Source of the DNA: Paenibacillus azoreducens
GTDB lineage: Bacteria; Bacillota; Bacilli; Paenibacillales; Paenibacillaceae
Length of the DNA: 64,000 nucleotides
Assembly: GCF_021654775.1 (NCBI RefSeq)
Contig: NZ_AP025343.1
Location: 5,113,501 to 5,177,500 of the forward strand
Reading direction: 5' to 3'
The notes beneath the pieces are model-generated. The model saw nothing but the letters and a program-made list of their open reading frames with translations. It did no database searches and was not told the DNA's origin. Positions 1 through 64,000 of the stretch are shown here, one piece after another (within the stretch, counting starts at the first letter, position 1; the number at the start of each line of letters is the position of its first letter). The translations under genes were made by a program, and so were the position numbers.

Positions 1-1414
1 CATCCAGCAGCTTCTGCAGCGACTGGTACCGTTCGCTTTCGGTTATGTAGCTGCCCCGAAGCTCACGGATTTCCCGGCCCAGCTTTTCGATATTCGCATC
101 CAGCTGCTGCTTCCGGCCCATAAGCTCTTCCTTTTTGGCTTCCCATTTGCCTGTTTCCTCATCGGCCCGGCTCATCCGGCGCGCCAGCGCTTCCTGCTGC
201 TGATCGGCGTAACGGATTTCGTTCCGGGCTTGAGCCATCTGGTTCATCAGCTCGAGAAGTGACCCCTTAAGGTTTTCCTCCTGCTGCTGGCTGATGCCGT
301 CCGTTACCCCAGCCAACTTGGACTCTTCGGCGGACAAATGATCGCGCAGCTGCTTCAACTCTTCCTGTGAAGCTTCAAGTTTCGTCTTCAGCAGTTCGAT
401 TTCGGCTTTTCTATCCTCAAAACGTTCATCGCCGGTGCTCAGCGCACCCAACAGCTGTTCACGGTTGGCTTCGAGGTTGCGTTTGCGTTCGCGCAGCACC
501 TCCGCATAACCTTCGCTTTTCTCGTAGGCCTCGCTGTACTGCAGCAGCTCGCCCTGAAGCGTTTCGACCTCCGTCTCCAGCTTGCGCAAGGCCGCTCGGT
601 CGCTCTCCAGCTTGGCGTCATGGGCCGACACCACGGTTGAAAGCTGAAGCTGCTCTTCCTGCAGCACCTTCAGCTTCGCGTTTGCCTCGCTCCATGCCGC
701 ATGAATTTGTTCAATCTGATAGACATAAAGCGAAATTTCCTTGTTTTTCAACTGCTCACGCAGCTGTTTATAATGGACTGCCTTTTCGGATTGTTCTTTG
801 AGCGGCCCGATTTGATCTTCCAGTTCAGTAACCAGGTCATGGATGCGGAGCAGATTCTGCTCGGTTTCATCCAGCTTGCGGACCGCATCTTTTTTCCGCG
901 ATTTATATTTAACGATTCCGGACGCTTCCTCAAAAATGCCTCTCCGGTCCTCTGACCGCGTGCTTAAAATCTCCTCAATCCGGCCTTGTCCAATAATGGA
1001 GTAAGCCTCTTTGCCGATGCCGGTGTCCATAAAAAGCTCGGTAATGTCCTTAAGCCGGCAGGACTGCTTATTGATAAAATATTCACTATCTCCGCTCCGG
1101 TGTACCCGGCGCGTAACCGTAACCTCGTTAAAATCCAGAGACAGGGCATGGTCTTCATTATCCAGCGTCAGCGACACTTCGCCGAAATTGACGGCTTTAC
1201 GCGCGTCGCTCCCCGCAAAAATAATGTCCTCCATTTTTCCTCCGCGCAGCGATTTGGCGCTTTGTTCTCCCAGAACCCAGCGGATGCCGTCAGAAATGTT
1301 GCTTTTGCCGCTGCCGTTTGGACCTACGACCGCTGTAATGCCGCGGACAAACTCCATTTCGGTTTTGTCGGCAAATGATTTAAAACCCGATAATTCAATC
1401 CGCTTCAAAAACAT
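1..1414 (-). CDS. smc: Chromosome segregation ATPase SMC (N-terminal part, cut by window edge)
   Basis: The SMC condensin subunit compacts and segregates chromosomes with ScpA and ScpB. The reading frame stays open from the ATG at 1414 to the left edge, giving about 471 residues of a protein that is usually near 1190. The start reads MFLKRIELSGFKSFADKTEM, followed by a Walker A motif GPNGSGKSN near residue 32 and the downstream IRWVLGEQ. The N-terminal head then passes into a long, charged heptad-like segment that begins the coiled coil. An AGAGGTGA ribosome site lies just upstream. The C-terminal head with the signature motif and Walker B is outside the window. The gene follows rnc after a 167-base gap that holds a hairpin. 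Confidence 0.95.
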   Translation of the reverse strand, partial: MFLKRIELSGFKSFADKTEMEFVRGITAVVGPNGSGKSNISDGIRWVLGEQSAKSLRGGKMEDIIFAGSDARKAVNFGEVSLTLDNEDHALSLDFNEVTVTRRVHRSGDSEYFINKQSCRLKDITELFMDTGIGKEAYSIIGQGRIEEILSTRSEDRRGIFEEASGIVKYKSRKKDAVRKLDETEQNLLRIHDLVTELEDQIGPLKEQSEKAVHYKQLREQLKNKEISLYVYQIEQIHAAWSEANAKLKVLQEEQLQLSTVVSAHDAKLESDRAALRKLETEVETLQGELLQYSEAYEKSEGYAEVLRERKRNLEANREQLLGALSTGDERFEDRKAEIELLKTKLEASQEELKQLRDHLSAEESKLAGVTDGISQQQEENLKGSLLELMNQMAQARNEIRYADQQQEALARRMSRADEETGKWEAKKEELMGRKQQLDANIEKLGREIRELRGSYITESERYQSLQKLLD

Positions 1415-1489
1415 ATATCCCAAATCACCTCTAAACGTTATAATACCATAACCCTGCGCCATATAGGAGAGATAGCCTTAGCAACGAAG

Positions 1490-1552
1490 AAAGAGCAAAA
1501 AGCAGTCTGAAGGCTTCTGCCGTTCATTGTGTTCGACTGCTCTTTGCTCTTT
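1490..1552 (-). terminator. Long-stem hairpin between rnc and smc
   Basis: Two 18-base arms (1490-1507 and 1535-1552) pair at 17 of 18 positions around a 27-base loop. The 3' arm on the minus transcript contains a TTTTT run but no clean U-tract follows it. It could be an attenuator or an mRNA processing stem. Lying directly after rnc, it might also be an RNase III substrate; that is inference only. Confidence 0.5.
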
Positions 1553-1581
1553 GTTTGTCCTTGACTTTCTACAGGGAGCCG

Positions 1582-2283
1582 TCAAATTTCAGCCAGTTTC
1601 AGCTGCTTCAGCGCAACTGCCGCAGCCTGCTGCTCGGCTTCTTTTTTGGAGCGGCCCGTTCCTCTTCCCACACGCTCATTCCCCATGTAAACCTCGGAGA
1701 CAAACTCGCGCTCATGTGCCGGACCCCGTTCTTCCACAATCCGGTATTCCAGAACGCCCATATTATGATGTTGCGTCAATTCCTGCAGTTCTGTCTTGTA
1801 ATCGCTCATCTGAAGATTATCCCCTGACTCGACTTGCGGAAAAACATAAGTTTGCAAAAACGAACGGGCTGCTTCCAGCCCCTGATCAAGATAAAGGGCA
1901 CCGACAAACGATTCAAACACATCCGCAAGCAGAGCCGGGCGGGTACGCCCGCCGGTCAGCTCTTCCCCTTTGCCAAGCAGCACGTACTGCCCGAATCCCA
2001 AGCTCTCCGCAAACTTCACAAGCGACGGCTCGCATACAATGGCCGCGCGCAGCTTCGTCAGTTCACCTTCGGGACGGTTCGGAAACAGGTGATACAGATA
2101 TTCGGAGACCGTCAGCTCCAGCACGGCATCGCCCAGAAATTCCAGACGTTCATTATCTTGCTGCTGGCTAAAGCGGTGTTCGTTGACATAAGAAGCGTGG
2201 GTAAAGGCCTGTTTCAGCAGCAGCCGATTGTGAAATTGGATATGAAGTTTCTGCTGTAACTGCTTCAGATCTCCACTCAACAA
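1582..2283 (-). CDS. rnc: Ribonuclease III
   Basis: This double-strand-specific endoribonuclease matures rRNA and cuts structured mRNAs. The 233-residue length is typical. The family signature NERLEFLGD lies at residues 44-52 with the catalytic acidic residues, and the second acidic cluster [13 protein letters not shown] starts at 121. A C-terminal double-stranded RNA binding domain runs from about 161 to 230 and includes [12 protein letters not shown]. It sits 9 bases downstream of fabF and upstream of smc, the usual Bacillales order. Confidence 0.97.
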
Positions 2284-2292
2284 ATCGTCCCC

Positions 2293-3531
2293 TTACTCAT
2301 CGAATTTTTTAAGAATAATCGTGGCGTTATGGCCGCCAAAACCAAAAGAGTTGGACATCACGACATTAAGCTTGGCATCGCGCGCTTGATTCGGCACGTA
2401 GTCCAAGTCGCATTCCGGATCCGGGTTGTCCAAATTGATGGTAGGCGCAATCTTTTGATTCTGCAGCGACAATCCGCAAATAACCGCTTCAATGCCGCCG
2501 GCGGCTCCAAGAAGATGGCCCGTCATCGATTTAGTCGAGCTGACCGCTACCTTGGCGGCATGTTCTCCCAAAGCCCTCTTAATGGCGATCGTTTCGGAGC
2601 GGTCGCCTACAGGCGTCGAAGTTCCATGTGCGTTAATGTAGTCGACCTTTTCCGGCGCAAGTCCCGCATCACTCAAAGCCATCGTCATGCAGCGTGCCGG
2701 TCCGTCCGGATCCGGCTCGGTGATGTGATAAGCATCGCCGCTCAGGCCATAGCCGACTACTTCGGCAATAATATGCGCTCCGCGCTTCTGCGCATGCTCC
2801 AACGATTCAAGCACGAGGATGCCTGCTCCCTCGCCCATAACAAATCCGTCGCGTTCCGTATCAAACGGACGACTTGCCTTTTCGGGCTCGTCATTGCGGG
2901 TCGACATGGCGCGCAAAGCGCAGAAGCCCGCCATACCGGTCGGTCGAATGGTCGCTTCCGCCCCGCCGCAAATCATAACATCGGCAACGCCGCGCTGAAT
3001 CAGCTTAAAGGAATCGCCGATAGCATGAGAACCTGTCGCGCAAGCGGTCACCGGCGTCGTGTTCGGTCCTTTAGCCCCGAGCATGATGGACAGTTGTCCA
3101 GAAGCCATATTGGCGATCATCATCGGGATAAAGAACGGGCTGACACGTTTAGGCCCTTTTTCAAGCAAAATGTTATGCTGATCTTCCCATGTTCCGAGCC
3201 CGCCGATCCCTGAACCGATCGACACCCCTACACGGTTGGCGTCCGCATCCTTTTCAATATCCAGGCCGCTATGTTCCAGGGCAGCTTTTCCGGCGGCAAC
3301 GGCAAACTGGACGAAACGGTCCATTTTGCGCGCTTCCTTGCGGTCCATGAAGTCCTCCGGATTAAAGTCCTTGATCGAAGCCGCAATTTGGGTTGGGTAG
3401 TCGCTGACATCAAAGGATTCGATCCGGGAAACGCCGGATTTGCCAGCCATCAAGTTATTCCAAAACGTATCCAGGTCATGGCCGAGTGACGTCACAACGC
3501 CCATTCCGGTAATAACCACTCTATGACTCAA
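2293..3531 (-). CDS. fabF: Beta-ketoacyl-ACP synthase II
   Basis: FabF is the condensing enzyme that elongates acyl-ACP with malonyl-ACP in type II fatty acid synthesis. From the chosen start the protein has 412 residues. The Cys-His-His triad is visible: Cys164 in [10 protein letters not shown], His302 in [11 protein letters not shown] and His339 in [13 protein letters not shown]. There are two in-frame TTG codons. The one at 3531 gives [11 protein letters not shown] and sits 6 bases after GAGGTGA, whereas the one at 3537 touches that ribosome site, so 3531 is preferred. A diverged paralogue lies at 28066-29304. Confidence 0.96.
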
Positions 3532-3623
3532 ACACAATCACCTCTATATCGACTGCATGTCCCGTTCCTGACGGTTCAATGCAAATATATTCATCATTAT
3601 GGTTTCACTTTCAAAATGAGGAG

Positions 3624-3653
3624 AAGTCCCGCCTGTAGAGCAGTACGGGACTT
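3624..3653 (-). terminator. Hairpin after acpP
   Basis: The arms AAGTCCCG and CGGGACTT pair perfectly around a 14-base loop, directly after the acpP stop codon in the minus transcript. No strong U-tract follows. It may separate the very abundant acpP message from fabF or stabilise the acpP 3' end rather than terminate fully. Confidence 0.45.
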
Positions 3654-3663
3654 ATCAAATGAC

Positions 3664-3897
3664 TTAGGTATGAGATTGTATGTAATTTACAACTTCACCT
3701 ACGGTCGTAATTTTCTCTGCGTCTTCATCAGAGATTTCCAGATCAAATTCGTCTTCCAATTCCATGACGAGTTCAACAACGTCGAGAGAATCAGCACCAA
3801 GATCATCTTTAAAAGATGCTTCCAGTGTTACCTCAGCTTCGTCAGCACCCAAACGATCCACGACGATGCGTTTTACACGCTCCAATACATCGGACAT
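3664..3897 (-). CDS. acpP: Acyl carrier protein
   Basis: This 77-residue acidic protein carries acyl chains through fatty acid synthesis on a 4'-phosphopantetheine arm. The arm attaches to the serine of the DSL motif in [12 protein letters not shown]. The ATG at 3897 is chosen because AAGGAGG lies 8 bases upstream; a GTG 9 bases earlier overlaps that site. A TATAAT sits upstream in the fabG-acpP gap, so an extra promoter for this highly expressed gene is likely. Confidence 0.97.
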
Positions 3898-3916
3898 CCG
3901 GTTCACCTCCTCCTTG

Positions 3917-3924
3917 GTATTATA
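3917..3924 (-). promoter_or_regulatory. Possible internal -10 element for acpP
   Basis: On the minus strand the sequence TATAAT precedes the acpP ribosome site by about 5 bases. No good -35 is visible at 16-18 bases, so it is a weak call based mainly on the -10 match and on the known high demand for acyl carrier protein. Confidence 0.3.
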
Positions 3925-3977
3925 CGAGAAAAGTTTTCAAATTGCCAGAGGCTGTGAAAACGGTTCTCTTGCGGTCA

Positions 3978-4727
3978 TTACATGTACATGCCGCCGTCTA
4001 CATGTAGGGTTTGTCCTGTCATATAGGATGCCCCTTCAGAAGCCAGGAAAACCACCACTTTGGCAATTTCCTCCGGCTGTCCGAGACGGGCGAGCGGAAT
4101 ATCCTGAATCATTTTATCTCGCAGATCCTCGGAAAGCTCGCGGGTCATGTCGGTATCGATAAAGCCCGGAGCCACGCAGTTGACCGTAATGCCGCGCGAA
4201 GCAAGCTCGCGCGCGGAAGATTTGGTCAAACCGATGACACCGGCTTTCGCCGCAACGTAATTGGCCTGGCCGGCATTGCCAAGTACGCCGACCACCGACG
4301 AAATATTAATGATGCGGCCGTAGCGCTGCTTCATCATCGGGCGGCTGACGGATTTGAGGCAATTAAATACGCCTTTAAGGTTCGTTTCTATCACTTGATC
4401 GAACTCTTCCTCTTTCATGCGCATAATCAAATTGTCTCTCGTAATCCCGGCGTTATTGACCAGAATGTCGATCCGGCCAAAGACGTTTGTTACCTCTTTA
4501 ATCAGGTTTTCGGCTTGCTCCGTTTGACCTACATTCGCCTGAACGGCAAACGCCTGCACGCCAAGCTGTTTGATTTCTTCCACAACAGCCTGCGCGGCAG
4601 CCTCGCTGCCCGAGTAATTGACCGCAACGTTGGCCCCGGCTTCAGCCAGCGCCAGCGCGATGCTGCGGCCGATCCCCCGGGATGCGCCGGTGACAAGCGC
4701 CGCTTGTCCTTCAAGTGGTTTGGACAT
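3978..4727 (-). CDS. fabG: 3-oxoacyl-ACP reductase
   Basis: FabG is the NADPH-dependent short-chain dehydrogenase that reduces beta-ketoacyl-ACP in the elongation cycle. It has 249 residues from the ATG at 4727, which AGGAGA precedes. The cofactor motif TGASRGIG spans residues 13-20, NNAG is at 91-94, and the catalytic residues are Ser144, Tyr157 and Lys161 (YVAAK). An open frame continues upstream of this start, but it has no family similarity and runs into repeat-like DNA. The 325-base gap to fabD is unusual for this operon and is filled by dispersed repeats. Confidence 0.97.
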
Positions 4728-4829
4728 GCATGTTTCTCCTTTCTTCTTGGTATACACGGGGAGTCCGCTTTTGATAAGAAAACCAATCGAGGTCAACCCA
4801 AGGATGAGCGACCGCGATTCAGCGGTAGG

Positions 4830-4895
4830 TTTTCTTGCGATATAGAATTTCATCAGCGTAGATAGATAACTTATAAATTCTATATCTAACACGAA
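4830..4895. repeat. AT-rich palindrome of a dispersed family
   Basis: The sequence TTCTTGCGATATAGAATTT is mirrored about 20 bases later by AAATTCTATATC. A related opening TTTCTTGCGATATA followed by a mirrored TATATC occurs at 54553-54594. The inner string ACTTATAAATTCTATA also occurs at the end of the palindromic elements at 14858 and 25856. This supports a dispersed repeat rather than a gene. Confidence 0.5.
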
Positions 4896-4984
4896 GTGAA
4901 TCAGGAAGCAGGATCGACATCGAATCTTGAATTCAGCCGGGCCTTCCGGTGCTCACGTACCTAAACGTACGCTCCGCTCCTTTC

Positions 4985-5038
4985 GTCCCTAGCTTCATCC
5001 AACCTTCTCGGTGCTGAAAACCGGCCTTTTTGAACACG
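4985..5038. repeat. Dispersed repeat B, copy 1
   Basis: The string GTCCCTAGCT(T/G)CATCCAAC and, slightly later, CGGTGCTGAAAACCGGCCTT are shared with 35664-35790. The reverse complement of the second part, GTTCAAGAAAGTCGG followed by TTTTCAGCACCG, is at 9728-9755. It lies between fabD and fabG with no gene inside. Confidence 0.6.
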
Positions 5039-5052
5039 TACTTCAAATAGTC

Positions 5053-5979
5053 TTAAAAGTTTTCGGAAAGGCTCTCCAAAGATTGGATATTGATAAGTTT
5101 TACAGTCTTATCCATTTTCTTGATCAGGCCGGTTAAAACATTCCCCGGGCCGATCTCAACAAAGGTATCGACACCCTCTCCAAGAAGATAGGCAACCGTA
5201 TCCTCCCACAAGACGGGAGAATACACCTGTTCCACCAGAAGCTTGCGGATATGCTCCGCGTTCTCCGCGGGGCGGGCAGTCACGTTAGCCACAACCGGAA
5301 CCTCCGGTTCCTGGAAGGAAACCGCTTCAAGCTTGGCTGCAAGCTGCTGCGCAGCTCCTTTCATCAAGGATGAATGGAACGGGCCGCTGACTTCCAGCGG
5401 AATCGCCCGCTTGCCCCCGGCTTCCTTGATGCGTTCGCCTATGGCCGCAACGCCTTCTTTGGAACCGGACACTACGATTTGGCCCGGACAATTGATGTTG
5501 GCCATCTCAACAAGATGACCGCCTTCAGTGATGCTGCGGCAAAGCTCTTCGAGCGCGGCACGGTCAGCGCCGAGCACCGCCGCCATAGCGCCTTGACCGC
5601 CCGGAACGGCGGCTTCCATATATTCGCCGCGGGCGCGCACAATTTGAACCGCATCCTCGAAGCCAAGCACTCCGGATGCGACAAGCGCGCTGTATTCCCC
5701 TAAGCTGTGGCCTGCGACAAAATCGGGTGTTAACCCTTTTTCCCGCAAAGCCGCAAGAGCAGCGACGCTTGCCGTAAGCAAAGCCGGCTGCGTATTAAAC
5801 GTCTTCTTCAATTCGCTGTCCGGTCCTTCGAACATAAGCCGGGACAGCGAAAACCCCAGCGCACGGTCCGCGCTGTCAATAACCTCCAGCGAGGCGGGAA
5901 TTGCCTCGTAAAAATCTTTGCCCATGCCAACGGACTGGGCACCCTGCCCCGGAAATACAAATGCCGTTTTACCCATCAT
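5053..5979 (-). CDS. fabD: Malonyl-CoA:ACP transacylase
   Basis: FabD loads malonate from CoA onto the acyl carrier protein to supply extender units. The 308-residue length is typical. The nucleophile is Ser92 in GHSLGEYSALV, the N-terminal FVFPGQGAQ is conserved, and the active-site histidine lies in SGPFHSSLMKG. Two adjacent ATG codons (5979 and 5976) follow a GAGAGGGG ribosome site and either could start translation. It lies 49 bases downstream of fabH. Confidence 0.96.
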   Translation of the reverse strand: MMGKTAFVFPGQGAQSVGMGKDFYEAIPASLEVIDSADRALGFSLSRLMFEGPDSELKKTFNTQPALLTASVAALAALREKGLTPDFVAGHSLGEYSALVASGVLGFEDAVQIVRARGEYMEAAVPGGQGAMAAVLGADRAALEELCRSITEGGHLVEMANINCPGQIVVSGSKEGVAAIGERIKEAGGKRAIPLEVSGPFHSSLMKGAAQQLAAKLEAVSFQEPEVPVVANVTARPAENAEHIRKLLVEQVYSPVLWEDTVAYLLGEGVDTFVEIGPGNVLTGLIKKMDKTVKLINIQSLESLSENF

Positions 5980-6028
5980 GCGGCCCCTCTCGTTACGATG
6001 CTTATGAAGTCGAAAAATAATTAGACGA

Positions 6029-7018
6029 TTACCAGATCAATACGGATGCTCCCCAGGTCAAACCGCCGCCAAAACCAACCATCAGCACGCAGTCCCCTTC
6101 CTTCATCCGTCCTTGTTCAGCGGCTTCCGCCAGAGCCAGCGGGATCGAAGCCGCCGATGTATTTGCGTATTTGTCAACATTAATGACGCATTTGTCGGAA
6201 GAAAGGTCAAGCCGCTCCATCGCGGACTGAATGATCCGGATATTGGCCTGATGAGGCACGAACAGATCGATCTCCCCTTTGGTTTTGCCCGCTTTCTTCA
6301 AGACATCCTCCGTGGCGGTGTTCATGACGCGTACCGCGAATTTGAACACCTCGCGGCCGTTCATATAAATGTAATGTTTCTTCCCTTCAATGGTTTCCGA
6401 GGATGACGGCATACGCGAACCGCCCGCTTCCAGCTTCAGCAGGCTGCCCCCGGCGCCTTCCGCTCCCAGGTCGAAGGATAGGAATCCACGGCCTTCAGGC
6501 ACTTCGCCGAGAATGGCAGCGCCAGCCCCGTCGCCAAACAGCACGCATGTATTGCGGTCCGTGTAATCCGTGATTCGGGATAGGCAGTCTGCGCCGATGA
6601 CCAGCGCATTATTGTACATGCCCGTGCTGATAAAGTTGCGCGCGGTCGCCAGCCCGTAGACAAAACCGGAACAGGCTGCGGACAAGTCGAATGCAGCCGC
6701 TTGTTTCGCGCCCAACTTATCCTGCAAAATGCAAGCTGTCGATGGAAAAAACGTATCCGGCGTCACGGTGGCAACGATAATGAGGTCAAGCTGATCGGCC
6801 GTCATGCCCGCAGACGCCAGCGCCTTCAGCGCCGCTTCGTAACACAGATCGGATGTCGCCTGGTCCGGCGCAGCGATATGGCGCTCGCGTATCCCGGTCC
6901 GGGATACGATCCATTCATCGTTGGTCTCCACCATTTTCTCAAGATCGGCATTGGTCAAAATCTTCTCCGGCACATATTTCCCTGTACCGATGATCCCTAC
7001 TGGCCGCAATTTACTCAT
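6029..7018 (-). CDS. fabH: Beta-ketoacyl-ACP synthase III
   Basis: FabH starts fatty acid synthesis by condensing a short acyl-CoA primer with malonyl-ACP. In this group branched primers are expected. From the ATG at 7018 it has 329 residues. The triad is Cys116 in DLSAACSGF, His in VPHQANIRI and Asn in KYANTSAAS. An open frame extends upstream, but the MSKLRPVGIIGTG start matches the family. Its ribosome site lies within the end of plsX, 4 bases away, so the two are probably translationally coupled. Confidence 0.96.
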   Translation of the reverse strand: MSKLRPVGIIGTGKYVPEKILTNADLEKMVETNDEWIVSRTGIRERHIAAPDQATSDLCYEAALKALASAGMTADQLDLIIVATVTPDTFFPSTACILQDKLGAKQAAAFDLSAACSGFVYGLATARNFISTGMYNNALVIGADCLSRITDYTDRNTCVLFGDGAGAAILGEVPEGRGFLSFDLGAEGAGGSLLKLEAGGSRMPSSSETIEGKKHYIYMNGREVFKFAVRVMNTATEDVLKKAGKTKGEIDLFVPHQANIRIIQSAMERLDLSSDKCVINVDKYANTSAASIPLALAEAAEQGRMKEGDCVLMVGFGGGLTWGASVLIW

Positions 7019-7022
7019 ATCG

Positions 7023-8024
7023 TCACTCTCTTCCGCTAATTTCATTTGAAATGCTTTCAACCAATTGATTCTGAAGGGCAATCCTCGCTTGGCGCACAGA
7101 ATTCTTAATCGCATTTCCATCCGCCGAGCCATGGCTCTTGACGATCAGGCCGCTGAGGCCAAGCAAAGGCGCGCCGCCATGCTCCTTGTAATCCAGTTTG
7201 TCCTTGAGACCGCGAAGCTGAGGCATCAACATTGCCGCCCCCAGCTTGCTTCTGAGGTTCTGGCTGAACTGCTCCTTCAGCAGTTTGAACATCGCTCCGG
7301 CCGTACCTTCGATAGCCTTAAGCAGAATGTTGCCGGCAAAACCGTCGCAAACCAGCACATCGCAGGTTCCGTACATGATATCGCGCGCTTCCACATTGCC
7401 TACGAAATGGATGGGCATTTGCTCGAGCAGCGGGAAAGCATGCTTCGTGAGCTCATTCCCTTTGCCGGGTTCGGTGCCGACATTCAGCAGGCCTACGCGC
7501 GGCCGCTCTATTCCCATCACCTTTTGCCGGTAGAGGCTGCCCATCAGCGCGTATTGCGCAAGATGTTCAGGTTTTGCATCCATGTTGGCGCCCAGATCAA
7601 GCGCCAGCACGCCGGCGCCGTCAAGCGTCGGGATCATCGGGGCAAGAGCCGGCCGTTCAATGCCTTTCATCCGCCCGACAACCAGAAGTCCCGTCGTCAT
7701 CATAGCGCCGGTATTGCCGGCCGAAATCATGGCATCGACCTCGTTGTCTTTCAGCATGCGTCCGGCCACCACCATGGAAGCGTCTTTTTTGCGCCGCACC
7801 GCCTTCACAGGCTCATCCTCCGGTTCAATGACATCTCCCGCATGATGGACGCTTATATTGGAAGGAACCGCACCGCCGTTTTTTTGCAAAAGCGGTCGAA
7901 GCTTGGATTCATCCCCAACCAATATGATTTGCGTATCCCGCCATTCGGCGGCTGCAGCCAGAGCACCTTCGACATTGCATTCAGGAGCGTTGTCGCCGCC
8001 CATGGCGTCGATGGCGATCCGCAT
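7023..8024 (-). CDS. plsX: Phosphate acyltransferase PlsX
   Basis: PlsX converts acyl-ACP to acyl-phosphate, which PlsY uses for the first acylation of glycerol-3-phosphate. It thus links fatty acid synthesis to phospholipid synthesis. It has 333 residues from MRIAIDAMGGDNAPE. The GNTGAMM and GFAGNILLKAIEG segments are characteristic. The start at 8024 follows GAAGGGGGAA and comes one base after the fapR stop codon, so the two are coupled. An in-frame TTG 18 bases earlier is a less likely start. Confidence 0.96.
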   Translation of the reverse strand: MRIAIDAMGGDNAPECNVEGALAAAAEWRDTQIILVGDESKLRPLLQKNGGAVPSNISVHHAGDVIEPEDEPVKAVRRKKDASMVVAGRMLKDNEVDAMISAGNTGAMMTTGLLVVGRMKGIERPALAPMIPTLDGAGVLALDLGANMDAKPEHLAQYALMGSLYRQKVMGIERPRVGLLNVGTEPGKGNELTKHAFPLLEQMPIHFVGNVEARDIMYGTCDVLVCDGFAGNILLKAIEGTAGAMFKLLKEQFSQNLRSKLGAAMLMPQLRGLKDKLDYKEHGGAPLLGLSGLIVKSHGSADGNAIKNSVRQARIALQNQLVESISNEISGRE

Positions 8025-8025
8025 A

Positions 8026-8622
8026 CTACATTCCCCCTTCAATATGTTCTTCCCCTGTTGACCGGTAAATGACGAAATTGCCTTGAAAAACCATTTCCTC
8101 GCCCACGTAGGTAAAAACCTCTACCTTCGCTTTTCCTTTATGTCCGCTCATCGATCTGACATATGCTTTGGCAATGCATTTTTCAGCCAGATGGACCTGG
8201 CGCAAAAAGCGGATATCCGCCGAAGCCGTCAGCGCGATTTCGTCATTGATTAGGGCAACCGCAAGCGAGTTGGCTTGGGCAAAGACATAATGCCCCCGTG
8301 CGATATGCGTACGCGAAAATACATGTTCTTCCCTGATTTCAAAAATGGAGATGCCGCTCTTGTCCAACTGCAGATCCACGACCTCGCCGACAACCTCGTC
8401 GAGCGGGAGCGAACGCACCTGATCGTACGAATGCTCGGCCATTTGCTTCATCCGTTCCCTCAGTTCCGGTATGCCAAGTTCCATGCGGTCAAGGCGGATC
8501 GTCTGAATGCTGACTTTCAGTTCCCGGGTCAACTCGCGGTCCGTCACAAACGGATTTTCTTCAATAATTTTTAAAAGCTGCTGATGTCGCTGTTTCTTGG
8601 GCAACCGTTCGATCAGAGGCAC
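8026..8622 (-). CDS. fapR: Fatty acid and phospholipid regulator FapR
   Basis: FapR represses fatty acid synthesis genes and is released by malonyl-CoA. The 198-residue protein has an N-terminal DeoR-like helix-turn-helix (VSIQTIRLDRMELGIPELRER, about 37-57). A hotdog-fold effector domain with the segments GEVVDLQLDKSG and ARGHYVFAQANSLA follows. The start is awkward: the GTG at 8622 overlaps the GGGAGG ribosome site, and an in-frame TTG lies 18 bases further in. It heads the fap-pls-fab operon and has its own operator at 8707-8727, so autoregulation is expected. Confidence 0.94.
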   Translation of the reverse strand: MPLIERLPKKQRHQQLLKIIEENPFVTDRELTRELKVSIQTIRLDRMELGIPELRERMKQMAEHSYDQVRSLPLDEVVGEVVDLQLDKSGISIFEIREEHVFSRTHIARGHYVFAQANSLAVALINDEIALTASADIRFLRQVHLAEKCIAKAYVRSMSGHKGKAKVEVFTYVGEEMVFQGNFVIYRSTGEEHIEGGM

Positions 8623-8706
8623 CTCCCATACTTTAATGTATTGTTCCTGTTATTTCGGGGCGATTATAGAAATAAAGCGTATGCTTTTCATTATTATTCC
8701 GAATCA

Positions 8707-8727
8707 TTTTAGAACCTGGTACTAAAA
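8707..8727 (-). promoter_or_regulatory. FapR operator upstream of fapR
   Basis: On the minus strand the site reads TTTTAGTACCAGGTTCTAAA plus one further A. This is close to the known FapR box (TTAGTACC, short spacer, imperfect mirrored half). It lies directly downstream of the -10 element at 8729-8734 and covers the expected transcription start, a position that fits repression of the whole fap-pls-fab operon by FapR. Confidence 0.8.
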
Positions 8728-8728
8728 T

Positions 8729-8757
8729 AGTATATAGCATGGCAAGACAAAAAGGAA
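8729..8757 (-). promoter_or_regulatory. SigA-type promoter of the fapR operon
   Basis: TTCCTT and TATACT are separated by 17 bases on the minus strand. The FapR box begins one base after the -10. Confidence 0.65.
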
Positions 8758-8765
8758 GAGCAGAC

Positions 8766-8798
8766 AAAAAAATAGCACCTCACCAAAGATGAAGTACT
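8766..8798 (-). terminator. Intrinsic terminator of the yceD-rpmF unit
   Basis: In the minus transcript AGUACUUCA pairs with UGAGGUGCU, using two G-U pairs, and a run of seven U residues follows. It lies just after the rpmF stop codon and before the fapR promoter, so it separates the two transcription units. Confidence 0.75.
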
Positions 8799-8813
8799 AC
8801 TTGATTTCTTACA

Positions 8814-8987
8814 TTATTGCGAAATGATTTCTCTCGATTTATACGTTCCGCACACTTTGCATACGTGGTGAGCAAGCTTCAATTCTCCGCATTGTTCACA
8901 TTTCACCATACCTGGCACTGCCAGTTTAAAGTGAGTACGACGTTTGTCGCGACGTGTTTTGGACGTTCTCCGTTGAGGTACTGCCAT
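8814..8987 (-). CDS. rpmF: 50S ribosomal protein L32
   Basis: This 57-residue ribosomal protein begins [20 protein letters not shown]. It carries a zinc ribbon with Cys pairs in KCEQCGE and VCKVCGTY. The ATG at 8987 has an AGGAGGTGGG ribosome site. It lies 62 bases after the DUF177 gene, the conserved yceD-rpmF pairing. Retention of all four cysteines indicates the zinc-binding paralogue type. Confidence 0.97.
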
Positions 8988-9049
8988 GTTCCCACCTCCT
9001 TATTTCAATCAACCGAAGGCTCTAAGCCTCAGGTAACAATCTTGCATGC

Positions 9050-9559
9050 TCATTTGAAAAAATCTTTCAGCGCCGCAAGTCGTGGATCAACCACTTCCGT
9101 ATCGCAGCTGCAGTTTCCTTCATTCAAGTCCGTACCGCAGTTCGGGCAGAGCCCCTTGCAATCTTCCTTGCATACGGCGGTAAGCGGAATATGAAGAACG
9201 AATGATTCCTCCACATACGGAACAAGATCCACATCCTCTTCATTCACGTAAATGATGTCGTCATCCTCATCCTGAATTTCTTCAGAAGCCTTCACAAGCT
9301 TGAACTGCTCATGAAATGGAATGTTTAGGTGCTGATGCACAGGTTTCAAGCAACGGGAGCATGCCATATCCAGCTCTATGGAAAGCTTTCCTTGAACATC
9401 TACCGTATCCTGGCCCACATAAGTCGCCTTCAGTTCCGCCAGAAGCGGCTGAGGAACCTTGATATCGCCAAGCCCTTGAACCAAACGGCTTACATCCACT
9501 TGCTGACGGAGCTGCAGCGGCTCGCTGCCGGCTGCCATTTTTCTAAATTGAAAGTGCAT
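9050..9559 (-). CDS. YceD/DUF177 family protein
   Basis: Members of DUF177 are encoded next to rpmF in most bacteria and have been linked to 23S rRNA accumulation; the molecular role is not settled. The protein has 169 residues from MHFQFRKMAAG, with GGAGTGAT upstream of the ATG at 9559. A C-terminal cysteine cluster, CKEDCKGLCPNCG and later CSC, could bind zinc. It is transcribed from a near-consensus promoter at 9587-9616 together with rpmF. Confidence 0.92.
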   Translation of the reverse strand: MHFQFRKMAAGSEPLQLRQQVDVSRLVQGLGDIKVPQPLLAELKATYVGQDTVDVQGKLSIELDMACSRCLKPVHQHLNIPFHEQFKLVKASEEIQDEDDDIIYVNEEDVDLVPYVEESFVLHIPLTAVCKEDCKGLCPNCGTDLNEGNCSCDTEVVDPRLAALKDFFK

Positions 9560-9586
9560 AAACATCACTCCAAACAAACAAAAATT

Positions 9587-9616
9587 ATTATACCGATTTC
9601 CGGCAAGCTTTGTCAA
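9587..9616 (-). promoter_or_regulatory. Near-consensus SigA promoter for yceD-rpmF
   Basis: TTGACA and TATAAT are both perfect on the minus strand, spaced by 18 bases and ending about 28 bases before the start codon. A strong constitutive promoter is expected for a ribosomal protein unit. Confidence 0.85.
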
Positions 9617-9727
9617 TAGTTAGACCTTTACTTTGCTATTTGGAACAGCAAAAATGGGAGGCCCCGGTCCCGTTTCGATACCATTGCGCTAGGCGGCTCA
9701 TTTCTTATATATTTGACTTTAAGCGCG

Positions 9728-9782
9728 CGTTCAAGAAAGTCGGTTTTCAGCACCGTGAGCAAAAGCGTACTTTTTGAACAAC
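9728..9782. repeat. Dispersed repeat B, inverted copy
   Basis: GTTCAAGAAAGTCGGTTTTC continues into AGCACCG. It is the reverse complement, with few changes, of the core in the copies at 4985-5038 and 35641-35790. It precedes tmcAL. Confidence 0.5.
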
Positions 9783-9822
9783 CTCTTTAAAGAATCAACA
9801 AACGGATGGAGTTGAGCGTTTC

Positions 9823-11061
9823 ATGTCTGCCGTCGGATTGATCGTCGAATATAACCCTTTACATAACGGCCATGTCCATCACTTTGCCAAAGCCAAAGAA
9901 ATTTCGGGAGCAGAGCATACCGTAGCGATCCTAAGCGGTCCCTTTCTTCAGCGGGGCGAACCCGGAATCGTGAGCAAATTCGCCAGGGCCGAAATGGCTC
10001 TGGCCATGGGAGCGGACCTGGTCATCGAGCTGCCTGTCGCTTACGCCGTCCAGCCTGCGGAGTGGTTCGCCTTCGGCGCCGCCGCCCTTCTGGATGCTAC
10101 CGGCGTGGTGGACAGCCTTTGCTTCGGAACGGAAAGCGGTACGCTGGACCTGCTGCTTCCCCTCTCCCGAATCCTTGCGGATGAAAGTGCGGAGCTGCAG
10201 AAGAGAATCGGTTTTCACCTGAACGAAGGCATGAATTACCCTGCAGCGTACAGCAGAGCGGCCGCTGCCGCGGCTGGATTTGCAGGCATGGAACAAGAAA
10301 TACTGGACGTGCTGCAGCAGCCCAACCATACCCTCGGCCTTCATTACCTGATCGCCCTGAAACGGCTCGGCAGCAGGGTCCGCCCTCTTACCATTCCCCG
10401 AATCCATGCCGGGTATCATGACGAAATGCCAGCCCACGCCAAAATCGCCAGCGCAACGGCGGTCCGCAAGCTGCTGCTCGAGCAGGATTTAAGCGCGGCC
10501 GCGCCGTATTTGCCGGAATTCACCCTGGGCATTATCGACCGCGAATTTCGGGAAGGACGAGGGCCTATTACCTGGGGCTCCTTCCGCGGGCCGCTGCTGA
10601 ATCTGCTTCTTACCAGCTCCCCGCGGGATCTGGCAGCCTTCCACGAAGTAACCGAAGGGCTCGAATACCGTCTGCGGCGCGTCCTGCCTGGTTTAGGAAA
10701 ACCGGAGGTGGCTGAGCTGCTGCAGGCGCTCAAAACCAAACGCTACACGCATACGAAACTGCAGCGGATGCTAACCCATATTTTGCTGCGGCATACAAAG
10801 GAGGAGATGTCGGCGCCAGCCCTTGCCGCAGGCCCGGGATATCTGCGCGTGCTCGGATTCAGCAGCGGCGGCCGGGAGCTGTTGAAGAAGATGAAAAAAA
10901 CGGCTTCCTTGCCGGTTATCGTTAAGCCGTCTTCGTTCGAGCACCCTCAGCTGGAACTCGATCTTCAAGCGTCTGCCGCATATGCCAATGCTTTCCCGAA
11001 TCCGGAAACACGTCATATGTTCAGGGATTACCTGGAAGCCCCCATCCGCTTTTCGCGTTAA
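9823..11061 (+). CDS. tmcAL: tRNA(Met) cytidine acetate ligase (YlbM family)
   Basis: TmcAL activates acetate with ATP and forms N4-acetylcytidine at the wobble base of elongator tRNA-Met. The 412-residue protein starts MSAVGLIVEYNPLHNGHVHH, with the nucleotidyltransferase HxGH-type motif in NGHVHH, and continues with the conserved SGPFLQRGEP. A GGAGTTGA site precedes the ATG. It is convergent with ylbL and their stop codons overlap by 4 bases. Position beside yceD-rpmF is the usual Bacillales order. Confidence 0.94.
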   Translation: MSAVGLIVEYNPLHNGHVHHFAKAKEISGAEHTVAILSGPFLQRGEPGIVSKFARAEMALAMGADLVIELPVAYAVQPAEWFAFGAAALLDATGVVDSLCFGTESGTLDLLLPLSRILADESAELQKRIGFHLNEGMNYPAAYSRAAAAAAGFAGMEQEILDVLQQPNHTLGLHYLIALKRLGSRVRPLTIPRIHAGYHDEMPAHAKIASATAVRKLLLEQDLSAAAPYLPEFTLGIIDREFREGRGPITWGSFRGPLLNLLLTSSPRDLAAFHEVTEGLEYRLRRVLPGLGKPEVAELLQALKTKRYTHTKLQRMLTHILLRHTKEEMSAPALAAGPGYLRVLGFSSGGRELLKKMKKTASLPVIVKPSSFEHPQLELDLQASAAYANAFPNPETRHMFRDYLEAPIRFSR

Positions 11062-12098
11062 GATTTGGGCTGCAGGCCATTCATGTAGTTGATGGCGTCC
11101 TCCAGCGTATTTACGGGTATGAGCTTCATTTGCGCATGTATTTTGTCCGCTTTGGCTTTGGCATCCGCATAGTTATCCTTCGGAACAAAAAAGATCTCCG
11201 CATGCTTCCGGTCGGCGGCTACGATTTTATGCTGAACTCCGCCGATCGGACCCACATTCCCTTCCTTATCGATCGTTCCCGTGCCCGCAACCTGATAACC
11301 TTTTGTCAAATCCCCTGGAGTCAATTGATTATAGATTTCCATTGTAAACATAAGTCCCGCCGATGGACCTCCGACGCGGGTATTTTGGAACTTCACCTGC
11401 AATCCCGGATCCTTCGGCTCCACTTTTTGCATCGTCGCAATCGTCACGCCAAGCCCCGGGCGCGTCTTATTCGTATCCTTGTCCTTGATTTCGATCAGGT
11501 TTACCTTCTCTTCAATCTCCGTGCCGTCTCTGACCAGCTTCACGGTCACCTGATCTCCCACCTTTTTCGTTTTCAGAAAACTGCTCAGGCTTTCGTTATT
11601 TTTCATTGGATGTCCATCCACTTCGGAAAGACGGTCGCCGGGCTTGAAGTTTTTCCGGGCCTCATCGCCCTTCGGCGCAGAAAAAATAAATAAATACTCG
11701 GGTACGATGCTGTATGGTACATGCGCTTCATGATATGCGGCTTCGACCGCCGAGGACTGGGAATCGCTCATCAGGTATACCTGCTCTGCCGCATATTCAT
11801 CTTCGCTTTTGTTTCCGAGTCTCGCCTGCTTCTGATCGATCTCCGCATTCGGATTAAAGGCCGAAACGACGAGCATGACAAGGTTCGCATAACTCGCGGA
11901 TACTGTTGTCATCATAAAAGTCCCTTTTTCCTCACGATCCCCTTTTTCCACCGAAAGCATCGGTTTTACCTCATCCGCGCTTCCCGGCTGGTAAATGATG
12001 TAAGGCGTCGGCATATAAACCGTGACATATACCAACAGGGCTACCATGAAAATATAGAGAATCAGGCGGGCGGCTCCCCGGTTTTTCATTGTCTGCAT
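11058..12098 (-). CDS. ylbL: YlbL/SepM-type membrane PDZ-Lon protease
   Basis: This is a membrane-anchored serine protease of the S16 (Lon-like) type. Bacillus YlbL has been linked to regulation of a cell division inhibitor, and streptococcal SepM processes a peptide signal. The chosen start gives 346 residues: one N-terminal transmembrane helix (about 11-29), a PDZ-like region (about 130-200), then the catalytic Ser246 in GGPSAGLMF and Lys291 in VQHKIVAAD. An alternative ATG lies 18 bases upstream; the inner one has a better-placed GAAGGG. Confidence 0.92.
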   Translation of the reverse strand: MQTMKNRGAARLILYIFMVALLVYVTVYMPTPYIIYQPGSADEVKPMLSVEKGDREEKGTFMMTTVSASYANLVMLVVSAFNPNAEIDQKQARLGNKSEDEYAAEQVYLMSDSQSSAVEAAYHEAHVPYSIVPEYLFIFSAPKGDEARKNFKPGDRLSEVDGHPMKNNESLSSFLKTKKVGDQVTVKLVRDGTEIEEKVNLIEIKDKDTNKTRPGLGVTIATMQKVEPKDPGLQVKFQNTRVGGPSAGLMFTMEIYNQLTPGDLTKGYQVAGTGTIDKEGNVGPIGGVQHKIVAADRKHAEIFFVPKDNYADAKAKADKIHAQMKLIPVNTLEDAINYMNGLQPKS

Positions 12099-12133
12099 CT
12101 TATTCCCTTCTCTCATTGCTATCCTGCTCCCTG

Positions 12134-12162
12134 GTCTTATGGTTGTCTTCCCCGCATAGATT
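12134..12162 (+). promoter_or_regulatory. Possible SigmaE promoter of ylbJ
   Basis: GTCTTAT and CATAGATT are spaced by 14 bases, close to the mother-cell SigmaE pattern (ATATT-like -35, CATANANT -10). The start would fall about 30 bases before the ylbJ ATG. Known mother-cell expression of ylbJ supports the reading. Confidence 0.5.
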
Positions 12163-12199
12163 GGGTACTAGCTATGTTTACACAGAAGAGGTGAAAATC

Positions 12200-13423
12200 A
12201 TGAAAAAAAAAGCCCCTCTCCGCTTCACGCCTGCTGCCGCTACGCTATTCATGGGTGCGGGCGCGCTTTCGCTGGTGGCTGCAGTCGTCAGTTCCCCCGC
12301 TCCGGCCTTTCAGGCTTCCCTGCAGGGGCTGCGGCTGTGGTGGCAGATTGTATTTCCTGCGCTGCTGCCTTTTCTTGTCCTATCTGAAATGCTGATCGCT
12401 TACGGTTGGATACATGCTCTCGGAACATGGCTTGAACCGCTCATGAACCGGCTGTTCAAGCTGCCCGGAATCGGCGGCTGGGTGCTGGCGATGGGAATGA
12501 CAACCGGCTTTCCCGGCGGCGCCCAAGCAGCCCGCCAATTGAACGAGCAAGGGGCTTTGAGTGCAGAGGAAGCCAGCAAGCTGGCCGCCCTCTCCCATTT
12601 TTGCAATCCGATGCTGATCCTGATCGTGATCGCAACCGGACTAATGCATGATCCGGCGACGGGATACATCCTGCTTGCCGTGCATTGGATTACCGGATTA
12701 TCCGCTTTTCTGCTGCTCGGAGAGGCCAAGTCAGCATCCAAAGGCGGCTCCGGGCGTAATCTCCCGGTTAAGAAACCCTTAAACCAGGAGAAAGGTTCCT
12801 TTGTCTACCGTTCCCTGCAGTCCGCCAAACGCGCCCATGCCATGGACGGCCGCAGCTTTGGCAGATTGCTCGGGGATTCGGTTACAAATGCCGTACAAAC
12901 CTTGATGATGGTTGGCGGATATATCATCATATTCGCGGTCGTCATTCAAATCGTAAGCCGGATTGTGTCCGGTTTCTTTCCCTCATATTGGCTGTCGGGA
13001 CTGTTCGAAATCCATCTCGGAGCCAAGGATGCAGCTGCCGCAGGATTCGCTTCGGACAGAATGCAGTGGTCCGTCATTTCGGCACTGCTCGGTTTCAGCG
13101 GAATCAGCGCCATACTGCAATCGATGTCGGCTTTAAAAAAAGCGAACATCCGCCGGCTCCGCTTCGTCCTCATCCGACTTCTCCACGGAGCTCTCGCCTT
13201 CGCGGCGACCTGGATCATATGGCCGTTATGTTATCTTCTTCCAGAAAATACAAGCCAGGTTTTCAGCAGCCGTGGAGATCTGCCGGCCGATGCAAGCGGC
13301 TGGTTCAGCTTATGGCAGGCCGTACCGCAGCTGCTGCGTTGGCAGGGAGCGGTACTGGCCGCCATGCTCGTCTGCTCCCTGCTGCTTATGCTGCTGCAGA
13401 TTCGGCGCAAGCATTCACGTTAA
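12200..13423 (+). CDS. ylbJ: Sporulation integral membrane protein YlbJ
   Basis: YlbJ is a nucleoside-transporter-like membrane protein needed for spore cortex formation in Bacillus. It has 407 residues from [19 protein letters not shown], with GAGGTGA before the ATG at 12200. It contains two gate-like regions, [20 protein letters not shown] and [12 protein letters not shown], and about eight hydrophobic segments. It is convergent with coaD, and the stop codons overlap. Its presence is one of the sporulation markers in the window. Confidence 0.93.
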
Positions 13424-13911
13424 CCTTTATATTTCAAACGGATCGCTTTTTCCACTTCGGGCGGGACCAGATCTTTTACATCCCCCTCATAAGCGGCAAT
13501 TTCCTTGACGATACTCGAACTTAAATAAGAATACTTAGGATTTGTCATCATAAAGACCGTTTCGGCATCCGGATTCAGCTTGTGGTTGGTGGATGCGATT
13601 TGCAGTTCATATTCAAAATCCGTCACGGAACGCACCCCGCGTACGATCGCCTGCGCATTCCGGATCCGTACATAATTCGCGGTTAAATCCTGGAAGCTGT
13701 CCACTTCCACATTCGGAAGATGGGAAGTCACCTGACGGATCAATTCCATCCGCTCTTCAATCGTAAATAGCGGCTGCTTGCTCCGGTTGATCAGCACGGC
13801 CACGATTAAAACATCAAACTGCCTGGCCGCACGCTGGATGATGTCCAAATGCCCCATCGTAACCGGATCAAAGCTCCCTGGATAAACAGCCACGCGCTTA
13901 TTCGTTGTCAT
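13420..13911 (-). CDS. coaD: Phosphopantetheine adenylyltransferase
   Basis: CoaD makes dephospho-CoA from 4'-phosphopantetheine and ATP. The 163-residue protein has the nucleotidyltransferase motif TMGH at 18-21 after AVYPGSFDP, and a C-terminal [11 protein letters not shown] segment in place of the ISSTxxR loop. Two ATG codons (13914, 13911) follow GAAGGGG. The start lies inside the end of rsmD, so rsmD and coaD overlap by 14 bases and are coupled. Confidence 0.96.
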
Positions 13912-14512
13912 CATGTTCCCCTTCCCCCGCGGCTTTGTCTTCGGACAAGGCCGCTTCCGTTTTATTATATTTGTAGATAGACACCGTCGTCTCTCCGTAA
14001 ACGGCATGGCGAACGCAAGAAAACGGACCAAAAGCGTCCGGATAGTCATGTCCTGATTCATGCTCAAGAACGATGGTCGCATCATCTTCCAGCATGTTTT
14101 TTTCATGCATCATTTCCATCAGCTTGTCCCCGTTTTTCATGCGGTACGGCGGATCGAGGAAGACCACGCCAAAAGATACGCCGCGTTTCTCCAGCGCCTT
14201 TAAGGCACGCTCCGCTTCATTGCGGTAAACTTCCGCCTGACCTTCGAGCTTGGTTGCCTTCAGATTCGCACGGACGGTTTCAATGCTTTTCGGATCCTTA
14301 TCGATAAAAAATGCCTTGTCCATGCCTCTGCTTAATGCTTCAATCGCCAGACCGCCTGTGCCGGCAAACAAATCAAGGGCGTTTCCCCCGTCAAAAAACG
14401 GGCCGATCATGCTGAAGATCGCTTCCTTCACTTTATCTGTCGTCGGCCTGGTGCCCATACCCGGAACCGCTTTAAGCGGCCTTCCTTTGGCGCTGCCCGA
14501 TACTACTCTCAT
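13898..14512 (-). CDS. rsmD: 16S rRNA guanine(966)-N2-methyltransferase RsmD
   Basis: RsmD methylates G966 of 16S rRNA. The 204-residue protein has the SAM-binding [15 protein letters not shown] at 47-61 and the catalytic DPPY at 120-123. The ATG at 14512 gives [10 protein letters not shown], the family start, after a GGTGAG site. A 45-base upstream extension of the frame is not supported. It forms a two-gene unit with coaD and lies beside the CsfG-like RNA. Confidence 0.95.
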
Positions 14513-14644
14513 GCTGCTCACCCATTTCATCCCATAAATCGATTTATTTTTGTTCAAAACCGGAAATTTTTATGACGATATCGTACCACAATCACCCCGA
14601 TTTTGAAAAATAGGACCATGCTCATCTTTTTTGGCAAAGGATGT

Positions 14645-14795
14645 ATAAAACGGACTTATGGGGGAATGCTTTAACTATCGACATCAAATGAATGTCGTAG
14701 ACAACCGCGGAAAGCTTACGTTTCCCCATAAGCTCTTCGTCCGGTTTCTCCTCTCCCATGAAAGGGGCTCTCGAAAGAGGGCCCCGATTTTATTG
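14645..14795 (+). ncRNA. csfG: CsfG-like sporulation sRNA candidate
   Basis: A structured segment lies between rsmD and the next gene. CTTATGGGG (14655-14663) pairs with CCCCATAAG (14724-14732), and outside it CGGAC pairs with GTCCG. An inner hairpin CGACAT/ATGTCG occupies 14679-14697. It ends in a plus-strand intrinsic terminator at 14764-14795. CsfG is known from endospore formers between ylbG and ylbH (rsmD), and the position and layout here match. I cannot recognise a SigmaF or SigmaG promoter with confidence, so the identity rests on synteny and structure. Confidence 0.5.
14764..14795 (+). terminator. Intrinsic terminator of the CsfG-like RNA
   Basis: GGGGCTCTC-GAAA-GAGGGCCCC forms a GNRA-capped stem with one G-U pair. 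It is followed by GATTTTATT on the plus strand. No plus-strand protein gene precedes it, which is why a non-coding transcript is proposed. Confidence 0.75.
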
Positions 14796-14857
14796 CTTAA
14801 ATCCTAAATACGAACCTTCGTGCCTTCTTCCTTACTAAAGCTGAAACGACTGCTGCA

Positions 14858-14957
14858 CTAAAATAACCCCACAAAGTGGAGCCTATGCTTCGATGCTTAT
14901 TCCAAATACTTTGCGGGGACCCCCAAAAAAACTTATAAATTCTATACTGCCAAAAAA
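14858..14957 (+). repeat. Palindromic dispersed element A, copy 1
   Basis: The ends CCCCACAAAGT and ACTTTGCGGGG are mirrored around about 35 bases. A 98-base stretch is identical to copy 2 at 25856-25953. The right end runs straight into the A-tract of a minus-strand terminator. Confidence 0.85.
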
Positions 14958-14975
14958 GCCGGCTATGAGGCCGGC
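14951..14975 (-). terminator. Intrinsic terminator of the GNAT gene
   Basis: GCCGGC-N6-GCCGGC followed by six T on the minus strand, 31 bases after the stop codon of the gene at 15007. Element A copy 1 abuts the T-tract. Confidence 0.8.
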
Positions 14976-15006
14976 CTGCATTGTCAAACTGAAAATGCAT
15001 TGATTT

Positions 15007-15990
15007 TTAGAGTAGTTTGCAAACCATTTTGAAATTCCCGGGAGCGGCCTTAAAGCCCAACAAATCTCGGTTGATGCGGAGCATGGGAACGTTCATTGAA
15101 TCGTTATGCGTTCTCAGATAAGTTACATTGGAGGTACGCGCGGTCCGAATGGCCAGCATTTTTAACGCTAGACCGAGCCGTTGACGCCGGTATTCCGGCA
15201 GGACGCCGGTATATTGATGGTACATCGCCTGGGTCTGCTCGTTCTGCTGCAGGGTGACGACACCGACGTAACTTTCGCCGTCTTTAGCGATATGTATGTA
15301 CTCCGGCCTCACACCCGGAATGTCAATATTCCATTTTCGCCACTCTTCGAACCAAGGGAAATCCTCGTTGAATCCCGGGATATCCAGATGGGTTACCCGA
15401 TACAGCTCATGGAGCTTCCGTTCGTTTTCCTCACCCGGCTCATCCGCCAGTGTAATGAACCGAATACCCGACTGCTCGGCTGCACGGATGCTCTGGAACA
15501 ATTCCTCGTTTGTAAAAGCAGAAAGATTCAGCACGGATTCAAAGATGTGCCGTTCCTGCTGGTAACCCCGCCGCTGCGCAAACTCCAGCGAGGTTTCATC
15601 GTTATCCTTCATAAAACAGACCAAGCGAGAAGCCTTGACCTTCTGAGCCCATAAGCGAACTTCATTAGACAAGGCTCTGCCGGCTCCACGGCCGCGTTCA
15701 TCCGGATGAACAACTAGGGTGAGATTCAAATGGCCCGGTTCAGTCCAAGGGGCACGCCAAGCAATCGCATATCCAATGACCTCTCTTTGTTCATTCTCCG
15801 CCACCCACTTCGGTCGATCCCAGCCCATCAGTTGACCGTCATCGTTATAATGCAGTTGGCCCGGCGGGATACTATTTTCTTCATCCTGGAGCTGTTTGGC
15901 TGTTATTGGTTCCGACAAGATCAGATTGAGCAGCGAAGCGACTGCCGGGTAATCTTCATTGCGCAACGGGCGAATCGTATAGTTAGACAA
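15007..15990 (-). CDS. Tandem GNAT-domain acetyltransferase
   Basis: This 327-residue protein is built from two GNAT folds. The first (about 1-150) has the acetyl-CoA loop VVHPDERGRGAGRAL near residue 96. The second (about 170-327) has GVLPEYRRQRLGLALKMLAI near residue 265. Both pyrophosphate-binding loops look intact. The substrate cannot be read from the sequence; similar tandem GNATs include aminoglycoside-type and mycothiol-type enzymes. It is a single-gene unit with its own terminator. Confidence 0.85.
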   Translation of the reverse strand: MSNYTIRPLRNEDYPAVASLLNLILSEPITAKQLQDEENSIPPGQLHYNDDGQLMGWDRPKWVAENEQREVIGYAIAWRAPWTEPGHLNLTLVVHPDERGRGAGRALSNEVRLWAQKVKASRLVCFMKDNDETSLEFAQRRGYQQERHIFESVLNLSAFTNEELFQSIRAAEQSGIRFITLADEPGEENERKLHELYRVTHLDIPGFNEDFPWFEEWRKWNIDIPGVRPEYIHIAKDGESYVGVVTLQQNEQTQAMYHQYTGVLPEYRRQRLGLALKMLAIRTARTSNVTYLRTHNDSMNVPMLRINRDLLGFKAAPGNFKMVCKLL

Positions 15991-16202
15991 AATTAGATTT
16001 CCCCCAAATGAATAGAATTGGCTTTCGTCCTTATTATCTCATCCCTCGGTATACCTTTTGAGGTAGAGTTTGGGTATATTTTTTTATTCCCGCCGAAAAA
16101 ATCAAAAACTTTTTCACACAAATGCGTAAAAGCATGATAGTATAAAAGCATGGCAGCATTAAAGTTGATCTGCCGACAAATTAAATTATGGAGGTGTAAA
16201 GA

Positions 16203-16376
16203 ATGGCGACAATCATTCTGTACATGGCTTATTTGCTTGTTCCGGTGCTTAGCTTTTTGTTTATGTTCAAACTGCTCGACAACAATAATAAGAGAACACG
16301 GTATTCTGTCTACTATGCGTCCCTGATGTCGGCATTCTGCCTCATCGTGTTTTTGACGGGACCGCAAATTTCATAA
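16203..16376 (+). CDS. Small two-helix membrane protein
   Basis: This 57-residue protein is too short for most gene callers but has a GGAGGTG site 6 bases before the ATG and an intrinsic terminator after the stop. It begins MATIILYMAYLLVPVLSFLF and has two hydrophobic helices (about 4-24 and 40-55) joined by a basic loop KLLDNNNKRTRYS. I do not recognise the family. The clear translation and termination signals make a real gene likely. Confidence 0.7.
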   Translation: MATIILYMAYLLVPVLSFLFMFKLLDNNNKRTRYSVYYASLMSAFCLIVFLTGPQIS

Positions 16377-16395
16377 TTTCATATCGAACTTACCA

Positions 16396-16421
16396 GGGGC
16401 TGGATATCCAGCCCCTTTATT
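16396..16421 (+). terminator. Intrinsic terminator of the small membrane gene
   Basis: GGGGCTGGATATCCAGCCCC is a perfect palindrome, followed by TTTATTTATGTTT. Confidence 0.8.
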
Positions 16422-16509
16422 TATGTTTGTCAAGATATAACAAGGAATGTTCCTTGCGAAAGTGGAATTATATATTCCTGACCATACGGATATCCCGAGG
16501 TGATTTCTA

Positions 16510-16720
16510 ATGCAATTTCCGGACGCGAAACAATCAGCGGACTGCGGAATTCATGGACTATCGGTTGGATATGGAGGGCGACGACAAGGAATATTATGTT
16601 TCATGGGGTGATTCGGGGTCGGTAATTTCTTCATCCGCAAAGAAGATCCGCTTTTCCTCGATTTTTCAAAAGTACTCTACACATGGGATTGTTTGTGAAA
16701 AGGCAGTTGATGCGAAATGA
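16510..16720 (+). pseudogene. Probable frameshifted small ORF before the hydrolase
   Basis: An ATG at 16510 with GAGGTGA upstream opens a frame (MQFPDAKQSADCGIHG) that ends after 33 residues. A second frame, from an ATG at 16553, reads MDYRLDMEGDDKEYYVSWGD and on to a TGA at 16720 that overlaps the start of the next gene. Together they look like one gene of about 70 residues with a frame change near 16545-16555. I do not recognise the family. The second frame alone could be a 55-residue gene coupled to the hydrolase. Confidence 0.35.
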
Positions 16721-17559
16721 TGATTCATATGACTTACCGTTCAGGCGATTATAAAGTGAAGGGCTATCTATCCCTTCCTTACGGTTATAAGCTTGATCTG
16801 AATGAGCTGCAGGCACATGTGAGACAGCTTTACGGCGGTGCGGACATGCCGATGACAGCCATTTCCAGCAATATCATCCAAGAACAAAAGGATGTGTGCG
16901 AACAAAAATGGCCTGTCCTGATTTATTGCCGTGGCGGCATCGGCAGAGTCGGGCAGGTTAAAACCGAATGGCTGGAGCGGTTCTCCCGGTGCGGGTATAT
17001 CGTCTTTGCCCCCGTGTACCGCGGAACAGAGGGCGGGGAAGGCCGGGATCAGTTCGGTGGCGCAGACATGGAGGATGTCCCCGCAGCTTGCCGACTGCTT
17101 GCGGCCCTTCCATTCGTCGATCCATCACGCATCGCGGCGATGGGGTTTTCCCGCGGCTCCATCAACGCTGCCTTCGCGGCTGCTGAAACCGGGTGGATCT
17201 CGCAGCTTGTTCTTTGGGGCGGGGTTTCCGATCTCGCGAAGACGTATAAGGAACGGGTGGACTTGAGGCGGATGCTGAAGCGGGTCGTCGGTAATCCCAA
17301 TAAAAACCCGGGGGCGTATGCAGAGCGTTCCCCCATCCATATGGCCGAGCGAATCCGCTGTCCGGTGCTCATCATCCACGGCAGTGAAGATGAACAAGTA
17401 TATTCCAGCCACGGTCTGGGGATGTATCGCCGCTTGAAGGAGCTTGGAAAAGAGGCCGACCTCCATTGGTATGAAGGGTATGGCCACCACATGCCGCCCG
17501 AAATGCATATGCAGGCGATTGAAAGGATGTTTGCGTGGATCCGCGAACATGAACCTTAG
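16717..17559 (+). CDS. Alpha/beta hydrolase, prolyl oligopeptidase-like
   Basis: This 280-residue serine hydrolase has the nucleophile elbow GFSRGSINAA, the acid in HGSEDEQVYSSHG and the histidine in EGYGHHMPPEM, the order seen in dipeptidyl-peptidase/acylaminoacyl-peptidase hydrolases. The oxyanion-hole region is YCRGGIGRVG. No signal peptide is visible, so it is probably cytoplasmic. The start (ATGATG) overlaps the stop of the small ORF upstream; ribosome site strength is weak, which suggests coupling. Substrate is not predictable. Confidence 0.85.
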   Translation: MMIHMTYRSGDYKVKGYLSLPYGYKLDLNELQAHVRQLYGGADMPMTAISSNIIQEQKDVCEQKWPVLIYCRGGIGRVGQVKTEWLERFSRCGYIVFAPVYRGTEGGEGRDQFGGADMEDVPAACRLLAALPFVDPSRIAAMGFSRGSINAAFAAAETGWISQLVLWGGVSDLAKTYKERVDLRRMLKRVVGNPNKNPGAYAERSPIHMAERIRCPVLIIHGSEDEQVYSSHGLGMYRRLKELGKEADLHWYEGYGHHMPPEMHMQAIERMFAWIREHEP

Positions 17560-17593
17560 GTTCGGCGAAAATATTTTCGGCTTTCACCAAAAA

Positions 17594-17632
17594 AATGGCA
17601 GACCGCAGGGCTCGCGGAAACTGCCATTTTTG
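17594..17632 (+). terminator. Intrinsic terminator of the hydrolase gene
   Basis: ATGGCAG and CTGCCAT pair around 19 bases, followed by TTTTTG on the plus strand; an A-run on the other side allows use in both directions. Confidence 0.7.
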
Positions 17633-17745
17633 TATAATGCCCAACATAATGAATCCGGATCTTGCCTGCCGCTGCTGATTTAGTTCCTTCTACATGCCGA
17701 TCCCGATCTATTTCCTGACCGAAACGCGATTGATGAAGACGGAAT

Positions 17746-18453
17746 TCAAATGGTATATCCATGCACTCTTAACGTTTCGCGAAGCTCTGACGCCATAAGC
17801 CGATAACCTTCCGCATGTGGATGAAGTTCATCATCCGATAACCCATCGCGAAGCGTTAATCCATCCTCAGCCGTCATATGCCGGTGGAAATCGGCATACA
17901 TGCACCCATATGTCGCGGCCGTTTCACGGAGCTTGGCGTTTATGCGGACGATGCATTCATTGCGAATGCCATTCACTTCGCTTTGTGTTCGATTCGTCGG
18001 CAAAATAGAGCACAGCACAAGCGACTGTCCCCGCTGCTTGCATCGCTCTGCCATCTCGCCAATGTTTTGAACGACATGCTCTTCGATTTCTTCAGGGGCC
18101 CACAAATCCCTTTTTTGCACATAAGCGGGGTCCATCTTGAATAAGTCGTTGACGCCGATCAACATCACGATATGGTTCGGCTTCAACTGCAGCGCATCCG
18201 CCTCCAGCCGCTTGTTCAGGAACATGCAGGTATCCCCGCCCGCACCGCGGTTGATCATGGCTCCTTTCGCGGAAGAAAAGAAGGCCCCAAGCTCCCACAA
18301 ATTAATGATCGAATCGCCGATAAACAGGTAATCGATAGGCGTTTTCTCCGCGATCAGACATTCGTTTTTGCAGTCGTATTCCATCCTTCTCTGGTCCGCT
18401 GCCGCCTGCAGGGGCGAAAATAATCCTGGCTTGATCATATCCACTCTTGACAT
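17746..18453 (-). CDS. SGNH/GDSL-family esterase
   Basis: This 235-residue hydrolase shows the four SGNH blocks: IGDSIINLW with Ser48, INRGAGGDT with Gly, GVNDLF with Asn, and DELHPHAEGY with Asp and His. The ATG at 18453 has AAGGTGATT upstream; a longer open frame upstream overlaps the neighbouring gene and is not supported. No signal peptide is seen. It lies 37 bases downstream of the FAD oxidoreductase and is probably cotranscribed, which suggests joint processing of an acylated small molecule or sugar. Confidence 0.88.
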   Translation of the reverse strand: MSRVDMIKPGLFSPLQAAADQRRMEYDCKNECLIAEKTPIDYLFIGDSIINLWELGAFFSSAKGAMINRGAGGDTCMFLNKRLEADALQLKPNHIVMLIGVNDLFKMDPAYVQKRDLWAPEEIEEHVVQNIGEMAERCKQRGQSLVLCSILPTNRTQSEVNGIRNECIVRINAKLRETAATYGCMYADFHRHMTAEDGLTLRDGLSDDELHPHAEGYRLMASELRETLRVHGYTI

Positions 18454-18490
18454 CCAATCACCTTCCCGGGAATTTGCTGTAAGCAAGACC

Positions 18491-20047
18491 TTAACGCTGC
18501 CCGTAAAATTCATGCGGCCATTCCAGCTCAACCCCAGCTTCGCGAAGAATCTGCTGAAAATCGTGCAGTGCCTGATCGTTCTCCCTTACCTCAGCGGGCT
18601 TTAACCCATGCCTGATGCAATATGCCGCAAGCTCTCCACATGATTCGCCGATATTCCATTCCGTTGGATGAAGGCGGTAGCACCCATTCGTAATATGCGT
18701 GGTCCCGATATTTTTATTGCCTGCCAGCACATTGTCCATATCCATCGGAATCAAGGCTCCAAGAGGAATGTGATACGGAAGCGCCGGGATATCGACGTAA
18801 GGGACGCCGGTGAAGCTGGGGTGCAGATCGATGCTGTAGGCGCCGACGCCGACCCGGTCCTCGTATTTCTTGCCGGATTTCTCGGAACGGCACGCCGGCG
18901 ATACTTCTTGCTCCGTAATCGTATACAATGCCTTGATCCGTCTGGACTCCCGGATATATGGAGCTTTGGCCAGGCCTGTCTCCGTTCCCATTACATCGCC
19001 GCGCAACCGCAGTCCCGGATACCCTTTTCCGCCGTCGGGCCTTGGCGCTTCCGTCTGCAGCCAATAGACCAGCGAAAGACTGAGCTGCTGCGAACCGTAA
19101 AGATGTTTTTCCTTTTCTTCCTTCGACACCCCGTAAATATTGCCGATGAAATAATCGTTTTGCGGCCAATTAAGCAGAGTGATGTCATTTGCATCCTTCG
19201 CGTCGTATTGCTCTTTGGCATAGATCCGGCGGTACTTCCAGAGCGAAAACTTGTCGCCATCCTCGAATATGGCGTATTCCCTCGGCTGCATATTTACAGG
19301 ATTCGGGCCGATGAGACTCAACATTTTACCAGGCCAGTGAGGAGGCTGATATTCTTTCCAGAATTCATACATTTCGGGCTTTGGAATAACATGGTCTCCG
19401 GTTTCGTCATATTCAAGGGAAAGCACATAAGTAAAACCCTGAATATTATTCGGATCGGCTTCATCCGCAGCATGTGCCTCGCCTGTCACGGAGCGGCTTT
19501 CCGAACCGGTGACGTAGTCCATCGAAGCAAGCGGGAGGATATCTCCCGTTTCCGTCGCATCGATGAAATAACGCCCCTCTACTTTCAACCGCCTACCGGT
19601 TTTTAAAGACAGCAGTTCGGCGCTTTGAAGCGATCTCCCGGTTCGTTCCACGGATACCGCCACGGTCTCAAGCAGAAGAGTCAGCCTTCCCGTCAGCAAA
19701 TGAGGAGCCAGCATTTCATTCAATACATGCAGCGATACCCTGGGATCATGAGCAATTCTGCTGACAGTAGCTGCTCCCGGGTTAAAGAACTCGCTCCGCG
19801 CAGAGATTGCAACAGGCATGTTTGCCAAATAAAAAGAGCGGATAGCATTGCGATATTGACGATATCTGGCCGTACAGCCGAACTCTTCGATCCAGGCATG
19901 CTCGTCCGGAGGAACCGCCTGCGAAGTGCTTTGCCCGCCGATCCAGTCCGTCTCTTCCGTCATCAATACCTTCAACCCTTTGGAACAAGCAGCCGCAGCA
20001 GCTGCGCAGCCACCCAGTCCTCCCCCGAAAATGATCAAATCAAACAT
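18491..20047 (-). CDS. FAD-dependent oxidoreductase (FAD_oxidored family)
   Basis: This 518-residue flavoprotein starts with the dinucleotide-binding motif FGGGLGGCAAAAAA, followed by the TEETDWIGGQST segment typical of the xanthan-lyase-associated FAD_oxidored family. A second conserved block, GRYFIDATETGDIL, lies near residue 160, and NKNIGTTHITNGCYRLHPTE lies near the C terminus. No signal peptide is visible. Family members often sit in polysaccharide utilisation loci, but the substrate is unknown. It precedes and probably shares an operon with the SGNH esterase. Confidence 0.88.
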   Translation of the reverse strand: MFDLIIFGGGLGGCAAAAAACSKGLKVLMTEETDWIGGQSTSQAVPPDEHAWIEEFGCTARYRQYRNAIRSFYLANMPVAISARSEFFNPGAATVSRIAHDPRVSLHVLNEMLAPHLLTGRLTLLLETVAVSVERTGRSLQSAELLSLKTGRRLKVEGRYFIDATETGDILPLASMDYVTGSESRSVTGEAHAADEADPNNIQGFTYVLSLEYDETGDHVIPKPEMYEFWKEYQPPHWPGKMLSLIGPNPVNMQPREYAIFEDGDKFSLWKYRRIYAKEQYDAKDANDITLLNWPQNDYFIGNIYGVSKEEKEKHLYGSQQLSLSLVYWLQTEAPRPDGGKGYPGLRLRGDVMGTETGLAKAPYIRESRRIKALYTITEQEVSPACRSEKSGKKYEDRVGVGAYSIDLHPSFTGVPYVDIPALPYHIPLGALIPMDMDNVLAGNKNIGTTHITNGCYRLHPTEWNIGESCGELAAYCIRHGLKPAEVRENDQALHDFQQILREAGVELEWPHEFYGQR

Positions 20048-20538
20048 GTTTTCTCCAGCTCCCTTCCCTCTTCATTTCGTCTTACAGCATTTAAGATATG
20101 TCTGGGCAGCAGCATGCAGTATGGCAGTATGTTAGAATCATTTTTTGTTACCGTTTTCAAATCAATCTGCAAGCCTGCAGTTCCCCTTCTAAGTACGGGG
20201 GATGAAAAGCCGTCCCCTTTGGCACAATAAGTCCGTGTATATCAAAGATGTTATGGGTATTATATGGCCTTTTGGAGGAAAAGTACACTTGTTTGTCGAA
20301 AAAAGAATAAATTCTCCAGATTTCATAAATTCCCTCGCGTCCTCAAAACCACTTTTACGAAAAACAGCCGGGCGCCATCATCTAGTAATACGCACACGCC
20401 AGCTCAAGCATCTTCAGGAAATAAAGTTTAAAAAAATGTAACGACATTTTGTCATAATTGTCATAAATAGCGTATCTATTCCATTCTTGTTGATGTTCTG
20501 ATAGACTTCATTTGTATCATGTTTTATAAGGAAGGGGG
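20048..20538. other. Intergenic region without a supported gene
   Basis: About 490 bases separate two divergent genes. A 79-codon open frame at 20202-20441 has a biased composition, no convincing ribosome site and no recognisable motif, so it is not called. AT-rich DNA from 20440 to 20530 probably holds the lipoprotein promoter. Confidence 0.5.
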
Positions 20539-21138
20539 ATGAAGTTGCTGCCCAAAGCATCTTTTAAGATTATTGGCATGATGATTGCGGCGTGCTTCCT
20601 GCTGACTTCCTGTTTGCAGCATCCTGAGTCAGTCAAGATGAATGTAGCGCAGAAAAAAGCTGAGTGGCCCAATAGCGAAGTCACACGCGAGAGTGTGCAG
20701 CTGGCTCTGGAAGACGCGTCAGGCGATGGCGTGATCGGCATTAAGCGAGCCAAAGATATCCAGCTCCAAGGGGCAAACAACAAAACGGTTACGGTAGACC
20801 TGAAACATGAAAGCAAAGATCCGGACCGATTGATGAAAGAAGCTTCGGAGACGCTTATTCATTACAGTAAAATCCTGCTGAAAAACAAAGGCATAGGTAC
20901 GGTGGAAATTTGCATGTTCGGCAATCCGGACCCTTACGGAGGCAAATCCGTCAGTAAAGAAACGGTAAGAATCGCAATTAACCGCGAGGACTTGCAAAAG
21001 GGGCAGGATGCATGGAAATCGCCTGTGGAAAATTACGTCACCATTTTCAGGCATGCAAGTTGGTACAAAATCCACCCGCGCCTGTATAAACATCTTCTTC
21101 ACAAAGAGCAATTAAAAACGAGAGATTATCTAAAATAA
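20539..21138 (+). CDS. Putative lipoprotein of unknown function
   Basis: This 199-residue protein begins with a basic n-region, a hydrophobic helix and a lipobox LLTSC ending at Cys25, so it is expected to be lipid-anchored outside the membrane. The mature part is polar, with an early segment KAEWPNSEVTRESVQLALED. A later region, AINREDLQKGQDAWKSP, suggests a single small domain. I do not recognise the family. AAGGAAGGGGG precedes the ATG, and a terminator follows the stop codon directly. Confidence 0.75.
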   Translation: MKLLPKASFKIIGMMIAACFLLTSCLQHPESVKMNVAQKKAEWPNSEVTRESVQLALEDASGDGVIGIKRAKDIQLQGANNKTVTVDLKHESKDPDRLMKEASETLIHYSKILLKNKGIGTVEICMFGNPDPYGGKSVSKETVRIAINREDLQKGQDAWKSPVENYVTIFRHASWYKIHPRLYKHLLHKEQLKTRDYLK

Positions 21139-21174
21139 CGGATGCGTCAAAAACCGGCGCGTCCGTTATTTTTG
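21133..21174 (+). terminator. Intrinsic terminator of the lipoprotein gene
   Basis: AATAACGGA and TCCGTTATT pair around a loop of about 17 bases, followed by TTTTG. It overlaps the stop codon region. Confidence 0.75.
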
Positions 21175-21399
21175 TTGTCGTGCCTCGGTTATCCCGGCGG
21201 TCATCATGGCGGCCACGGCACGGACATGAAGGACCTGAAAGTATCGCCGGCGCAGGCCTCGGCTCGGCCAACCAAAATCCGTATTTTTTCGTTCGCTGTA
21301 ACGTTTTCATTTACATATTATTGTAATGATCCCTGTTTTATCGCATATGATCTTTACGTACCCTCATGTTGGCATCGATTTTAAACGGAGGTGTGTTGG

Positions 21400-21726
21400 A
21401 TGAAGCTAAGAAGCGTCGATAATACCATCGTCGCCTTGATCGGTATCTGGTTTATTATTGCACCTTGGATCACGGGCTACTCTGATGACAAAGGAGCATT
21501 ATGGACGAGTGTCGTTGTCGGCGCCGTTCAGTTAATTGCTTCGCTGTGGGCTTTCTCCGGATCCGGATGGGGTTCCTGGCAAAACTGGATTTCGCTGCTT
21601 GCAGGCGTCTGGTTTATAGTCTTTCCGTTTGTATATACCGTAGAATCCAACGTGATGTGGAGCAGCATCATTCTCGGCGGGGTAACCGTTCTCCTCAATT
21701 TGATCACCCTGTCTGCCAAGGATTAA
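21400..21726 (+). CDS. SPW-repeat membrane protein
   Basis: This 108-residue protein has four predicted transmembrane helices in two similar halves, each with a Trp-Phe/Pro-rich turn (GIWFIIAPWITGY and GVWFIVFPFVYT). This is the SPW repeat pattern. The ATG at 21400 has ACGGAGGTG upstream. The function of the family is unknown. It is a single-gene unit; a bidirectional terminator lies about 100 bases after it. Confidence 0.88.
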   Translation: MKLRSVDNTIVALIGIWFIIAPWITGYSDDKGALWTSVVVGAVQLIASLWAFSGSGWGSWQNWISLLAGVWFIVFPFVYTVESNVMWSSIILGGVTVLLNLITLSAKD

Positions 21727-21819
21727 CGATCAGACCTTTTCCCAAGGCCTGAGGCAGATTGTTGTTTAGCCAACAGAGGCGTCCATTCTCCTGTTTTTCC
21801 CGCTCAAGATTCACAGAAA

Positions 21820-21870
21820 AAAAACGCAGATCCTGCTTCATGCCGCCGGGATCTGCGCTTTTTTCTGTTT
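21820..21870. terminator. Bidirectional intrinsic terminator
   Basis: GCGCAGATCC-type arms (ACGCAGATCC and GGATCTGCGC) flank a 17-base loop, with eight A before and six T after. It can serve the SPW gene on the plus strand and the small YjcZ-like gene on the minus strand. Confidence 0.75.
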
Positions 21871-21960
21871 ATCAAATCCGCCGCCTGCCCTCCAGAAGGC
21901 GCGTGATCAGAGGTCATGCAGTTTGAGGAGGACCTGCGGTCTATTGGAGTATCAAATCGA

Positions 21961-22071
21961 TTAACACCAGAAAGAACGCAAGATAATAACCAGCAAAATA
22001 AAGAGAACCAAAATGGCACCCGTAGAAGCGAAAGGATTGCAGTAACCTACTCCGCCAACAACTCCGCTCAT
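21961..22071 (-). CDS. YjcZ-like small hydrophobic sporulation peptide
   Basis: This 36-residue peptide reads MSGVVGGVGY, a short Cys-Asn-Pro-Phe linker, then a single transmembrane helix GAILVLFILLVIIL. The Gly-rich start plus one helix is the pattern of YjcZ-family peptides found in endospore formers. AAGGAGGGAATGGA precedes the ATG. The C terminus (RSFWC) differs from the usual short basic tail. Size is below most gene callers; the call rests on the signal plus family shape. Confidence 0.7.
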   Translation of the reverse strand: MSGVVGGVGYCNPFASTGAILVLFILLVIILRSFWC

Positions 22072-22187
22072 TCCATTCCCTCCTTCCATGTAACATACTC
22101 TAAGTTATGTGGATTTCGGGACATTTGGCATAGACTCTTCCCCATTTCAGTTTGGAAATACGCCTATTTTTACTGGTAATCGCCGTC

Positions 22188-23000
22188 CTAAGCGTCCTTC
22201 TTACCAATGACGGCCGCCGTATATTTGGATAAAATGGCGCCAAGCGTGCCGATATCCAGCTGGTCATCCGCCTTCCAATCCGTACTGATTCCCACATGGT
22301 CAACCAGCCACTGTCTTCCCGCTTCTTTCCATGCGGGCACATTGGGCTGGGGACCGGTTCCTTGTGAATTGTATGCAGCCATCAGCTCCGCCTCGCTTCC
22401 CTTAAATTCGTCAAGGTCCACATTCCCGCTGATTCCGGCAACACGGCCTTTGTTCGTGTACTGGATAAATTCCCAGGAATTCCAACCGCCTATATTGGCC
22501 GGCGTCCCGCTGTTATAGTAGGCATACCATAACGGCGTGCTGCCAAACGTATTGTCGAGCGAAGTGTCTATGAAGTTTGGAAAGGTATATACCATCAGCG
22601 TCCGGCCTGTCCGCTGCTTGAATTGGGCAATCCACTCACGAACAATTGCCGAAATATTCGTCTTTGATCCGCCTTCTTTTGTTTCGATATCCAAAACTAG
22701 CGGCAGTTTGAACGAAGACATTCCTCCAGCGCTCTCTACCGTCTGCACAAAATGCTCCAGCTCCGTTTTTACATCCTCAGGCTTTTGAGCACGCGTCAAA
22801 TGATACGCACCAACAAGCAAACCGGCTGATCTGGCGCCTTGAGCGTTTGCCCGAAACCGGTCATCGACCAGCTTCGCTCCTTCCGTTGCTTTGATGAATG
22901 CAAAGGAATATCCCGCTTGTTTGACTTGCTTCCAGTCAATGATCCCCTGCCAGTGCGAAACATCGATCCCTTTGGCATGATTGCCGCTTCGGCTTTGCAC
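22188..23000 (-). CDS. Glycoside hydrolase family 25 lysozyme
   Basis: This 270-residue peptidoglycan muramidase opens with the GH25 signature KGIDVSHWQG and carries the active-site DIET (LPLVLDIETKEGG) near residue 105. The later WEFIQYTNKGRVAGISGNVD is also typical. The last 60 residues (WLVDHVGISTDWKADDQLD) form a short C-terminal module that could bind the cell wall. No signal peptide is visible, so export or release by lysis is unclear. The start is a GTG after GGGAGGTG. Confidence 0.92.
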   Translation of the reverse strand: MQSRSGNHAKGIDVSHWQGIIDWKQVKQAGYSFAFIKATEGAKLVDDRFRANAQGARSAGLLVGAYHLTRAQKPEDVKTELEHFVQTVESAGGMSSFKLPLVLDIETKEGGSKTNISAIVREWIAQFKQRTGRTLMVYTFPNFIDTSLDNTFGSTPLWYAYYNSGTPANIGGWNSWEFIQYTNKGRVAGISGNVDLDEFKGSEAELMAAYNSQGTGPQPNVPAWKEAGRQWLVDHVGISTDWKADDQLDIGTLGAILSKYTAAVIGKKDA

Positions 23001-23150
23001 AGCAACACCTCCCTTGCTTTATCCAAGCTTATAACCATGGAGCTCTTTATATATTTATGTATGTGCATGATCTTTCTGCATGGACTTTTTACCGGGCGAA
23101 GCGAAAATATGTCCGCGCCCCGACTTCCCCTCCAACATCTGCGGCAAAGA

Positions 23151-23190
23151 AAAAGAAGCCCTGCAAACAACGGCTTCTTTTCTACGCAAA
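23151..23190 (-). terminator. Intrinsic terminator after the IS3 fragment
   Basis: GAAGCC and GGCTTC arms with a TTTTTCTTT run on the minus strand, just downstream of the transposase fragment. Confidence 0.55.
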
Positions 23191-23216
23191 CGGATCATTT
23201 TTCATTATTATTCGAA

Positions 23217-23435
23217 TTAACAATGGAACGTCTCCTTTGAGCGTCCACGTTGGTCAATCAAGCCGGCATCCCCCTGCTCCCGGTATTTTCTCATCCATAC
23301 CTTCAAGCGGCCGATGTCGGCGATTCCGAGCGCTTCGGCTACTTCCTTTTTGGTCATTCCTTGAAGACGCATGTCAACAGCCTTCTTCTTGGTATCCCAA
23401 CTATAGGAGCAGAAAGTCTGTCCTTTTTTGGCCAT
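23217..23435 (-). CDS. IS3-type transposase OrfA fragment (HTH)
   Basis: This 72-residue remnant starts MAKKGQTFCSYSWDTKKKAV and contains a helix-turn-helix of the InsE/IS3 OrfA type (GMTKKEVAEALGIADIGRLK). It ends DQRGRSKETFHC where a complete OrfA would continue into a leucine zipper and OrfB. No catalytic DDE domain and no inverted-repeat ends are seen nearby. GAGGTGAT precedes the ATG. It is either an insertion-sequence relic or a domesticated small DNA-binding protein. Confidence 0.6.
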   Translation of the reverse strand: MAKKGQTFCSYSWDTKKKAVDMRLQGMTKKEVAEALGIADIGRLKVWMRKYREQGDAGLIDQRGRSKETFHC

Positions 23436-23724
23436 CCATATCACCTCAACTACTTTATCGGCGAATGGCCTTTACTTTTTCATCCTATTTCATTTATTTG
23501 ATGCCAAAGACCCTTGTTTATTGTTTCATATAAATAATTATTCCTCATAGAAAAAGAACATTTAGTCTGATAGATACAAAAAATGGATCAAGGCAGCAGA
23601 TATCCTTTTGCTACCGCATCATGAATCAACCCGGAGACAAGCTCGTACATATCCGGGAGTTCTGTCTCCAGGAAACGGAGGTTCGCGTTCTAATTATACA
23701 TAAAATGCCATCGCTAATTCTCCG

Positions 23725-23733
23725 TGTTATAAT
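23725..23733 (+). promoter_or_regulatory. Extended -10 for the TPR gene
   Basis: TGTTATAAT, a TGN plus perfect TATAAT, lies about 80 bases before the start codon. No clear -35 is visible, which fits an extended -10 promoter. Confidence 0.4.
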
Positions 23734-23813
23734 GGAACAAAACATCTGCTGGATGTATGTCCGGAAAGCTTCAGGCCATATTAACGGAATTTGCGATTTA
23801 TCGGAGGTTTGGT

Positions 23814-24485
23814 ATGGGAAAATTTTTGGGATTCTTTTTGTTATGGAGGCTGCTTGGCAACCCTTTTCTAGCCATTTTGGTTATACTCATCATCATCTAC
23901 TTGCTGGACCGGCGTTTTGTCGGCATATTCCCAAGCTTGACCAAACCGTTTAAACGGATGGGGCAAATCTCCAAATTGCGCAGCGAAATCAGTATGAGTC
24001 CGAGCAACGTGTCCGCTAAACATGAACTTGCCAGGCTGCTCATCGAACGCAAACATAATGCGGAAGCGCTGAAGCTGCTGGAGTCGATCGAAACCCAGTC
24101 GGGGGATTCAGCCGAATTCTGGGATGACCTGGGAACCGTGTATTTGAGACAAGGGAATATCCAAAAAGGTGAAGCCTGCATACTCAAAGCTTTGGACATC
24201 AATCCCCGGGTCAAATACGGACAACCCTATTTGCGTCTGGCCGAGGTTCACAAACATAAGGACCGCGCCAAAGCCGTAGATTATGTGCATCGCTTCCAGG
24301 AAATCCAATCATCTTCCTGCGAAGGGTATTATCTGCTTGGCATGATGTACAAGGCGCTTGACCGTAAGGATGACGCCAGGGCCGCATTTCAGGAATCGAT
24401 TGATATTTACCGTTCCCTTCCCAAATACAAGAAACGCCAGGAACGGAAATGGGCCGTGCTCAGCATGATAAAAAAACTGCAATAG
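23814..24485 (+). CDS. Membrane-anchored TPR protein
   Basis: This 223-residue protein has an N-terminal hydrophobic segment (about 3-32, WRLLGNPFLAILVILIIIYL). After it come tetratricopeptide-like helices from residue 60 on: SAKHELARLLIERKHNAEAL, AEFWDDLGTVYLRQGNIQKG and CEGYYLLGMMYKALDRKDDA. It is probably a scaffold at the inner membrane face. The start at 23814 has GGAGGTTT upstream; an in-frame ATG 57 bases earlier lacks a site. I do not recognise a specific partner. Confidence 0.82.
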   Translation: MGKFLGFFLLWRLLGNPFLAILVILIIIYLLDRRFVGIFPSLTKPFKRMGQISKLRSEISMSPSNVSAKHELARLLIERKHNAEALKLLESIETQSGDSAEFWDDLGTVYLRQGNIQKGEACILKALDINPRVKYGQPYLRLAEVHKHKDRAKAVDYVHRFQEIQSSSCEGYYLLGMMYKALDRKDDARAAFQESIDIYRSLPKYKKRQERKWAVLSMIKKLQ

Positions 24486-24491
24486 CTAACA

Positions 24492-24524
24492 AAAACAGAC
24501 CCGCACCCGGGTCTGTTTTTGCAA
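24492..24524. terminator. Bidirectional intrinsic terminator
   Basis: CAGACCCG and CGGGTCTG arms with A-runs on the left and T-runs on the right; it serves the TPR gene and the convergent SGNH esterase gene. Confidence 0.75.
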
Positions 24525-25157
24525 TCAAGCGAGCGGATAATAACCGAGCCTGTTGAGCTGCTCCGCAATTACCTTATAACCTCTTCCGTTGGGATGCAGA
24601 TGATCTAATGACAGCAGCTCATTTTCCCGTCCGTAAAATGCCGGGAAGATATCGGCCGCCGCATAATTCCTGCCCCAAAATCCGCTGATATACCGGTTAT
24701 ATTGCTGTACCCACTGGGTTGCGGCATCCACCCGCGGGTACGGGTTGTAAAGACCTACTGCACGAATGATATATGGATATCTGCTGCTGGATTTAATTTG
24801 GTTAAGCTGCTGCATAATCCCCGAAAAATTGGATTGGCATGATGATAGGGCCCTATTAAAATGCTGAATCGGGTTATTCGCGGGCACGCTTTTCGCGGCC
24901 CGGATCAAATCATTGCCACCGATCGAAATGGTAATGATCTGCGCTTCCTTCAGAGAATGACGCAGCTGGGGACTGCGCATTATATTTTCATATAACTCAG
25001 AAGAGGTCAGCCCATTGATTCCCCTGTTTTCATAAGACACGAATTCACCGATTCTCCGCTCCGCCATTCCCCGGTACACCGGCACAAATCCGTTGCCCGG
25101 CATGGCGCCAAAACCGACGGTCAGGGAGTCCCCAATCGCCGTATATGGAACCACCAC
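24525..25157 (-). CDS. SGNH/GDSL-family lipase/esterase
   Basis: This 210-residue hydrolase has Ser11 in AIGDSLTVGFG, Gly in NRGINGLTS, Asn in SIGGNDLI, and the Asp-His pair in LDHLHPNGRGY, all four SGNH blocks. It lacks a signal peptide. The start is GTG at 25157, 8 bases after GAGGAGG. It resembles spore-associated LipC-type phospholipases in size and in the GGND block, but that assignment is only a possibility. It is convergent with the TPR gene. Confidence 0.88.
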   Translation of the reverse strand: MVVPYTAIGDSLTVGFGAMPGNGFVPVYRGMAERRIGEFVSYENRGINGLTSSELYENIMRSPQLRHSLKEAQIITISIGGNDLIRAAKSVPANNPIQHFNRALSSCQSNFSGIMQQLNQIKSSSRYPYIIRAVGLYNPYPRVDAATQWVQQYNRYISGFWGRNYAAADIFPAFYGRENELLSLDHLHPNGRGYKVIAEQLNRLGYYPLA

Positions 25158-25357
25158 GTTCTTCGCCTCCTCTCACTTTCCTTACTGATCCATAGCAGTG
25201 TATGAATTCATCCGAAAATATGAAAGGGACAAAACTCAGGGGTAACTCCAGACAAGCCGGAAAACGCGCTTTTGCCCAAAATGCAAGGGTTATCCTACCT
25301 GAATGGAAGAAGCCAGAAGGTTACGAACACCCTCTGACTTCAGAGTACAGCGGCTGC

Positions 25358-25762
25358 TTATTCTTTAATGCGTTTGCCAAGCAGGATTAATAGCCAGATC
25401 ATGCCTACGCCTACAATCGTATGTCCCAGACCTGCTGCATGATTTAAGCCAACGAGCTCAAGTCCTTTAATTTGACCAATACCGCGGGCAATCATCGTCG
25501 AGATGGTCAGCAGAAGTCCGATGTTATAGACCCAGTACCATGCTTTAAATGATTTCGCTTTATGAACGTCGAACAGTTTACCTAATATTAATACAATTAA
25601 GAAGAAAATAAATCCGAGCACAAGAATATGCGTATGCACGCCTCTCAACAGCGTTTGACCATCAAAATCATTCATTTTCGTAAATTCACGGTAAAACACG
25701 CCTGCTGCTAATCCAAGTATGGCATAAATCATCGATGTCCATTGCATTAATTTCATTTTCAT
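25358..25762 (-). CDS. DUF2871 family membrane protein
   Basis: This 134-residue protein has four hydrophobic helices and conserved histidines in LRGVHTHILVLGF and LNHAAGLGHTIVGVG. These suggest heme or metal ligands in the membrane, as in oxidase-subunit-like folds. Function of the DUF2871 family is not established. The ATG at 25762 has GGGGTGG upstream. Confidence 0.8.
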   Translation of the reverse strand: MKMKLMQWTSMIYAILGLAAGVFYREFTKMNDFDGQTLLRGVHTHILVLGFIFFLIVLILGKLFDVHKAKSFKAWYWVYNIGLLLTISTMIARGIGQIKGLELVGLNHAAGLGHTIVGVGMIWLLILLGKRIKE

Positions 25763-25855
25763 CAACTACCACCCCTTTTTTATCTATTTCATCTTAGCTT
25801 ACCGGAGGAATATGAACAGAAGATGTACAAAATATTACAACACAGCAACCAATGC

Positions 25856-25953
25856 AAAATAACCCCACAAAGTGGAGCCTATGCTTCGATGCTTATTCCA
25901 AATACTTTGCGGGGACCCCCAAAAAAACTTATAAATTCTATACTGCCAAAAAA
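25856..25953 (+). repeat. Palindromic dispersed element A, copy 2
   Basis: Identical over 98 bases to copy 1 at 14860-14957. The right end again runs into the T-tract of a minus-strand terminator. Confidence 0.85.
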
Positions 25954-25979
25954 AAACCGGCTCCCGCAGGAAGCCGGCC
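25948..25979 (-). terminator. Intrinsic terminator of the GNAT gene
   Basis: CCGGC(T)-type arms CCGGCT and AGCCGG around nine bases, followed on the minus strand by nine T. Confidence 0.75.
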
Positions 25980-26015
25980 GTATAGGCTGCGATTACCGGA
26001 CAAACAGCATAGGCA

Positions 26016-26450
26016 CTACTTCTCCTCCTCTTCATCCGCTACCTCATATACGCAGCGGAATCGTTCCGTTCCCGGATATTGCTCACCCAAGCTATGTATA
26101 ACAAAACCGAGATTGCGGTAAAATTGGGCCGCGTCCTCGTCGGTTTCGGCGATGACTCTTTCCGGATTTTCTTGGGTCATAACCTCCAAAATCATTCCTC
26201 TGCCATAACCTAAACCGCGGTTTTCGGGAATCACTGAAATATGATGCAAAACAATGTCGTTTCCCGCCTTCTCATATCCGATCATGCCTACCAGCAGTTC
26301 CCCGTCTTCGTAGCCGTACAGCTGCCAAGCATTATTGCTTTCGTAAGCCTGCACCGCCTTCTCAACCGAACGGTCATCCGGAAACACCGCATAGGAAAAC
26401 AGCTCGGCCACCTCCGGCCTGCGTATGTAGGATTTAATATTCAACAGCAT
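26016..26450 (-). CDS. GNAT-family N-acetyltransferase
   Basis: This 144-residue single-domain acetyltransferase has the acetyl-CoA loop VIPENRGLGYGRGMI near residue 74 and a C-terminal QFYRNLGFVIHSLG block. The acidic C terminus (ADEEEEK) is unremarkable. Substrate unknown. It is a single-gene unit with its own terminator. Confidence 0.85.
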   Translation of the reverse strand: MLLNIKSYIRRPEVAELFSYAVFPDDRSVEKAVQAYESNNAWQLYGYEDGELLVGMIGYEKAGNDIVLHHISVIPENRGLGYGRGMILEVMTQENPERVIAETDEDAAQFYRNLGFVIHSLGEQYPGTERFRCVYEVADEEEEK

Positions 26451-26568
26451 CTTATAACCTCCATGTCATTTAGTTATTCTCATGCTTTCCGTTCCGTTAC
26501 TTTAACCTGCCTTATGAAAAATTTCAACTTTTATCAGGCCCAATTCTGAAATTATTTCTTGACATTTA

Positions 26569-26605
26569 CGAGGTAGCCGCTACGGTTACGGATCGATCTG
26601 CCGAT
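26569..26605. repeat. Dispersed repeat C, short copy
   Basis: CGAGGTAGCCGCTACGGTTA, followed by CGGATCG and TTCCGAT-like bases, matches the fuller copy at 57301-57350 and the diverged one at 55759-55800. Confidence 0.6.
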
Positions 26606-26647
26606 ATTGAGCCTTTTTCAAACTCATTGATTCCAGGCATGAATGAT

Positions 26648-26662
26648 ATGCCAACGTGGCAT
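26648..26662. promoter_or_regulatory. Inverted repeat upstream of the MFS gene
   Basis: ATGCCA-ACG-TGGCAT is a perfect palindrome about 90 bases before the MFS start. It could be an operator for an unseen regulator. The same motif was not noticed elsewhere in the window. Confidence 0.3.
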
Positions 26663-26750
26663 TGAAAACAGTTTACATATAGGCGTACACTTGATTAAGA
26701 AAGAAAAATGCTATGTTTTCATATTTTTTCACGGAAAGAGGCTTTACATC

Positions 26751-27947
26751 ATGAGTTATATCCAGCACGGGACGTCAGCTTTCCGCAAAACAAGCCTAGC
26801 CTTGTTCGCGGGGGGTTTTAACACGTTTGCTATTCTTTATTATACTCAGCCGCTGCTGCCTGAGTTCTCCAAGGAGTTCGGCATTCCGCCGGTAACAGCC
26901 AGCCTGTCGCTATCGCTCACGACGCTGGTTCTGGCCTTCAGCATGATTATTGTCGGCTCGCTCAGCGAATCCTGGGGACGCAAGCCGATTATGGCTTCCG
27001 CAATGGTTACCGCATCCATTCTGACGCTGATCACCGCCTTCGCCCCTAACTTTCATACGTTGCTTGTATTCCGAATCATTCTGGGTGCCGTATTGGCCGG
27101 GCTTCCCGCCATTGCCATGGCTTATCTCGGCGAAGAAATTGCTCCGTCCAGCCTGGGCGCAGTAATGGGGCTGTATATTAGCGGCAACTCCATCGGCGGC
27201 ATGGGCGGACGGGTGATCACCGGCATTTTCACCGATTTGTGGAACTGGCGTATCGCTGTTGCCGTCATCGGGTTGCTTGGACTGATCTTCAGTGTATTTT
27301 TCGTGATTTTACTGCCGCCATCCCGCCATTTCCATGCGCGTCCATTGCGCTTTAAATCTCTGCTGCACTCGCTGGGCAGCCAGTTTAAAGATCCGGGAAT
27401 GGTGATTTTGTTTACACTTGGATTTTTGCTTATGGGCAGCTTTGTGACGCTGTACAACTATATTGGATACCAACTGATTGCGCCCCCTTATTCCTTGAGC
27501 CAAACCGTCGTCGGCTTTATTTTCATCGTATATATTGCGGGGACCTTCAGTTCCACATGGATGGGGAAAATGGCTGATACGCATGGAAGACCTTTGATGC
27601 TAGGGATCGGACTTTTGGTCTTCCTCTCCGGCGCATTGCTGACGTTAAGTCCGCTGCTTGCTGTCAAAATTGCCGGTATCATCATTTTCACGTTCGGGTT
27701 CTTCGGTGCCCACTCCATCGCCAGCTCTTGGATCGGCATCAGGGCTACGCATGATAAAGCCCAGGCTTCTTCGCTGTACCTTTTCTTTTATTATGGAGGT
27801 TCCAGCATCGGAGGTACTTTGGGCGGAACGTTCTGGGGCATGTACGGCTGGAACGGCGTGATCGGCCTCATCGCCAGCTTCTTGGTCGTCGCGCTGATGC
27901 TGTCCTTGCTGCTGGCCCGGCTTAATCATCAAAAAGCGGTTGCGTGA
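26751..27947 (+). CDS. MFS transporter (YnfM-like)
   Basis: This 398-residue major facilitator has about 12 transmembrane segments. Motif A is GSLSESWGRKPI near residue 73 and a second copy, GKMADTHGRPLM, lies near 270; the opening AILYYTQPLLPEFSKEFG is the pattern of the YnfM/AraJ drug-efflux branch. The ATG at 26751 follows GGAAAGAGG with long spacing; an open frame upstream lacks the family. Likely a proton-coupled exporter; substrate not known. Confidence 0.87.
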   Translation: MSYIQHGTSAFRKTSLALFAGGFNTFAILYYTQPLLPEFSKEFGIPPVTASLSLSLTTLVLAFSMIIVGSLSESWGRKPIMASAMVTASILTLITAFAPNFHTLLVFRIILGAVLAGLPAIAMAYLGEEIAPSSLGAVMGLYISGNSIGGMGGRVITGIFTDLWNWRIAVAVIGLLGLIFSVFFVILLPPSRHFHARPLRFKSLLHSLGSQFKDPGMVILFTLGFLLMGSFVTLYNYIGYQLIAPPYSLSQTVVGFIFIVYIAGTFSSTWMGKMADTHGRPLMLGIGLLVFLSGALLTLSPLLAVKIAGIIIFTFGFFGAHSIASSWIGIRATHDKAQASSLYLFFYYGGSSIGGTLGGTFWGMYGWNGVIGLIASFLVVALMLSLLLARLNHQKAVA

Positions 27948-27996
27948 ACGCAGGCGGACACATAGAGCCCGGTTTCAAAGAGCACATTAACCGCAA

Positions 27997-28029
27997 AACA
28001 CCATGACATCTCCTGTCATGGTGTTTTTA
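27997..28029. terminator. Bidirectional terminator
   Basis: AACACCATGACA and TGTCATGGTGTT arms around six bases, with TTTTTA on the plus side. It serves the MFS gene and the convergent FabF-like gene. Confidence 0.8.
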
Positions 28030-28065
28030 GTATGATCAAACGAATGCTTGCCGCATCGCAGCCTT

Positions 28066-29304
28066 TCACGCGAACTTTTGCAGCACGATCACGGCATTAT
28101 GTCCGCCAAAACCAAAGGAATTTGAGATTCCGACATGAATATCCTTGACGCGCGCTTCATTGGGCACAACATCCAGATCGCATTCCGGATCTGGAACTTC
28201 CTGATTGATGGTTGGAGGAATTTTGCCATCTTGGATCATTTGAACAAGCGCAATCGCCTCCACTCCCCCCGCCGCTCCAAACATGTGGCCGATCATCGAT
28301 TTGTTGGCCGTTACCGGAATGCGGTGATCAGCCTCTCCAAAAAGACGTTTGATCGCCATCATCTCGGACCGGTCGCCAACCTGCGTGCTTGTGGCATGGG
28401 CGCTGATTACATCCACCTGTGCGGGTTCGAGTTCCGCCTCATGCAGCGCCAGCTTCATCGCCTGATAAGCTCCCCGTCCTTCCGGATGGGATGCGACAAT
28501 ATGGTATGCGTCGGAGGTGGCTCCATATCCGGTTACCTCCGCATAAATCCGGGCACCGCGCTTCAGTGCGTGGGAAAGGCTCTCCAGCACCAGAATGCCG
28601 GCTCCCTCCGCCATGACAAACCCGTCCCGGCCTGCATCAAAAGGACGGCTGGCCAGCTTCGGATCGCCATCCCAAGTGGAAAGGGTAGTGGCATTGCCGA
28701 AGCTCGCCATTGAAATCTCCGTAATCGCCGCTTCGGCGCCCCCGGCAAGCACCACATCCGCTCCGCCAGCGCGAATCAGCCTGAACGCTTCCCCGATTGC
28801 CGTATTGCCAATCGAGCAGGCCGTAACCGGAGAAAGCGTCGGTCCCTGTGCCCCGGTGCGGATGCTGATCATCGCAGCGGCCATATTGGATATCATCATC
28901 GGCACGAGCAGCGGACTGACGCGCGAAGCACCGCGCGAACGGAGCAGCTCCTCCTGTTCCAACAGGGTGCCGATGCCTCCAATGCCTGAGCCGACATAGA
29001 CTCCCATGCGCTCTTTGTCGATCTGTTCAAGCTTAAGTCCGGCATCCTGGATGGCGTCTTCGGCCGCTGCCAGCGCAAATTGGCAAAATCGATCCATACG
29101 TCGGGCTTCCCTTCTGCCGAAACGTCCATCCGCATCAAAATCGCGCACCACGCCGGCCATATGGGTTTTCATATGTGAAGTATCCCAGGAGTCAATCCGC
29201 GAGATTCCCGATTTCCCCTGCAGCATCGCATTCCAGAAGGTTGAAACATCATTGCCGAGCGGCGAAACCAGCCCTGTCCCTGTAATCACAACTCTTTCCA
29301 TCAT
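28066..29304 (-). CDS. Second FabF-like beta-ketoacyl-ACP synthase
   Basis: This 412-residue condensing enzyme is a paralogue of FabF at 2293. The triad is intact: Cys163 in VTACSIGNTA, His303 in SAHATSTQVGD and His340 in KSMIGHMFGAAGG, with Lys335. It differs at places that are usually conserved in housekeeping FabF: TACSIGN for TACATGS and SAHATST for NAHGTST. No acyl carrier protein or other fab gene is next to it. It is divergent from an XRE/MltR-type regulator with which it probably forms a regulatory pair. Role could be alternative or specialised acyl elongation. Confidence 0.92.
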   Translation of the reverse strand: MMERVVITGTGLVSPLGNDVSTFWNAMLQGKSGISRIDSWDTSHMKTHMAGVVRDFDADGRFGRREARRMDRFCQFALAAAEDAIQDAGLKLEQIDKERMGVYVGSGIGGIGTLLEQEELLRSRGASRVSPLLVPMMISNMAAAMISIRTGAQGPTLSPVTACSIGNTAIGEAFRLIRAGGADVVLAGGAEAAITEISMASFGNATTLSTWDGDPKLASRPFDAGRDGFVMAEGAGILVLESLSHALKRGARIYAEVTGYGATSDAYHIVASHPEGRGAYQAMKLALHEAELEPAQVDVISAHATSTQVGDRSEMMAIKRLFGEADHRIPVTANKSMIGHMFGAAGGVEAIALVQMIQDGKIPPTINQEVPDPECDLDVVPNEARVKDIHVGISNSFGFGGHNAVIVLQKFA

Positions 29305-29353
29305 TATGTTCCTCCCTGTTACACTTTAGTTATGGAATTATCTTTTCACATCT

Positions 29354-29384
29354 GTTATCCTATTACAAGTTGTTGTTTATCCTA
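29354..29384 (+). promoter_or_regulatory. Direct repeats over the regulator promoter
   Basis: TATCCTA occurs at 29356-29362 and 29378-29384, 22 bases or two helical turns apart. They bracket the -35 and touch the -10 of the promoter at 29363-29391. This is a candidate operator for the XRE regulator. Confidence 0.4.
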
Positions 29385-29391
29385 GTATAAT
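29363..29391 (+). promoter_or_regulatory. SigA-type promoter of the XRE/MltR regulator
   Basis: TTACAA and TATAAT are spaced by 17 bases, and the start codon is 55 bases further on. Confidence 0.7.
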
Positions 29392-29446
29392 GAATACTAT
29401 GATTCTTCTTAAGATTAAAGCTTGAAGTGAATAGGAGGCGTTTTTT

Positions 29447-30298
29447 ATGAATCGCGATACCCGTCTACAGGCACTCTCCGCTTTTCTTACGGCCCAGCGC
29501 GCCAAAATCCAACCCGAATCAGTCGGGCTGCCTTCCGCTGGACGCCGCCGGACCCCAGGACTGCGCAGGGAAGAAGTGGCACAGCTGGCGGGAGTCAGCA
29601 GCACCTGGTATACCTGGCTGGAGCAAGGCCGGGACATCAACGTCTCCTCGTCCGTGCTCGACTGCATCGCCTCCGCTCTGCGCCTGACTGCCGATGAACG
29701 GAAATATTTGTTTTCACTGGCGATGGGGACGCCTTCAACGAGCATACCGCAGCAGGAGGAGCCTAGCATTAGCCTTTCGCTGCAAAAGATGGTGGACGAG
29801 CTGCATTACTGCCCAACGATCATTTCCGACCGGCACTGCCAAATTGTGGGCTGGAACCGCGCGGCTTCCCATGTATTTTTGGAATTCGACCGGATCCCCC
29901 TGGAACAGCGGAATATGATCCGGCTTTTGTTCACCCGCAAGGAATTTCGGAGGCTGGCCGTCAACTGGGAGCATTTTGTGATGGGATTCCTTTCGATTTT
30001 CCGTTCCTATTACGGGCAATATGTGGGGGATGCATGGTATGAGCAATTTTTGCAGGAGATGAAGCAGGTCGATCCGGAATTTCTGCAGTTATGGCAGCAC
30101 AGCCAGGTCAGCAGCGCACCCGAGGTCGTCATTGAATTCCGTCATGCCAAAATGGGGAAGATGCTTTTTGACCTGACTTCCCTGCAGGTACAGGGCGGTG
30201 CCGATCTCCGCTGCAGCGTTTATACGCCTGCGGCCGGCTCTTCAACGGAAGCGAAACTGAAACGGCTGATGAATAAAACGGAGGATTCAACAAATTGA
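29447..30298 (+). CDS. XRE regulator with MltR/MmyB-like ligand domain
   Basis: This 283-residue transcription factor has an N-terminal HTH_31 domain (RRTPGLRREEVAQLAGVSST, near 30-52). A C-terminal MmyB/MltR ligand domain from about 105 includes the segments IVGWNRAA and LFDLTSLQVQGGADL. The best studied member of the ligand-domain family was found with a bound fatty acid, so an acyl effector is plausible. AGGAGG precedes the ATG by 8 bases. Divergence from the FabF-like gene supports a lipid-linked role. Confidence 0.88.
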   Translation: MNRDTRLQALSAFLTAQRAKIQPESVGLPSAGRRRTPGLRREEVAQLAGVSSTWYTWLEQGRDINVSSSVLDCIASALRLTADERKYLFSLAMGTPSTSIPQQEEPSISLSLQKMVDELHYCPTIISDRHCQIVGWNRAASHVFLEFDRIPLEQRNMIRLLFTRKEFRRLAVNWEHFVMGFLSIFRSYYGQYVGDAWYEQFLQEMKQVDPEFLQLWQHSQVSSAPEVVIEFRHAKMGKMLFDLTSLQVQGGADLRCSVYTPAAGSSTEAKLKRLMNKTEDSTN

Positions 30299-30318
30299 TA
30301 GCGGGGATGTGATTCAAT

Positions 30319-30618
30319 ATGGCATTCGGCATTAACCGGAAGGAACTAAACGAGTGGAAAAAAGCGGTTAGCCGCGGGGAAATCGCGTATTTGACCCATT
30401 TTTGGCTGGATCCGCGTTTTCCGGGCATCACCACGGTTACCAAAGTGGGCTGTGCGGATCTCGAACGTCTGACAATGTGGTGCGTGGAGCATGATCTGCC
30501 CGCCCGGTATATTCACCGCCGCAATCCCTTTCCGCATTTTGATCTGATGGGGTCGAAACAAAAGGAAATTTTAACCAGGGAAGGGCTTTGGGACCAAGTG
30601 AAGCGTTTCAAACTGTGA
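30319..30618 (+). CDS. Conserved hypothetical protein (YneQ-like)
   Basis: This 99-residue protein has the conserved blocks GEIAYLTHFWLDPRFPG, TKVGCADLERL and a tail FPHFDLMGSKQKEIL. Small Firmicute proteins resembling YneQ share these. No function is known. It starts 21 bases after the XRE regulator and may be cotranscribed with it. Element A copy 3 begins 12 bases after the stop codon. Confidence 0.78.
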   Translation: MAFGINRKELNEWKKAVSRGEIAYLTHFWLDPRFPGITTVTKVGCADLERLTMWCVEHDLPARYIHRRNPFPHFDLMGSKQKEILTREGLWDQVKRFKL

Positions 30619-30629
30619 ATTGGAAAAAA

Positions 30630-30712
30630 TAAAATAACCCCACAAAGTGACGCGTGACCTTCGAAACTTATTCCGATTACTTTGCGGGGACCCCCGGAAA
30701 TTCATACTAAAA
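30630..30712 (+). repeat. Palindromic dispersed element A, copy 3
   Basis: Same ends as the other copies (CCCCACAAAGT and ACTTTGCGGGG), with a diverged centre GACGCGTGACCTTCGAAAC. It follows a plus-strand gene; no obvious terminator stem touches the right end, unlike most copies. Confidence 0.75.
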
Positions 30713-30912
30713 CAGCCCGGCAGCCGCAGGTTGAACGGTGACCCGCAAGGAGCGTCACTTTTACGGCATGTCCGGCAAACGGGCGAACCGTCAGCAGTAA
30801 GAAGGACATCGTTCAAATCAGCGCGACAAGGCTGTTCAGTTCAAACCTATGTTTTTTACAGAGAAACTGATTCCCCCGTCTTCCTGCCGGGGTTTTCGTT
30901 TTCCTTTGCGTA

Positions 30913-31380
30913 CTACACGACAGGGCCTGCCTTAAAGCTCTCTTCGGCGGAATGCCCCAACTTCTTCAGCAGTTCGACTGCCTGCTTCTTCTCCTCTACG
31001 CTGAGACCCTCAACGGCATGCACAAGCACCTGCTGATGATGCGGGAAAATCCGCTCGATAAAGGCCCGTCCTTCATCGGTCAGATCCGCGAAAATCACGC
31101 GGCGGTCATCCGGGGACGCTTTGCGGACCAGCAAGTTTTTCTTCTGGAGTTTATCGGCTACATAGGTGATGTTACCGCTCGAAATCAGCACCTTCTCCCC
31201 GATCTTTTGCAAAGGCTGCGGGCCTTTATGATACAGCAAATCCAGTACGCCAAACTCTGTCGTGTTCAGGCCGTGGCTTTGAATATCGCGTATGGAATGC
31301 GCGACCACCGAATTGTAAGCACGTGTAAGAACGATAAATAGATCCAGGGATATTTCGTCATTGTTCGTTTTGTCTGCCAT
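30913..31380 (-). CDS. MarR-family regulator, MhqR-like
   Basis: This 155-residue winged-helix regulator has the sequence DIQSHGLNTTEFGVLDLLYH and a recognition region near SSGNITYVADKLQKKNLL, with the wing DDRRVIFADLTDEG. These resemble Bacillus MhqR/YusO, which respond to quinones. The ATG at 31380 has TTTGGAGG upstream. A palindrome 22 bases upstream of the start is the likely autoregulatory operator. No classical mhq target gene is adjacent. Confidence 0.85.
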   Translation of the reverse strand: MADKTNNDEISLDLFIVLTRAYNSVVAHSIRDIQSHGLNTTEFGVLDLLYHKGPQPLQKIGEKVLISSGNITYVADKLQKKNLLVRKASPDDRRVIFADLTDEGRAFIERIFPHHQQVLVHAVEGLSVEEKKQAVELLKKLGHSAEESFKAGPVV

Positions 31381-31401
31381 CCTAGAAACCTCCAAACGTA
31401 C

Positions 31402-31419
31402 TATCTTAATGCAAAGATA
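31402..31419 (-). promoter_or_regulatory. Palindromic operator candidate of the MarR gene
   Basis: TATCTT-AATGCA-AAGATA has perfect 6-base arms. The arm sequence is one base away from the published MhqR palindrome (TATCTC...GAGATA). Confidence 0.55.
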
Positions 31420-31509
31420 ATAGAAAGCTGCGGGATTGTCAATCTCCCGCTTGTTTCGACGCTGGAGGCTGGCTTTTTAGAGGCAGCACCAATCCCGCTT
31501 TTTCAAACA

Positions 31510-32181
31510 TTATTTCCGTTCCAGCACCGTCACCGTGCCATCCTTGCGGCCGATGATCGCCCGGGCGGCAAGCCCGATGAAAAGGCCGTTATCCACGACT
31601 CCCGGCATTGCCAGCAGCTTGCGGTGAAGTTCGGCGGGATTGTCGATGGAACCAAAACGGCAGTCCGCAATATAGTTGCCGTTATCCGTGACGAAGATAT
31701 GATCTTCTTCCGTTCTGAGCATAGGATTCGCACTTATTTCATCCAGCGAAGCGAGTGTCCATTCATTTGCAAAAGGAATGATTTCCACCGGCAGCGGAAA
31801 ACTGCCCAGCTTGTCCACCAGCTTGCTTTCATCGGCGATGACGATCATCTCCTTGCTGTGAAAAGCAACGATTTTCTCCCGCAGCAGCGCCCCGCCGCCG
31901 CCTTTGATCAGGTGAAGTTCCGAGTCGAGCTCATCGGCTCCGTCAATCGTAAGATCAAGGCCATCCAGCTTGGCAAAAGGAATCAGAGGAATTCCATGCT
32001 CCTGCGCCAGCTTTTCCGAAGCTTTCGAGGTGGCCACGGCCTGAATTTCCAGCCCTTCGCGCACCCGTTCGCCTATTTTCCGGATTGCCCAATAAGCCGT
32101 CGATCCTGTTCCAAGCCCAATCCGCATCCCGTCCTTGACATATTCCACCGCTTTTTCCGCTGCCAACTGCTTCAGATTCAT
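31510..32181 (-). CDS. rpiA: Ribose-5-phosphate isomerase A
   Basis: RpiA interconverts ribose-5-phosphate and ribulose-5-phosphate in the pentose phosphate pathway. The 223-residue protein has GLGTGSTAYWAI near 22-33, the catalytic region TIDGADELD (Asp80, Asp83), and Lys93-Gly-rich LIKGGGGALLREKI. The start at 32181 has GAGGGG upstream; the frame is open further up but without family similarity. It stands alone. Confidence 0.95.
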   Translation of the reverse strand: MNLKQLAAEKAVEYVKDGMRIGLGTGSTAYWAIRKIGERVREGLEIQAVATSKASEKLAQEHGIPLIPFAKLDGLDLTIDGADELDSELHLIKGGGGALLREKIVAFHSKEMIVIADESKLVDKLGSFPLPVEIIPFANEWTLASLDEISANPMLRTEEDHIFVTDNGNYIADCRFGSIDNPAELHRKLLAMPGVVDNGLFIGLAARAIIGRKDGTVTVLERK

Positions 32182-32379
32182 TTTTCCACGCCCCTCTACT
32201 GAAATGAGATCCTTGCTTCGGACCCATCGCCCGCCTAGAAGCGGACCCGGCCGGACAGCGCGCTGCATTCTTCTTTAAAGCGCGGCTGCTTCGCCTCGAA
32301 GACATGATCAACATGCTTGAATGGGTCATCAATGAGCCAAATTGCAGTTATCATATGTAGTAATAAAGCATCTTTCGAA

Positions 32380-33060
32380 TCAGCCGCCCCTTGCATTTTT
32401 AGATACAAGCTCCACGACCTCTACAGGCGATCTGAACAAAAAATCAGGCTCCGGCGCCAAGGTTAGATTTTGTACCTCTTCAAACCAATGGGCCCCCCCG
32501 GTCCATGCGCCTGCGGCACGTCCGGCAACCATATCCGCATTGCTGTCGCCAATAAATAATGTTGCTTCAGGTTTGATGCCAAGCGCCGCCATCGCCCGGT
32601 CGATTCCTTCGCGGTCGGGTTTGGGCCGCACCAGCTCATCACCCGCCAGTTGCACGTCAAAATAATGCCTCATACCGAGCTTATCCAGCGAAATATCCAA
32701 GCTGCGCCGGCTTTTGCCAGTAATGATGCCCATCGGAATCCGCAGCCGGGCTAAGTTATCCAGCATAGTCTGAATATTTGCTGCTAGCGGCAGCATATCC
32801 TCATGATATTCATCATACAGACGGTAATACTCACTGCAGGCTTCGGTGGAGAGCGCGCGATCCTGGACAACGCCTGCAATAATCCCGTCCTCCGTTGGAC
32901 CAAAAAGGCTTACCAGCTCCGGATTGGTATATTCCTTGCCCGCATACCTTCGGAATACTTCCTTAAATGCAAAAAAAGAAAGCGGAAGCGTATCTGCAAG
33001 CGTTCCGTCAAAATCAAACAATACACCTTGAAATTGAACTTGCCCTCCCTGATCTCCCAT
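32380..33060 (-). CDS. HAD-family phosphatase (Gph-like)
   Basis: This 226-residue phosphatase has motif I FDFDGTLADT near 15-24, motif II ITGKSR, motif III Lys in VRPKPDREG and motif IV GDSNADMVAGRAAG. This is the phosphoglycolate-phosphatase branch with a small helical cap. AGAGGAGGAG precedes the ATG. The substrate could be phosphoglycolate or pyrophosphate (PpaX-like); I cannot decide from sequence. Confidence 0.88.
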   Translation of the reverse strand: MGDQGGQVQFQGVLFDFDGTLADTLPLSFFAFKEVFRRYAGKEYTNPELVSLFGPTEDGIIAGVVQDRALSTEACSEYYRLYDEYHEDMLPLAANIQTMLDNLARLRIPMGIITGKSRRSLDISLDKLGMRHYFDVQLAGDELVRPKPDREGIDRAMAALGIKPEATLFIGDSNADMVAGRAAGAWTGGAHWFEEVQNLTLAPEPDFLFRSPVEVVELVSKNARGG

Positions 33061-33136
33061 ATGGCTCCTCCTCTGACTGTATTCAGGCCTTCGGTATCAT
33101 CCATCGTGTTGAAGTTTTATGCGTTAAGGATAACCC

Positions 33137-33565
33137 TTACGCCCTTAGCTGCTGCAATTGCTGTTCGAGGCGGGTTACCGCATCGTTTTCTTCGGCGTTC
33201 TCCACGGCATGTTGGCAGGATATGATGTCCAGCATTTCTCCCTTGGCCGCAAATTCAGAGCAGGTTAGCTCCATGATTTGCACCGCATGACCCAGCTTCA
33301 GCTCGCTGATGGTTCCATTCATCCGGCATAAGCAGACATGCACTGTTCCTTCAGCTTCCTTGAAAGATGCTTCGAGGAGCGGAATTACTTCCCCAGGCCT
33401 CTCTGCTTCGGCTTGGCGGCTCACTTGCACCGTATAAGAGGAAAAAGCCGGAACATCTCCTTTGACTTCCCGCTCCCCGGCAATGATTCGCGAATTTCTC
33501 CAGGCAAGCATGCCCGCAAGTGCGAGAATCAATATTGCCAATGCACATCCGATATAAAAAATCAA
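33137..33565 (-). CDS. Single-pass membrane protein, unknown function
   Basis: From a TTG start the protein has 142 residues: one N-terminal helix (YIGCALAILILALAGMLAW) then a soluble polar domain with SSYTVQVSRQ, and a C-terminal coiled-coil-like RLEQQLQQLRA. GAAGGTGA lies directly before that TTG. An ATG at 33583 is the other option, but it has no ribosome site and sits at the base of a hairpin (33586-33623). Family not recognised. Confidence 0.65.
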   Translation of the reverse strand: MIFYIGCALAILILALAGMLAWRNSRIIAGEREVKGDVPAFSSYTVQVSRQAEAERPGEVIPLLEASFKEAEGTVHVCLCRMNGTISELKLGHAVQIMELTCSEFAAKGEMLDIISCQHAVENAEENDAVTRLEQQLQQLRA

Positions 33566-33585
33566 ATCTTCACCTTCATCCATTT

Positions 33586-33623
33586 AAGGACTGTACACGG
33601 CCATAAGACCATGCACAGTCCTT
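33586..33623 (-). terminator. Hairpin between GNAT gene and membrane gene
   Basis: AAGGACTGT and ACAGTCCTT pair around 20 bases. No U-tract follows on the minus transcript. Its 3' foot is 2 bases from the ATG at 33583, so it could instead modulate translation. Confidence 0.45.
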
Positions 33624-33652
33624 GTATTCATCCGATAAGAGTCAGATGCGCA

Positions 33653-34177
33653 TTACAGTTTTTTCAGCATATGAATATCCTCGGGTTCCAACCGGAACAA
33701 CTCTTCATCAACGTGATCGGTAATTTTGCCGCCGCTTGCCATATAAAATTGGACTGCGGACTCCGTTTCCGTGGAGGAAATATACAAATAAGACGCTCCG
33801 CGCTCCTTCGCTTCCCTGCCAAGTTCCTGGATGATCTTCGTTCCGATTCCCTGCCGGCGGTGACTGCGGCTGACATACATCAGATCCACTTGCAATTGGT
33901 CCTGGTTTTCGCCCCGGAACTTGTGTCCGAGTACCCCGAAGCCTACAAGCGTTTCCCCGTCAAAAGCGCCAAAAGCGACGCCGCCGGACTTCAGCTCATA
34001 TTCGAACCGTTCGATCAATTCCTGCGTCTCCCGCTCATCCCAGGTCGGGCACTCATGCCCTGCAGGAGCCGTTTCAAGCATGCCTTGATTCATTTTGTAA
34101 ATTTTCCCGATCTGTTCCGATCTGTCGATTTGCCGGATCAACCCGGATTCATGCAGCTGCATCTGTCTAATCATCAT
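33653..34177 (-). CDS. GNAT-family N-acetyltransferase
   Basis: This 174-residue acetyltransferase has the loop YVSRSHRRQGIGTKIIQELG and a C-terminal AVQFYMASGGKITDHVDEEL, a standard GNAT layout. The acceptor is unknown. AAGGAGAG precedes two adjacent ATG codons. Confidence 0.85.
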   Translation of the reverse strand: MMIRQMQLHESGLIRQIDRSEQIGKIYKMNQGMLETAPAGHECPTWDERETQELIERFEYELKSGGVAFGAFDGETLVGFGVLGHKFRGENQDQLQVDLMYVSRSHRRQGIGTKIIQELGREAKERGASYLYISSTETESAVQFYMASGGKITDHVDEELFRLEPEDIHMLKKL

Positions 34178-34354
34178 TGTTTTATTCTCTCCTTAAATTT
34201 TGTTTTGGATTTTCAGCCTCCTTTGATTGAAAACTTATATTTGGAAATGCAATCGTCATTTTTTTAATAACTTCACAGCTCCTCTCTTTTACTTTAATTA
34301 TACGGAGATTTTGAAAAAATCCAATAATTAGCTTTATTAACATGGATGCTCTAG

Positions 34355-34490
34355 CAAAATAACCCCACAAAGTGTATCGGAAAGAAGTCCGACGCCTGAA
34401 GGGCGCTTTTGCGAAGCAAAAGTACTGAGTGGAGCCTATGCTTCGATGCTTATTCCAAATACTTTGCGGGGACCCCAAAAAACTTATATA
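34355..34490 (+). repeat. Palindromic dispersed element A, copy 4 (long form)
   Basis: This copy has the usual ends but carries 57 extra bases (34375-34431) after CACAAAGTG. The extra part contains GCTTTTGC/GCAAAAG arms and is bordered by AGTG on both sides. The remainder matches copies 1 and 2. Confidence 0.8.
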
Positions 34491-34578
34491 ACACCCCCAC
34501 AAAGTGAAGCCTTTGCTTCGATGCTTATTCCAATTACTTTGCGGGGACCCCAAAAAACTTATAAAATTCTATAATTGC
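34491..34578 (+). repeat. Palindromic dispersed element A, copy 5
   Basis: A short-form copy starts directly after copy 4 in the same orientation, giving a tandem pair. Its right end enters the T-tract of the terminator of the EamA gene. Confidence 0.8.
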
Positions 34579-34612
34579 AAAAAAAAAGCCTGCGGCTTTA
34601 AGCCGAGGCTCT
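34577..34612 (-). terminator. Intrinsic terminator of the EamA gene
   Basis: On the minus strand AGCCT(C)GGCTT pairs with AAGCC(GC)AGGCT, followed by nine T. Confidence 0.65.
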
Positions 34613-34639
34613 TCGAAATGAAGCTTTTACATGATGTCA

Positions 34640-35551
34640 TCAAGCAGAGTTTTCCCGCGCCTCATACAGAGGCTGCTTTTTTTTGCCGGAAAAACGGATC
34701 TGCGGAACGGCAATGCCGATAAAAATGAGTACGATCCCCAACCATTGAAGCCCGCTCACATGTTCATGCGCGATAAATACCGATGCAACCACCGCAGCGG
34801 GAAGCTCGGCAGCACCGAGAATAGCCCCCATGCCTGACCCCACTTTCGGCATCCCGATCGCAAAGAAAACAACGGGGATCAAAATACCGAGAAAACCAAG
34901 CGCGATGCCGTATTTCCACAGCCCTTCCCCCATGGAACCATCCCACAAAAAGGAAGGAGAAAATACCGACAATACAATGACGCCTGAACCTGATGTCATA
35001 ATGAAGCTTTTATTAAATGCAGGCACCGATGTCTCTACGCGTCCACTGACAAACATGTACAACGCAAAAGTAAATGCCGACAGTAGTCCAAACACAACGC
35101 CGGCGACATTCAGCACTCCGGAAGTTTCGCCAATGATCCCGCCCGCAAGCAGTGTCCCCGCAATCAGAATAAAAATCGATACGATCTTGCTCTTGCTTGG
35201 AGCACGGCGGTCAGCCGCCGCTTCCAGCAGAACCCCGATCCAGGTGAACTGGAACAAGAGCACGACGGCGATAGATGCCGGCAGCCGCTCAACGGCTTTT
35301 CCGTAAAAAATCGATGTGCCGCTCATGGTGATGCCAACGGCAAGAAGCGACAGCCACTGCTTTAGAGTCAATTTTTTGCGGGAAAAAACCAGCATTAAAA
35401 TCAGCAGAAACGTCCAGCCAAACACGTATTGTCCGCCCAGCATCTGGTTAACGGTAAAACCTTCATGCATGCCAAGCTTCATAATGGAGGACAGGATGCC
35501 GTAGCTGCATGCCCCGATCAAAATCAGCAATGAGTATTTAAATTTGTTCAT
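34640..35551 (-). CDS. EamA/DMT-family transporter
   Basis: This 303-residue membrane protein has ten hydrophobic segments in two EamA repeats, the first starting MNKFKYSLLILIGACSYGIL and the second near SAFTFALYMFVSGRVE. ERLPASIAVVLLFQFTWIGV and GAAELPAAVVASVFIAHEHV are typical DMT exporter segments. CAGGAGG lies 8 bases before the ATG at 35551. Substrate (amino acid or metabolite) unknown. Confidence 0.88.
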   Translation of the reverse strand: MNKFKYSLLILIGACSYGILSSIMKLGMHEGFTVNQMLGGQYVFGWTFLLILMLVFSRKKLTLKQWLSLLAVGITMSGTSIFYGKAVERLPASIAVVLLFQFTWIGVLLEAAADRRAPSKSKIVSIFILIAGTLLAGGIIGETSGVLNVAGVVFGLLSAFTFALYMFVSGRVETSVPAFNKSFIMTSGSGVIVLSVFSPSFLWDGSMGEGLWKYGIALGFLGILIPVVFFAIGMPKVGSGMGAILGAAELPAAVVASVFIAHEHVSGLQWLGIVLIFIGIAVPQIRFSGKKKQPLYEARENSA

Positions 35552-35590
35552 GACCATTCCTCCTGATGCCAGTTTGCGCATCACCAAAAG

Positions 35591-35610
35591 CCCCCTGCCT
35601 TATAGGCGGG
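35591..35610. repeat. GC-rich hairpin upstream of the EamA gene
   Basis: CCCCC-tgccttatag-GCGGGGG forms a short palindrome. It is 40 bases upstream of the EamA start, without a T-tract. Confidence 0.35.
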
Positions 35611-35640
35611 GGGCGAACGAAACCGACGACTGTTAAAGGT

Positions 35641-35790
35641 TGTTCAAAAAAGTCCGCTCCTTGCGTCCCTAGCTGCATCCAACTCAAGCGTTTGAAAAAA
35701 CGCACAATGTAGCATGAGCCAAAGCGTTTTGAAAAAACGCACTTCGGAAGTAGATGTTCCGGTGCTGAAAACCGGCCTTTTTAAACACGC
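35641..35790. repeat. Dispersed repeat B, long copy
   Basis: It contains GTCCCTAGCTGCATCCAAC and CGGTGCTGAAAACCGGCCTT, as at 4985-5038. Between them sits a doubled GCGTTT(T)GAAAAAACGCAC unit (35688 and 35724), itself a small inverted repeat. No gene is supported here. Confidence 0.6.
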
Positions 35791-35968
35791 AATTTTATGG
35801 ATCGCCGTTAAAATTTCGCCACTCACGAACGAATCGGAGTTTATAACAGGTGCTGCGATATTTTCAAATGTCGGATCATGATGCTTACAAAATGACATGT
35901 TAAAGCATTATTTCGAAGGCGTCAATGAACTACGTTAACATAATAAAGCAAGTACAAGCACCGTGAAA

Positions 35969-36490
35969 TCAAAGGCAGTAAATTTCTTCCCATTTTCCAT
36001 CTTTCCGTTCCCAGATCCGCTGATTCCTGCTCCCTCTGAATGGGATAGTCAAATCCCGCTGCTTCAGTTCGAACCTTCCGTCCACCAGCACATCGACATA
36101 GGACAGCAGCTCCGATTTATACCTGTCGCCGCTTGCTGCGAGCTCTTCCAGCGTATAACCCGTATACGCCCATATATGCTTTCCCTGCTGCCGCAGCTGA
36201 AGCGCGACTTGACTCATGCCCCGTGCCTGAAGGAAAGGGTCGCCCCCGGACAACGTAATATCCGTCAGCGGATTGCTTCCGGCTTCCCTAACGATCTCGG
36301 CGATGCCCCACGGCTGCCCGCTGCGCATGCTCCAAGACTGGGGATTATGGCATCCCTCGCAGCGATGCGCACAGCCGGCGCAAAATATAACGGTACGCAA
36401 ACCTTCTCCGTCCACCACGCTGTCATGGATGATATCCATGATCCACACCGCATCTTCCCTGTTTGCCCGATCTTCCGTCGCATCACACAT
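35969..36490 (-). CDS. nrdG: Anaerobic RNR activating protein
   Basis: NrdG is a radical SAM enzyme that puts the glycyl radical on NrdD. The 173-residue protein has the 4Fe-4S motif C-x3-C-x2-C as Cys40, Cys44 and Cys47 in CAGCAHRCEGCHNP. It also has the SAM-binding GGDPFLQ near residue 89. The ATG at 36490 has GGCGGTGA upstream. It lies 24 bases after nrdD and is in the same NrdR-controlled operon. Confidence 0.95.
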   Translation of the reverse strand: MCDATEDRANREDAVWIMDIIHDSVVDGEGLRTVIFCAGCAHRCEGCHNPQSWSMRSGQPWGIAEIVREAGSNPLTDITLSGGDPFLQARGMSQVALQLRQQGKHIWAYTGYTLEELAASGDRYKSELLSYVDVLVDGRFELKQRDLTIPFRGSRNQRIWERKDGKWEEIYCL

Positions 36491-36514
36491 GCTGTTCACC
36501 GCCTTTTGGCTCCC

Positions 36515-38377
36515 CTATCTGCCATGTTTGACCCGGTCGGCTTCCTCGGCGCGTTTGGCCGGGTTCCATTTATCCATATCTCCCACCAGATAACCGGTTA
36601 TTCTCCGGATTCTTTCGACATGCCCATCTTCGGCGCCGCATGCCGGACAATTTTCGGCGATAATGCCGCTGTAACCGCAGCTTTTGCAGCGATCGACAGG
36701 ATGGTTGATCGAGCCGTACCCGATTCCATTCTCCGCCATGCAGCGCACGATCCGGTCCAAGGCCGCCGTATTGTGAATCACGGACCCATCCACTTCCACA
36801 TAAGTGATATGCCCGGCATTGCAAAGCTCATGATAAGGAGCTTCCAATTTGATTTTTTGTGCGGCCGTAATCGGATAATAAACGGGGATATGAAATGAAT
36901 TCGTGTAATAATCGCGGTCCGTAACCCCCGGAATGTTTCCGAATTGCTCCCGGTCCTTTTTCACGAACTTGCCTGACAAACCCTCGGCAGGCGTAGCGAT
37001 CAATGTGAAATTCAGGCCGCTCTCCTCAGTTTCGCGGTCCATGCGTTCACGCATCGAGCGAATGATTTCCAGTCCCCGTCGCTGCAGCTCGGGATTTTGC
37101 CCATGATGTTCCCCGTAAAGAGCAGTCAATGATTCGGCCAGCCCGATAAAACCGATGCTAAGGGTGCCTTGCTTCAGCAACTCTCCCAGTTGATCATGGG
37201 GTCTCAGAAACTCCCCTCCCCGCCATACGCCTTGGGAATATAGGAAACGATAATTGCCCGCCTTTCGGCCCGCCTGATAGCGAAAACGCTCATGAAGCTG
37301 TTTGACCGCCATATCCACTGCTTCCATCAGCCGCCGGTCAAACTCGGCCGGGGTTGCGGATAAAAGCGCCAGTTTGACAAGATTGATCGATGTAAAAGAG
37401 AGATTGCCCCGGCCAATCGCGTTTTCTTCCCCATTGACATTGCCCATCACGCGTGTGCGGCAGCCCATATAGCAAACTTCGCTTTCCGGCGTGCCGCGGT
37501 CATAAGCTTTGTTGAACGAGGCATCCAAAAAGGAAAAGTTCGGGAACATCCGGCGGGCCGTCGTCTCCAGGGCCAGCTTGTACAAATCATAGTTTGGATC
37601 TTCCGGCTGAAAATTCACCCCTGATTTCACCTTGAAGATCTGGATTGGAAAAATAGGCGTCTCCCCATTCCCCAAACCGCGCTGCGTAGCGAGCAGCAGC
37701 TGCCTCGTCAGCATTCTTCCGTATGCCGATGTGTCCGTGCCATAATTAATGGATATGAACGGAACCTGTCCTCCGCCTCTTGAGTGCATAGAATTTGCAT
37801 TATGTACAAAAGCCTCGCATGCCTGAAACACGTCGCGTTCGGTCATTTTCCACGCTTCCTGCTCCCGGTCGAAATTTTCGGGCAAGGGCAGCTCCTCCAG
37901 CAGCTGCAGTTTCTTCTCATATGTCTTCCGTACATAAGGCGCCAGATCGTAATCAAACATCGGAAAAGCTTGTCCTCCATGCTGCTGGTTCTGGTTGGCC
38001 TGCAAAATAATCGACGCAAGCGCCATGGCGCTTTTAATGTCCTGCGGTTCGCGCATATGGCCGTGACCGGTGTTAAACCCTCCCCGCAAAAGTTTGCCCA
38101 GCGGAATCTGGCAGCATGTCGTCGTGCCTGCGGCATAGAAATCAAGGTCATGCGGGTATAAAATATTTTGGTCTATAGCTTCCTTGACTTCCGGTGATAA
38201 CAGGTTCTCATAGGTATACAATCTGGCGCTTTCGCTCCCAAATTTGCTCATGAGTCCCATAGGAGATTTTCCGTCCACATTGGCGTTTTCCTGAAGCAGT
38301 TCTTGATTGCCTGCATGTATCATTTCATGGAAGGAACTCCAGAGCTGACTGATTTCATCCTGCTTGCTAACATTCAT
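36515..38377 (-). CDS. nrdD: Anaerobic ribonucleoside-triphosphate reductase (no ATP-cone)
   Basis: NrdD reduces NTPs to dNTPs under anoxic conditions. The 620-residue protein lacks the N-terminal ATP-cone of about 90 residues present in the E. coli enzyme and begins near the NANVDGKSPMGLMSKFGSES segment. The C terminus has the zinc ligands CKSCGYSG and CPACGAEDG and the glycyl radical motif RRITGYLVGDM. AAGGAGG lies 9 bases before the ATG at 38377. Without a cone, dATP inhibition through that domain is not expected. Confidence 0.94.
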   Translation of the reverse strand: MNVSKQDEISQLWSSFHEMIHAGNQELLQENANVDGKSPMGLMSKFGSESARLYTYENLLSPEVKEAIDQNILYPHDLDFYAAGTTTCCQIPLGKLLRGGFNTGHGHMREPQDIKSAMALASIILQANQNQQHGGQAFPMFDYDLAPYVRKTYEKKLQLLEELPLPENFDREQEAWKMTERDVFQACEAFVHNANSMHSRGGGQVPFISINYGTDTSAYGRMLTRQLLLATQRGLGNGETPIFPIQIFKVKSGVNFQPEDPNYDLYKLALETTARRMFPNFSFLDASFNKAYDRGTPESEVCYMGCRTRVMGNVNGEENAIGRGNLSFTSINLVKLALLSATPAEFDRRLMEAVDMAVKQLHERFRYQAGRKAGNYRFLYSQGVWRGGEFLRPHDQLGELLKQGTLSIGFIGLAESLTALYGEHHGQNPELQRRGLEIIRSMRERMDRETEESGLNFTLIATPAEGLSGKFVKKDREQFGNIPGVTDRDYYTNSFHIPVYYPITAAQKIKLEAPYHELCNAGHITYVEVDGSVIHNTAALDRIVRCMAENGIGYGSINHPVDRCKSCGYSGIIAENCPACGAEDGHVERIRRITGYLVGDMDKWNPAKRAEEADRVKHGR

Positions 38378-38426
38378 CAAATCTTCCTCCTTCACGACGT
38401 TCAGTGAGGTGGTGTCAAGCCACTCA

Positions 38427-38442
38427 ACACTACATATGGTAG
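38427..38442 (-). promoter_or_regulatory. NrdR box 1
   Basis: ACACTACATATGGTAG matches the NrdR consensus (ACACWATATATWGTGT) at most positions. It lies 50 bases before nrdD. Confidence 0.7.
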
Positions 38443-38458
38443 TAAAAACAAATTCACT

Positions 38459-38474
38459 ACACTATATCTATTGT
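38459..38474 (-). promoter_or_regulatory. NrdR box 2
   Basis: ACACTATATCTATTGT is nearly the NrdR consensus. It starts 32 bases from box 1, three helical turns, the spacing typical of NrdR box pairs. Regulation of nrdDG by NrdR is expected. Confidence 0.8.
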
Positions 38475-38520
38475 CACAGCGAAAAAGAAAGACTGATGCT
38501 GATGCTCTCGAACCTCATCC

Positions 38521-39525
38521 TCATGAAAGCGTCATCACAGGGTTAAAAAAAGGCCCCGGCAGAAATCCGCAGCTGTAGCATAAAGATTCGAGCGGATGCC
38601 CGTGCATGACTTTGACCCGCAAATAAGATTCTCCCGTCTTCTCTAGAAGGGTCAAAACATACCTTAGCATCTTGGCACCCAGTCCCTGGCCCCTATAAGA
38701 CGAATGTACGGCAAGCACGTAAATGGAAGGAATGCGGTCTTCCGCCGTTTCGATTAAACAGACACCGATCAACGCATGTGTAGCGGCATCATAAAGCAGG
38801 CAGGAAGCTGTGAGAGCGCTTTTCGGACTATATCCGGCATACTTGCGAAGATTAGACAGAACGGCAGAGAATGAACCCGCAGCCGCCCCCGGATTGTCTC
38901 CTTCATGATGTTCAATTCCAGAGAATATGCCCGCAGGGATGCCAAATTTCTTTTCGGGCTCTCCATAAACATGTTTAAACAAAAATAAACCAATCTCCCG
39001 TTCCAGCTTCAGCCTCGGTTCATCGGAATCCAGAGCCGCCTCGACCGGGCGGCAAATGATATTTTGTTCTGCCAAACCGGTATAAGCGGAAGTAGGACGC
39101 AGCATCCAGCGGTAGCGGTATGGCTCCGGCCAAAAACCCGCTCTGATGTACGCATCCTCTTGACCTTCCGGCACATCCAAGGCTTGAAGAGGCAGCTCCC
39201 GTTCCCCCATTTGCCGCATGGCTTGGGTAATCCGTTTAATCAGCCCGGGACTCGTCTCAAATGGAGGGACCGTAAACAGATTACGAATTCCGCTATCCGA
39301 GAGCGCAACCCCTCCCAGAAGCCGATCACCTTGCTTAAGCCAAAAAGGCGCATACCCCTCGGGCAGAAGCACGGAGAGTCCGGTCAGCCGGTGAAAGCCG
39401 TCTGCAGCCTGACTGTAATAAACAGAGCAGTACCGCTCCCACACTGCGAATTCAGCACGGCTTAAATCCAGCGAGTCAGCGGGATCAAGAGGAAGCAAAT
39501 TATCCTGACTTATTTTATAGTCCAT
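38521..39525 (-). CDS. Two-domain GNAT acetyltransferase
   Basis: This 334-residue protein has a degenerate N-terminal acetyltransferase-like half and an active-looking C-terminal GNAT domain with VHSSYRGQGLGAKMLRYVL near residue 275. AAAGGGGTG precedes the ATG. The acceptor is unknown. Downstream of it lie the NrdR boxes; it is not obviously linked to nrdD. Confidence 0.8.
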   Translation of the reverse strand: MDYKISQDNLLPLDPADSLDLSRAEFAVWERYCSVYYSQAADGFHRLTGLSVLLPEGYAPFWLKQGDRLLGGVALSDSGIRNLFTVPPFETSPGLIKRITQAMRQMGERELPLQALDVPEGQEDAYIRAGFWPEPYRYRWMLRPTSAYTGLAEQNIICRPVEAALDSDEPRLKLEREIGLFLFKHVYGEPEKKFGIPAGIFSGIEHHEGDNPGAAAGSFSAVLSNLRKYAGYSPKSALTASCLLYDAATHALIGVCLIETAEDRIPSIYVLAVHSSYRGQGLGAKMLRYVLTLLEKTGESYLRVKVMHGHPLESLCYSCGFLPGPFFNPVMTLS

Positions 39526-39554
39526 ATCGCACCCCTTTTAGGGTTGTTTAGAAT

Positions 39555-39908
39555 ATGCCACTTACGGTGCGGTTTCTATGACACTTTAAGTGACTGAAGG
39601 TTAAAAAGGCTCCCCTCACAATTTTACGCTCAGGCGATACGATTTCATGCCACTTGATGTTGCGATTCCTATGGCATTCGATGGTGCGGTTTATATGCCA
39701 CTTATCGGTGCGATTTATATTACATTTGATGGTGCCGTTTATACGCACTTAGCGGTGCGAAATCTATTTCATTTCATGGTGCCATTTATATGCCACTTAG
39801 CGGTGCGAATCTATTAAATTTCATGGTGCGGTTTCTATGCCACTTTAACGGTGCGATTTATATTACATTTCATGGTGCGGTTTCTATGCCACTTAAAAGT
39901 GACTGGAG
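39555..39908. repeat. Alternating ~24-bp tandem array
   Basis: Units alternate between ATGCCACTTA(T/G)CGGTGCG and ATTxCATTTCATGGTGC, each about 24 bases, so the true period is about 48. Roughly eight contiguous units span 39694-39895. Both ends of the region carry CACTTTAAGTGACTG(A/G)AGG-like palindromes (39583 and 39889). Because 24 is a multiple of 3, long open frames appear, but no ribosome site or family supports coding. Confidence 0.8.
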
Positions 39909-40029
39909 GTACCTAATTCCCCAAAATCTTTCGGATTTTTGGGTAAAATCCTGGAAATATTACCCTGATCGATATATTATGGAACTAGGTTTCATCTAAT
40001 AAAACAAACTGTTTTAAAGGAGGATTTTT

Positions 40030-41013
40030 ATGAAGGCTGTTGTTGTTGAAGCATTGGGTTCAGCTGAGCATATGAAATGCATTGATATTCCTAAACCGAC
40101 CATTTCCGCTAAACAGGTTCTAATCCGCGTGCACACGGCCAGCGTTAATTTTGCCGATATCAAATCGCGGTATGGCAAGAAGGGCGCAGCTAAACTTCCG
40201 TTTGTACCGGGTTTGGAAGCTTCCGGGATTGTGGAAGAAGTCGGTGCGGATGTGACTGCCTTCCGCAAAGGCGACAGGGTATTGGCTTTCCCTCATAACG
40301 GTTCTTATGCCGAATATATCGCGGCGGACGAGCTTTTGACTTTTGCGGTACCGGAAGGCATCGGACTCGAACTGGCCGGTGCATGCGGTATCGTCTCCTT
40401 TCTTTCCTGCAAGCTGCTGACGGAAGTGGCCCGGATGCAGACCGGCGAAAACATCATGGTTCACGCCGCGGCAGGCGGTGTGGGAACTACGGCGATTCAG
40501 ATCGCCAAAGCGATGGGAGCGGGGTTAGTCATAGGGACCGTCGGCCACGAGAACAAAATCCCGGCAGCCCAAAAAGCCGGAGCGGATCATGTAATCTCTG
40601 CTGAACATCAAAAAATCGCCGAACAAGTGCTTGATGTAACAGGCGGCCGTGGGGTAAACATTGTCCTCGACTCCGTAGGCGGGGAGTTGACGCGGGAGAG
40701 CCTGAACGTTTTGGCCAAGTATGGACGGCTTATCATTTTCGGCAATTCCAGCGGGGAGTACAGCCAAATCGGAACCGGTGATCTGCATGCCAGCTGCCGT
40801 TCCGTACTCGGATACAGTCTGGGAACAACCCGTAAAGAACGTCCGGAATCGCTCCGGGAAACCGCGGCAACCGTATTTGGGCTGTTGGAATCCGGAAAGC
40901 TGAATATTCATATTGGCAGGACCTTCCCGCTGCATGATGCAGCCTTGGCTCATGATTGGGTGGAAAGCAGACAAAGCACCGGAAAAGTAATCTTATCCGT
41001 GTCAACTAACTAA
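40030..41013 (+). CDS. Zinc-independent quinone oxidoreductase (MDR family)
   Basis: This 327-residue medium-chain dehydrogenase/reductase has the GroES-like fold at the N terminus (VHTASVNFADIKSRYG, FVPGLEASGIVEEVG) and the NADPH-binding AAAGGVGTTAIQIAKAMG near residue 147. Zinc-binding cysteines of alcohol dehydrogenases are absent, so the quinone reductase (QOR) branch is likely. AAAGGAGGATTTTT precedes the ATG. It is flanked by repeat arrays on both sides. Confidence 0.9.
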   Translation: MKAVVVEALGSAEHMKCIDIPKPTISAKQVLIRVHTASVNFADIKSRYGKKGAAKLPFVPGLEASGIVEEVGADVTAFRKGDRVLAFPHNGSYAEYIAADELLTFAVPEGIGLELAGACGIVSFLSCKLLTEVARMQTGENIMVHAAAGGVGTTAIQIAKAMGAGLVIGTVGHENKIPAAQKAGADHVISAEHQKIAEQVLDVTGGRGVNIVLDSVGGELTRESLNVLAKYGRLIIFGNSSGEYSQIGTGDLHASCRSVLGYSLGTTRKERPESLRETAATVFGLLESGKLNIHIGRTFPLHDAALAHDWVESRQSTGKVILSVSTN

Positions 41014-41074
41014 ATATAGTTTGAGGCTTGCAGAAAATAGTTTGTTGGTGGTGATGTGAGGTCATGTCAGTTTC

Positions 41075-41257
41075 TAACGGACACCACAGCCGCTAAGAGG
41101 CTAAAAACAGCCATTCTTAAATTTTAACGGACATCACGGCTCTTATTTACTCCCAAACACCGCCCAAAAGGGACTTTTTGACTAAATAGCGGCGTCTGTG
41201 TCCGTTAAAACTCAAAATGGTCGAAATTATCCTCAATAGCGTCCGCTGTGTCCGTTA
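41075..41257. repeat. TAACGGACAC module, inverted pairs
   Basis: TAACGGACACCACAGC and TAACGGACATCACGGC face two reversed copies ending CTGTGTCCGTTA (41196-41207 and 41246-41257). Paired forward and reverse copies allow long stem-loops. No gene is present. Confidence 0.75.
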
Positions 41258-41296
41258 TAATCATATATGGCGGTGACCGTCAGGCCATGTTTGATT

Positions 41297-41502
41297 CTAA
41301 CGAAACCTGCAGTCGTTCTAACGAAACCAGCAATCGTTATTTGATCAAAAAAAGGCTTCGCAAAAATCTAACGAAACTAGGAATCGCTATTTAGTAAAAT
41401 GAAGGGGAATAAAGCCGTATTTCGCCCGAATAACGATATGGAGTTTCGTTAGACTTGGAACATCGTCATTTTTGCCGAAATAACGTTGCTCAGTTTCGTT
41501 AG
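41297..41502. repeat. CTAACGAAAC module, inverted pairs
   Basis: Three forward units CTAACGAAAC(C/T) at 41297, 41317 and 41368 with trailing (A)ATCG(C/T)TATTT face two reverse units AGTTTCGTTAG (41442-41452 and 41492-41502). The pair 41368-41452 can form an approximately 85-base hairpin. Confidence 0.75.
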
Positions 41503-41520
41503 AGTATATTTGAGCCCCAG

Positions 41521-41700
41521 GCACTTTTTGCCTACATCCACCATGCTCGTTCACTAAAACCCTAGCGCCTCTTGCTTTCATCCGCCATATTCGTTCGCTA
41601 AGGCCCCGGCGCCTCTTGCTTTCATCCGCCATACTCGTTCGCTAAAACCCCGGCGCCTTTTGTTCTCATCCATATGCTCGTTCGCTTGGGCGTCAGCCGC
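41521..41700. repeat. 44-bp tandem repeat
   Basis: The unit GCGCCTCTTGCTTTCATCCG, followed by CCATATTCGTTCGCTAAGGCCCCG, starts at 41565, 41609 and 41653. A diverged unit lies before 41565. Exact 44-base period. Confidence 0.75.
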
Positions 41701-41749
41701 TGCTGGCGGCTCTTTGGTTGACCTGTTCATACTCTTGAAGCGGATCGAC

Positions 41750-41896
41750 TAAAATAACCCCACAATGAGTATCGGAAAGAAGTCCGACGCCTCTCACGGA
41801 GGGGCGCTTTTGCGGAGCAAAAGTACTGAGTGACGCGTAGCCTTTGAGCTTATTCCGATTACTTTGCGGGGACCCCGGAAGTTTATACTTAAAAAA
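41750..41896 (+). repeat. Palindromic dispersed element A, copy 6 (long form)
   Basis: The ends are CCCCACAAtGAG and ACTTTGCGGGG, with an internal block related to that of copy 4 (TATCGGAAAGAAGTCCGACG). The right end runs to AAAAAA and a terminator stem (GGATG/CATCC) for the DinB gene. Confidence 0.75.
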
Positions 41897-42126
41897 GGAT
41901 GCTCCCCCTCTCTTCTGCAGAGCGTGGGAACATCCTTCTTATCTTCCTGCACCTGATCGGCTGCAGTCCCGTTCGATCAATCCGCAATGTCGTAAGGCGC
42001 CTTCTGCGCTTGTTGTTCCAAGAAAACCAGGTTAACCGATGGCGGGATGCCGGCAACTCACACAAAGCCGCATCCTTTCGCAAAAAAGGCCTGACGGCAG
42101 GTCTCCTTTCACTCACTGAAGCGGGA

Positions 42127-42588
42127 TTATGCAGTGGCTGTTATGTATCCTTTGATTTGCGCCATATGATGCCGGTCATGTTCGTAAAAATCCAGCAAAT
42201 ACTCATCGACGGATAATGTATCCTCATATTTATAGGCGTATTCCGCTTCCGGAATGTTTTGCAGCACTTCAAGCAACTGCTGCCGTGCATCCACGGTTTG
42301 CGAAATCAAAGCTTCCTTGCTTTGCGTCAGCCCGTAAGCAGCCGCATCGCGGTTGAATTCGTTGAAATCTTGATTTTTCAATGTCATGGGCCGATGTTCG
42401 GCCATCGGGCACACGGCATTCTCCAGAAAATATTTGTCCCAAAGCATGATGTGGCTGACAATATCCCGCGGCGACCATTTGCCTTCCGCGATCGGTCCCG
42501 TCCACTTCTCCTCAGGCAGATCCATCAATGATTGGGCAAACGTTATCCATTCCGCATAAGCTTCCAGTTTCTCCTGCTTCGTATACAT
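42127..42588 (-). CDS. DinB-superfamily protein
   Basis: This 153-residue four-helix-bundle protein has the pattern HIMLWDKYFLE (near 46) and a C-terminal YEHDRHHMAQIKG whose histidines with the first His form the likely metal site. The DinB/YfiT-like family contains thiol transferases and damage-inducible proteins; the role here is not known. AAGGAGGAG precedes the ATG. Confidence 0.85.
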   Translation of the reverse strand: MYTKQEKLEAYAEWITFAQSLMDLPEEKWTGPIAEGKWSPRDIVSHIMLWDKYFLENAVCPMAEHRPMTLKNQDFNEFNRDAAAYGLTQSKEALISQTVDARQQLLEVLQNIPEAEYAYKYEDTLSVDEYLLDFYEHDRHHMAQIKGYITATA

Positions 42589-42676
42589 TGGCGCTCCTCC
42601 TTGGCATAACCAATTTGTAATTTCCCTTTCCTGATTATACCATCGGCCGCAGGACGAAACAAGAACATTTGTTTGC

Positions 42677-43420
42677 CTATTGCTGTTTATTGTCCATTAA
42701 GTTCCTCATCTTCCGGTAAGCTTCATGCGTGCCCAGATCATAGCTGGTTCCCTCGGCAAAAAATGCCTTCATTTCTTTTATGCGCGACAGCCATTCCGGA
42801 AAATGGCCGGGTGCATCCGGCTCATGACCAGCCTGCAAATAATCCCTGAATAAAGGCAGCGTCTCTTTCCGGTACAGATAAATCGCAAACACTCCGACAT
42901 CCGTTTTGGGCTGCGCCGGCTTTTCCTTAAACGACAGCACCCGCTGCGAAGCATCCAGTTCCGCCACGCCCACTCTTCTTAGTTCATCCTGATCCTGCAT
43001 GCGCTGAACAAGGATGCAGTCCTTCTGCTCCCGCAAAAAATACTCCACATACGAGTTCAAATCAAACGTAAACACATTATCGCCTGCGCACACGAGCAAA
43101 TCCTCGTCGATGCCTTCGCTTTCGATCGCAAACCCGATATCGCCGATGGCTCCAAGCCGATTCTGTTCGGAAGTGGAGCCGTCATTGATGATTTTTACGG
43201 TTTTTTTGAAAGAACGGGATTCCATCCATTTCCCAAAAGCTGCATAAAATTTGGCGTTGGATACAATAATGATTTCTGTAATGGAAGCAACGTCCTCCAT
43301 TTTGCGTATGATCAGGTCCAATACCGTTAGATCGCCTAAAGGGAGCAGGGATTTCGGCAAGTTGCGGGTCAGCGGATACAATCTTGTCGCATAACCCGCA
43401 GCCAGAATAAGAGCTTTCAT
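42677..43420 (-). CDS. Sugar-phosphate nucleotidyltransferase
   Basis: This 247-residue GT-A-fold enzyme begins MKALILAAGYATRLYPLT, the nucleotide-binding signature, followed by KSLLPLGDLTVLDLI. ACAGGAGGC lies before the ATG. DNVFTFDLNSYVEYF and VGVFAIYLYRKETLPLF are typical of UTP/dTTP sugar transferases. It has no carbohydrate operon around it, so the sugar is unclear. The LicC branch (choline-phosphate cytidylyltransferases) is a less likely alternative. Confidence 0.85.
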   Translation of the reverse strand: MKALILAAGYATRLYPLTRNLPKSLLPLGDLTVLDLIIRKMEDVASITEIIIVSNAKFYAAFGKWMESRSFKKTVKIINDGSTSEQNRLGAIGDIGFAIESEGIDEDLLVCAGDNVFTFDLNSYVEYFLREQKDCILVQRMQDQDELRRVGVAELDASQRVLSFKEKPAQPKTDVGVFAIYLYRKETLPLFRDYLQAGHEPDAPGHFPEWLSRIKEMKAFFAEGTSYDLGTHEAYRKMRNLMDNKQQ

Positions 43421-43466
43421 AGTGCCTCCTGTACAATTTATTCTCCTACTCCCAGTATAACTTGAA

Positions 43467-44279
43467 TTACAGCAGCAAGCTTCTTTTTCTGAAAAGAATC
43501 ACGCCCGCGGCAAAACCGGCCAAACCGACGCCCAGCAAAATGGCAACCACCGGACCCCAGTGAACCGTGCCTTTGACGATCTCTGCGGTATTAAAGAGCG
43601 AAAACAGGGAAATATTTTTCATCCAAGCCAGCTGATCGCTGATCTTACCCAATAGATTCAGGCTGAAAAAACCGAATACGATCACGCCGGAGATTCCGAG
43701 CGCCCTTTTCTCATCATTCGAAACCGCCGAAATAAAAAAGCTGATGCCGCAAACCGCGAAAAAAAGCAAAAACGCGCCAATGTTCAGCTGTAAAAATGCT
43801 TTGGAATCAAAATCGGAGAGGTTCCCGATAAACCACGCGTACCCTCCGTAACCGGCAAGCGTCGTCACCGCCGTAATGACCAGCAAGCCTGTAAGGAGAA
43901 CGACAGCTTGGGTCAAAGCCACTTTAACGCGCGTCGTTGGCGCGGACAGCAGATATGCCATGGAGCCTTGATCAACGAGCCGGGCCATCAATTGGGTGGA
44001 AGTCATGATGCTGAATATGGAAAGAATAAGCACAAACAGCAGTCCGTAATATTCTCCGGAAATAAAAGAATCAACGGTGCCGAAACCATTCTCCAGTCCA
44101 AACGCCCTGCCGATTCCTTCAGGCATGGATGCAATAAGCTCGTTCAAGCTTGCCGACTGTTCCATGATGCTTGGGTAGATTCCGAACATCAGCAAAATAT
44201 AAAAAGCCGAACCAAAAGCATAACTCGTCATCGTACGCAGGTGATTTTTCAGCATTTGTCCATATAACGGCATATTCAT
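43467..44279 (-). CDS. ABC-2 type transporter permease
   Basis: This 270-residue permease has six hydrophobic segments (for example YAFGSAFYILLMFGIYPSI and the C-terminal VVAILLGVGLAGFAAGVIL). The long extracytoplasmic loop after the first helix (EQSASLNELIASMPEGIGRA) is typical of ABC-2 exporters. Its start overlaps the end of the ATPase gene by 4 bases, so it is coupled. Confidence 0.88.
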   Translation of the reverse strand: MNMPLYGQMLKNHLRTMTSYAFGSAFYILLMFGIYPSIMEQSASLNELIASMPEGIGRAFGLENGFGTVDSFISGEYYGLLFVLILSIFSIMTSTQLMARLVDQGSMAYLLSAPTTRVKVALTQAVVLLTGLLVITAVTTLAGYGGYAWFIGNLSDFDSKAFLQLNIGAFLLFFAVCGISFFISAVSNDEKRALGISGVIVFGFFSLNLLGKISDQLAWMKNISLFSLFNTAEIVKGTVHWGPVVAILLGVGLAGFAAGVILFRKRSLLL

Positions 44280-45166
44280 ATCAGACCTCTTCCTTCCCGG
44301 TCATAATAATCCATAAATATATCCTCTAAATTTTGGCTAAACACATCGATGCTGCGGATTTGGTATTTCGCTGTTTCCCTGACAAAATGGTTATAGTCGC
44401 CCTGCACCGACACGCGCACCTGATTGCCTTTATAGGAATCGACGTTCAGGCCGCTGGCAAGAAACGCATCCCGGTCCGCTTCATATTCGAAAGTAACTTC
44501 AAACAGCTTCCGCTGCACCGCCTGCAGTTCATGGATATTTTTGACGGCAATGATCCTTCCGTCTTTAATGATCGCCGCCCGGTCGCATGTGCGCTCGATT
44601 TCCGGAAAGCTGTGGGAAGACATCAGAAAGGTGGTGCCTTTCGCTTTTTCCTCAAGAACCAGTTCGATAAACACCTTCTGCATCAGCGGGTCCAAACCTG
44701 ACGTCGGTTCATCCAAAATGATCACCTCAGGCTCATGCATAAAAGCGGCGACGATACCCACCTTCTGCTTCATGCCTTTGGACATTTTACGAATCGGGGT
44801 TCTGTCATCAAATTGCAATCTTTGGATCAATTCGGCCCTGCGCTGCGGGTTGACTCCGCCCCGTAAACCAGCTAAGAAGTCTAGAAAAGATTTGCCCGTC
44901 ATCCCTTCCATAAATGCGATCTCTCCCGGCAAATACCCAACCAGCTTCTGAAATTTGCCTTGATCCTTCCAGGTATCCAAGCCATGGATTTGGACGTATC
45001 CTTTCTCCGGCTTCATAAAACCCATAATATGGCGGATCGTTGTTGACTTGCCCGCCCCGTTAGGGCCGAGAAATCCGAATACCTCCCCTTTGTGGACGGT
45101 AAAAGAGACGTCGTAAATCCCTTTACCGCCCGGAAATACTTTGGTTACATGTGACACCGTTAGCAT
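44276..45166 (-). CDS. ABC transporter ATPase
   Basis: This 296-residue ATPase has Walker A GPNGAGKST near residue 35, the signature SKGMKQKVG and Walker B VIILDEPTSGLD. The order and size match ABC-2 exporters of the drug or bacteriocin-immunity type. GGGAGGC precedes the ATG. It leads the two-gene operon, and the divergent TetR gene with an operator-like repeat in the gap is likely its regulator. Confidence 0.92.
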   Translation of the reverse strand: MLTVSHVTKVFPGGKGIYDVSFTVHKGEVFGFLGPNGAGKSTTIRHIMGFMKPEKGYVQIHGLDTWKDQGKFQKLVGYLPGEIAFMEGMTGKSFLDFLAGLRGGVNPQRRAELIQRLQFDDRTPIRKMSKGMKQKVGIVAAFMHEPEVIILDEPTSGLDPLMQKVFIELVLEEKAKGTTFLMSSHSFPEIERTCDRAAIIKDGRIIAVKNIHELQAVQRKLFEVTFEYEADRDAFLASGLNVDSYKGNQVRVSVQGDYNHFVRETAKYQIRSIDVFSQNLEDIFMDYYDREGRGLI

Positions 45167-45262
45167 AGCCAGCGCCTCCCGTTGTGGGAATGAATTTATG
45201 AAATATAACCAATCACATATTTCACAACCAGATCATACGCCGGAGAAATCACCGCGTCAATA

Positions 45263-45300
45263 TAATTATGAAATATTTTTATGATATAATTTCATTATTA
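45263..45300. promoter_or_regulatory. TetR operator candidate
   Basis: TAATTATGAAAT and ATTTCATTATTA are mirrored at 11 of 12 positions around 14 bases. It covers the extended -10 (TGATATAAT, 45282-45290) of the TetR gene, so repressor binding would block that promoter. Confidence 0.65.
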
Positions 45301-45328
45301 GACGGCGGCAGCCGGGGACGGAGTTGAA

Positions 45329-45937
45329 ATGCAAATGAATGGTTTTGAGCGTAGAGCAAGGCAAATTAAGGGCAAAATTAAAGAAACCACTTTAAACATG
45401 TTATCCACGTCCAGCATGAAGGAAATCCGAATTGCGGATATCGCCAGGAAAGCCGGGGTTTCCCAGGTAACGATTTATAATTATTTCGGCAGCAAAGAAG
45501 CTTTGATCCGGGAAATCTTTCTGGAATTCATGGAATCGATTTTGGACGAATTCGAGGCGGTTGTAACTGGGGAAGCCGCATTAAAAGAAAAAATCGAATT
45601 CATCATTTTGCAAAAGAAAAAAAACTCCCATTCTTTTCATCCCTCCGTCATTGCGGAGCTGATGGAAAATGATTCTGAAGTCCGGGTTATGGTGCAAAAA
45701 AATTATGAAGAGCGCAGCTTGCCTTTAGTTGTCGAACTTCTAACCAAAAGCAAGGCAAACGGGGAGATTTCAAACGATATTTCCATCGATACGGTCATGC
45801 TCTATCTGAATATGCTTTATGAATCCTCGCATCGTATGCTGGAATCCATTCAGTACGAAGAAGATCAGGAAAAACTGATCGAAGAGATGGTCCAAGTATT
45901 TTTTTATGGTATTTGTGGACCGCAGACCCAAAAATGA
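45329..45937 (+). CDS. TetR-family regulator
   Basis: This 202-residue regulator has the TetR HTH IRIADIARKAGVSQVTIYNY near 31-50 followed by FGSKEALIREIF. The C-terminal ligand domain is not family-specific. GGAGTTGA precedes the ATG. Divergent from the ABC operon, with a palindrome in the gap; probable repressor of the exporter and itself. Confidence 0.9.
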   Translation: MQMNGFERRARQIKGKIKETTLNMLSTSSMKEIRIADIARKAGVSQVTIYNYFGSKEALIREIFLEFMESILDEFEAVVTGEAALKEKIEFIILQKKKNSHSFHPSVIAELMENDSEVRVMVQKNYEERSLPLVVELLTKSKANGEISNDISIDTVMLYLNMLYESSHRMLESIQYEEDQEKLIEEMVQVFFYGICGPQTQK

Positions 45938-45965
45938 TTAACATTATGTTAAACCTATGTTAATT
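45938..45965 (+). promoter_or_regulatory. PhoP-box-like direct repeats upstream of ltaS
   Basis: TTAACA-N5-TTAAAC-N5-TTAATT repeats every 11 bases, the PhoP pattern. A SigA-like promoter follows (TTTTCA 45971-45976, 17 bases, TATAGT 45994-45999), so the repeats sit at an activator distance. The same bases also form a palindrome TTAACAT-T-ATGTTAA. Confidence 0.45.
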
Positions 45966-46052
45966 TAGTATTTTCATTATGTAAAAAAGCTAATATAGTA
46001 TTGATTAGTATGTGGAGAGGGAAAAATTTACATACTCACGAAAGGAGTCAGA

Positions 46053-47924
46053 ATGCTCGACTTTACCATACGTTCAAAACCTAAGACACCAGTCATCGCA
46101 GTATTTGTTTTGCTGATGCTGAAACTTTTGCTTCTACGCTATTTTTTCTTCCACGGGATCATGTGGAGCCGCATCGCAGTGGATGCTGCGTCGCTTGTCG
46201 TGCTCCTTTCCCTAATCGAGCTCATCACACCTTCCAAAGCGAAAGGAATCGTGTATTGGATATTCAATTTGCTGTGCTCGTTTATCTTTTTTGCATCGGC
46301 ACTGTACTTCCAGCACTTCAATACCGTGCCGACCTACACCGCCCTGTTCGAGTTAAAGCAGGTGGGACAGATCAAAAGCAGCGTGCAATCCACGATTGAA
46401 CCGGCAAACTATCTCTTTTTTGTCGACGTCGTTGTGATTGCTCTGGCGTGGGCGATCAGTAAACTGATAAAACGCAAATTCAGCATGTCCACGCCGCTGC
46501 GCAAAAGATGGCCGGCTGTACTTGGCGTCATCGCTCTGGCGGTATCCATCTTTTTCATCCGTCAGGACCGCATGATCACCAATGAAGTGCTTCAGGCGGA
46601 GCATCTTGGTTTCTTTAATTACCAGGTCGCTGCCGGGCTCAGAGCCAAAGAGGAAGCGGCAGTCGTCGCATTTGGCAATATCGAAGAAACCGTGGACAAA
46701 ATCAATACCCAGGAAAAAAACTTTAATTACCAGGATCAACTGCAGAAGAAACCGAAGTTTTTCGGAGCGGCCAAAGGCAAAAATGTAATCGTGATCCAGA
46801 TGGAGGCTTTTCAGAATTTTCCGATCCATCTGTCCGTCGACAATCAGGAACTGACCCCTGTGCTGAATGGTCTGGCCAAGGATAGCTTTTATTTCCCGCG
46901 GGTATTCCAGCAGATTGGACAAGGCAACACCTCCGATGCCGAGTTTATGAGCAACACGTCGATCTATCCGACGGCAACGGTCGCCATGTCTACCGGTTAC
47001 GGTGATCGCGAGCTGCCAAGCATGCCGCGCCTGCTTGAGAAACGAAATTACGAAGCGGATACGTTCCATGTGAACGACGTCAAGTTTTGGGATCGGAACA
47101 AGCTGTATCCCGCTTTGAATTTCACCAATTACTACGATAAACCTTATTATAAAAACGATCATTTTAATGAATTTGGAGCTTCCGATGAGGAGTTATACAA
47201 ATTCGGCATTGAAACTTTGTCCAAGCTGCATCAGGAACATAAACCGTTTTATGCGCAGTTTATTACCGTATCAAGCCATTTCCCGTTCAATGTGCCGGAA
47301 GACCGGATGAAAATAACGATTCCGGATTCCCTAAAAGACACGCAGCTCGGCAATTATCTGGCGGCTGTCAATTATACGGATTATGCGATCGGAACTTTGA
47401 TTGACCAGCTGAAGCAAAACGGAATGTGGGACGATACCGTGCTCGTCATTTATGGCGACCATTTCGGCCTGCAGCCGCAGGACAACGATCCGGAAATGGT
47501 CAGTCAGGCGCTCGGCATCAAATATGATCCGCGGGTCACACGTTTTAATATTCCGCTCATTATCCATGTGCCCGGTGTGCAAGGCCAGGAAGTGAAGCGG
47601 GTCGGCGGACAGGTAGACATTATGCCGACGCTTGCCAACCTGCTTGGAATCTCGCTGAAAGACGAGAATTTCACCGCTTTCGGCCATGACCTGCTTAACA
47701 TCGATCACAACATCATAGGCAGCCGTTATTATTTGCCGAGCGGTTCCTTCTTTAATGATGAAATCATGTACGTCCCGGGCAAAACGTTTGAGGAAGGCGA
47801 CGCGGTCAATCTGGACACGCTGGATCCTGTCGAAGACTTCTCCAAATACCGTAAAGATTATGATTACAACTTGGCGCAGATGAAACTTTCGGACGAATAC
47901 GTCAAGCTTCTGCCTAAACGATAA
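46053..47924 (+). CDS. ltaS: Lipoteichoic acid synthase family protein
   Basis: This 623-residue protein has five N-terminal transmembrane helices (to about 170) and an extracellular sulfatase-fold domain. The catalytic Thr293 lies in GQGNTSDAEFMSN, with Glu251 in VIQMEAFQNF and a metal site in LVIYGDHFG. It polymerises glycerolphosphate from phosphatidylglycerol onto a glycolipid anchor, or is a close paralogue such as YfnI/YqgS. AAAGGAGTCAGA precedes the ATG. A PhoP-like repeat upstream suggests phosphate control. Confidence 0.9.
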   Translation: MLDFTIRSKPKTPVIAVFVLLMLKLLLLRYFFFHGIMWSRIAVDAASLVVLLSLIELITPSKAKGIVYWIFNLLCSFIFFASALYFQHFNTVPTYTALFELKQVGQIKSSVQSTIEPANYLFFVDVVVIALAWAISKLIKRKFSMSTPLRKRWPAVLGVIALAVSIFFIRQDRMITNEVLQAEHLGFFNYQVAAGLRAKEEAAVVAFGNIEETVDKINTQEKNFNYQDQLQKKPKFFGAAKGKNVIVIQMEAFQNFPIHLSVDNQELTPVLNGLAKDSFYFPRVFQQIGQGNTSDAEFMSNTSIYPTATVAMSTGYGDRELPSMPRLLEKRNYEADTFHVNDVKFWDRNKLYPALNFTNYYDKPYYKNDHFNEFGASDEELYKFGIETLSKLHQEHKPFYAQFITVSSHFPFNVPEDRMKITIPDSLKDTQLGNYLAAVNYTDYAIGTLIDQLKQNGMWDDTVLVIYGDHFGLQPQDNDPEMVSQALGIKYDPRVTRFNIPLIIHVPGVQGQEVKRVGGQVDIMPTLANLLGISLKDENFTAFGHDLLNIDHNIIGSRYYLPSGSFFNDEIMYVPGKTFEEGDAVNLDTLDPVEDFSKYRKDYDYNLAQMKLSDEYVKLLPKR

Positions 47925-47933
47925 TGAGTATGG

Positions 47934-48067
47934 CAAAATAACCCCGCAAAGAGTATTGGAAAGAAGTCCGGGCGCCTCTCACAGAGGGATGCGAAGCAAA
48001 AGTACGGAGTGACGTATAGCCTTCGAAGATTATTCCGATTACTTTTCGGGGCCCCCGGATATTACAA
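47934..48067 (+). repeat. Palindromic dispersed element A, copy 7 (long form)
   Basis: Ends CCCCGCAAAGAG and ACTTTTCGGGG with an internal block related to copies 4 and 6. It starts 10 bases after ltaS and runs into a bidirectional terminator. Confidence 0.7.
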
Positions 48068-48107
48068 AAAGCCTCAAGCTCCCTTGCGGGATGCCTGAGG
48101 CTTTTTT
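48065..48107. terminator. Bidirectional terminator
   Basis: AAAAGCCTCA and TGAGGCTTTT arms around 18 bases, with AAAAA and TTTTTT flanks. It serves ltaS and the convergent DeoR-family gene. Confidence 0.8.
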
Positions 48108-48204
48108 GATCCAATACCTGCCGCAGTATGCTGTTTTCGAAGCATGTACCCCGCACCTTGCTCTTTTCCCGCGAATGGCGAACTGCCGCTGAATATCTTT
48201 AGGT

Positions 48205-48972
48205 TCAAGCCTCCGCCGCCACGATCAGCGCGATTCCTTTGTCCTTTAGCAGCCTGGCGTCCTCGGCATCGATGTGGCCGTCAGTGATAACGGTGCCGAT
48301 CTCTTCCCATCCGGCCACATGCGTAAAAGCTTGCGTTCCGATCTTGCTGGCATCGGCCAAAAGATACACGGCAGCCGCCTGCTTGATCAATTTATGCTTC
48401 ACCATGGCCTGCAATTCATTCGACTCGCTGATGCCCCGCTCGGGATGCACTCCTTTGCAGGAAACAAAAGCCTTGTCGACATAATACGCTTCCAGACTGC
48501 GTTCGGCCATCGGTCCGACATAAGAAAGGGATCTGGGCGCCAAAATGCCTCCAGTCGATATCACTTCGATTTTTTCCTTGGCGGACAGCTCAAGCGCGAC
48601 CTTGATGGAGTTCGTCAGCACCGTAAGCGGTATATCCGGCAAAATGGAGGCCATGTACCAGGCCGTCGAGCTGGCGTCCAGCGCGATCCGGTCGTACGGC
48701 TCAATCAAAGCGACCGCTGCTTTTGCGATCCGCATCTTCTCATCGCGATGTATCACTTCCCGCTCGAAATACGGAATTTCGGCCTGCGTCTCCTTGACGC
48801 TGACAGCCCCGCCGTGGCTGCGCCGCAGCTTGCCCTGCTGCTCCAACCGGTCCAGATCGCGGCGGATCGTCTCTTCGGTCACTCCGCACAGCTCGCTCAA
48901 TTCGGATACCCGGATGCTTCCTCTCTCGTTGACGAGATCCACGATTTTATCGTATCTTTCCGCAACTAACAT
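48205..48972 (-). CDS. DeoR-family regulator, probable RhaR
   Basis: This 255-residue regulator has the DeoR HTH RVSELSELCGVTEETIRRDL near residues 21-40 and a sugar-phosphate-binding domain with the block LPDIPLTVLTNSIKVALEL. In Bacillus the rhaEW-rhaR pair is conserved (RhaR is YulB). Here it is the last gene of the rhaEW-lutABC run, so RhaR is likely. AGAGGGTAG precedes the ATG. The likely effector is rhamnulose-1-phosphate; inferred, not shown. Confidence 0.85.
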   Translation of the reverse strand: MLVAERYDKIVDLVNERGSIRVSELSELCGVTEETIRRDLDRLEQQGKLRRSHGGAVSVKETQAEIPYFEREVIHRDEKMRIAKAAVALIEPYDRIALDASSTAWYMASILPDIPLTVLTNSIKVALELSAKEKIEVISTGGILAPRSLSYVGPMAERSLEAYYVDKAFVSCKGVHPERGISESNELQAMVKHKLIKQAAAVYLLADASKIGTQAFTHVAGWEEIGTVITDGHIDAEDARLLKDKGIALIVAAEA

Positions 48973-49023
48973 AGCTACCCTCTTTCATCGCCGGCCGTTT
49001 ATGCGCCGGTATAAGAACATTAT

Positions 49024-49163
49024 ATGAAAAACACGGATCGACGTAAATTCTTGGGAGACAGACCGCTTTCAGTTGATATTTTTCATGCGATAACAGGAAG
49101 TATCGTACCCTGCTGATTGATCATTCTGTTATCTAATGAAAAACACGGATCGACGTAAATTCT
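49024..49163. repeat. Two perfect 28-bp direct repeats
   Basis: ATGAAAAACACGGATCGACG followed by TAAATTCT occurs at 49024-49051 and 49136-49163, exactly 112 bases apart, between the end of lutC and the DeoR gene start. Origin unknown. Confidence 0.75.
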
Positions 49164-49166
49164 CAC

Positions 49167-49892
49167 TCATCCCACGATCAAAGCGTAAGCGACGCCGGGT
49201 CCGTGTACGCCGATTGTCAGGTCGTTTTCGATATCCGATGACCGGCTTGGGCCTGATATGAAGTGCACGCCGGCCGGGAACCGTTCTGCGCGGACTGTGG
49301 CGATGCGGCTCATGGCCTCTCCGAGACGGGTGTACATGCGGTCCGCCGGAACAATGGCCAGCAAAATGTTAGGCAGCAGCGTGACCGAACGTCCTTTTTG
49401 CGCCGAAGAAGCGGCGACGATCGTGCCGGTGTAAGCCACCGCATAGTCGGCAAGCGCAATCCCGGCTGATGCTCTCTCACAAATCCGCAAGGAACCTTCC
49501 GGATCGCTCCCTTCCCAGACATGATGCTTCATCTCCGGCAAGCAGCCGTCCAGTTTCAGCTGCTCAAGCTCCGGCAGGTTTTGCCGGATGGTGGACTCAG
49601 CATTTTGCGCTTTGAGAATCGATGCGATCACCTCCGGAAGCTCGGAGAACGAGGACACCCTCTCCGCGAATCCGCCAACGGCCTGCCAGGCATCTGAGAA
49701 ACGGGCGATGCGCTCCTCCCGGCCCAGTTCATAAGAAGTCCAGAAATCAGGCGCTCCCCGAAACGGATGCACCGGAGCAGGGCTGACGGCGGAACGCCCC
49801 AACCTGCCTGCGATATTTCCGATAAAGGCCTTCTCAGCTTCCAGCGACTCCCGATTCAACCTCGCCAGAAACGCGGGATCGGATTTGCTCAT
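49167..49892 (-). CDS. lutC: Lactate utilisation protein LutC
   Basis: LutC is the third component of the iron-sulfur L-lactate oxidation complex. The 241-residue protein has the LUD/YkgG domain, including TVRAERFPAGVHFISGPSRS and DIENDLTIGVHGP. It overlaps lutB at the stop codon and is translationally coupled. Confidence 0.9.
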   Translation of the reverse strand: MSKSDPAFLARLNRESLEAEKAFIGNIAGRLGRSAVSPAPVHPFRGAPDFWTSYELGREERIARFSDAWQAVGGFAERVSSFSELPEVIASILKAQNAESTIRQNLPELEQLKLDGCLPEMKHHVWEGSDPEGSLRICERASAGIALADYAVAYTGTIVAASSAQKGRSVTLLPNILLAIVPADRMYTRLGEAMSRIATVRAERFPAGVHFISGPSRSSDIENDLTIGVHGPGVAYALIVG

Positions 49893-51394
49893 GTTCGATG
49901 CCCTCCTTGCGCCCGTCCCCGGACAATCTCTTCCATCCGCGACTTGATTTCTTCATCCATAGGTTTAAACGACTTCTCGGCTGCGGCGGATACCTCTGTC
50001 CACTGCTCCCTGAACGAACGCGCGGGCAACGCCGGCAGATGGCGGTATGCGGTCCATCCCCCCAGCGGGCCGATGCGTGATTTGATATAACCATCGCGCA
50101 CCAGCAGCTTTTGCCCGATTCGCCCTGCCTTGACCGCCCGCTTAAGCCGTGTATGGCTTCCCATCAGCAGCTTGAAGCCCTTCATGGCCATTTTCTCTCC
50201 GGACGCGGCGGCGCCCCGCTCCACCTTGCGGTTTCGCAGGTAAACAAGCATATCGTGAAGAGGAATTTTGACCGGGCAGGCTTCATAACAGGCGCCGCAA
50301 AGGCTTGATGCGTTGGCGATGTCATGCCATTGCTGTACGTTGCTGTTCAGCGCAGGTGTAAGCACGGCGCCAATCGGACCGCTGTACGTTCCGGGGTAGG
50401 AGTGCCCGCCGATATGCCGGTATACCGGACAAGCATTCAGGCAAGCGCCGCACCGGATGCAGTTCAGCAGCTCTTGAAATTCCGGGTCTCCAAGCTGCAG
50501 CGAACGCCCGTTATCCACGATGATGAGATGCATTTCCTCCGGACCGTCCCCGTCCTCCATGCGTCTCGGTCCCGTGATGCCGGACATGTAAACCGTTAGC
50601 CGCTGGCCCGTTGCCGATCGCGGCAAGAGCGTAGCCATCACCTCCAGATCATCCCAGCTCGGGATAATCCGCTCCATGCCCATAAGCGTGATCTGGGTTT
50701 TCGGAACCGTGCTGACCATGCGGGCATTGCCTTCATTTTCAAAAATAACGATGCTGCCTGTTTCGGCAATTCCGAAATTGCATCCGGTCAGGCCGATATC
50801 CGCTTCCAGAAACCGGTCCCGCAGCTTGCGCCTTGCAAAACCGGCCAACACCTTCGTCTCCGGCGCCAGCGTTTCCCCCGCCTCCTTGGACAGCAGGTCC
50901 GCGATTTGCTGCCGGTTTTTGTGAATGGCCGGAATGATGATATGGGATGGCGGTTCATCTGCCAACTGGATGATGTATTCGCCAAGATCGCTTTCGATCG
51001 ACTCGATTCCGATCTTTTGAAAGGCTTCATTGATATGAACCTCTTCCGACACCATCGATTTGGATTTCACCACTGTTTTCGCGCCCTTGTGCTTGGCGAT
51101 TTCGATCGCGATCCGGGCGGCGTCTTTCGCCTGCGGAGCAAAATGCACATGTACGCCCTGCGCGCGGGCGTTCGCAATAAACCGGCTCAAATAATAATCC
51201 AGATGCGCCACTGTATGGGCCCGGATCTGCCGCCCCCGTTCCCGCCATTCCTCCCAGTTGCCATGTTCTGCCGCCGCCGCTAGTTTGCTGTTTTTCAGCC
51301 TTTCCGTCGTAAATTTGACCGCACCGGTCAAAAATTCATCCTTAAGGGCCGACTTTGCTCGTTCCTTGACGTTAGACCCCTGCGGTTTGCTCAC
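49889..51394 (-). CDS. lutB: Lactate utilisation iron-sulfur protein LutB
   Basis: LutB carries the 4Fe-4S clusters of the LutABC L-lactate dehydrogenase system. The 501-residue protein has two cysteine motifs: LNCIRCGACLNACPVY near residue 310 and SLCGACYEACPVKIP near 360, plus an N-terminal LUD-like domain. It overlaps lutA by 23 bases. The C-terminal portion GGWTAYRHLPALPARSF is typical. Confidence 0.93.
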   Translation of the reverse strand: MSKPQGSNVKERAKSALKDEFLTGAVKFTTERLKNSKLAAAAEHGNWEEWRERGRQIRAHTVAHLDYYLSRFIANARAQGVHVHFAPQAKDAARIAIEIAKHKGAKTVVKSKSMVSEEVHINEAFQKIGIESIESDLGEYIIQLADEPPSHIIIPAIHKNRQQIADLLSKEAGETLAPETKVLAGFARRKLRDRFLEADIGLTGCNFGIAETGSIVIFENEGNARMVSTVPKTQITLMGMERIIPSWDDLEVMATLLPRSATGQRLTVYMSGITGPRRMEDGDGPEEMHLIIVDNGRSLQLGDPEFQELLNCIRCGACLNACPVYRHIGGHSYPGTYSGPIGAVLTPALNSNVQQWHDIANASSLCGACYEACPVKIPLHDMLVYLRNRKVERGAAASGEKMAMKGFKLLMGSHTRLKRAVKAGRIGQKLLVRDGYIKSRIGPLGGWTAYRHLPALPARSFREQWTEVSAAAEKSFKPMDEEIKSRMEEIVRGRAQGGHRT

Positions 51395-52121
51395 GGTTTC
51401 TCACTCCCTCGTACAGCAATTCGGCCAAATGCATCACCCGGACCGGCTTGCCCCGGAATTTCAGGTTGCCGCCAATGTTGAGCAAACAGCCCATATCCAG
51501 CCCAACGAGTACTTCGGCTTCCGTTTCGAGTACATGCGTGCTTTTTTCTTCCACCATCGCTCCGGAAATCTCGCTCATCTTGATGGCGAACGTCCCGCCA
51601 AAACCGCAGCAGTCCTCAGCATACGGCAGCGGCACATATTCCATCCCTTCGATACGGCTCATCAGCTGCATCGGCTCTTCCTCAATCCCCAAAAGCCGCG
51701 TACCGTGGCAGGATGGATGATATGTCACCTTATGCGGGAAATACGCCCCGACATCCGTCACGCCAAGCACCTGAACAAGGAATTGGGTGAATTCATAGGT
51801 TTTCTCTTTTAAGCGGTTGCTTTGTTCAAGCAGCTTGGCGTCGTGTTCAAACAATCTCGGATAATAATGATGAATCATGCCGGCACAGGATCCCGAAGGC
51901 ACAATGACAAAATCGCTGTCGGCAAACGCTTCCAATATAGTTTTGGCCGCCGCCCGCGCTTCATCCCAATAGCCGCTGTTAAACGCAGGCTGCCCGCAGC
52001 AGGTCTGCACTTCCGGGAAATGCAGGCGGACGCCGCAGCGTGCCAGCAATTGCGTCATGGCTTCCCCGATTGGCGGAAACATCGCATCGCTGATGCAGGT
52101 AATAAAAAGCGACACTTTCAT
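51372..52121 (-). CDS. lutA: Lactate utilisation protein LutA
   Basis: LutA has the CCG-type heterodisulfide-reductase-like domain: CCGQPAFNSGYWDEA and later DCCGFGGTFAIK. The 249-residue protein opens MKVSLFITCISDAMFP. AAAGGAGGAGA precedes the ATG. Gene order rhaEW-lutA-lutB-lutC puts a lactate oxidiser directly behind the rhamnose enzyme that makes lactate. A 195-base gap from rhaEW holds no supported gene. Confidence 0.92.
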   Translation of the reverse strand: MKVSLFITCISDAMFPPIGEAMTQLLARCGVRLHFPEVQTCCGQPAFNSGYWDEARAAAKTILEAFADSDFVIVPSGSCAGMIHHYYPRLFEHDAKLLEQSNRLKEKTYEFTQFLVQVLGVTDVGAYFPHKVTYHPSCHGTRLLGIEEEPMQLMSRIEGMEYVPLPYAEDCCGFGGTFAIKMSEISGAMVEEKSTHVLETEAEVLVGLDMGCLLNIGGNLKFRGKPVRVMHLAELLYEGVRNREQTAGV

Positions 52122-52316
52122 GCCGAGACTCTCCTCCTTTGCCTACAAACGAATAAAGCGGTAGGAACAACCAATCCCCGTAAGCCTGAACGCGGCTCCT
52201 CCCGCATTAGCATAACGGGGAATCGGTTCCCTTCCCGACCACACGCATGTAATCTTCCCATAACGCAATCCATCGCATGTGATAAATTGATGATTACAAG
52301 CTTTTGAACCCCTGAA

Positions 52317-54383
52317 TCAACGCGTAAAAGCTGCCGGTACGCCGCCGTCGATCGTCAGCATGCAGCCGGTCGTCTTTTCGGCTTTCGACGAAGCGAAAAA
52401 GGCGATGCCTTCAGCCACGTCCTTCGGATAAATGTTGACCAGAAGCGTCGTTCTTTTGCGGTAATGCTCCTCCAACTGATCCGGTTCAATGCCGTATGCA
52501 GCAGCACGTTCATTACGCCAACCGGAATTCCAAATCGCCGAACCCTGCAAAATGGCATCTGGCAAAATCGTGTTGACGCGGATGCCATGCTCTCCGCCCT
52601 CGGCGGCGATGCAGCGGGCCAGATGAGCTTCGAGTGCTTTAACCGAGCTGTAAGCCGCCGCGTTTTTGCCAGCGTATACGGAATTTTTCGAAGCGACAAA
52701 AATCATGCTGCCCCCAAGTTCCTGCTCCTTCATCAGCTTGAATGCTTCCCGCGCCACGAGGAAATAACCTGTGCCCAGCACGTTCATGTTCAGGTTCCAT
52801 TCCTTCAGCGAGGTCTCTTCAAACGGACTGGATGTCGCCAGGCCCGCATTGTTAACGATGATGTCCACCCCGCCATAAGTCAAAGCGGTTTCGGCCAACG
52901 CCGCAGCCACCATTTCTTCGCTGGTCACATCCATTTTCACGGCCTTGGCCCGGCCTTCGCCGTATTTAGCGTTGATGTCGGAAGCGACTTTCTCGGCTCC
53001 TTCTAAGTTCAGATCAGCCAGAACCACATGAGCCCCTTCGGATACGAGGCGGCGCGCCGTTTCGCTTCCTATGCCGCCTGCGCCGCCGGTAATAAAGGCA
53101 ATCTTGCGGGAAAATTCCGCTTCGGCAGGTGCGAGCGTCAGCTTGTAAAGCTCCAGCGGCCAATATTCCACATTGTAGGATTCATTTTCGTTCAGCGATA
53201 CAAATTCGCCAAGGGCCGTGGAGCCCTTCATAACGGCGATAGCACGGTGGTATAACGCGCCGCTGACGCCAGCCATCGCCAGGCTTTTTCCCGTGTTGAC
53301 CATGCCGATGCCCGGAATGAGGATGACGCGCGGCGCCGCCTCGAACATCACGTCCCCGTCTTGTTTATTACGCTCGAAATATGCTTGATATTCAGCTTTA
53401 TATGCCGCGATACCTGTACGTACAGCTTCTTTGAGCGCAGCCGTCCCTGCGGACGGAGTCCAATCCACGAATAGCGGAACGCGCTTCGTATGTACCAGAT
53501 GGTCCGGACAAGCTGCGCCGACTTGGGAAAGCTCCTTTGCATTTTTGCTGTTCACGAACTCAAGCACATCATCCCCGTCGTCATACATGCAGATCATTTT
53601 CTTGGCATCGCTGACAGCGCCCCGGATCATGGGCATCACTTCAGCGAGGATGGATTTACGCTGCTCCTCTGCAAGCGTTTCCGTTTGACTGCCGCCGAAA
53701 ACCTGGCCCTCTTGAATCCGGCTGTTGATATACTGTTCCGCTTTCTGAATCATGGCAATTGTCTGGTTATAGCAAGCCTCCGAAGTTTCTCCCCATGTGA
53801 CCAAACCATGCTTTTCCATCAGCACCAGCTGGGCATTCGGATTGCTGCGGACCCCTTCGGCGATCATTTTGGACAATGTGAAGCCTGGACGGATATAAGG
53901 AACCCACACGAAGGCGTCGCCGTAGATTTCTTTGGCGATTTCCCGGCCGTTATCCGCGCAGCAAAGGCTGATAATCGCGTCCGGATGGGTATGATCCACA
54001 TGCGGAAACGGCAGGAAAGCATGCAGCAGCGTTTCAATCGAAGCTCTCGGATGTTTGCTGTCGATCATGCAGTGGGACAGATAAGCGACCATTTCCTCGT
54101 CCGGCATTTCGTCCCGCCCGATAAGCGGCTTGATATCCTCCAATCGGAGTCCTGTAAAATGCTGCGCCTTCATCGTGGCCAAATCCGAACCGCTGCCTTT
54201 GACCCACATCACTTCCACGTCACGGCCGCGGAAATCTTTTTCTACGGTTTTCAGCGATGTATTGCCCCCGCCCCAATTGCATACGCTTCGGTCGCTGCCG
54301 ATCAGATTGGAGCGGTACACTAGTTCTTCCACTCCGGCTTTCTGCTTCGATGCTTCTTCGTTATTCCAAAGATTTTGAACCAT
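52317..54383 (-). CDS. rhaEW: Rhamnulose-1-phosphate aldolase/lactaldehyde dehydrogenase
   Basis: This 688-residue bifunctional enzyme joins a class II aldolase half (RhaE, first ~400 residues, with FPHVDHTHPDAII) to a short-chain dehydrogenase half (RhaW). The dehydrogenase begins FITGGAGGIGSETAR near 430, and its catalytic YSSVK lies after ASKNSVYAGKN. The aldolase makes DHAP and L-lactaldehyde, and the second half oxidises the aldehyde to L-lactate. CGGGAGGC precedes the ATG. Confidence 0.94.
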   Translation of the reverse strand: MVQNLWNNEEASKQKAGVEELVYRSNLIGSDRSVCNWGGGNTSLKTVEKDFRGRDVEVMWVKGSGSDLATMKAQHFTGLRLEDIKPLIGRDEMPDEEMVAYLSHCMIDSKHPRASIETLLHAFLPFPHVDHTHPDAIISLCCADNGREIAKEIYGDAFVWVPYIRPGFTLSKMIAEGVRSNPNAQLVLMEKHGLVTWGETSEACYNQTIAMIQKAEQYINSRIQEGQVFGGSQTETLAEEQRKSILAEVMPMIRGAVSDAKKMICMYDDGDDVLEFVNSKNAKELSQVGAACPDHLVHTKRVPLFVDWTPSAGTAALKEAVRTGIAAYKAEYQAYFERNKQDGDVMFEAAPRVILIPGIGMVNTGKSLAMAGVSGALYHRAIAVMKGSTALGEFVSLNENESYNVEYWPLELYKLTLAPAEAEFSRKIAFITGGAGGIGSETARRLVSEGAHVVLADLNLEGAEKVASDINAKYGEGRAKAVKMDVTSEEMVAAALAETALTYGGVDIIVNNAGLATSSPFEETSLKEWNLNMNVLGTGYFLVAREAFKLMKEQELGGSMIFVASKNSVYAGKNAAAYSSVKALEAHLARCIAAEGGEHGIRVNTILPDAILQGSAIWNSGWRNERAAAYGIEPDQLEEHYRKRTTLLVNIYPKDVAEGIAFFASSKAEKTTGCMLTIDGGVPAAFTR

Positions 54384-54402
54384 GATGACGCCTCCCGAAT
54401 AA

Positions 54403-54480
54403 TTTTGTTTTTGTTTGTTTATATTTGAATTTCTTAAATTATATCAGATTGTTTTTTGTTTTTGCACTATTATTTTTGTT
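54403..54480 (-). promoter_or_regulatory. rhaEW promoter with AAACAAAA-type repeats
   Basis: An extended -10 TGATATAAT lies on the minus strand (TATAAT at 54438-54443). Around it are at least three AAACAAAAA-like motifs (54404-54420, 54449-54463, 54472-54481), the style of operator bound by DeoR-family regulators. This fits RhaR control, but the exact site is not certain. Confidence 0.5.
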
Positions 54481-54552
54481 TATGACTGAAAAAATGAAGT
54501 GAAACTGTCTATCGGCACACTCACAGAGACAGACCACGCTTAGCAGCACTTT

Positions 54553-54594
54553 TTCTTGCGATATAAGGGCGCAGGAACCCCCGAAGTTTCCTTA
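54553..54594. repeat. Dispersed palindrome like that at 4830
   Basis: TTTCTTGCGATATAAGG is mirrored by CCTTATATC. Confidence 0.45.
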
Positions 54595-54599
54595 TATCT

Positions 54600-54634
54600 A
54601 AAATAGCGAAACCGGCAGTAATGCCGGCTTCGCT
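54600..54634 (-). terminator. Terminator of the urease/nickel operon
   Basis: AGCGAA(A)CCGGC and GCCGG(C)TTCGCT form a strong stem, followed by ATTTTAG on the minus strand, 50 bases after the NiCoT stop codon. Confidence 0.7.
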
Positions 54635-54685
54635 CTATGCAAACGATATTTTTCAATCTCCTTGTCATGCTTGTGTATCTATATA

Positions 54686-55687
54686 TTATTTTACAGTGTA
54701 CCGCTCTTCGATTTTAAAATATTTCCATATCAAAACGGCCAGACCCCAAATGAGCAGAAAACTGGCGACTAGGAAATAACCCAAATTATCGAAGTCGATG
54801 GAAGCGATCACATTCCATATGCCCCCGGATAAATGAAGCTTGTCCGTCGTGATTTGCGCCAATTCGATCATCCCGACCGCCAACGCAGCAACGACGGAAA
54901 GCGCGGTGACTACCAGATTGTAATAGACTTTCCGCACCGGTCTGTCATTTGCCCAAGCATAACTTTTGGTCATCATGATGCCATCCAGCGTATCGAATAA
55001 ACTCATGCCTGCGGCGAACAAAATAGGCAAAGAAATGATTCCAAGCACGGGAAGATTATGATTCGCCGCACCTGCCGACATGGTCAGAAGAGAAATTTCC
55101 GTCGCCGTGTCGAAACCTAAACCGAACAGAAATCCAATCGGATAGATATGCCAGCTTCGGGTAACCACCTTAAAAAGCGACCCCAAGTAACGGGTGAAAA
55201 ATCCCTTTGCCTCGAACATTTTTTCGAGTTCCGATTCGTTTATTTTTTCTACTTTCATTTTCCGGAACATATTCCAAAGCTGAATAAACAGCATTAAATT
55301 GATAATCGCCAAAAATACCAGGAAAACGCCCGATACTGCAGCTCCGATGATACCGCCGATATCCTGCATGCTGGACATGTATTTGGCGACGAACTTTACC
55401 GATACCGCAGTTAATACAGCCAGTAAAAAAACGACTGTGGAGTGTCCGAGCGAAAAATAAAAACCGACGCCCCTGGGATCCTTCTTTTGCGCAACCAGCT
55501 TGCGGACCGTATTGTCGATCGCGGCAATATGATCAATATCGAATGCATGGCGAAGTCCAAATACGTAAGCCGCGATCCCCATTCCAATAAAGGTTGGATG
55601 AGTCGGCACGACAGTGGACAATGCCGCGATGCCGATGATATGAATGATCACAACGGCCAGCATATAGCGATTCCAAATAAAGCCCAT
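54686..55687 (-). CDS. NiCoT-family nickel/cobalt permease
   Basis: This 333-residue membrane protein has eight or so transmembrane segments and the metal signature RHAFDIDHIAAIDN near residue 45, plus LGFDTATEISLL. NiCoT permeases (HoxN/NixA, and UreH in some Bacillus urease loci) import nickel for urease. GGGGGAGAG precedes the ATG at 55687. Last gene of the urease run, so nickel supply for urease is the likely role. Confidence 0.92.
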   Translation of the reverse strand: MGFIWNRYMLAVVIIHIIGIAALSTVVPTHPTFIGMGIAAYVFGLRHAFDIDHIAAIDNTVRKLVAQKKDPRGVGFYFSLGHSTVVFLLAVLTAVSVKFVAKYMSSMQDIGGIIGAAVSGVFLVFLAIINLMLFIQLWNMFRKMKVEKINESELEKMFEAKGFFTRYLGSLFKVVTRSWHIYPIGFLFGLGFDTATEISLLTMSAGAANHNLPVLGIISLPILFAAGMSLFDTLDGIMMTKSYAWANDRPVRKVYYNLVVTALSVVAALAVGMIELAQITTDKLHLSGGIWNVIASIDFDNLGYFLVASFLLIWGLAVLIWKYFKIEERYTVK

Positions 55688-55758
55688 TTTCTCTCCCCCA
55701 TCCGTCCAAAGCATTGAATCGATTTTAATATAAAAAATGACTCTAAACTGAAATTAGC

Positions 55759-55800
55759 TCTTGATATTATGCCGAGTTGACCGCTGCGGCTCCGGATCCT
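55759..55800. repeat. Dispersed repeat C, diverged copy
   Basis: CTCTTGATATTATGCCGAGT and then GACCGCTGCGGCTCCGGATC resemble 57301-57350. It lies between ureD and the NiCoT gene. Confidence 0.5.
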
Positions 55801-55807
55801 AAAGATT

Positions 55808-56632
55808 TTAGTATTTTCTAAGAAAACTTGGGGTAGTGTTAAAAAACGACTGATTGATCAGTCTATGACACTGCGCATAAATTCTCTCAATGGTTTGAGT
55901 CGAGTTTGCCAGTACGCGCACAATCAGCCCGGATACAGGCAGCAAGGATAGGCCGATCCGGTATTCCTGGGTATCCTCATATATCTCATGGTACAGCCGA
56001 TCCAGAAAATCCTGATTCACCTGTTCCGAAATCACGATCATAGATCCGAGATGCGAATAACCTTCCATAATGCCGAGAGAGGACATATGCTGCGCAGCAG
56101 GATTCAATTTAATATGATCATAAACCGCCAATTCGCCATCCACATAAATCTCATTGGTTAACTGAAGCAGATCATAGCTAAATTGAACTCCGTCGGGAGA
56201 CCACCCCGAAGTAATGATTTCTGAATAAAGAAGATTGGCCCCCTTATCCATTCGAATCACCGTTTTTTGTTTATACCGCGCGTCTTTATATCCAATGATC
56301 GGATCCGTTATATATTCGAGATAGCTGCCGTTCTTCAGCCAAATTTCAATTTCTTGGTAGGCGGGTTTCTTCGGCGTCTTGTATATTTTGGTTGCCGATT
56401 GCGTCGTTAATGTCATCCGCGCCCCTTCCTCCAATGAAACCTGCATCTGATAGCGGTCTCCGTCCAAATAACCTCCGCCGGGATTCAGAATATAGTAACA
56501 CGCCTGCCCCGAATCATCGTGATAGACCGGCCGCATCACTTTAAACGCGCCTTGGAAATACACGTTTCTCGCGACGGTTTTCCCGCTTCTCTCCTCGGCA
56601 TTCAGCCGCAGAATCCCAGTCCAGTCTTCCAT
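55808..56632 (-). CDS. ureD: Urease accessory protein UreD (UreH)
   Basis: UreD scaffolds the apo-urease for nickel loading by UreF and UreG. The 274-residue protein contains the conserved TLTTQSATKIYKTPK segment, near residue 70, and NPGGGYLDGDRYQMQ. It starts one base after the ureG stop codon. Confidence 0.93.
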   Translation of the reverse strand: MEDWTGILRLNAEERSGKTVARNVYFQGAFKVMRPVYHDDSGQACYYILNPGGGYLDGDRYQMQVSLEEGARMTLTTQSATKIYKTPKKPAYQEIEIWLKNGSYLEYITDPIIGYKDARYKQKTVIRMDKGANLLYSEIITSGWSPDGVQFSYDLLQLTNEIYVDGELAVYDHIKLNPAAQHMSSLGIMEGYSHLGSMIVISEQVNQDFLDRLYHEIYEDTQEYRIGLSLLPVSGLIVRVLANSTQTIERIYAQCHRLINQSFFNTTPSFLRKY

Positions 56633-57244
56633 CTATTCCAGATCCTTTAAGAACGCATTCTTTTTGACCCAGTCGATGACTTGGTCCAAACCTTTGTTAT
56701 CCTTCAAATTGGTGAACACAAACGGTTTATTCCCGCGGAAAACCTTCGTATCCGATTCCATGACTTCCAGGCTTGCTCCGACGTAAGGCGCCAGATCGGT
56801 TTTGTTGATAATGAACAGGTCCGATTTAATCATGCCTTGTCCGCCTTTGCGCGGGATTTTTTCCCCTTGCGCCACATCGATAATATAGATCGAGAAATCA
56901 ACCAGTTCGGGACTGAAAGTGGCTGCAAGATTGTCTCCGCCGCTTTCCACGAAAATGAGCTGAACATCCGGATGCCGCCCGATCAGCTCGTCGATTGCGG
57001 CAAAATTCATCGAAGCATCTTCGCGGATGGCCGTATGCGGGCATCCGCCGGTTTCAACGCCGATAATCCGGTCTACGGGCAGAACTCCGTTCTCCATCAG
57101 AAATTTGGCGTCTTCTTTGGTATAAATGTCATTCGTGACGACGGCCATGCTGATTTCCCCCTCCATATGACGGGTTAATTTCTCGACAAGCATCGTTTTT
57201 CCGGCTCCGACCGGTCCGCCGATTCCGATTTTAATGGGTCCCAT
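56633..57244 (-). CDS. ureG: Urease accessory GTPase UreG
   Basis: UreG is the GTPase that delivers nickel to urease. The 203-residue protein has the P-loop [12 protein letters not shown] near 10-21, the metal-binding CPH in [13 protein letters not shown] and the switch region [11 protein letters not shown] 249-base repeat-rich gap separates it from ureF, which is unusual for these coupled genes. Confidence 0.96.
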
Positions 57245-57300
57245 AATTCACACGCTTCTTTCTGTATGATAGTTAATTAAGGCTCAATATAGAAATCGGT

Positions 57301-57480
57301 TCTTGATATTATGCGAGGTAAGCGCTACGGTTACGGATCGTTCTTCCGATCGCTGTTGCTCGCAGATTTCTTTGATTTTATTCTATAGTAGAAATCTGCT
57401 CACAAAGGCGACCGCTATCGCTTCTTCAGATCGATTCCGTCCCCTCCGCCACTTTCGCTCTTTTTCAAGCACTAATTATG
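57301..57480. repeat. Dispersed repeat C, full copy splitting the urease operon
   Basis: TCTTGATATTATGCGAGGTA and CGCTACGGTTACGGATCG start the copy. A hairpin GCAGATTTCT/AGAAATCTGC (57363-57399) follows, then a degenerate mirrored part CGACCGCTATCGCTTCTTCA. About 180 bases between ureF and ureG are occupied. Confidence 0.65.
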
Positions 57481-57493
57481 AGGTTGAGCCTCA

Positions 57494-58180
57494 TTAAGAC
57501 ATGAAAATCCGAATATTGACGTGTTCATGTTTCATTTGCGATAATTCCAGACCTGGCGATACGATCCCGAAGTCGTTCTCATCCAATTGGCCGATTAGTT
57601 CCGCGGCGCTTACCAATACATTCTGAAATTGTTGAAGCACCTTCTGCCCGGCCGTTTGGCCTAGCGGAATTGCGCGCACCGCATTTTGAACCAGGCTGGT
57701 GACGACCGAATACAAATAATATAAAAGGGTAGTCCTCTCGGAAACGCCGAGATGATACCCGGCCATTGTGAACACAATGGCCGGATGCCCAAAACTCAGC
57801 TTTGCTTTGATCCGCTTTTTGTACATGGAGAAAACAGGAGCCTCGTACAAGGATTGCACGAGATTCAACATCCGTTCTCCCATCTTTTGCGTGCCTTCCC
57901 TCGTTTCGCGGGGCAAGTTTTGAACAAACAGCATCCGGTCCAGCTTCCATACGGTGTCCATATCCCCATCCCGCAGTGCATGAAATGCAAGGCGGGACGC
58001 AAGCCCGTCCGAATAGACAAGCTGTTCATGGATATAAGTGTCAAGCCATTCGGCAAATGTAGCCTGATCCCTTACCAGATCTTCCTGAATATAAGTTTCC
58101 AGCCCGTAAGAATGGCTGAAAGCCCCGGTGGGAAAGTTGGAATCGCATAGCTGGAATAAGGCTAGAACCTGTTTATCCAT
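57494..58180 (-). CDS. ureF: Urease accessory protein UreF
   Basis: UreF is the accessory protein that regulates UreG GTPase activity in the UreDFG complex. The 228-residue protein has [20 protein letters not shown] near residue 11, the family signature, and ends [18 protein letters not shown]. It overlaps ureE by 8 bases. Confidence 0.94.
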
Positions 58181-58628
58181 GGCTGTGGCCGATATGGCGG
58201 AATGCCTGCTTCACTTTCCGCTCCTCCCTTGCATGAGGAATATGTAGCTGCACCAACAGTTCCTCAACAAGATAATCGTATTGAACGAGCATTTCGTCTC
58301 TTTCAAATTGGGCGGGCAGATGCCGGTTGCCTAATTGATGCGCGATGTTGCCCATTTCCTGCAGGCTGCGCGGACGGATCACGAGTAAATCGTCAGAGTG
58401 AACATCCACGATGATCATGTTTTTGTCATCCATGTACAACACGTCGCCTGCTACGAGATCGCGCTGCTGCTTCAAACGGATGCCGATTTCATTGCCATGG
58501 TCTGTCGTCACCCGTTGGATCCGTTTTACGAGATCGGCGCTTTCCAGGTATACTTTTTCGATATGGCGCTTTCCGATCTCTTCCCTGTCCAAATGTTCGA
58601 TATTTGCAATAATCTCCTCGATAATCAT
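58173..58628 (-). CDS. ureE: Urease accessory protein UreE
   Basis: UreE is the nickel metallochaperone. The 151-residue protein from [14 protein letters not shown] has [19 protein letters not shown] near 95-113. The C terminus is short (HIGHSHG), not the His-rich tail of Klebsiella UreE, so nickel storage is limited. GAGGTGA lies 5 bases before the ATG at 58628; a GTG at 58637 is a weaker start. Confidence 0.92.
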
Positions 58629-58638
58629 CGGCTTCACC

Positions 58639-60351
58639 TCAAAATAAGAAATAGCGCTGCCCCATCGGCACTTTGCTCACAGGCTCGCAGGTCATTAATT
58701 CCCCGTTGACCCGGACCTCGTACGTTTGCGGATCAACGGTGATCTCAGGCGTTTCAAAATTAAGCTTCATATCTTTTTTCGTTAATGTCCGAATGCCGCG
58801 CACAGGCAAAATGATTTTTTCCAAGCCCAGCTGCTCGTGAACTTTATTGTCATAAGCGGATTGCGAAATAAAAGTGATGGAGCTTTGGGAAAGTGCTTTC
58901 CCGTATTGCCCGTACATCGGACGGTAAATGACCGGCTGCGGCGTCGGAATGGATGCGTTCGCATCCCCCATCAAGCTTTGGGCGACCATCCCGTTTTTGA
59001 TAATCATTTCAGGTTTCACCCCGAAAAATGCAGGTGACCAAATGACCAGGTCGGCGATTTTTCCGACTTCAACGGAACCGACATATTCGGAAATTCCATG
59101 AGTAATGGCTGGATTGATCGTATATTTGGCCACGTAACGTTTGGCACGGTTATTATCGGAGAGCTCGCTGTCGCCTGAAAGCGTTCCCCGCTGCTTTTTC
59201 ATCTTGTCGGCCGTCTGCCATGTGCGCAAAATGACTTCGCCGATGCGGCCCATCGCCTGCGCGTCCGAGCTGACCATGCTGAATACGCCCATATCTTGGA
59301 GAATGTCTTCGGCGGCTATCGTTTCGCGCCGGATACGGGAATCCGCAAAAGCAAGATCCTCGGGTATGGATGGATTCAAGTGGTGGCATACCATCAGCAT
59401 ATCCAAATGTTCATCGATCGTATTGATCGTGTACGGCAGCGTCGGATTGGTAGACGACGGCAGAACATTCATATAGCTGGCCGATTTGATCAGGTCGGGA
59501 GCATGTCCTCCCCCAGCTCCTTCCGTATGGTACATGTGGATTACCCGGCCTTTGATCGCAGCCATGGTGTTCTCCATAAAGCCGCCTTCATTTAGCGTAT
59601 CGGCATGAACCGCTACTTGCACATCATACTTGTCGGCCACGCTTAGAGCGTGATCAAGCGCCGACGCGGTTGCTCCCCAGTCTTCATGGACCTTCAGTCC
59701 GATCGCTCCGGCCCGCACCTGCTCGGCAAGCGGTTCTTCGGCTGCAGCTTGTCCTTTTCCGGTGAATCCGACATTAATCGGCATCCCTTCCGCTGCCTGC
59801 AGCATGCGATGAATATTCCATTCTCCCGGAGTTACCGTTGTCGCTTTCGAACCCGCGGCAGGGCCTGTCCCTCCGCCGATCAGAGTCGTCAGGCCCGAAG
59901 AAAGCGCCGTCTCGATCTGTCCGGGGTTGATAAAATGGACATGCGTATCGATGCCGCCAGCGGTGACAATCATGCCTTCCCCTGCGATAATTTCCGTTGC
60001 AGCGCCGATGATGATGTCCACATGATCCATTACCAAAGGATTCCCCGCTTTGCCGATCCCCGCGATTTTCCCGTCCCGGATTCCAATATCCGCTTTGTAA
60101 ATGCCTGTATAATCCAAAATAACCGCATTGGTAATCACAACATCCGGAATGCCGTCTCCGCGGGTTACAAGCGGATGCTGGCCCATGCCGTCGCGGATCA
60201 CTTTTCCTCCGCCAAAAACGACCTCATCGCCATATGAAGTAAAGTCCTTTTCAATCCGGATGATGATATCCGTATCCGCCAAACGGATCGAATCTCCGGT
60301 CGTCGGCCCATACATTTGCGAATATTGACTTCTGGACATTTTAAAGCTCAT
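58639..60351 (-). CDS. ureC: Urease alpha subunit
   Basis: UreC is the catalytic subunit that hydrolyses urea to ammonia and carbamate. The 570-residue protein has His137/His139 in THVHF, the carbamylated Lys220 in GLKVHEDWG, His222, His249 in AVHADTL, His275, the flap Cys322-His-His in MVCHHLNPS, and Asp363. The ATG at 60351 overlaps the ureB stop codon (ATGA), which fixes the start. All nickel ligands are present. Confidence 0.97.
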
Positions 60352-60671
60352 GATTGACACCCGCCTTCCACAGATCCATCCGTTTTGTTGTTAAATCCAT
60401 AAACCCGACGTTCACCCGCAAAATCAACCAGTTCCACTTCTTTTTCATCACCAGGTTCAAAACGGACCGCGGCGCCCGCAGGGACATTCAAATGTTTTCC
60501 AAATCCGCCCTGCCGGTCGAAAATAAGGGCTTCATTGACTTCATAAAAGTGAAAATGCGATCCGACTTGCACAGGACGGTCACCGGTATTTTTAACGGTT
60601 AATTTCGACACGGTTTTGCCGGCGTTGCAAATAATATCTTCCTTCTGCAAAAAGATTTGCCCAGGTATCAT
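60348..60671 (-). CDS. ureB: Urease beta subunit
   Basis: UreB is the 107-residue structural subunit of urease, with [10 protein letters not shown] near residue 39 and [20 protein letters not shown] further on. GGGAGGGAG precedes the ATG at 60671. It overlaps ureC and starts 25 bases after ureA. Confidence 0.95.
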
Positions 60672-60696
60672 TAAACTCCCTCCCATCGGTTCAGAT

Positions 60697-60999
60697 TTAT
60701 CGTATCGGATGATGTACCGTCACCAGTTTCGTGCCGTCCGGAAAGGTGGCTTCAACCTGGATATCGTGTATCATCTCGGGAACGCCTTCCATAACGTCAT
60801 CGCGTGACAAAATGGCAGCGCCGTATTCCATTAATTCCGCAACCGTCTTACCGTCCCGGGCTCCTTCGAGTACTTCATAGGTTATAAGTGCAACGGCTTC
60901 GGGATGGTTCAACTGAAGTCCCCTTTCCTTTCTGCGCTTGGCGAGATCTGCAGCAACAACGATGAGAAGTTTATCTATCTCACGGGGTAGCAATTGCAT
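60697..60999 (-). CDS. ureA: Urease gamma subunit
   Basis: UreA is the 100-residue gamma subunit. It has the [19 protein letters not shown] block near residue 32, and [20 protein letters not shown] near 68. AAAGGAGGC precedes the ATG. It leads the operon, and the divergent urea transporter is 379 bases away. Confidence 0.96.
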
Positions 61000-61378
61000 G
61001 AAATTAGCCTCCTTTGGTTTTACGAAACCTGTTCTGCACTGAAGAGAATGAATCGAATCGCTTGGTATGCACCCTCTTTCTGATTTTGATATGTTTCGAT
61101 TCTCAGCAAAATAATGTCAGAAATAAAAGGCGTAAAATCAGTGTTTTCGGCTACAAGTTCTGTTGTGCTCTAGTAATTGACGATTGATCCTCTCTGAAGC
61201 TAATATATCATGTATATACATATGTAACAACTTATATAAGTAATCTATGACATATATATTCTATTTATATATATGAAGATTGGCGAATCTTTCGCCTACC
61301 ATTCCACAAGCGGAGAAAAGGAGGTTTATTAGGTTTATTCCTGATCGTATCTTACTTCACAGAAAGAAGGGCTTATTG
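61000..61378. other. Divergent control region between ureA and the urea transporter
   Basis: The 379 bases hold no supported gene. From about 61200 to 61290 the DNA is very AT-rich and contains a palindrome CATATGTATATACATG-like (61207-61226), which could be a binding site. I searched for the GlnR/TnrA box (TGTNAN7TNACA) and found no clean match. Confidence 0.5.
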
Positions 61379-62320
61379 ATGAAACAAGGCAACCCGCAAC
61401 AACAGCATGAAAACATGTTTTTTTCTTTGGTCACTGCTGCTCTCAAAGGAATCTCCCAAGTCATTTTGATTGAAAATGCCATCAGCGGGCTCCTGATTCT
61501 AATTGCACTTCTGATATCATCCATTCCGGTGGGGATCATCGCATTTCTGTCAGCATTGATTGCCGTATGTATGGGCCGCTTTGGCGGAGCTGACAAAACG
61601 CTCGTCAACCAAGGATTGCTTGCCTACAATTCGGTATTAACCGGCATTGTGCTGGCCTTGAATTTTACAGGGGGACAGCGCTGGGTCATCGCTCTGGCCG
61701 GAGCTGCGATCACGACGCTGCTAACCGCAGCCATGATGCATTGGATGCGAAACTCCGGCACGCCGATTTTCACATTTCCGTTCATTATCGTTAGCTGGTT
61801 TCTTTTGCTCGCTTCTTACCGTCTGGGAACATTCCAGCTCCATCCCGGACTTGTTCCGCAAGATCTTTCCCAATGGAGGCTGCATCAGGGAGGAACCGTC
61901 GATTGGATCAACGGACTGGTCGATGGAGTTGGACAGGTCTTTTTACAGGACAGCATGTGGTCCGGAATTTTGATTCTTGCCGGAGTGTTCTGGGCGAGCC
62001 GCAAACTGGGTTTTTATGCCATCATTGGTTCTGCCGCGGCTTGGCTCGCCGCTTACGGTTTGGGGGGAGAAACAGCTCTGCTGAATGCGGGTCTTTACGA
62101 ATATAACGCCGTATTGACCATCCTCGCTGTAGGTGCGATTTTTGATGCCAAAAGCCGATGGGCACCCGTGTCAGGTCTCGTCGCTGCCATTGTTTCCGTA
62201 CCGATGACCGCTAGCTTTGACTCCTGGCTGCTGCCCTATGGGCTGCCGGCGCTAACCATGCCCTTTGTTGTATGCTCATGGGTGTTTATTGCCGCCAGAA
62301 AGGTTATCCCCAAGCTCTAA
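61379..62320 (+). CDS. Urea transporter (UT family)
   Basis: This 313-residue membrane protein has about ten hydrophobic segments in two similar halves. The repeated selectivity-type segments GLLAYNSVLTGIVLAL and AGLYEYNAVLTILAVG are the UT family hallmark. The ATG at 61379 has GAAGGGC upstream; the frame is open further up but without the family. Divergent from the urease operon, so it supplies urea. Confidence 0.92.
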   Translation: MKQGNPQQQHENMFFSLVTAALKGISQVILIENAISGLLILIALLISSIPVGIIAFLSALIAVCMGRFGGADKTLVNQGLLAYNSVLTGIVLALNFTGGQRWVIALAGAAITTLLTAAMMHWMRNSGTPIFTFPFIIVSWFLLLASYRLGTFQLHPGLVPQDLSQWRLHQGGTVDWINGLVDGVGQVFLQDSMWSGILILAGVFWASRKLGFYAIIGSAAAWLAAYGLGGETALLNAGLYEYNAVLTILAVGAIFDAKSRWAPVSGLVAAIVSVPMTASFDSWLLPYGLPALTMPFVVCSWVFIAARKVIPKL

Positions 62321-62354
62321 TGAGGCTGCCTTAAAGCGGTATGTAAAAATGCCA

Positions 62355-62378
62355 AAAGCCCCGAAAAATCGGGGCTTC
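62355..62378 (-). terminator. Bidirectional hairpin after the rhaAM unit
   Basis: AGCCCCGA-AAAA-TCGGGGCT, with TTTTGGCATTTTT on the minus side. It mainly serves rhaM. Confidence 0.65.
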
Positions 62379-62433
62379 ATGCATATACTCAAAGATTGTT
62401 TAGGCGGGAACCGCGCGCTGCGGCCCCCTTTGC

Positions 62434-62748
62434 CTACGCTAAGTAGAACACCTGCTCTAAGTCTTTTGCAACGGGACTATTGTCCGGGTTCGATTTCATA
62501 ATGGGTGCCATATAAGCCCACCATTTTTTGCAAATGTCCGTTTCTGCGATTTTATCGTAAGCGGCTTTGTTTTCAACTTCTAAATAAGCAAATAGCGTAT
62601 CGGTTTCACGATCCAGGAAAATCGAATAATTGGAAGCGCCGTGTTCCTTCAAAGCTTCCTCCATTTCAGGCCAAAGCTCATCATGGCGTTTTTGATATTC
62701 AGCCTGTTTACCCGGATATAAATACATCACGGATGCGATTCTTTCCAT
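62434..62748 (-). CDS. rhaM: L-rhamnose mutarotase
   Basis: RhaM interconverts the alpha and beta anomers of L-rhamnose for the isomerase. The 104-residue protein has the catalytic block [20 protein letters not shown] and [26 protein letters not shown] lies 7 bases before the ATG at 62748; an ATG 3 bases earlier is possible. It is 50 bases after rhaA. Confidence 0.94.
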
Positions 62749-62798
62749 CATTATGCCTCCTAATGGATTTCAATGAGGTTTGCCACTTGCGAAGCCTA

Positions 62799-64000
62799 CT
62801 ATCTTTTTAGCAATACGTTTTTTTCATATGATTTGACCTCTTTGAACCAGTCAAACCCAACGGGCACGCTGTTGATTTCACAGAAATAATTCCAAACATC
62901 ACTGTAAGGGAAATCTTTCAGCTCTTCGGTAATGACCATTCGCGAAGTAAAGTCGTTTTCCAGTTCCAATTTCTTAAGTTCCGCAGTAGGTTCCAAGAAA
63001 GCTTTAAGAAAAGCTTTTTGTGTGTTGCGCGTGCCAACCACCCATGCCGCCACGCGGTTGATCGTTGCATCAAAGAAGTCAAGCCCGATATGGGTATGCG
63101 GGAGAAGATCATTACGGACCAGTTCGCGCCCGATTTCTACCAGTTCATCATCCATCAACACAACATGGTCGCTATCCCAGCGAACCGGCCGGCTTACATG
63201 CAGCATCATGCCTTTGCCAAACAACGCCAGCGAAGACAGTTTGCCCGATATCATTTCCGTCGGATGGAAGTGTCCGGCATCAAGGCAAATTAATTTGCCC
63301 CGCGTAATGCCGTAACCCATGTAAAATTCATGCGATCCGACCGTATACGCTTCGGCGCCCAAACCGAAAAGCTTGCTTTCGACGGCTTCCCGCGTATATT
63401 TTTCATCCAATTTCTCCGCAAAAATTTCGTCCAAAGCTTCCATCAAGCGTTTGCGCGGCGTGAAACGGTCGATCGGGTTATCTTTCATGCCATCGGGAAC
63501 CCAGAAGTTATTAATGCTTGTTTGGCCGAGCTCCCTCCCGAAATATTCCGCGATTTTGCGGGTGCGTTTGCCGTGTTCTACCCAGAAATCACGGACTTCT
63601 TTGTCGGGAGAAGCCAGGGTGTAATTATCTTTAAACATGGGGTGAGAAAAGAAAGTGGGGTTAAAATCAAGTCCCAGCCCTTGTTCCCTGGCCCATTCAA
63701 CCCATGGAGCAAAATGTTTGGGTTCAATTTCATTTAAATCGACTTTTTCATCCGTATCGACGTAAATCGCATGCAAGTTCAATTTATGTTTGCCAGGGAT
63801 TAAGGAAAAGGCTTTTTCAAGATCGGCGCGCAGTTCTTTGGGCGTACGCGCCGCACCTGGATAATTGCCTGTAGCCATAATGCCGCCGGTCAATTCACCG
63901 TCAGGGTTCATAAACCCTTTTACATCGTCACCTTGCCAGCAGTGTACCGAAATTTTGACTCCCTTTAATTTTTCAAGCGCATGGTCTGTATCCACCCCGA
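62799..64000 (-). CDS. rhaA: L-rhamnose isomerase (5' end beyond window)
   Basis: RhaA converts L-rhamnose to L-rhamnulose. The 400 residues visible start near GVDTDHALEKLKGVK, so about 20 N-terminal residues lie outside the window. HCWQGDDVKGF, LHAIYVDTDEKVD, and LDAGHFHPTEMI with RPVRWDSDH hold the metal-binding histidines and acids. It precedes rhaM and is presumably cotranscribed with it. Confidence 0.95.
   Translation of the reverse strand, partial: GVDTDHALEKLKGVKISVHCWQGDDVKGFMNPDGELTGGIMATGNYPGAARTPKELRADLEKAFSLIPGKHKLNLHAIYVDTDEKVDLNEIEPKHFAPWVEWAREQGLGLDFNPTFFSHPMFKDNYTLASPDKEVRDFWVEHGKRTRKIAEYFGRELGQTSINNFWVPDGMKDNPIDRFTPRKRLMEALDEIFAEKLDEKYTREAVESKLFGLGAEAYTVGSHEFYMGYGITRGKLICLDAGHFHPTEMISGKLSSLALFGKGMMLHVSRPVRWDSDHVVLMDDELVEIGRELVRNDLLPHTHIGLDFFDATINRVAAWVVGTRNTQKAFLKAFLEPTAELKKLELENDFTSRMVITEELKDFPYSDVWNYFCEINSVPVGFDWFKEVKSYEKNVLLKR

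Follow-up and report, generated by a model that had tools for sequence, protein, structure and literature searches.

Short hairpin elements of Paenibacillus azoreducens mostly adjoin terminators co-directional with replication and are probably mobile

The 64-kb stretch of Paenibacillus azoreducens DNA analyzed here (the window) contains seven copies of a palindromic sequence without a gene of its own, and raises the question of what this element is and how it came to lie beside transcription terminators. The seven copies are located where the initial annotation had placed them, all on the plus strand (Table 1). The mirrored ends it described are shared by most of them, with the arms CCCC(A/G)CAAAG and ACTTTGCGGGG; exceptions are copy 6, whose left arm reads CCCCACAATG, and copy 7, with two mismatches to the 16-base right-arm probe. 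This probe matches seven times in the window versus 0.44 expected, and the maximum in 100 shuffles is three. RNA folds of the plus strand give z-scores from -1.0 to -4.5, with copies 3 and 7 unremarkable. Copy 4 sits directly on copy 5, as first described.

Table 1. Copies of the element and adjoining terminators, in window coordinates.
Feature	Coordinates	Strand	Details
Copy 1, subfamily A short form	14860..14957	+	left AAAA 14860-14863; element 14864-14951; right A-run 14952-14957
Terminator hairpin adjoining copy 1	14958..14975	-	
Copy 2, subfamily A	25856..25956	+	element 25860-25947; CAAAA at either side
Terminator hairpin adjoining copy 2	25957..25977	-	element-free terminator in 5 relatives (site comparable on downstream side only)
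Copy 3, short form, short tail	30630..30712	+	element 30635-30708; TAAAA at either side
Long-loop terminator behind copy 3	30711..30836	-	by reading; no detector score; element-free terminator in 8 relatives
Copy 4, long form	34355..34476	+	left end 34360; internal module ~34374-34431; right arm 34461-34476
Copy 5, short form	34493..34587	+	head-to-tail stack between copy 4 and terminator; terminal A-run 34579-34587
Terminator hairpin behind copies 4 and 5	34588..34609	-	element-free terminator in 8 relatives
Copy 6, long form	41750..41896	+	left end 41755; module ~41769-41832; TAAAA both sides; A-run 41891-41896
Bulged terminator hairpin adjoining copy 6	41897..41935	-	by reading; no detector score
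Copy 7, diverged long form	47934..48070	+	left end 47939; module ~47953-48011; CAAAA both sides; A-run 48066-48070
Terminator hairpin adjoining copy 7	48071..48101	-	5 relatives without insert; G079 with a different insert

By reading of the sequence, all six window sites adjoin a minus-strand terminator, and these contacts are real. Copy 3 had been singled out as the only one not touching a terminator, which is incorrect, as its tail continues into AAAACAGCC...GGCTGTT (30711-30836). A simple terminator detector placed three of the six sites above threshold and one below, leaving copies 3 (long loop) and 6 (bulged) unscored. At three sites, between five and eight relatives each carry a terminator without the element, as expected if the copies were inserted into formerly empty sites; at the copy 3 site, the terminator is element-free in all eight relatives read, with the same stem sequence in seven.

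The window copies are part of a large family dispersed over the genome. Allowing up to one mismatch, the right-arm motif matches 304 times in the 7.3-Mb genome, while the reversed-motif control gives no match. At least 40 copies are near-identical, a lower bound since 40 of 374 candidates were scored, and mark a recent burst. Copies 1 and 2 are indeed identical over 98 bases, but this does not set them apart, as nine copies in the genome share that identity. Both arms were found in 92 of 100 profile matches. Only on one side does an arm form the terminus of the element. The far end is constant, and the right arm is followed by a tail of variable length. No gene lies between the arms in the copies examined. 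Some copies form tandem arrays with a 66-72-nt period. At gathering score, neither the window copies nor 18 loci matched any Rfam family, and matches below threshold were at chance level.

The family is distributed unevenly with respect to replication, a bias that the initial annotation does not mention, any more than the junction matches and rRNA-spacer relatives described below. In 1.26 Mb of the genome, the element is present at 39 of 411 co-directional predicted terminators and at none of 243 head-on ones (p = 1e-8). Likewise, 65 of 73 element sites are co-directional, against a background of 411 of 654 for predicted terminators and 688 of 978 for ORFs, as are 39 of the 40 near-identical copies scored, with replication arms assigned from GC skew. 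In a first, element-centered sample with a different detector, the element does lie within 80 nt of 2 of 106 head-on terminators, compared with 21 of 212 co-directional ones. The detector found a terminator at none of the eight head-on element sites, so some copies arrived otherwise. In Paenibacillaceae, 49 of 63 scored loci (of 89) have the element on the G-poor strand, as do 22 of 28 scored loci (of 29) in G080, G082, and G091; beyond the Paenibacillaceae, no strand bias is seen (11 versus 10). Together with the terminator contacts and the empty sites, the 39-to-0 split supports the proposed target preference for terminators; the bias toward co-directional terminators also suggests entry into exposed single-stranded DNA.

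These observations bear on whether the copies are simply ordinary tandem terminators, immobile and kept by selection. Read on the terminated strand, the element hairpin with the TTATTTT that comes after it resembles a second terminator; yet selection gives no cause to avoid head-on terminators, identical 98-nt copies occur at unrelated places in the genome, and the element-free terminators of relatives contradict this reading, which we consider highly improbable.

Further evidence comes from the junctions. Of 36 young copies, 27 have the same base before the A-run on both sides (p ~5e-5), and the last two junction bases are equal in 12 of 36, implying a probable target duplication of ~5 nt (YAAAA). 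In other genomes, the junction base is equal in 19 of 29 rows versus 12.4 after shuffling (p = 0.007), two of these rows being from this genome. Among the older copies of this genome the match falls short of significance (10 of 22 versus 7.6 shuffled, p = 0.17), as it does in two small sets chosen more strictly (3 of 6 and 5 of 9), and copy 1 has unequal junction bases (T versus C), contrary to a target duplication. If existing hairpins recombined, or replication slipped between them, the tandem arrays could arise with no mobility enzyme; this route leaves young copies at 36 different sites with matching junctions unexplained, and is very unlikely. A duplication of this size, seen in young copies and in other genomes, is what a miniature inverted-repeat element (MITE) of a DDE insertion sequence with a terminator preference would leave, and the arms are inverted. 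However, such an element should have terminal inverted repeats at both ends, whereas here the right arm gives way to a variable tail. Moreover, a left arm lies within 400 nt of 208 of the 225 right arms, and no full element is visible at the remaining 17, for which the windows were short; by eye, several of these appear decayed or cut, and L179 is unrelated. A survey of 669 ORFs within 2.5 kb of copies, at 129 loci outside the window, found no gene family beside more than ten loci: the largest cluster reads as a transporter permease, the next is beside six loci, and the rest beside four or fewer. A DDE-derived MITE is thus an unlikely source.

The best explanation, and in our judgment a probable one, is a non-autonomous mobile element that enters T-tracts exposed on the lagging-strand template. 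It would be a family of short DNA sequences in which one strand forms a hairpin, its conserved arms reading CCCCGCAAAGT...ACTTTGTGGGG in the direction of the terminated gene. A new copy would insert where the T-tract of an intrinsic terminator ends on its 3' side (TTTTR), directly behind that terminator, when the hairpin strand is the lagging-strand template, single-stranded and with its terminator hairpin exposed, and entry would duplicate about 5 nt (YAAAA on the plus strand). The T-tract may be used again, so that a younger copy usually lies between the terminator and an older copy. Both the single-stranded entry and an enzyme acting in trans are parts of the model that we infer. Terminators would then be standing, reusable landing sites that report replication direction, and the 39-to-0 split makes single-stranded entry into the lagging template directly testable.

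The initial annotation pointed to palindromic derivatives of IS200/IS605, which raises the possibility that a Y1 HUH transposase moves the hairpin in trans, as an IS200/IS605- or REP/REPIN-type element. The element has hairpin ends, tandem arrays, and a lagging-strand orientation bias, and the accessible text of PMC6006769 describes lagging-strand targeting for the IS200/IS605 family, the mode of entry proposed here; in addition, A.C on the opposite strand corresponds to G.T on the terminator-sense strand. However, the five Y1 loci of the genome belong to two insertion sequences, and the ends of both were read and are unlike those of the element, so that a full element with the same ends and a transposase was not found among them. 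Y1 (PF01797) has no match in six genomes of the genus that are rich in strict element matches (G080, 53; G091, 30; G082, 26; G092, 23; G007, 16; G079, 16), or in 13 of 19 motif-carrying genomes outside the genus, whose completeness is not stated. Across the genomes compared, Y1 does not track element copies, with the caveat that diverged members may escape PF01797 and that old copies may persist after their enzyme is lost. A target duplication is also unexpected for this family, although in the element the junction match holds for the young copies and is not significant in older ones. The derivation from IS200/IS605 is left without support, and a Y1 enzyme is a rather improbable agent, a little more so than the DDE alternative. 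That no transposase accompanies the copies held true in the window for the types searched, Y1 transposases and reverse transcriptases. Just outside one resident Y1 locus (L061) lies a 26-nt match resembling the element's tail.

The element resembles REPINs and REP sequences, as portrayed in the accessible part of PMC3116915, in being a short, gene-free hairpin with conserved arms and a variable middle, present in many copies and in clusters. It differs from REPINs moved by RAYT in that several element-rich genomes have no Y1 match, and in its terminator T-tract target and junction duplication. No RAYT gene flanked by the repeat was found, either in the ORF clusters beside the 129 loci or among the five Y1 genes of the genome. 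GTAG or GTGG is not present 5' of the hairpin foot, where most copies printed have GGGGT or GGGGC.

For the copying of the proposed mobile element, the mechanism we favor, at less than even odds, is target-primed: a reverse transcriptase would extend the 3' end of the T-tract, with an element transcript as template. A DNA-level transposase is about as likely. The accessible text of PMC7923331 reports that class IIC group II introns target terminators, and the element similarly lies directly behind the terminator hairpin in a co-directional orientation. Nine of ten group II intron-type reverse transcriptase loci fetched from this genome share this niche in being co-directional, and in L069 an intron lies between the T-tract and an old element copy. 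Unlike group II introns, the element has no reverse transcriptase inside and no intron RNA core, as judged by the absence of intron families among its Rfam matches. Counts of RVT_1 do not track element copy number (Spearman 0.14, p = 0.16): G007, G035, G081, and G091 have at least ten strict matches and no RVT_1, while G004, G016, G021, G033, G034, and G036 have at least four RVT_1 and no strict match. In G000, G042, and G082, each with at least one RVT_1, the listed copies are mutually similar by eye.

Eukaryotic SINEs have no terminal inverted repeats, generate target duplications, and end on one side in an A-run that enters at T-tracts. The element is like them in its lack of terminal inverted repeats, its duplication, its A-run end at T-tracts, and a relative in the rRNA operon, and unlike them in showing neither reverse transcriptase dependence nor far-end truncation. 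LINE-like truncation was considered and rejected, since 3 of the 100 profile matches are truncated on the left and 5 on the right, without the far-end excess typical of many target-primed systems, which speaks against target-primed copying. It is possible, albeit doubtful, that SINEs have a bacterial counterpart in this element, as a small structured RNA akin to the 23S hairpin described below, copied in trans by a reverse transcriptase into terminator T-tracts of the lagging template, with a 5-nt duplication and age-ordered stacks. If copying runs via RNA, the element would represent a SINE-like class in bacteria; to our knowledge, such a class is unfamiliar there. Literature on Paenibacillus repeats, terminator or lagging-strand targeting, and SINE-like bacterial elements, mostly outside subscription journals, does not describe the element, and among the matches listed in a search for the arm letters, all are on other subjects by title.

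The same arms are present in other phyla, which points to a recognition factor of wide distribution. Some members of the genus have a homologous hairpin, alike in arms and middle, 3' of the 23S rRNA. It differs from the element in its sense orientation within the rRNA operon, in compensatory C-G to A-T changes, and in being restricted to some operons of many genomes. An rRNA origin was rejected as a proven source of the element, because these patchy operons could reflect loss just as well as insertion into the spacer: judged from exact 23S ends, the hairpin is present in 1 of 10 operons in G007, 6 of 10 in G018, and 1 of 9 in G027.

The palindromic element is well supported as a mobile, non-autonomous repeat that targets transcription terminators and enters them in a manner dependent on replication direction. 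The seven copies described in the initial annotation were all recovered, every one on the + strand, and the probe ACTTTGCGGGGACCCC (up to 3 mismatches) matches the window 7 times against 0.44 expected and a maximum of 3 among 100 shuffles. The source contig is a single sequence of 7,316,152 bases, in which the motif ACTTTGCGGGGRCCCC with at most one mismatch has 304 matches, 151 forward and 153 reverse, and the reversed-motif control has none. Used as a genome query, the 98-nt form shared by copies 1 and 2 gave at least 53 matches. At least 40 of these are 91 nt or longer with 97–100% identity, nine at 100%; the figure is a minimum, scoring having covered 40 of the 374 first-look candidates. 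For comparison, we drew on three published studies (PMC3116915, PMC7923331, PMC6006769).

A contiguous sample of 1.264 Mb (an 800-kb run, a 400-kb run, and the window) yielded 100 profile hits at 73 sites (E up to 1), comprising 60 short forms with both arms, 32 long forms, three hits lacking the left side, and five lacking the right side. The left end TAACCCC is almost invariant, and the tail, from the right arm to the A-run, varies in length and content from copy to copy, defining two subfamilies named here A and B. The long form contains an extra module, which in copy 4 is flanked by an AGTG repeat on either side; some copies have the module in duplicate, and it may be a hairpin unit in its own right within the element. 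This module (AGTATCGG..AAAGTACTG, ~64 nt) is tandemly duplicated at locus L054 and at two further chromosomal positions. Tandem arrays with a 66–72-nt period reach six units among the 100 places listed.

Reading of the window placed a terminator hairpin beyond the A-run at six of six sites. Clear orthologous junctions in relatives, whose flanks are 69–86% identical over the longer flank matches, were obtained for copies 2, 3, 4–5 and 7; copies 1 and 6 gave none. If the copies are insertions, relatives should hold empty sites, and the terminator is present without the element in 8/8 relatives read for copy 3, 8/8 for the stacked copies 4–5, and 5/6 for copy 7. For copy 2 the same holds in the five relatives read, on the downstream side, where comparison was possible. 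The initial annotation had singled out copy 3 as lying off a terminator; it is no exception, because a terminator follows its A-run and is kept, element-free, in relatives. The sixth relative at copy 7, G079, carries a different insert directly on the same terminator A-run, so two different elements have used this landing site. With a simple detector, terminators were scored at 20/65 co-directional sites (terminator pointing the same way as replication), 0/8 head-on sites, and 20/1500 random positions; 20/65 is a low figure because the detector overlooks hairpins with bulges or long loops that can be seen in the sequence.

A second palindromic family (AAGAAAAACGTC..GACGT..AGACAGACCGC..GCGG..TTTTTCTTGCG) occurs at some of the element's sites, often adjoining it, as at L049, L072, the L061 flank, and one further chromosomal position. 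Both families have a tail resembling TTTATACTTTCTGATATG. Copy 1 has an Rfam ylbH leader match ~60 nt away, scoring 53.5 bits against a cut-off of 50.

Coordinates of individual features
Feature	Sequence	Position	Strand
Window	NZ_AP025343.1	5,113,501–5,177,500	
ylbH leader (Rfam)	window	14705–14796	-
5_ureB_sRNA (Rfam)	window	59907–60196	+
573-aa reading frame	window	58639–60360	-
Near-identical copy, exception to leading-gene sense	own chromosome	1,414,020	
Second palindromic family	own chromosome	near 5,257,550	
Duplicated long-form module	own chromosome	5,538,967	
Duplicated long-form module	own chromosome	5,579,061	
Different insert, ortholog of copy 7 site (L222)	G079 contig 152	~26,525–26,975	
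Hairpin in Sphingomonas bin	L095	6419–6434	
tmRNA gene match	L095	6494–6834	

Chromosome arms were assigned from GC skew, independently of exact origin or terminus positions, the first arm being positively skewed in 29/29 segments and the second negatively skewed in 12/12. The terminated strand has the leading-gene sense in 39 of the 40 near-identical copies scored. In the contiguous sequence, 65/73 sites are co-directional and one of the remaining eight overlaps a co-directional site; 65/72 exceeds the baselines of 411/654 predicted terminators (binomial p = 1.3e-7) and 688/978 ORFs (p = 4.6e-5). The element stands directly behind the T-tract at 39/411 co-directional versus 0/243 head-on predicted terminators (Fisher p = 1.1e-8), and elements in flipped orientation stand at one co-directional and two head-on terminators. 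An earlier element-centred sample, scored with another detector, held 72 co-directional and 4 head-on elements, with an element within 80 nt of 21/212 co-directional and 2/106 head-on terminators. Among loci with a clear single-strand call, the G-poor strand carries the element at 56/57 own loci (of L001–L060, several overlapping), 22/28 in G080, G082 and G091 (of 29), 49/63 in other Paenibacillaceae (of 89), and 11/21 outside the family (of 31).

We infer that the element enters single-stranded DNA. In the three copies folded, the terminated-gene strand folds slightly better as DNA than the other strand (-9.9/-7.8, -22.8/-21.1 and -22.8/-21.8 kcal/mol), the stem along the terminated gene having G·T where the opposite strand has A·C. 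Both points are consistent with a folded lagging-strand template, but as evidence they are weak, because the rRNA copies retain A·C in the transcribed strand.

The junctions support a short target duplication made on entry of young subfamily-A copies. The base preceding the left A-run equals that preceding the right A-run in 27/36 such copies and the last two bases are equal in 12/36 (permutation p ~5e-5 each), a pattern that would be expected from a ~5-nt target duplication, YAAAA. Unusual junctions are the same on both sides, namely TGAAA (L261), TCAAA (L026), TTAAAA (L030) and TCAAAA (L045), and on inspection all window sites but one have matching junctions (5/6), the mismatch being at copy 1. 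In other genomes the single base is equal in 19/29 junctions, with 12.4 expected from shuffling (p = 0.007; the own-genome locus L213 supplies two of the 29 rows), and the last two bases in 5/29, which is not significant (p = 0.19). Nor are the older own-genome copies significant (10/22 versus 7.6 shuffled, p = 0.17), and stricter selections of 6 and 9 rows gave no signal. Each of the 30 young copies inspected abuts an A-run of at least six. In five of them an older element or tail sits on the far side, and at L027 another right arm stands 231 nt away on the terminator side; on this basis the younger copies are usually the ones closer to the terminator.

As to the enzyme, we tentatively place target-primed copying from RNA as the leading candidate, and a DNA transposase of a type still to be identified is about as likely. 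The own genome has five Y1 transposase loci (PF01797) belonging to two insertion sequences. The full element with the same ends and a transposase, proposed as a search target in the initial annotation, did not emerge among them: the ends of both are unlike the element, and one has a 26-nt tail-like match immediately outside. Y1 matches occur in 17/30 genus genomes, picked for many or no strict motif hits, and in 6/19 motif-bearing genomes outside the genus; no Y1 match was found in G007, G079, G080, G082, G091 or G092, whose strict hits number 16 to 53. There are 14 reverse transcriptase (RVT_1) matches in the own genome, and six of ten fetched loci are near-identical introns of ~1.89 kb whose starts, judged by eye, fall right behind terminators. 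These six are group II introns (L066–L071), and the one at L069 lies between a T-tract and an old copy of the element. RVT_1 counts and strict hits are uncorrelated across 100 genus genomes (Spearman 0.14, p = 0.16; 0.12, p = 0.25 without the own genome). G082, with one RVT_1 match and no Y1, has copies that by eye are more alike than those in G080 or G091. No gene family stands beside the element at more than 10 of 129 loci.

The exact 16-mer occurs in at least 120 stretches of genome contigs. By the same exact rule, and with family membership taken from record titles, a mirrored arm lies within 120 nt in 69/89 listed stretches inside Paenibacillaceae and 25/31 outside; a single Propionibacteriaceae genome bin supplies eight of the 31, and Sphingomonas, Tsuneonella, Clostridia, Paludibacteraceae and Chitinilyticum are among the rest. 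The two-arm pattern was found in nine viral contigs versus 0, 1 and 0 for three scrambled arm pairs; one of the nine, L198, contains a 23S rRNA end and probably derives from a chromosome. At L168, L170 and L191 in Clostridia-type bins, and at L197, L199, L200 and L204 in viral contigs, a conserved AGGAGGAACAACGGAG-like stretch comes after the hairpin, which suggests a larger repeat with the same arms. At L095, in a Sphingomonas bin, the hairpin stands a short way downstream of a tmRNA gene, an arrangement that L184 resembles by eye.

A hairpin with the element's arms also follows the 23S rRNA end in 39/100 genus genomes by a strict pattern, the exact 23S end being found in 85/100, and at 9/9 exact 23S ends of the own genome. 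A profile built from 19 own dispersed copies hits 20/20 fetched rRNA loci, the best E-value at each ranging from 8e-14 to 6e-7. In 22 rRNA spacers the central portion aligns with scores of 10–17, far above 880 shuffles (mean -0.2, highest 7). One stem pair is A-T in 14 of 22 scored spacers, C-G as in dispersed copies in four, and unpaired A-C in four; the neighbouring A·C mismatch is identical in all 22. The rRNA hairpin is present in five genomes (G001, G019, G027, G050, G064) that lack a strict dispersed match. Many genomes carry the rRNA hairpin in only part of their operons, so that either the rRNA or the dispersed hairpin may have come first.

Elsewhere in the window, an Rfam 5_ureB_sRNA match lies opposite a 573-aa minus-strand reading frame; our guess is that it may merely reflect conservation of a urease gene.
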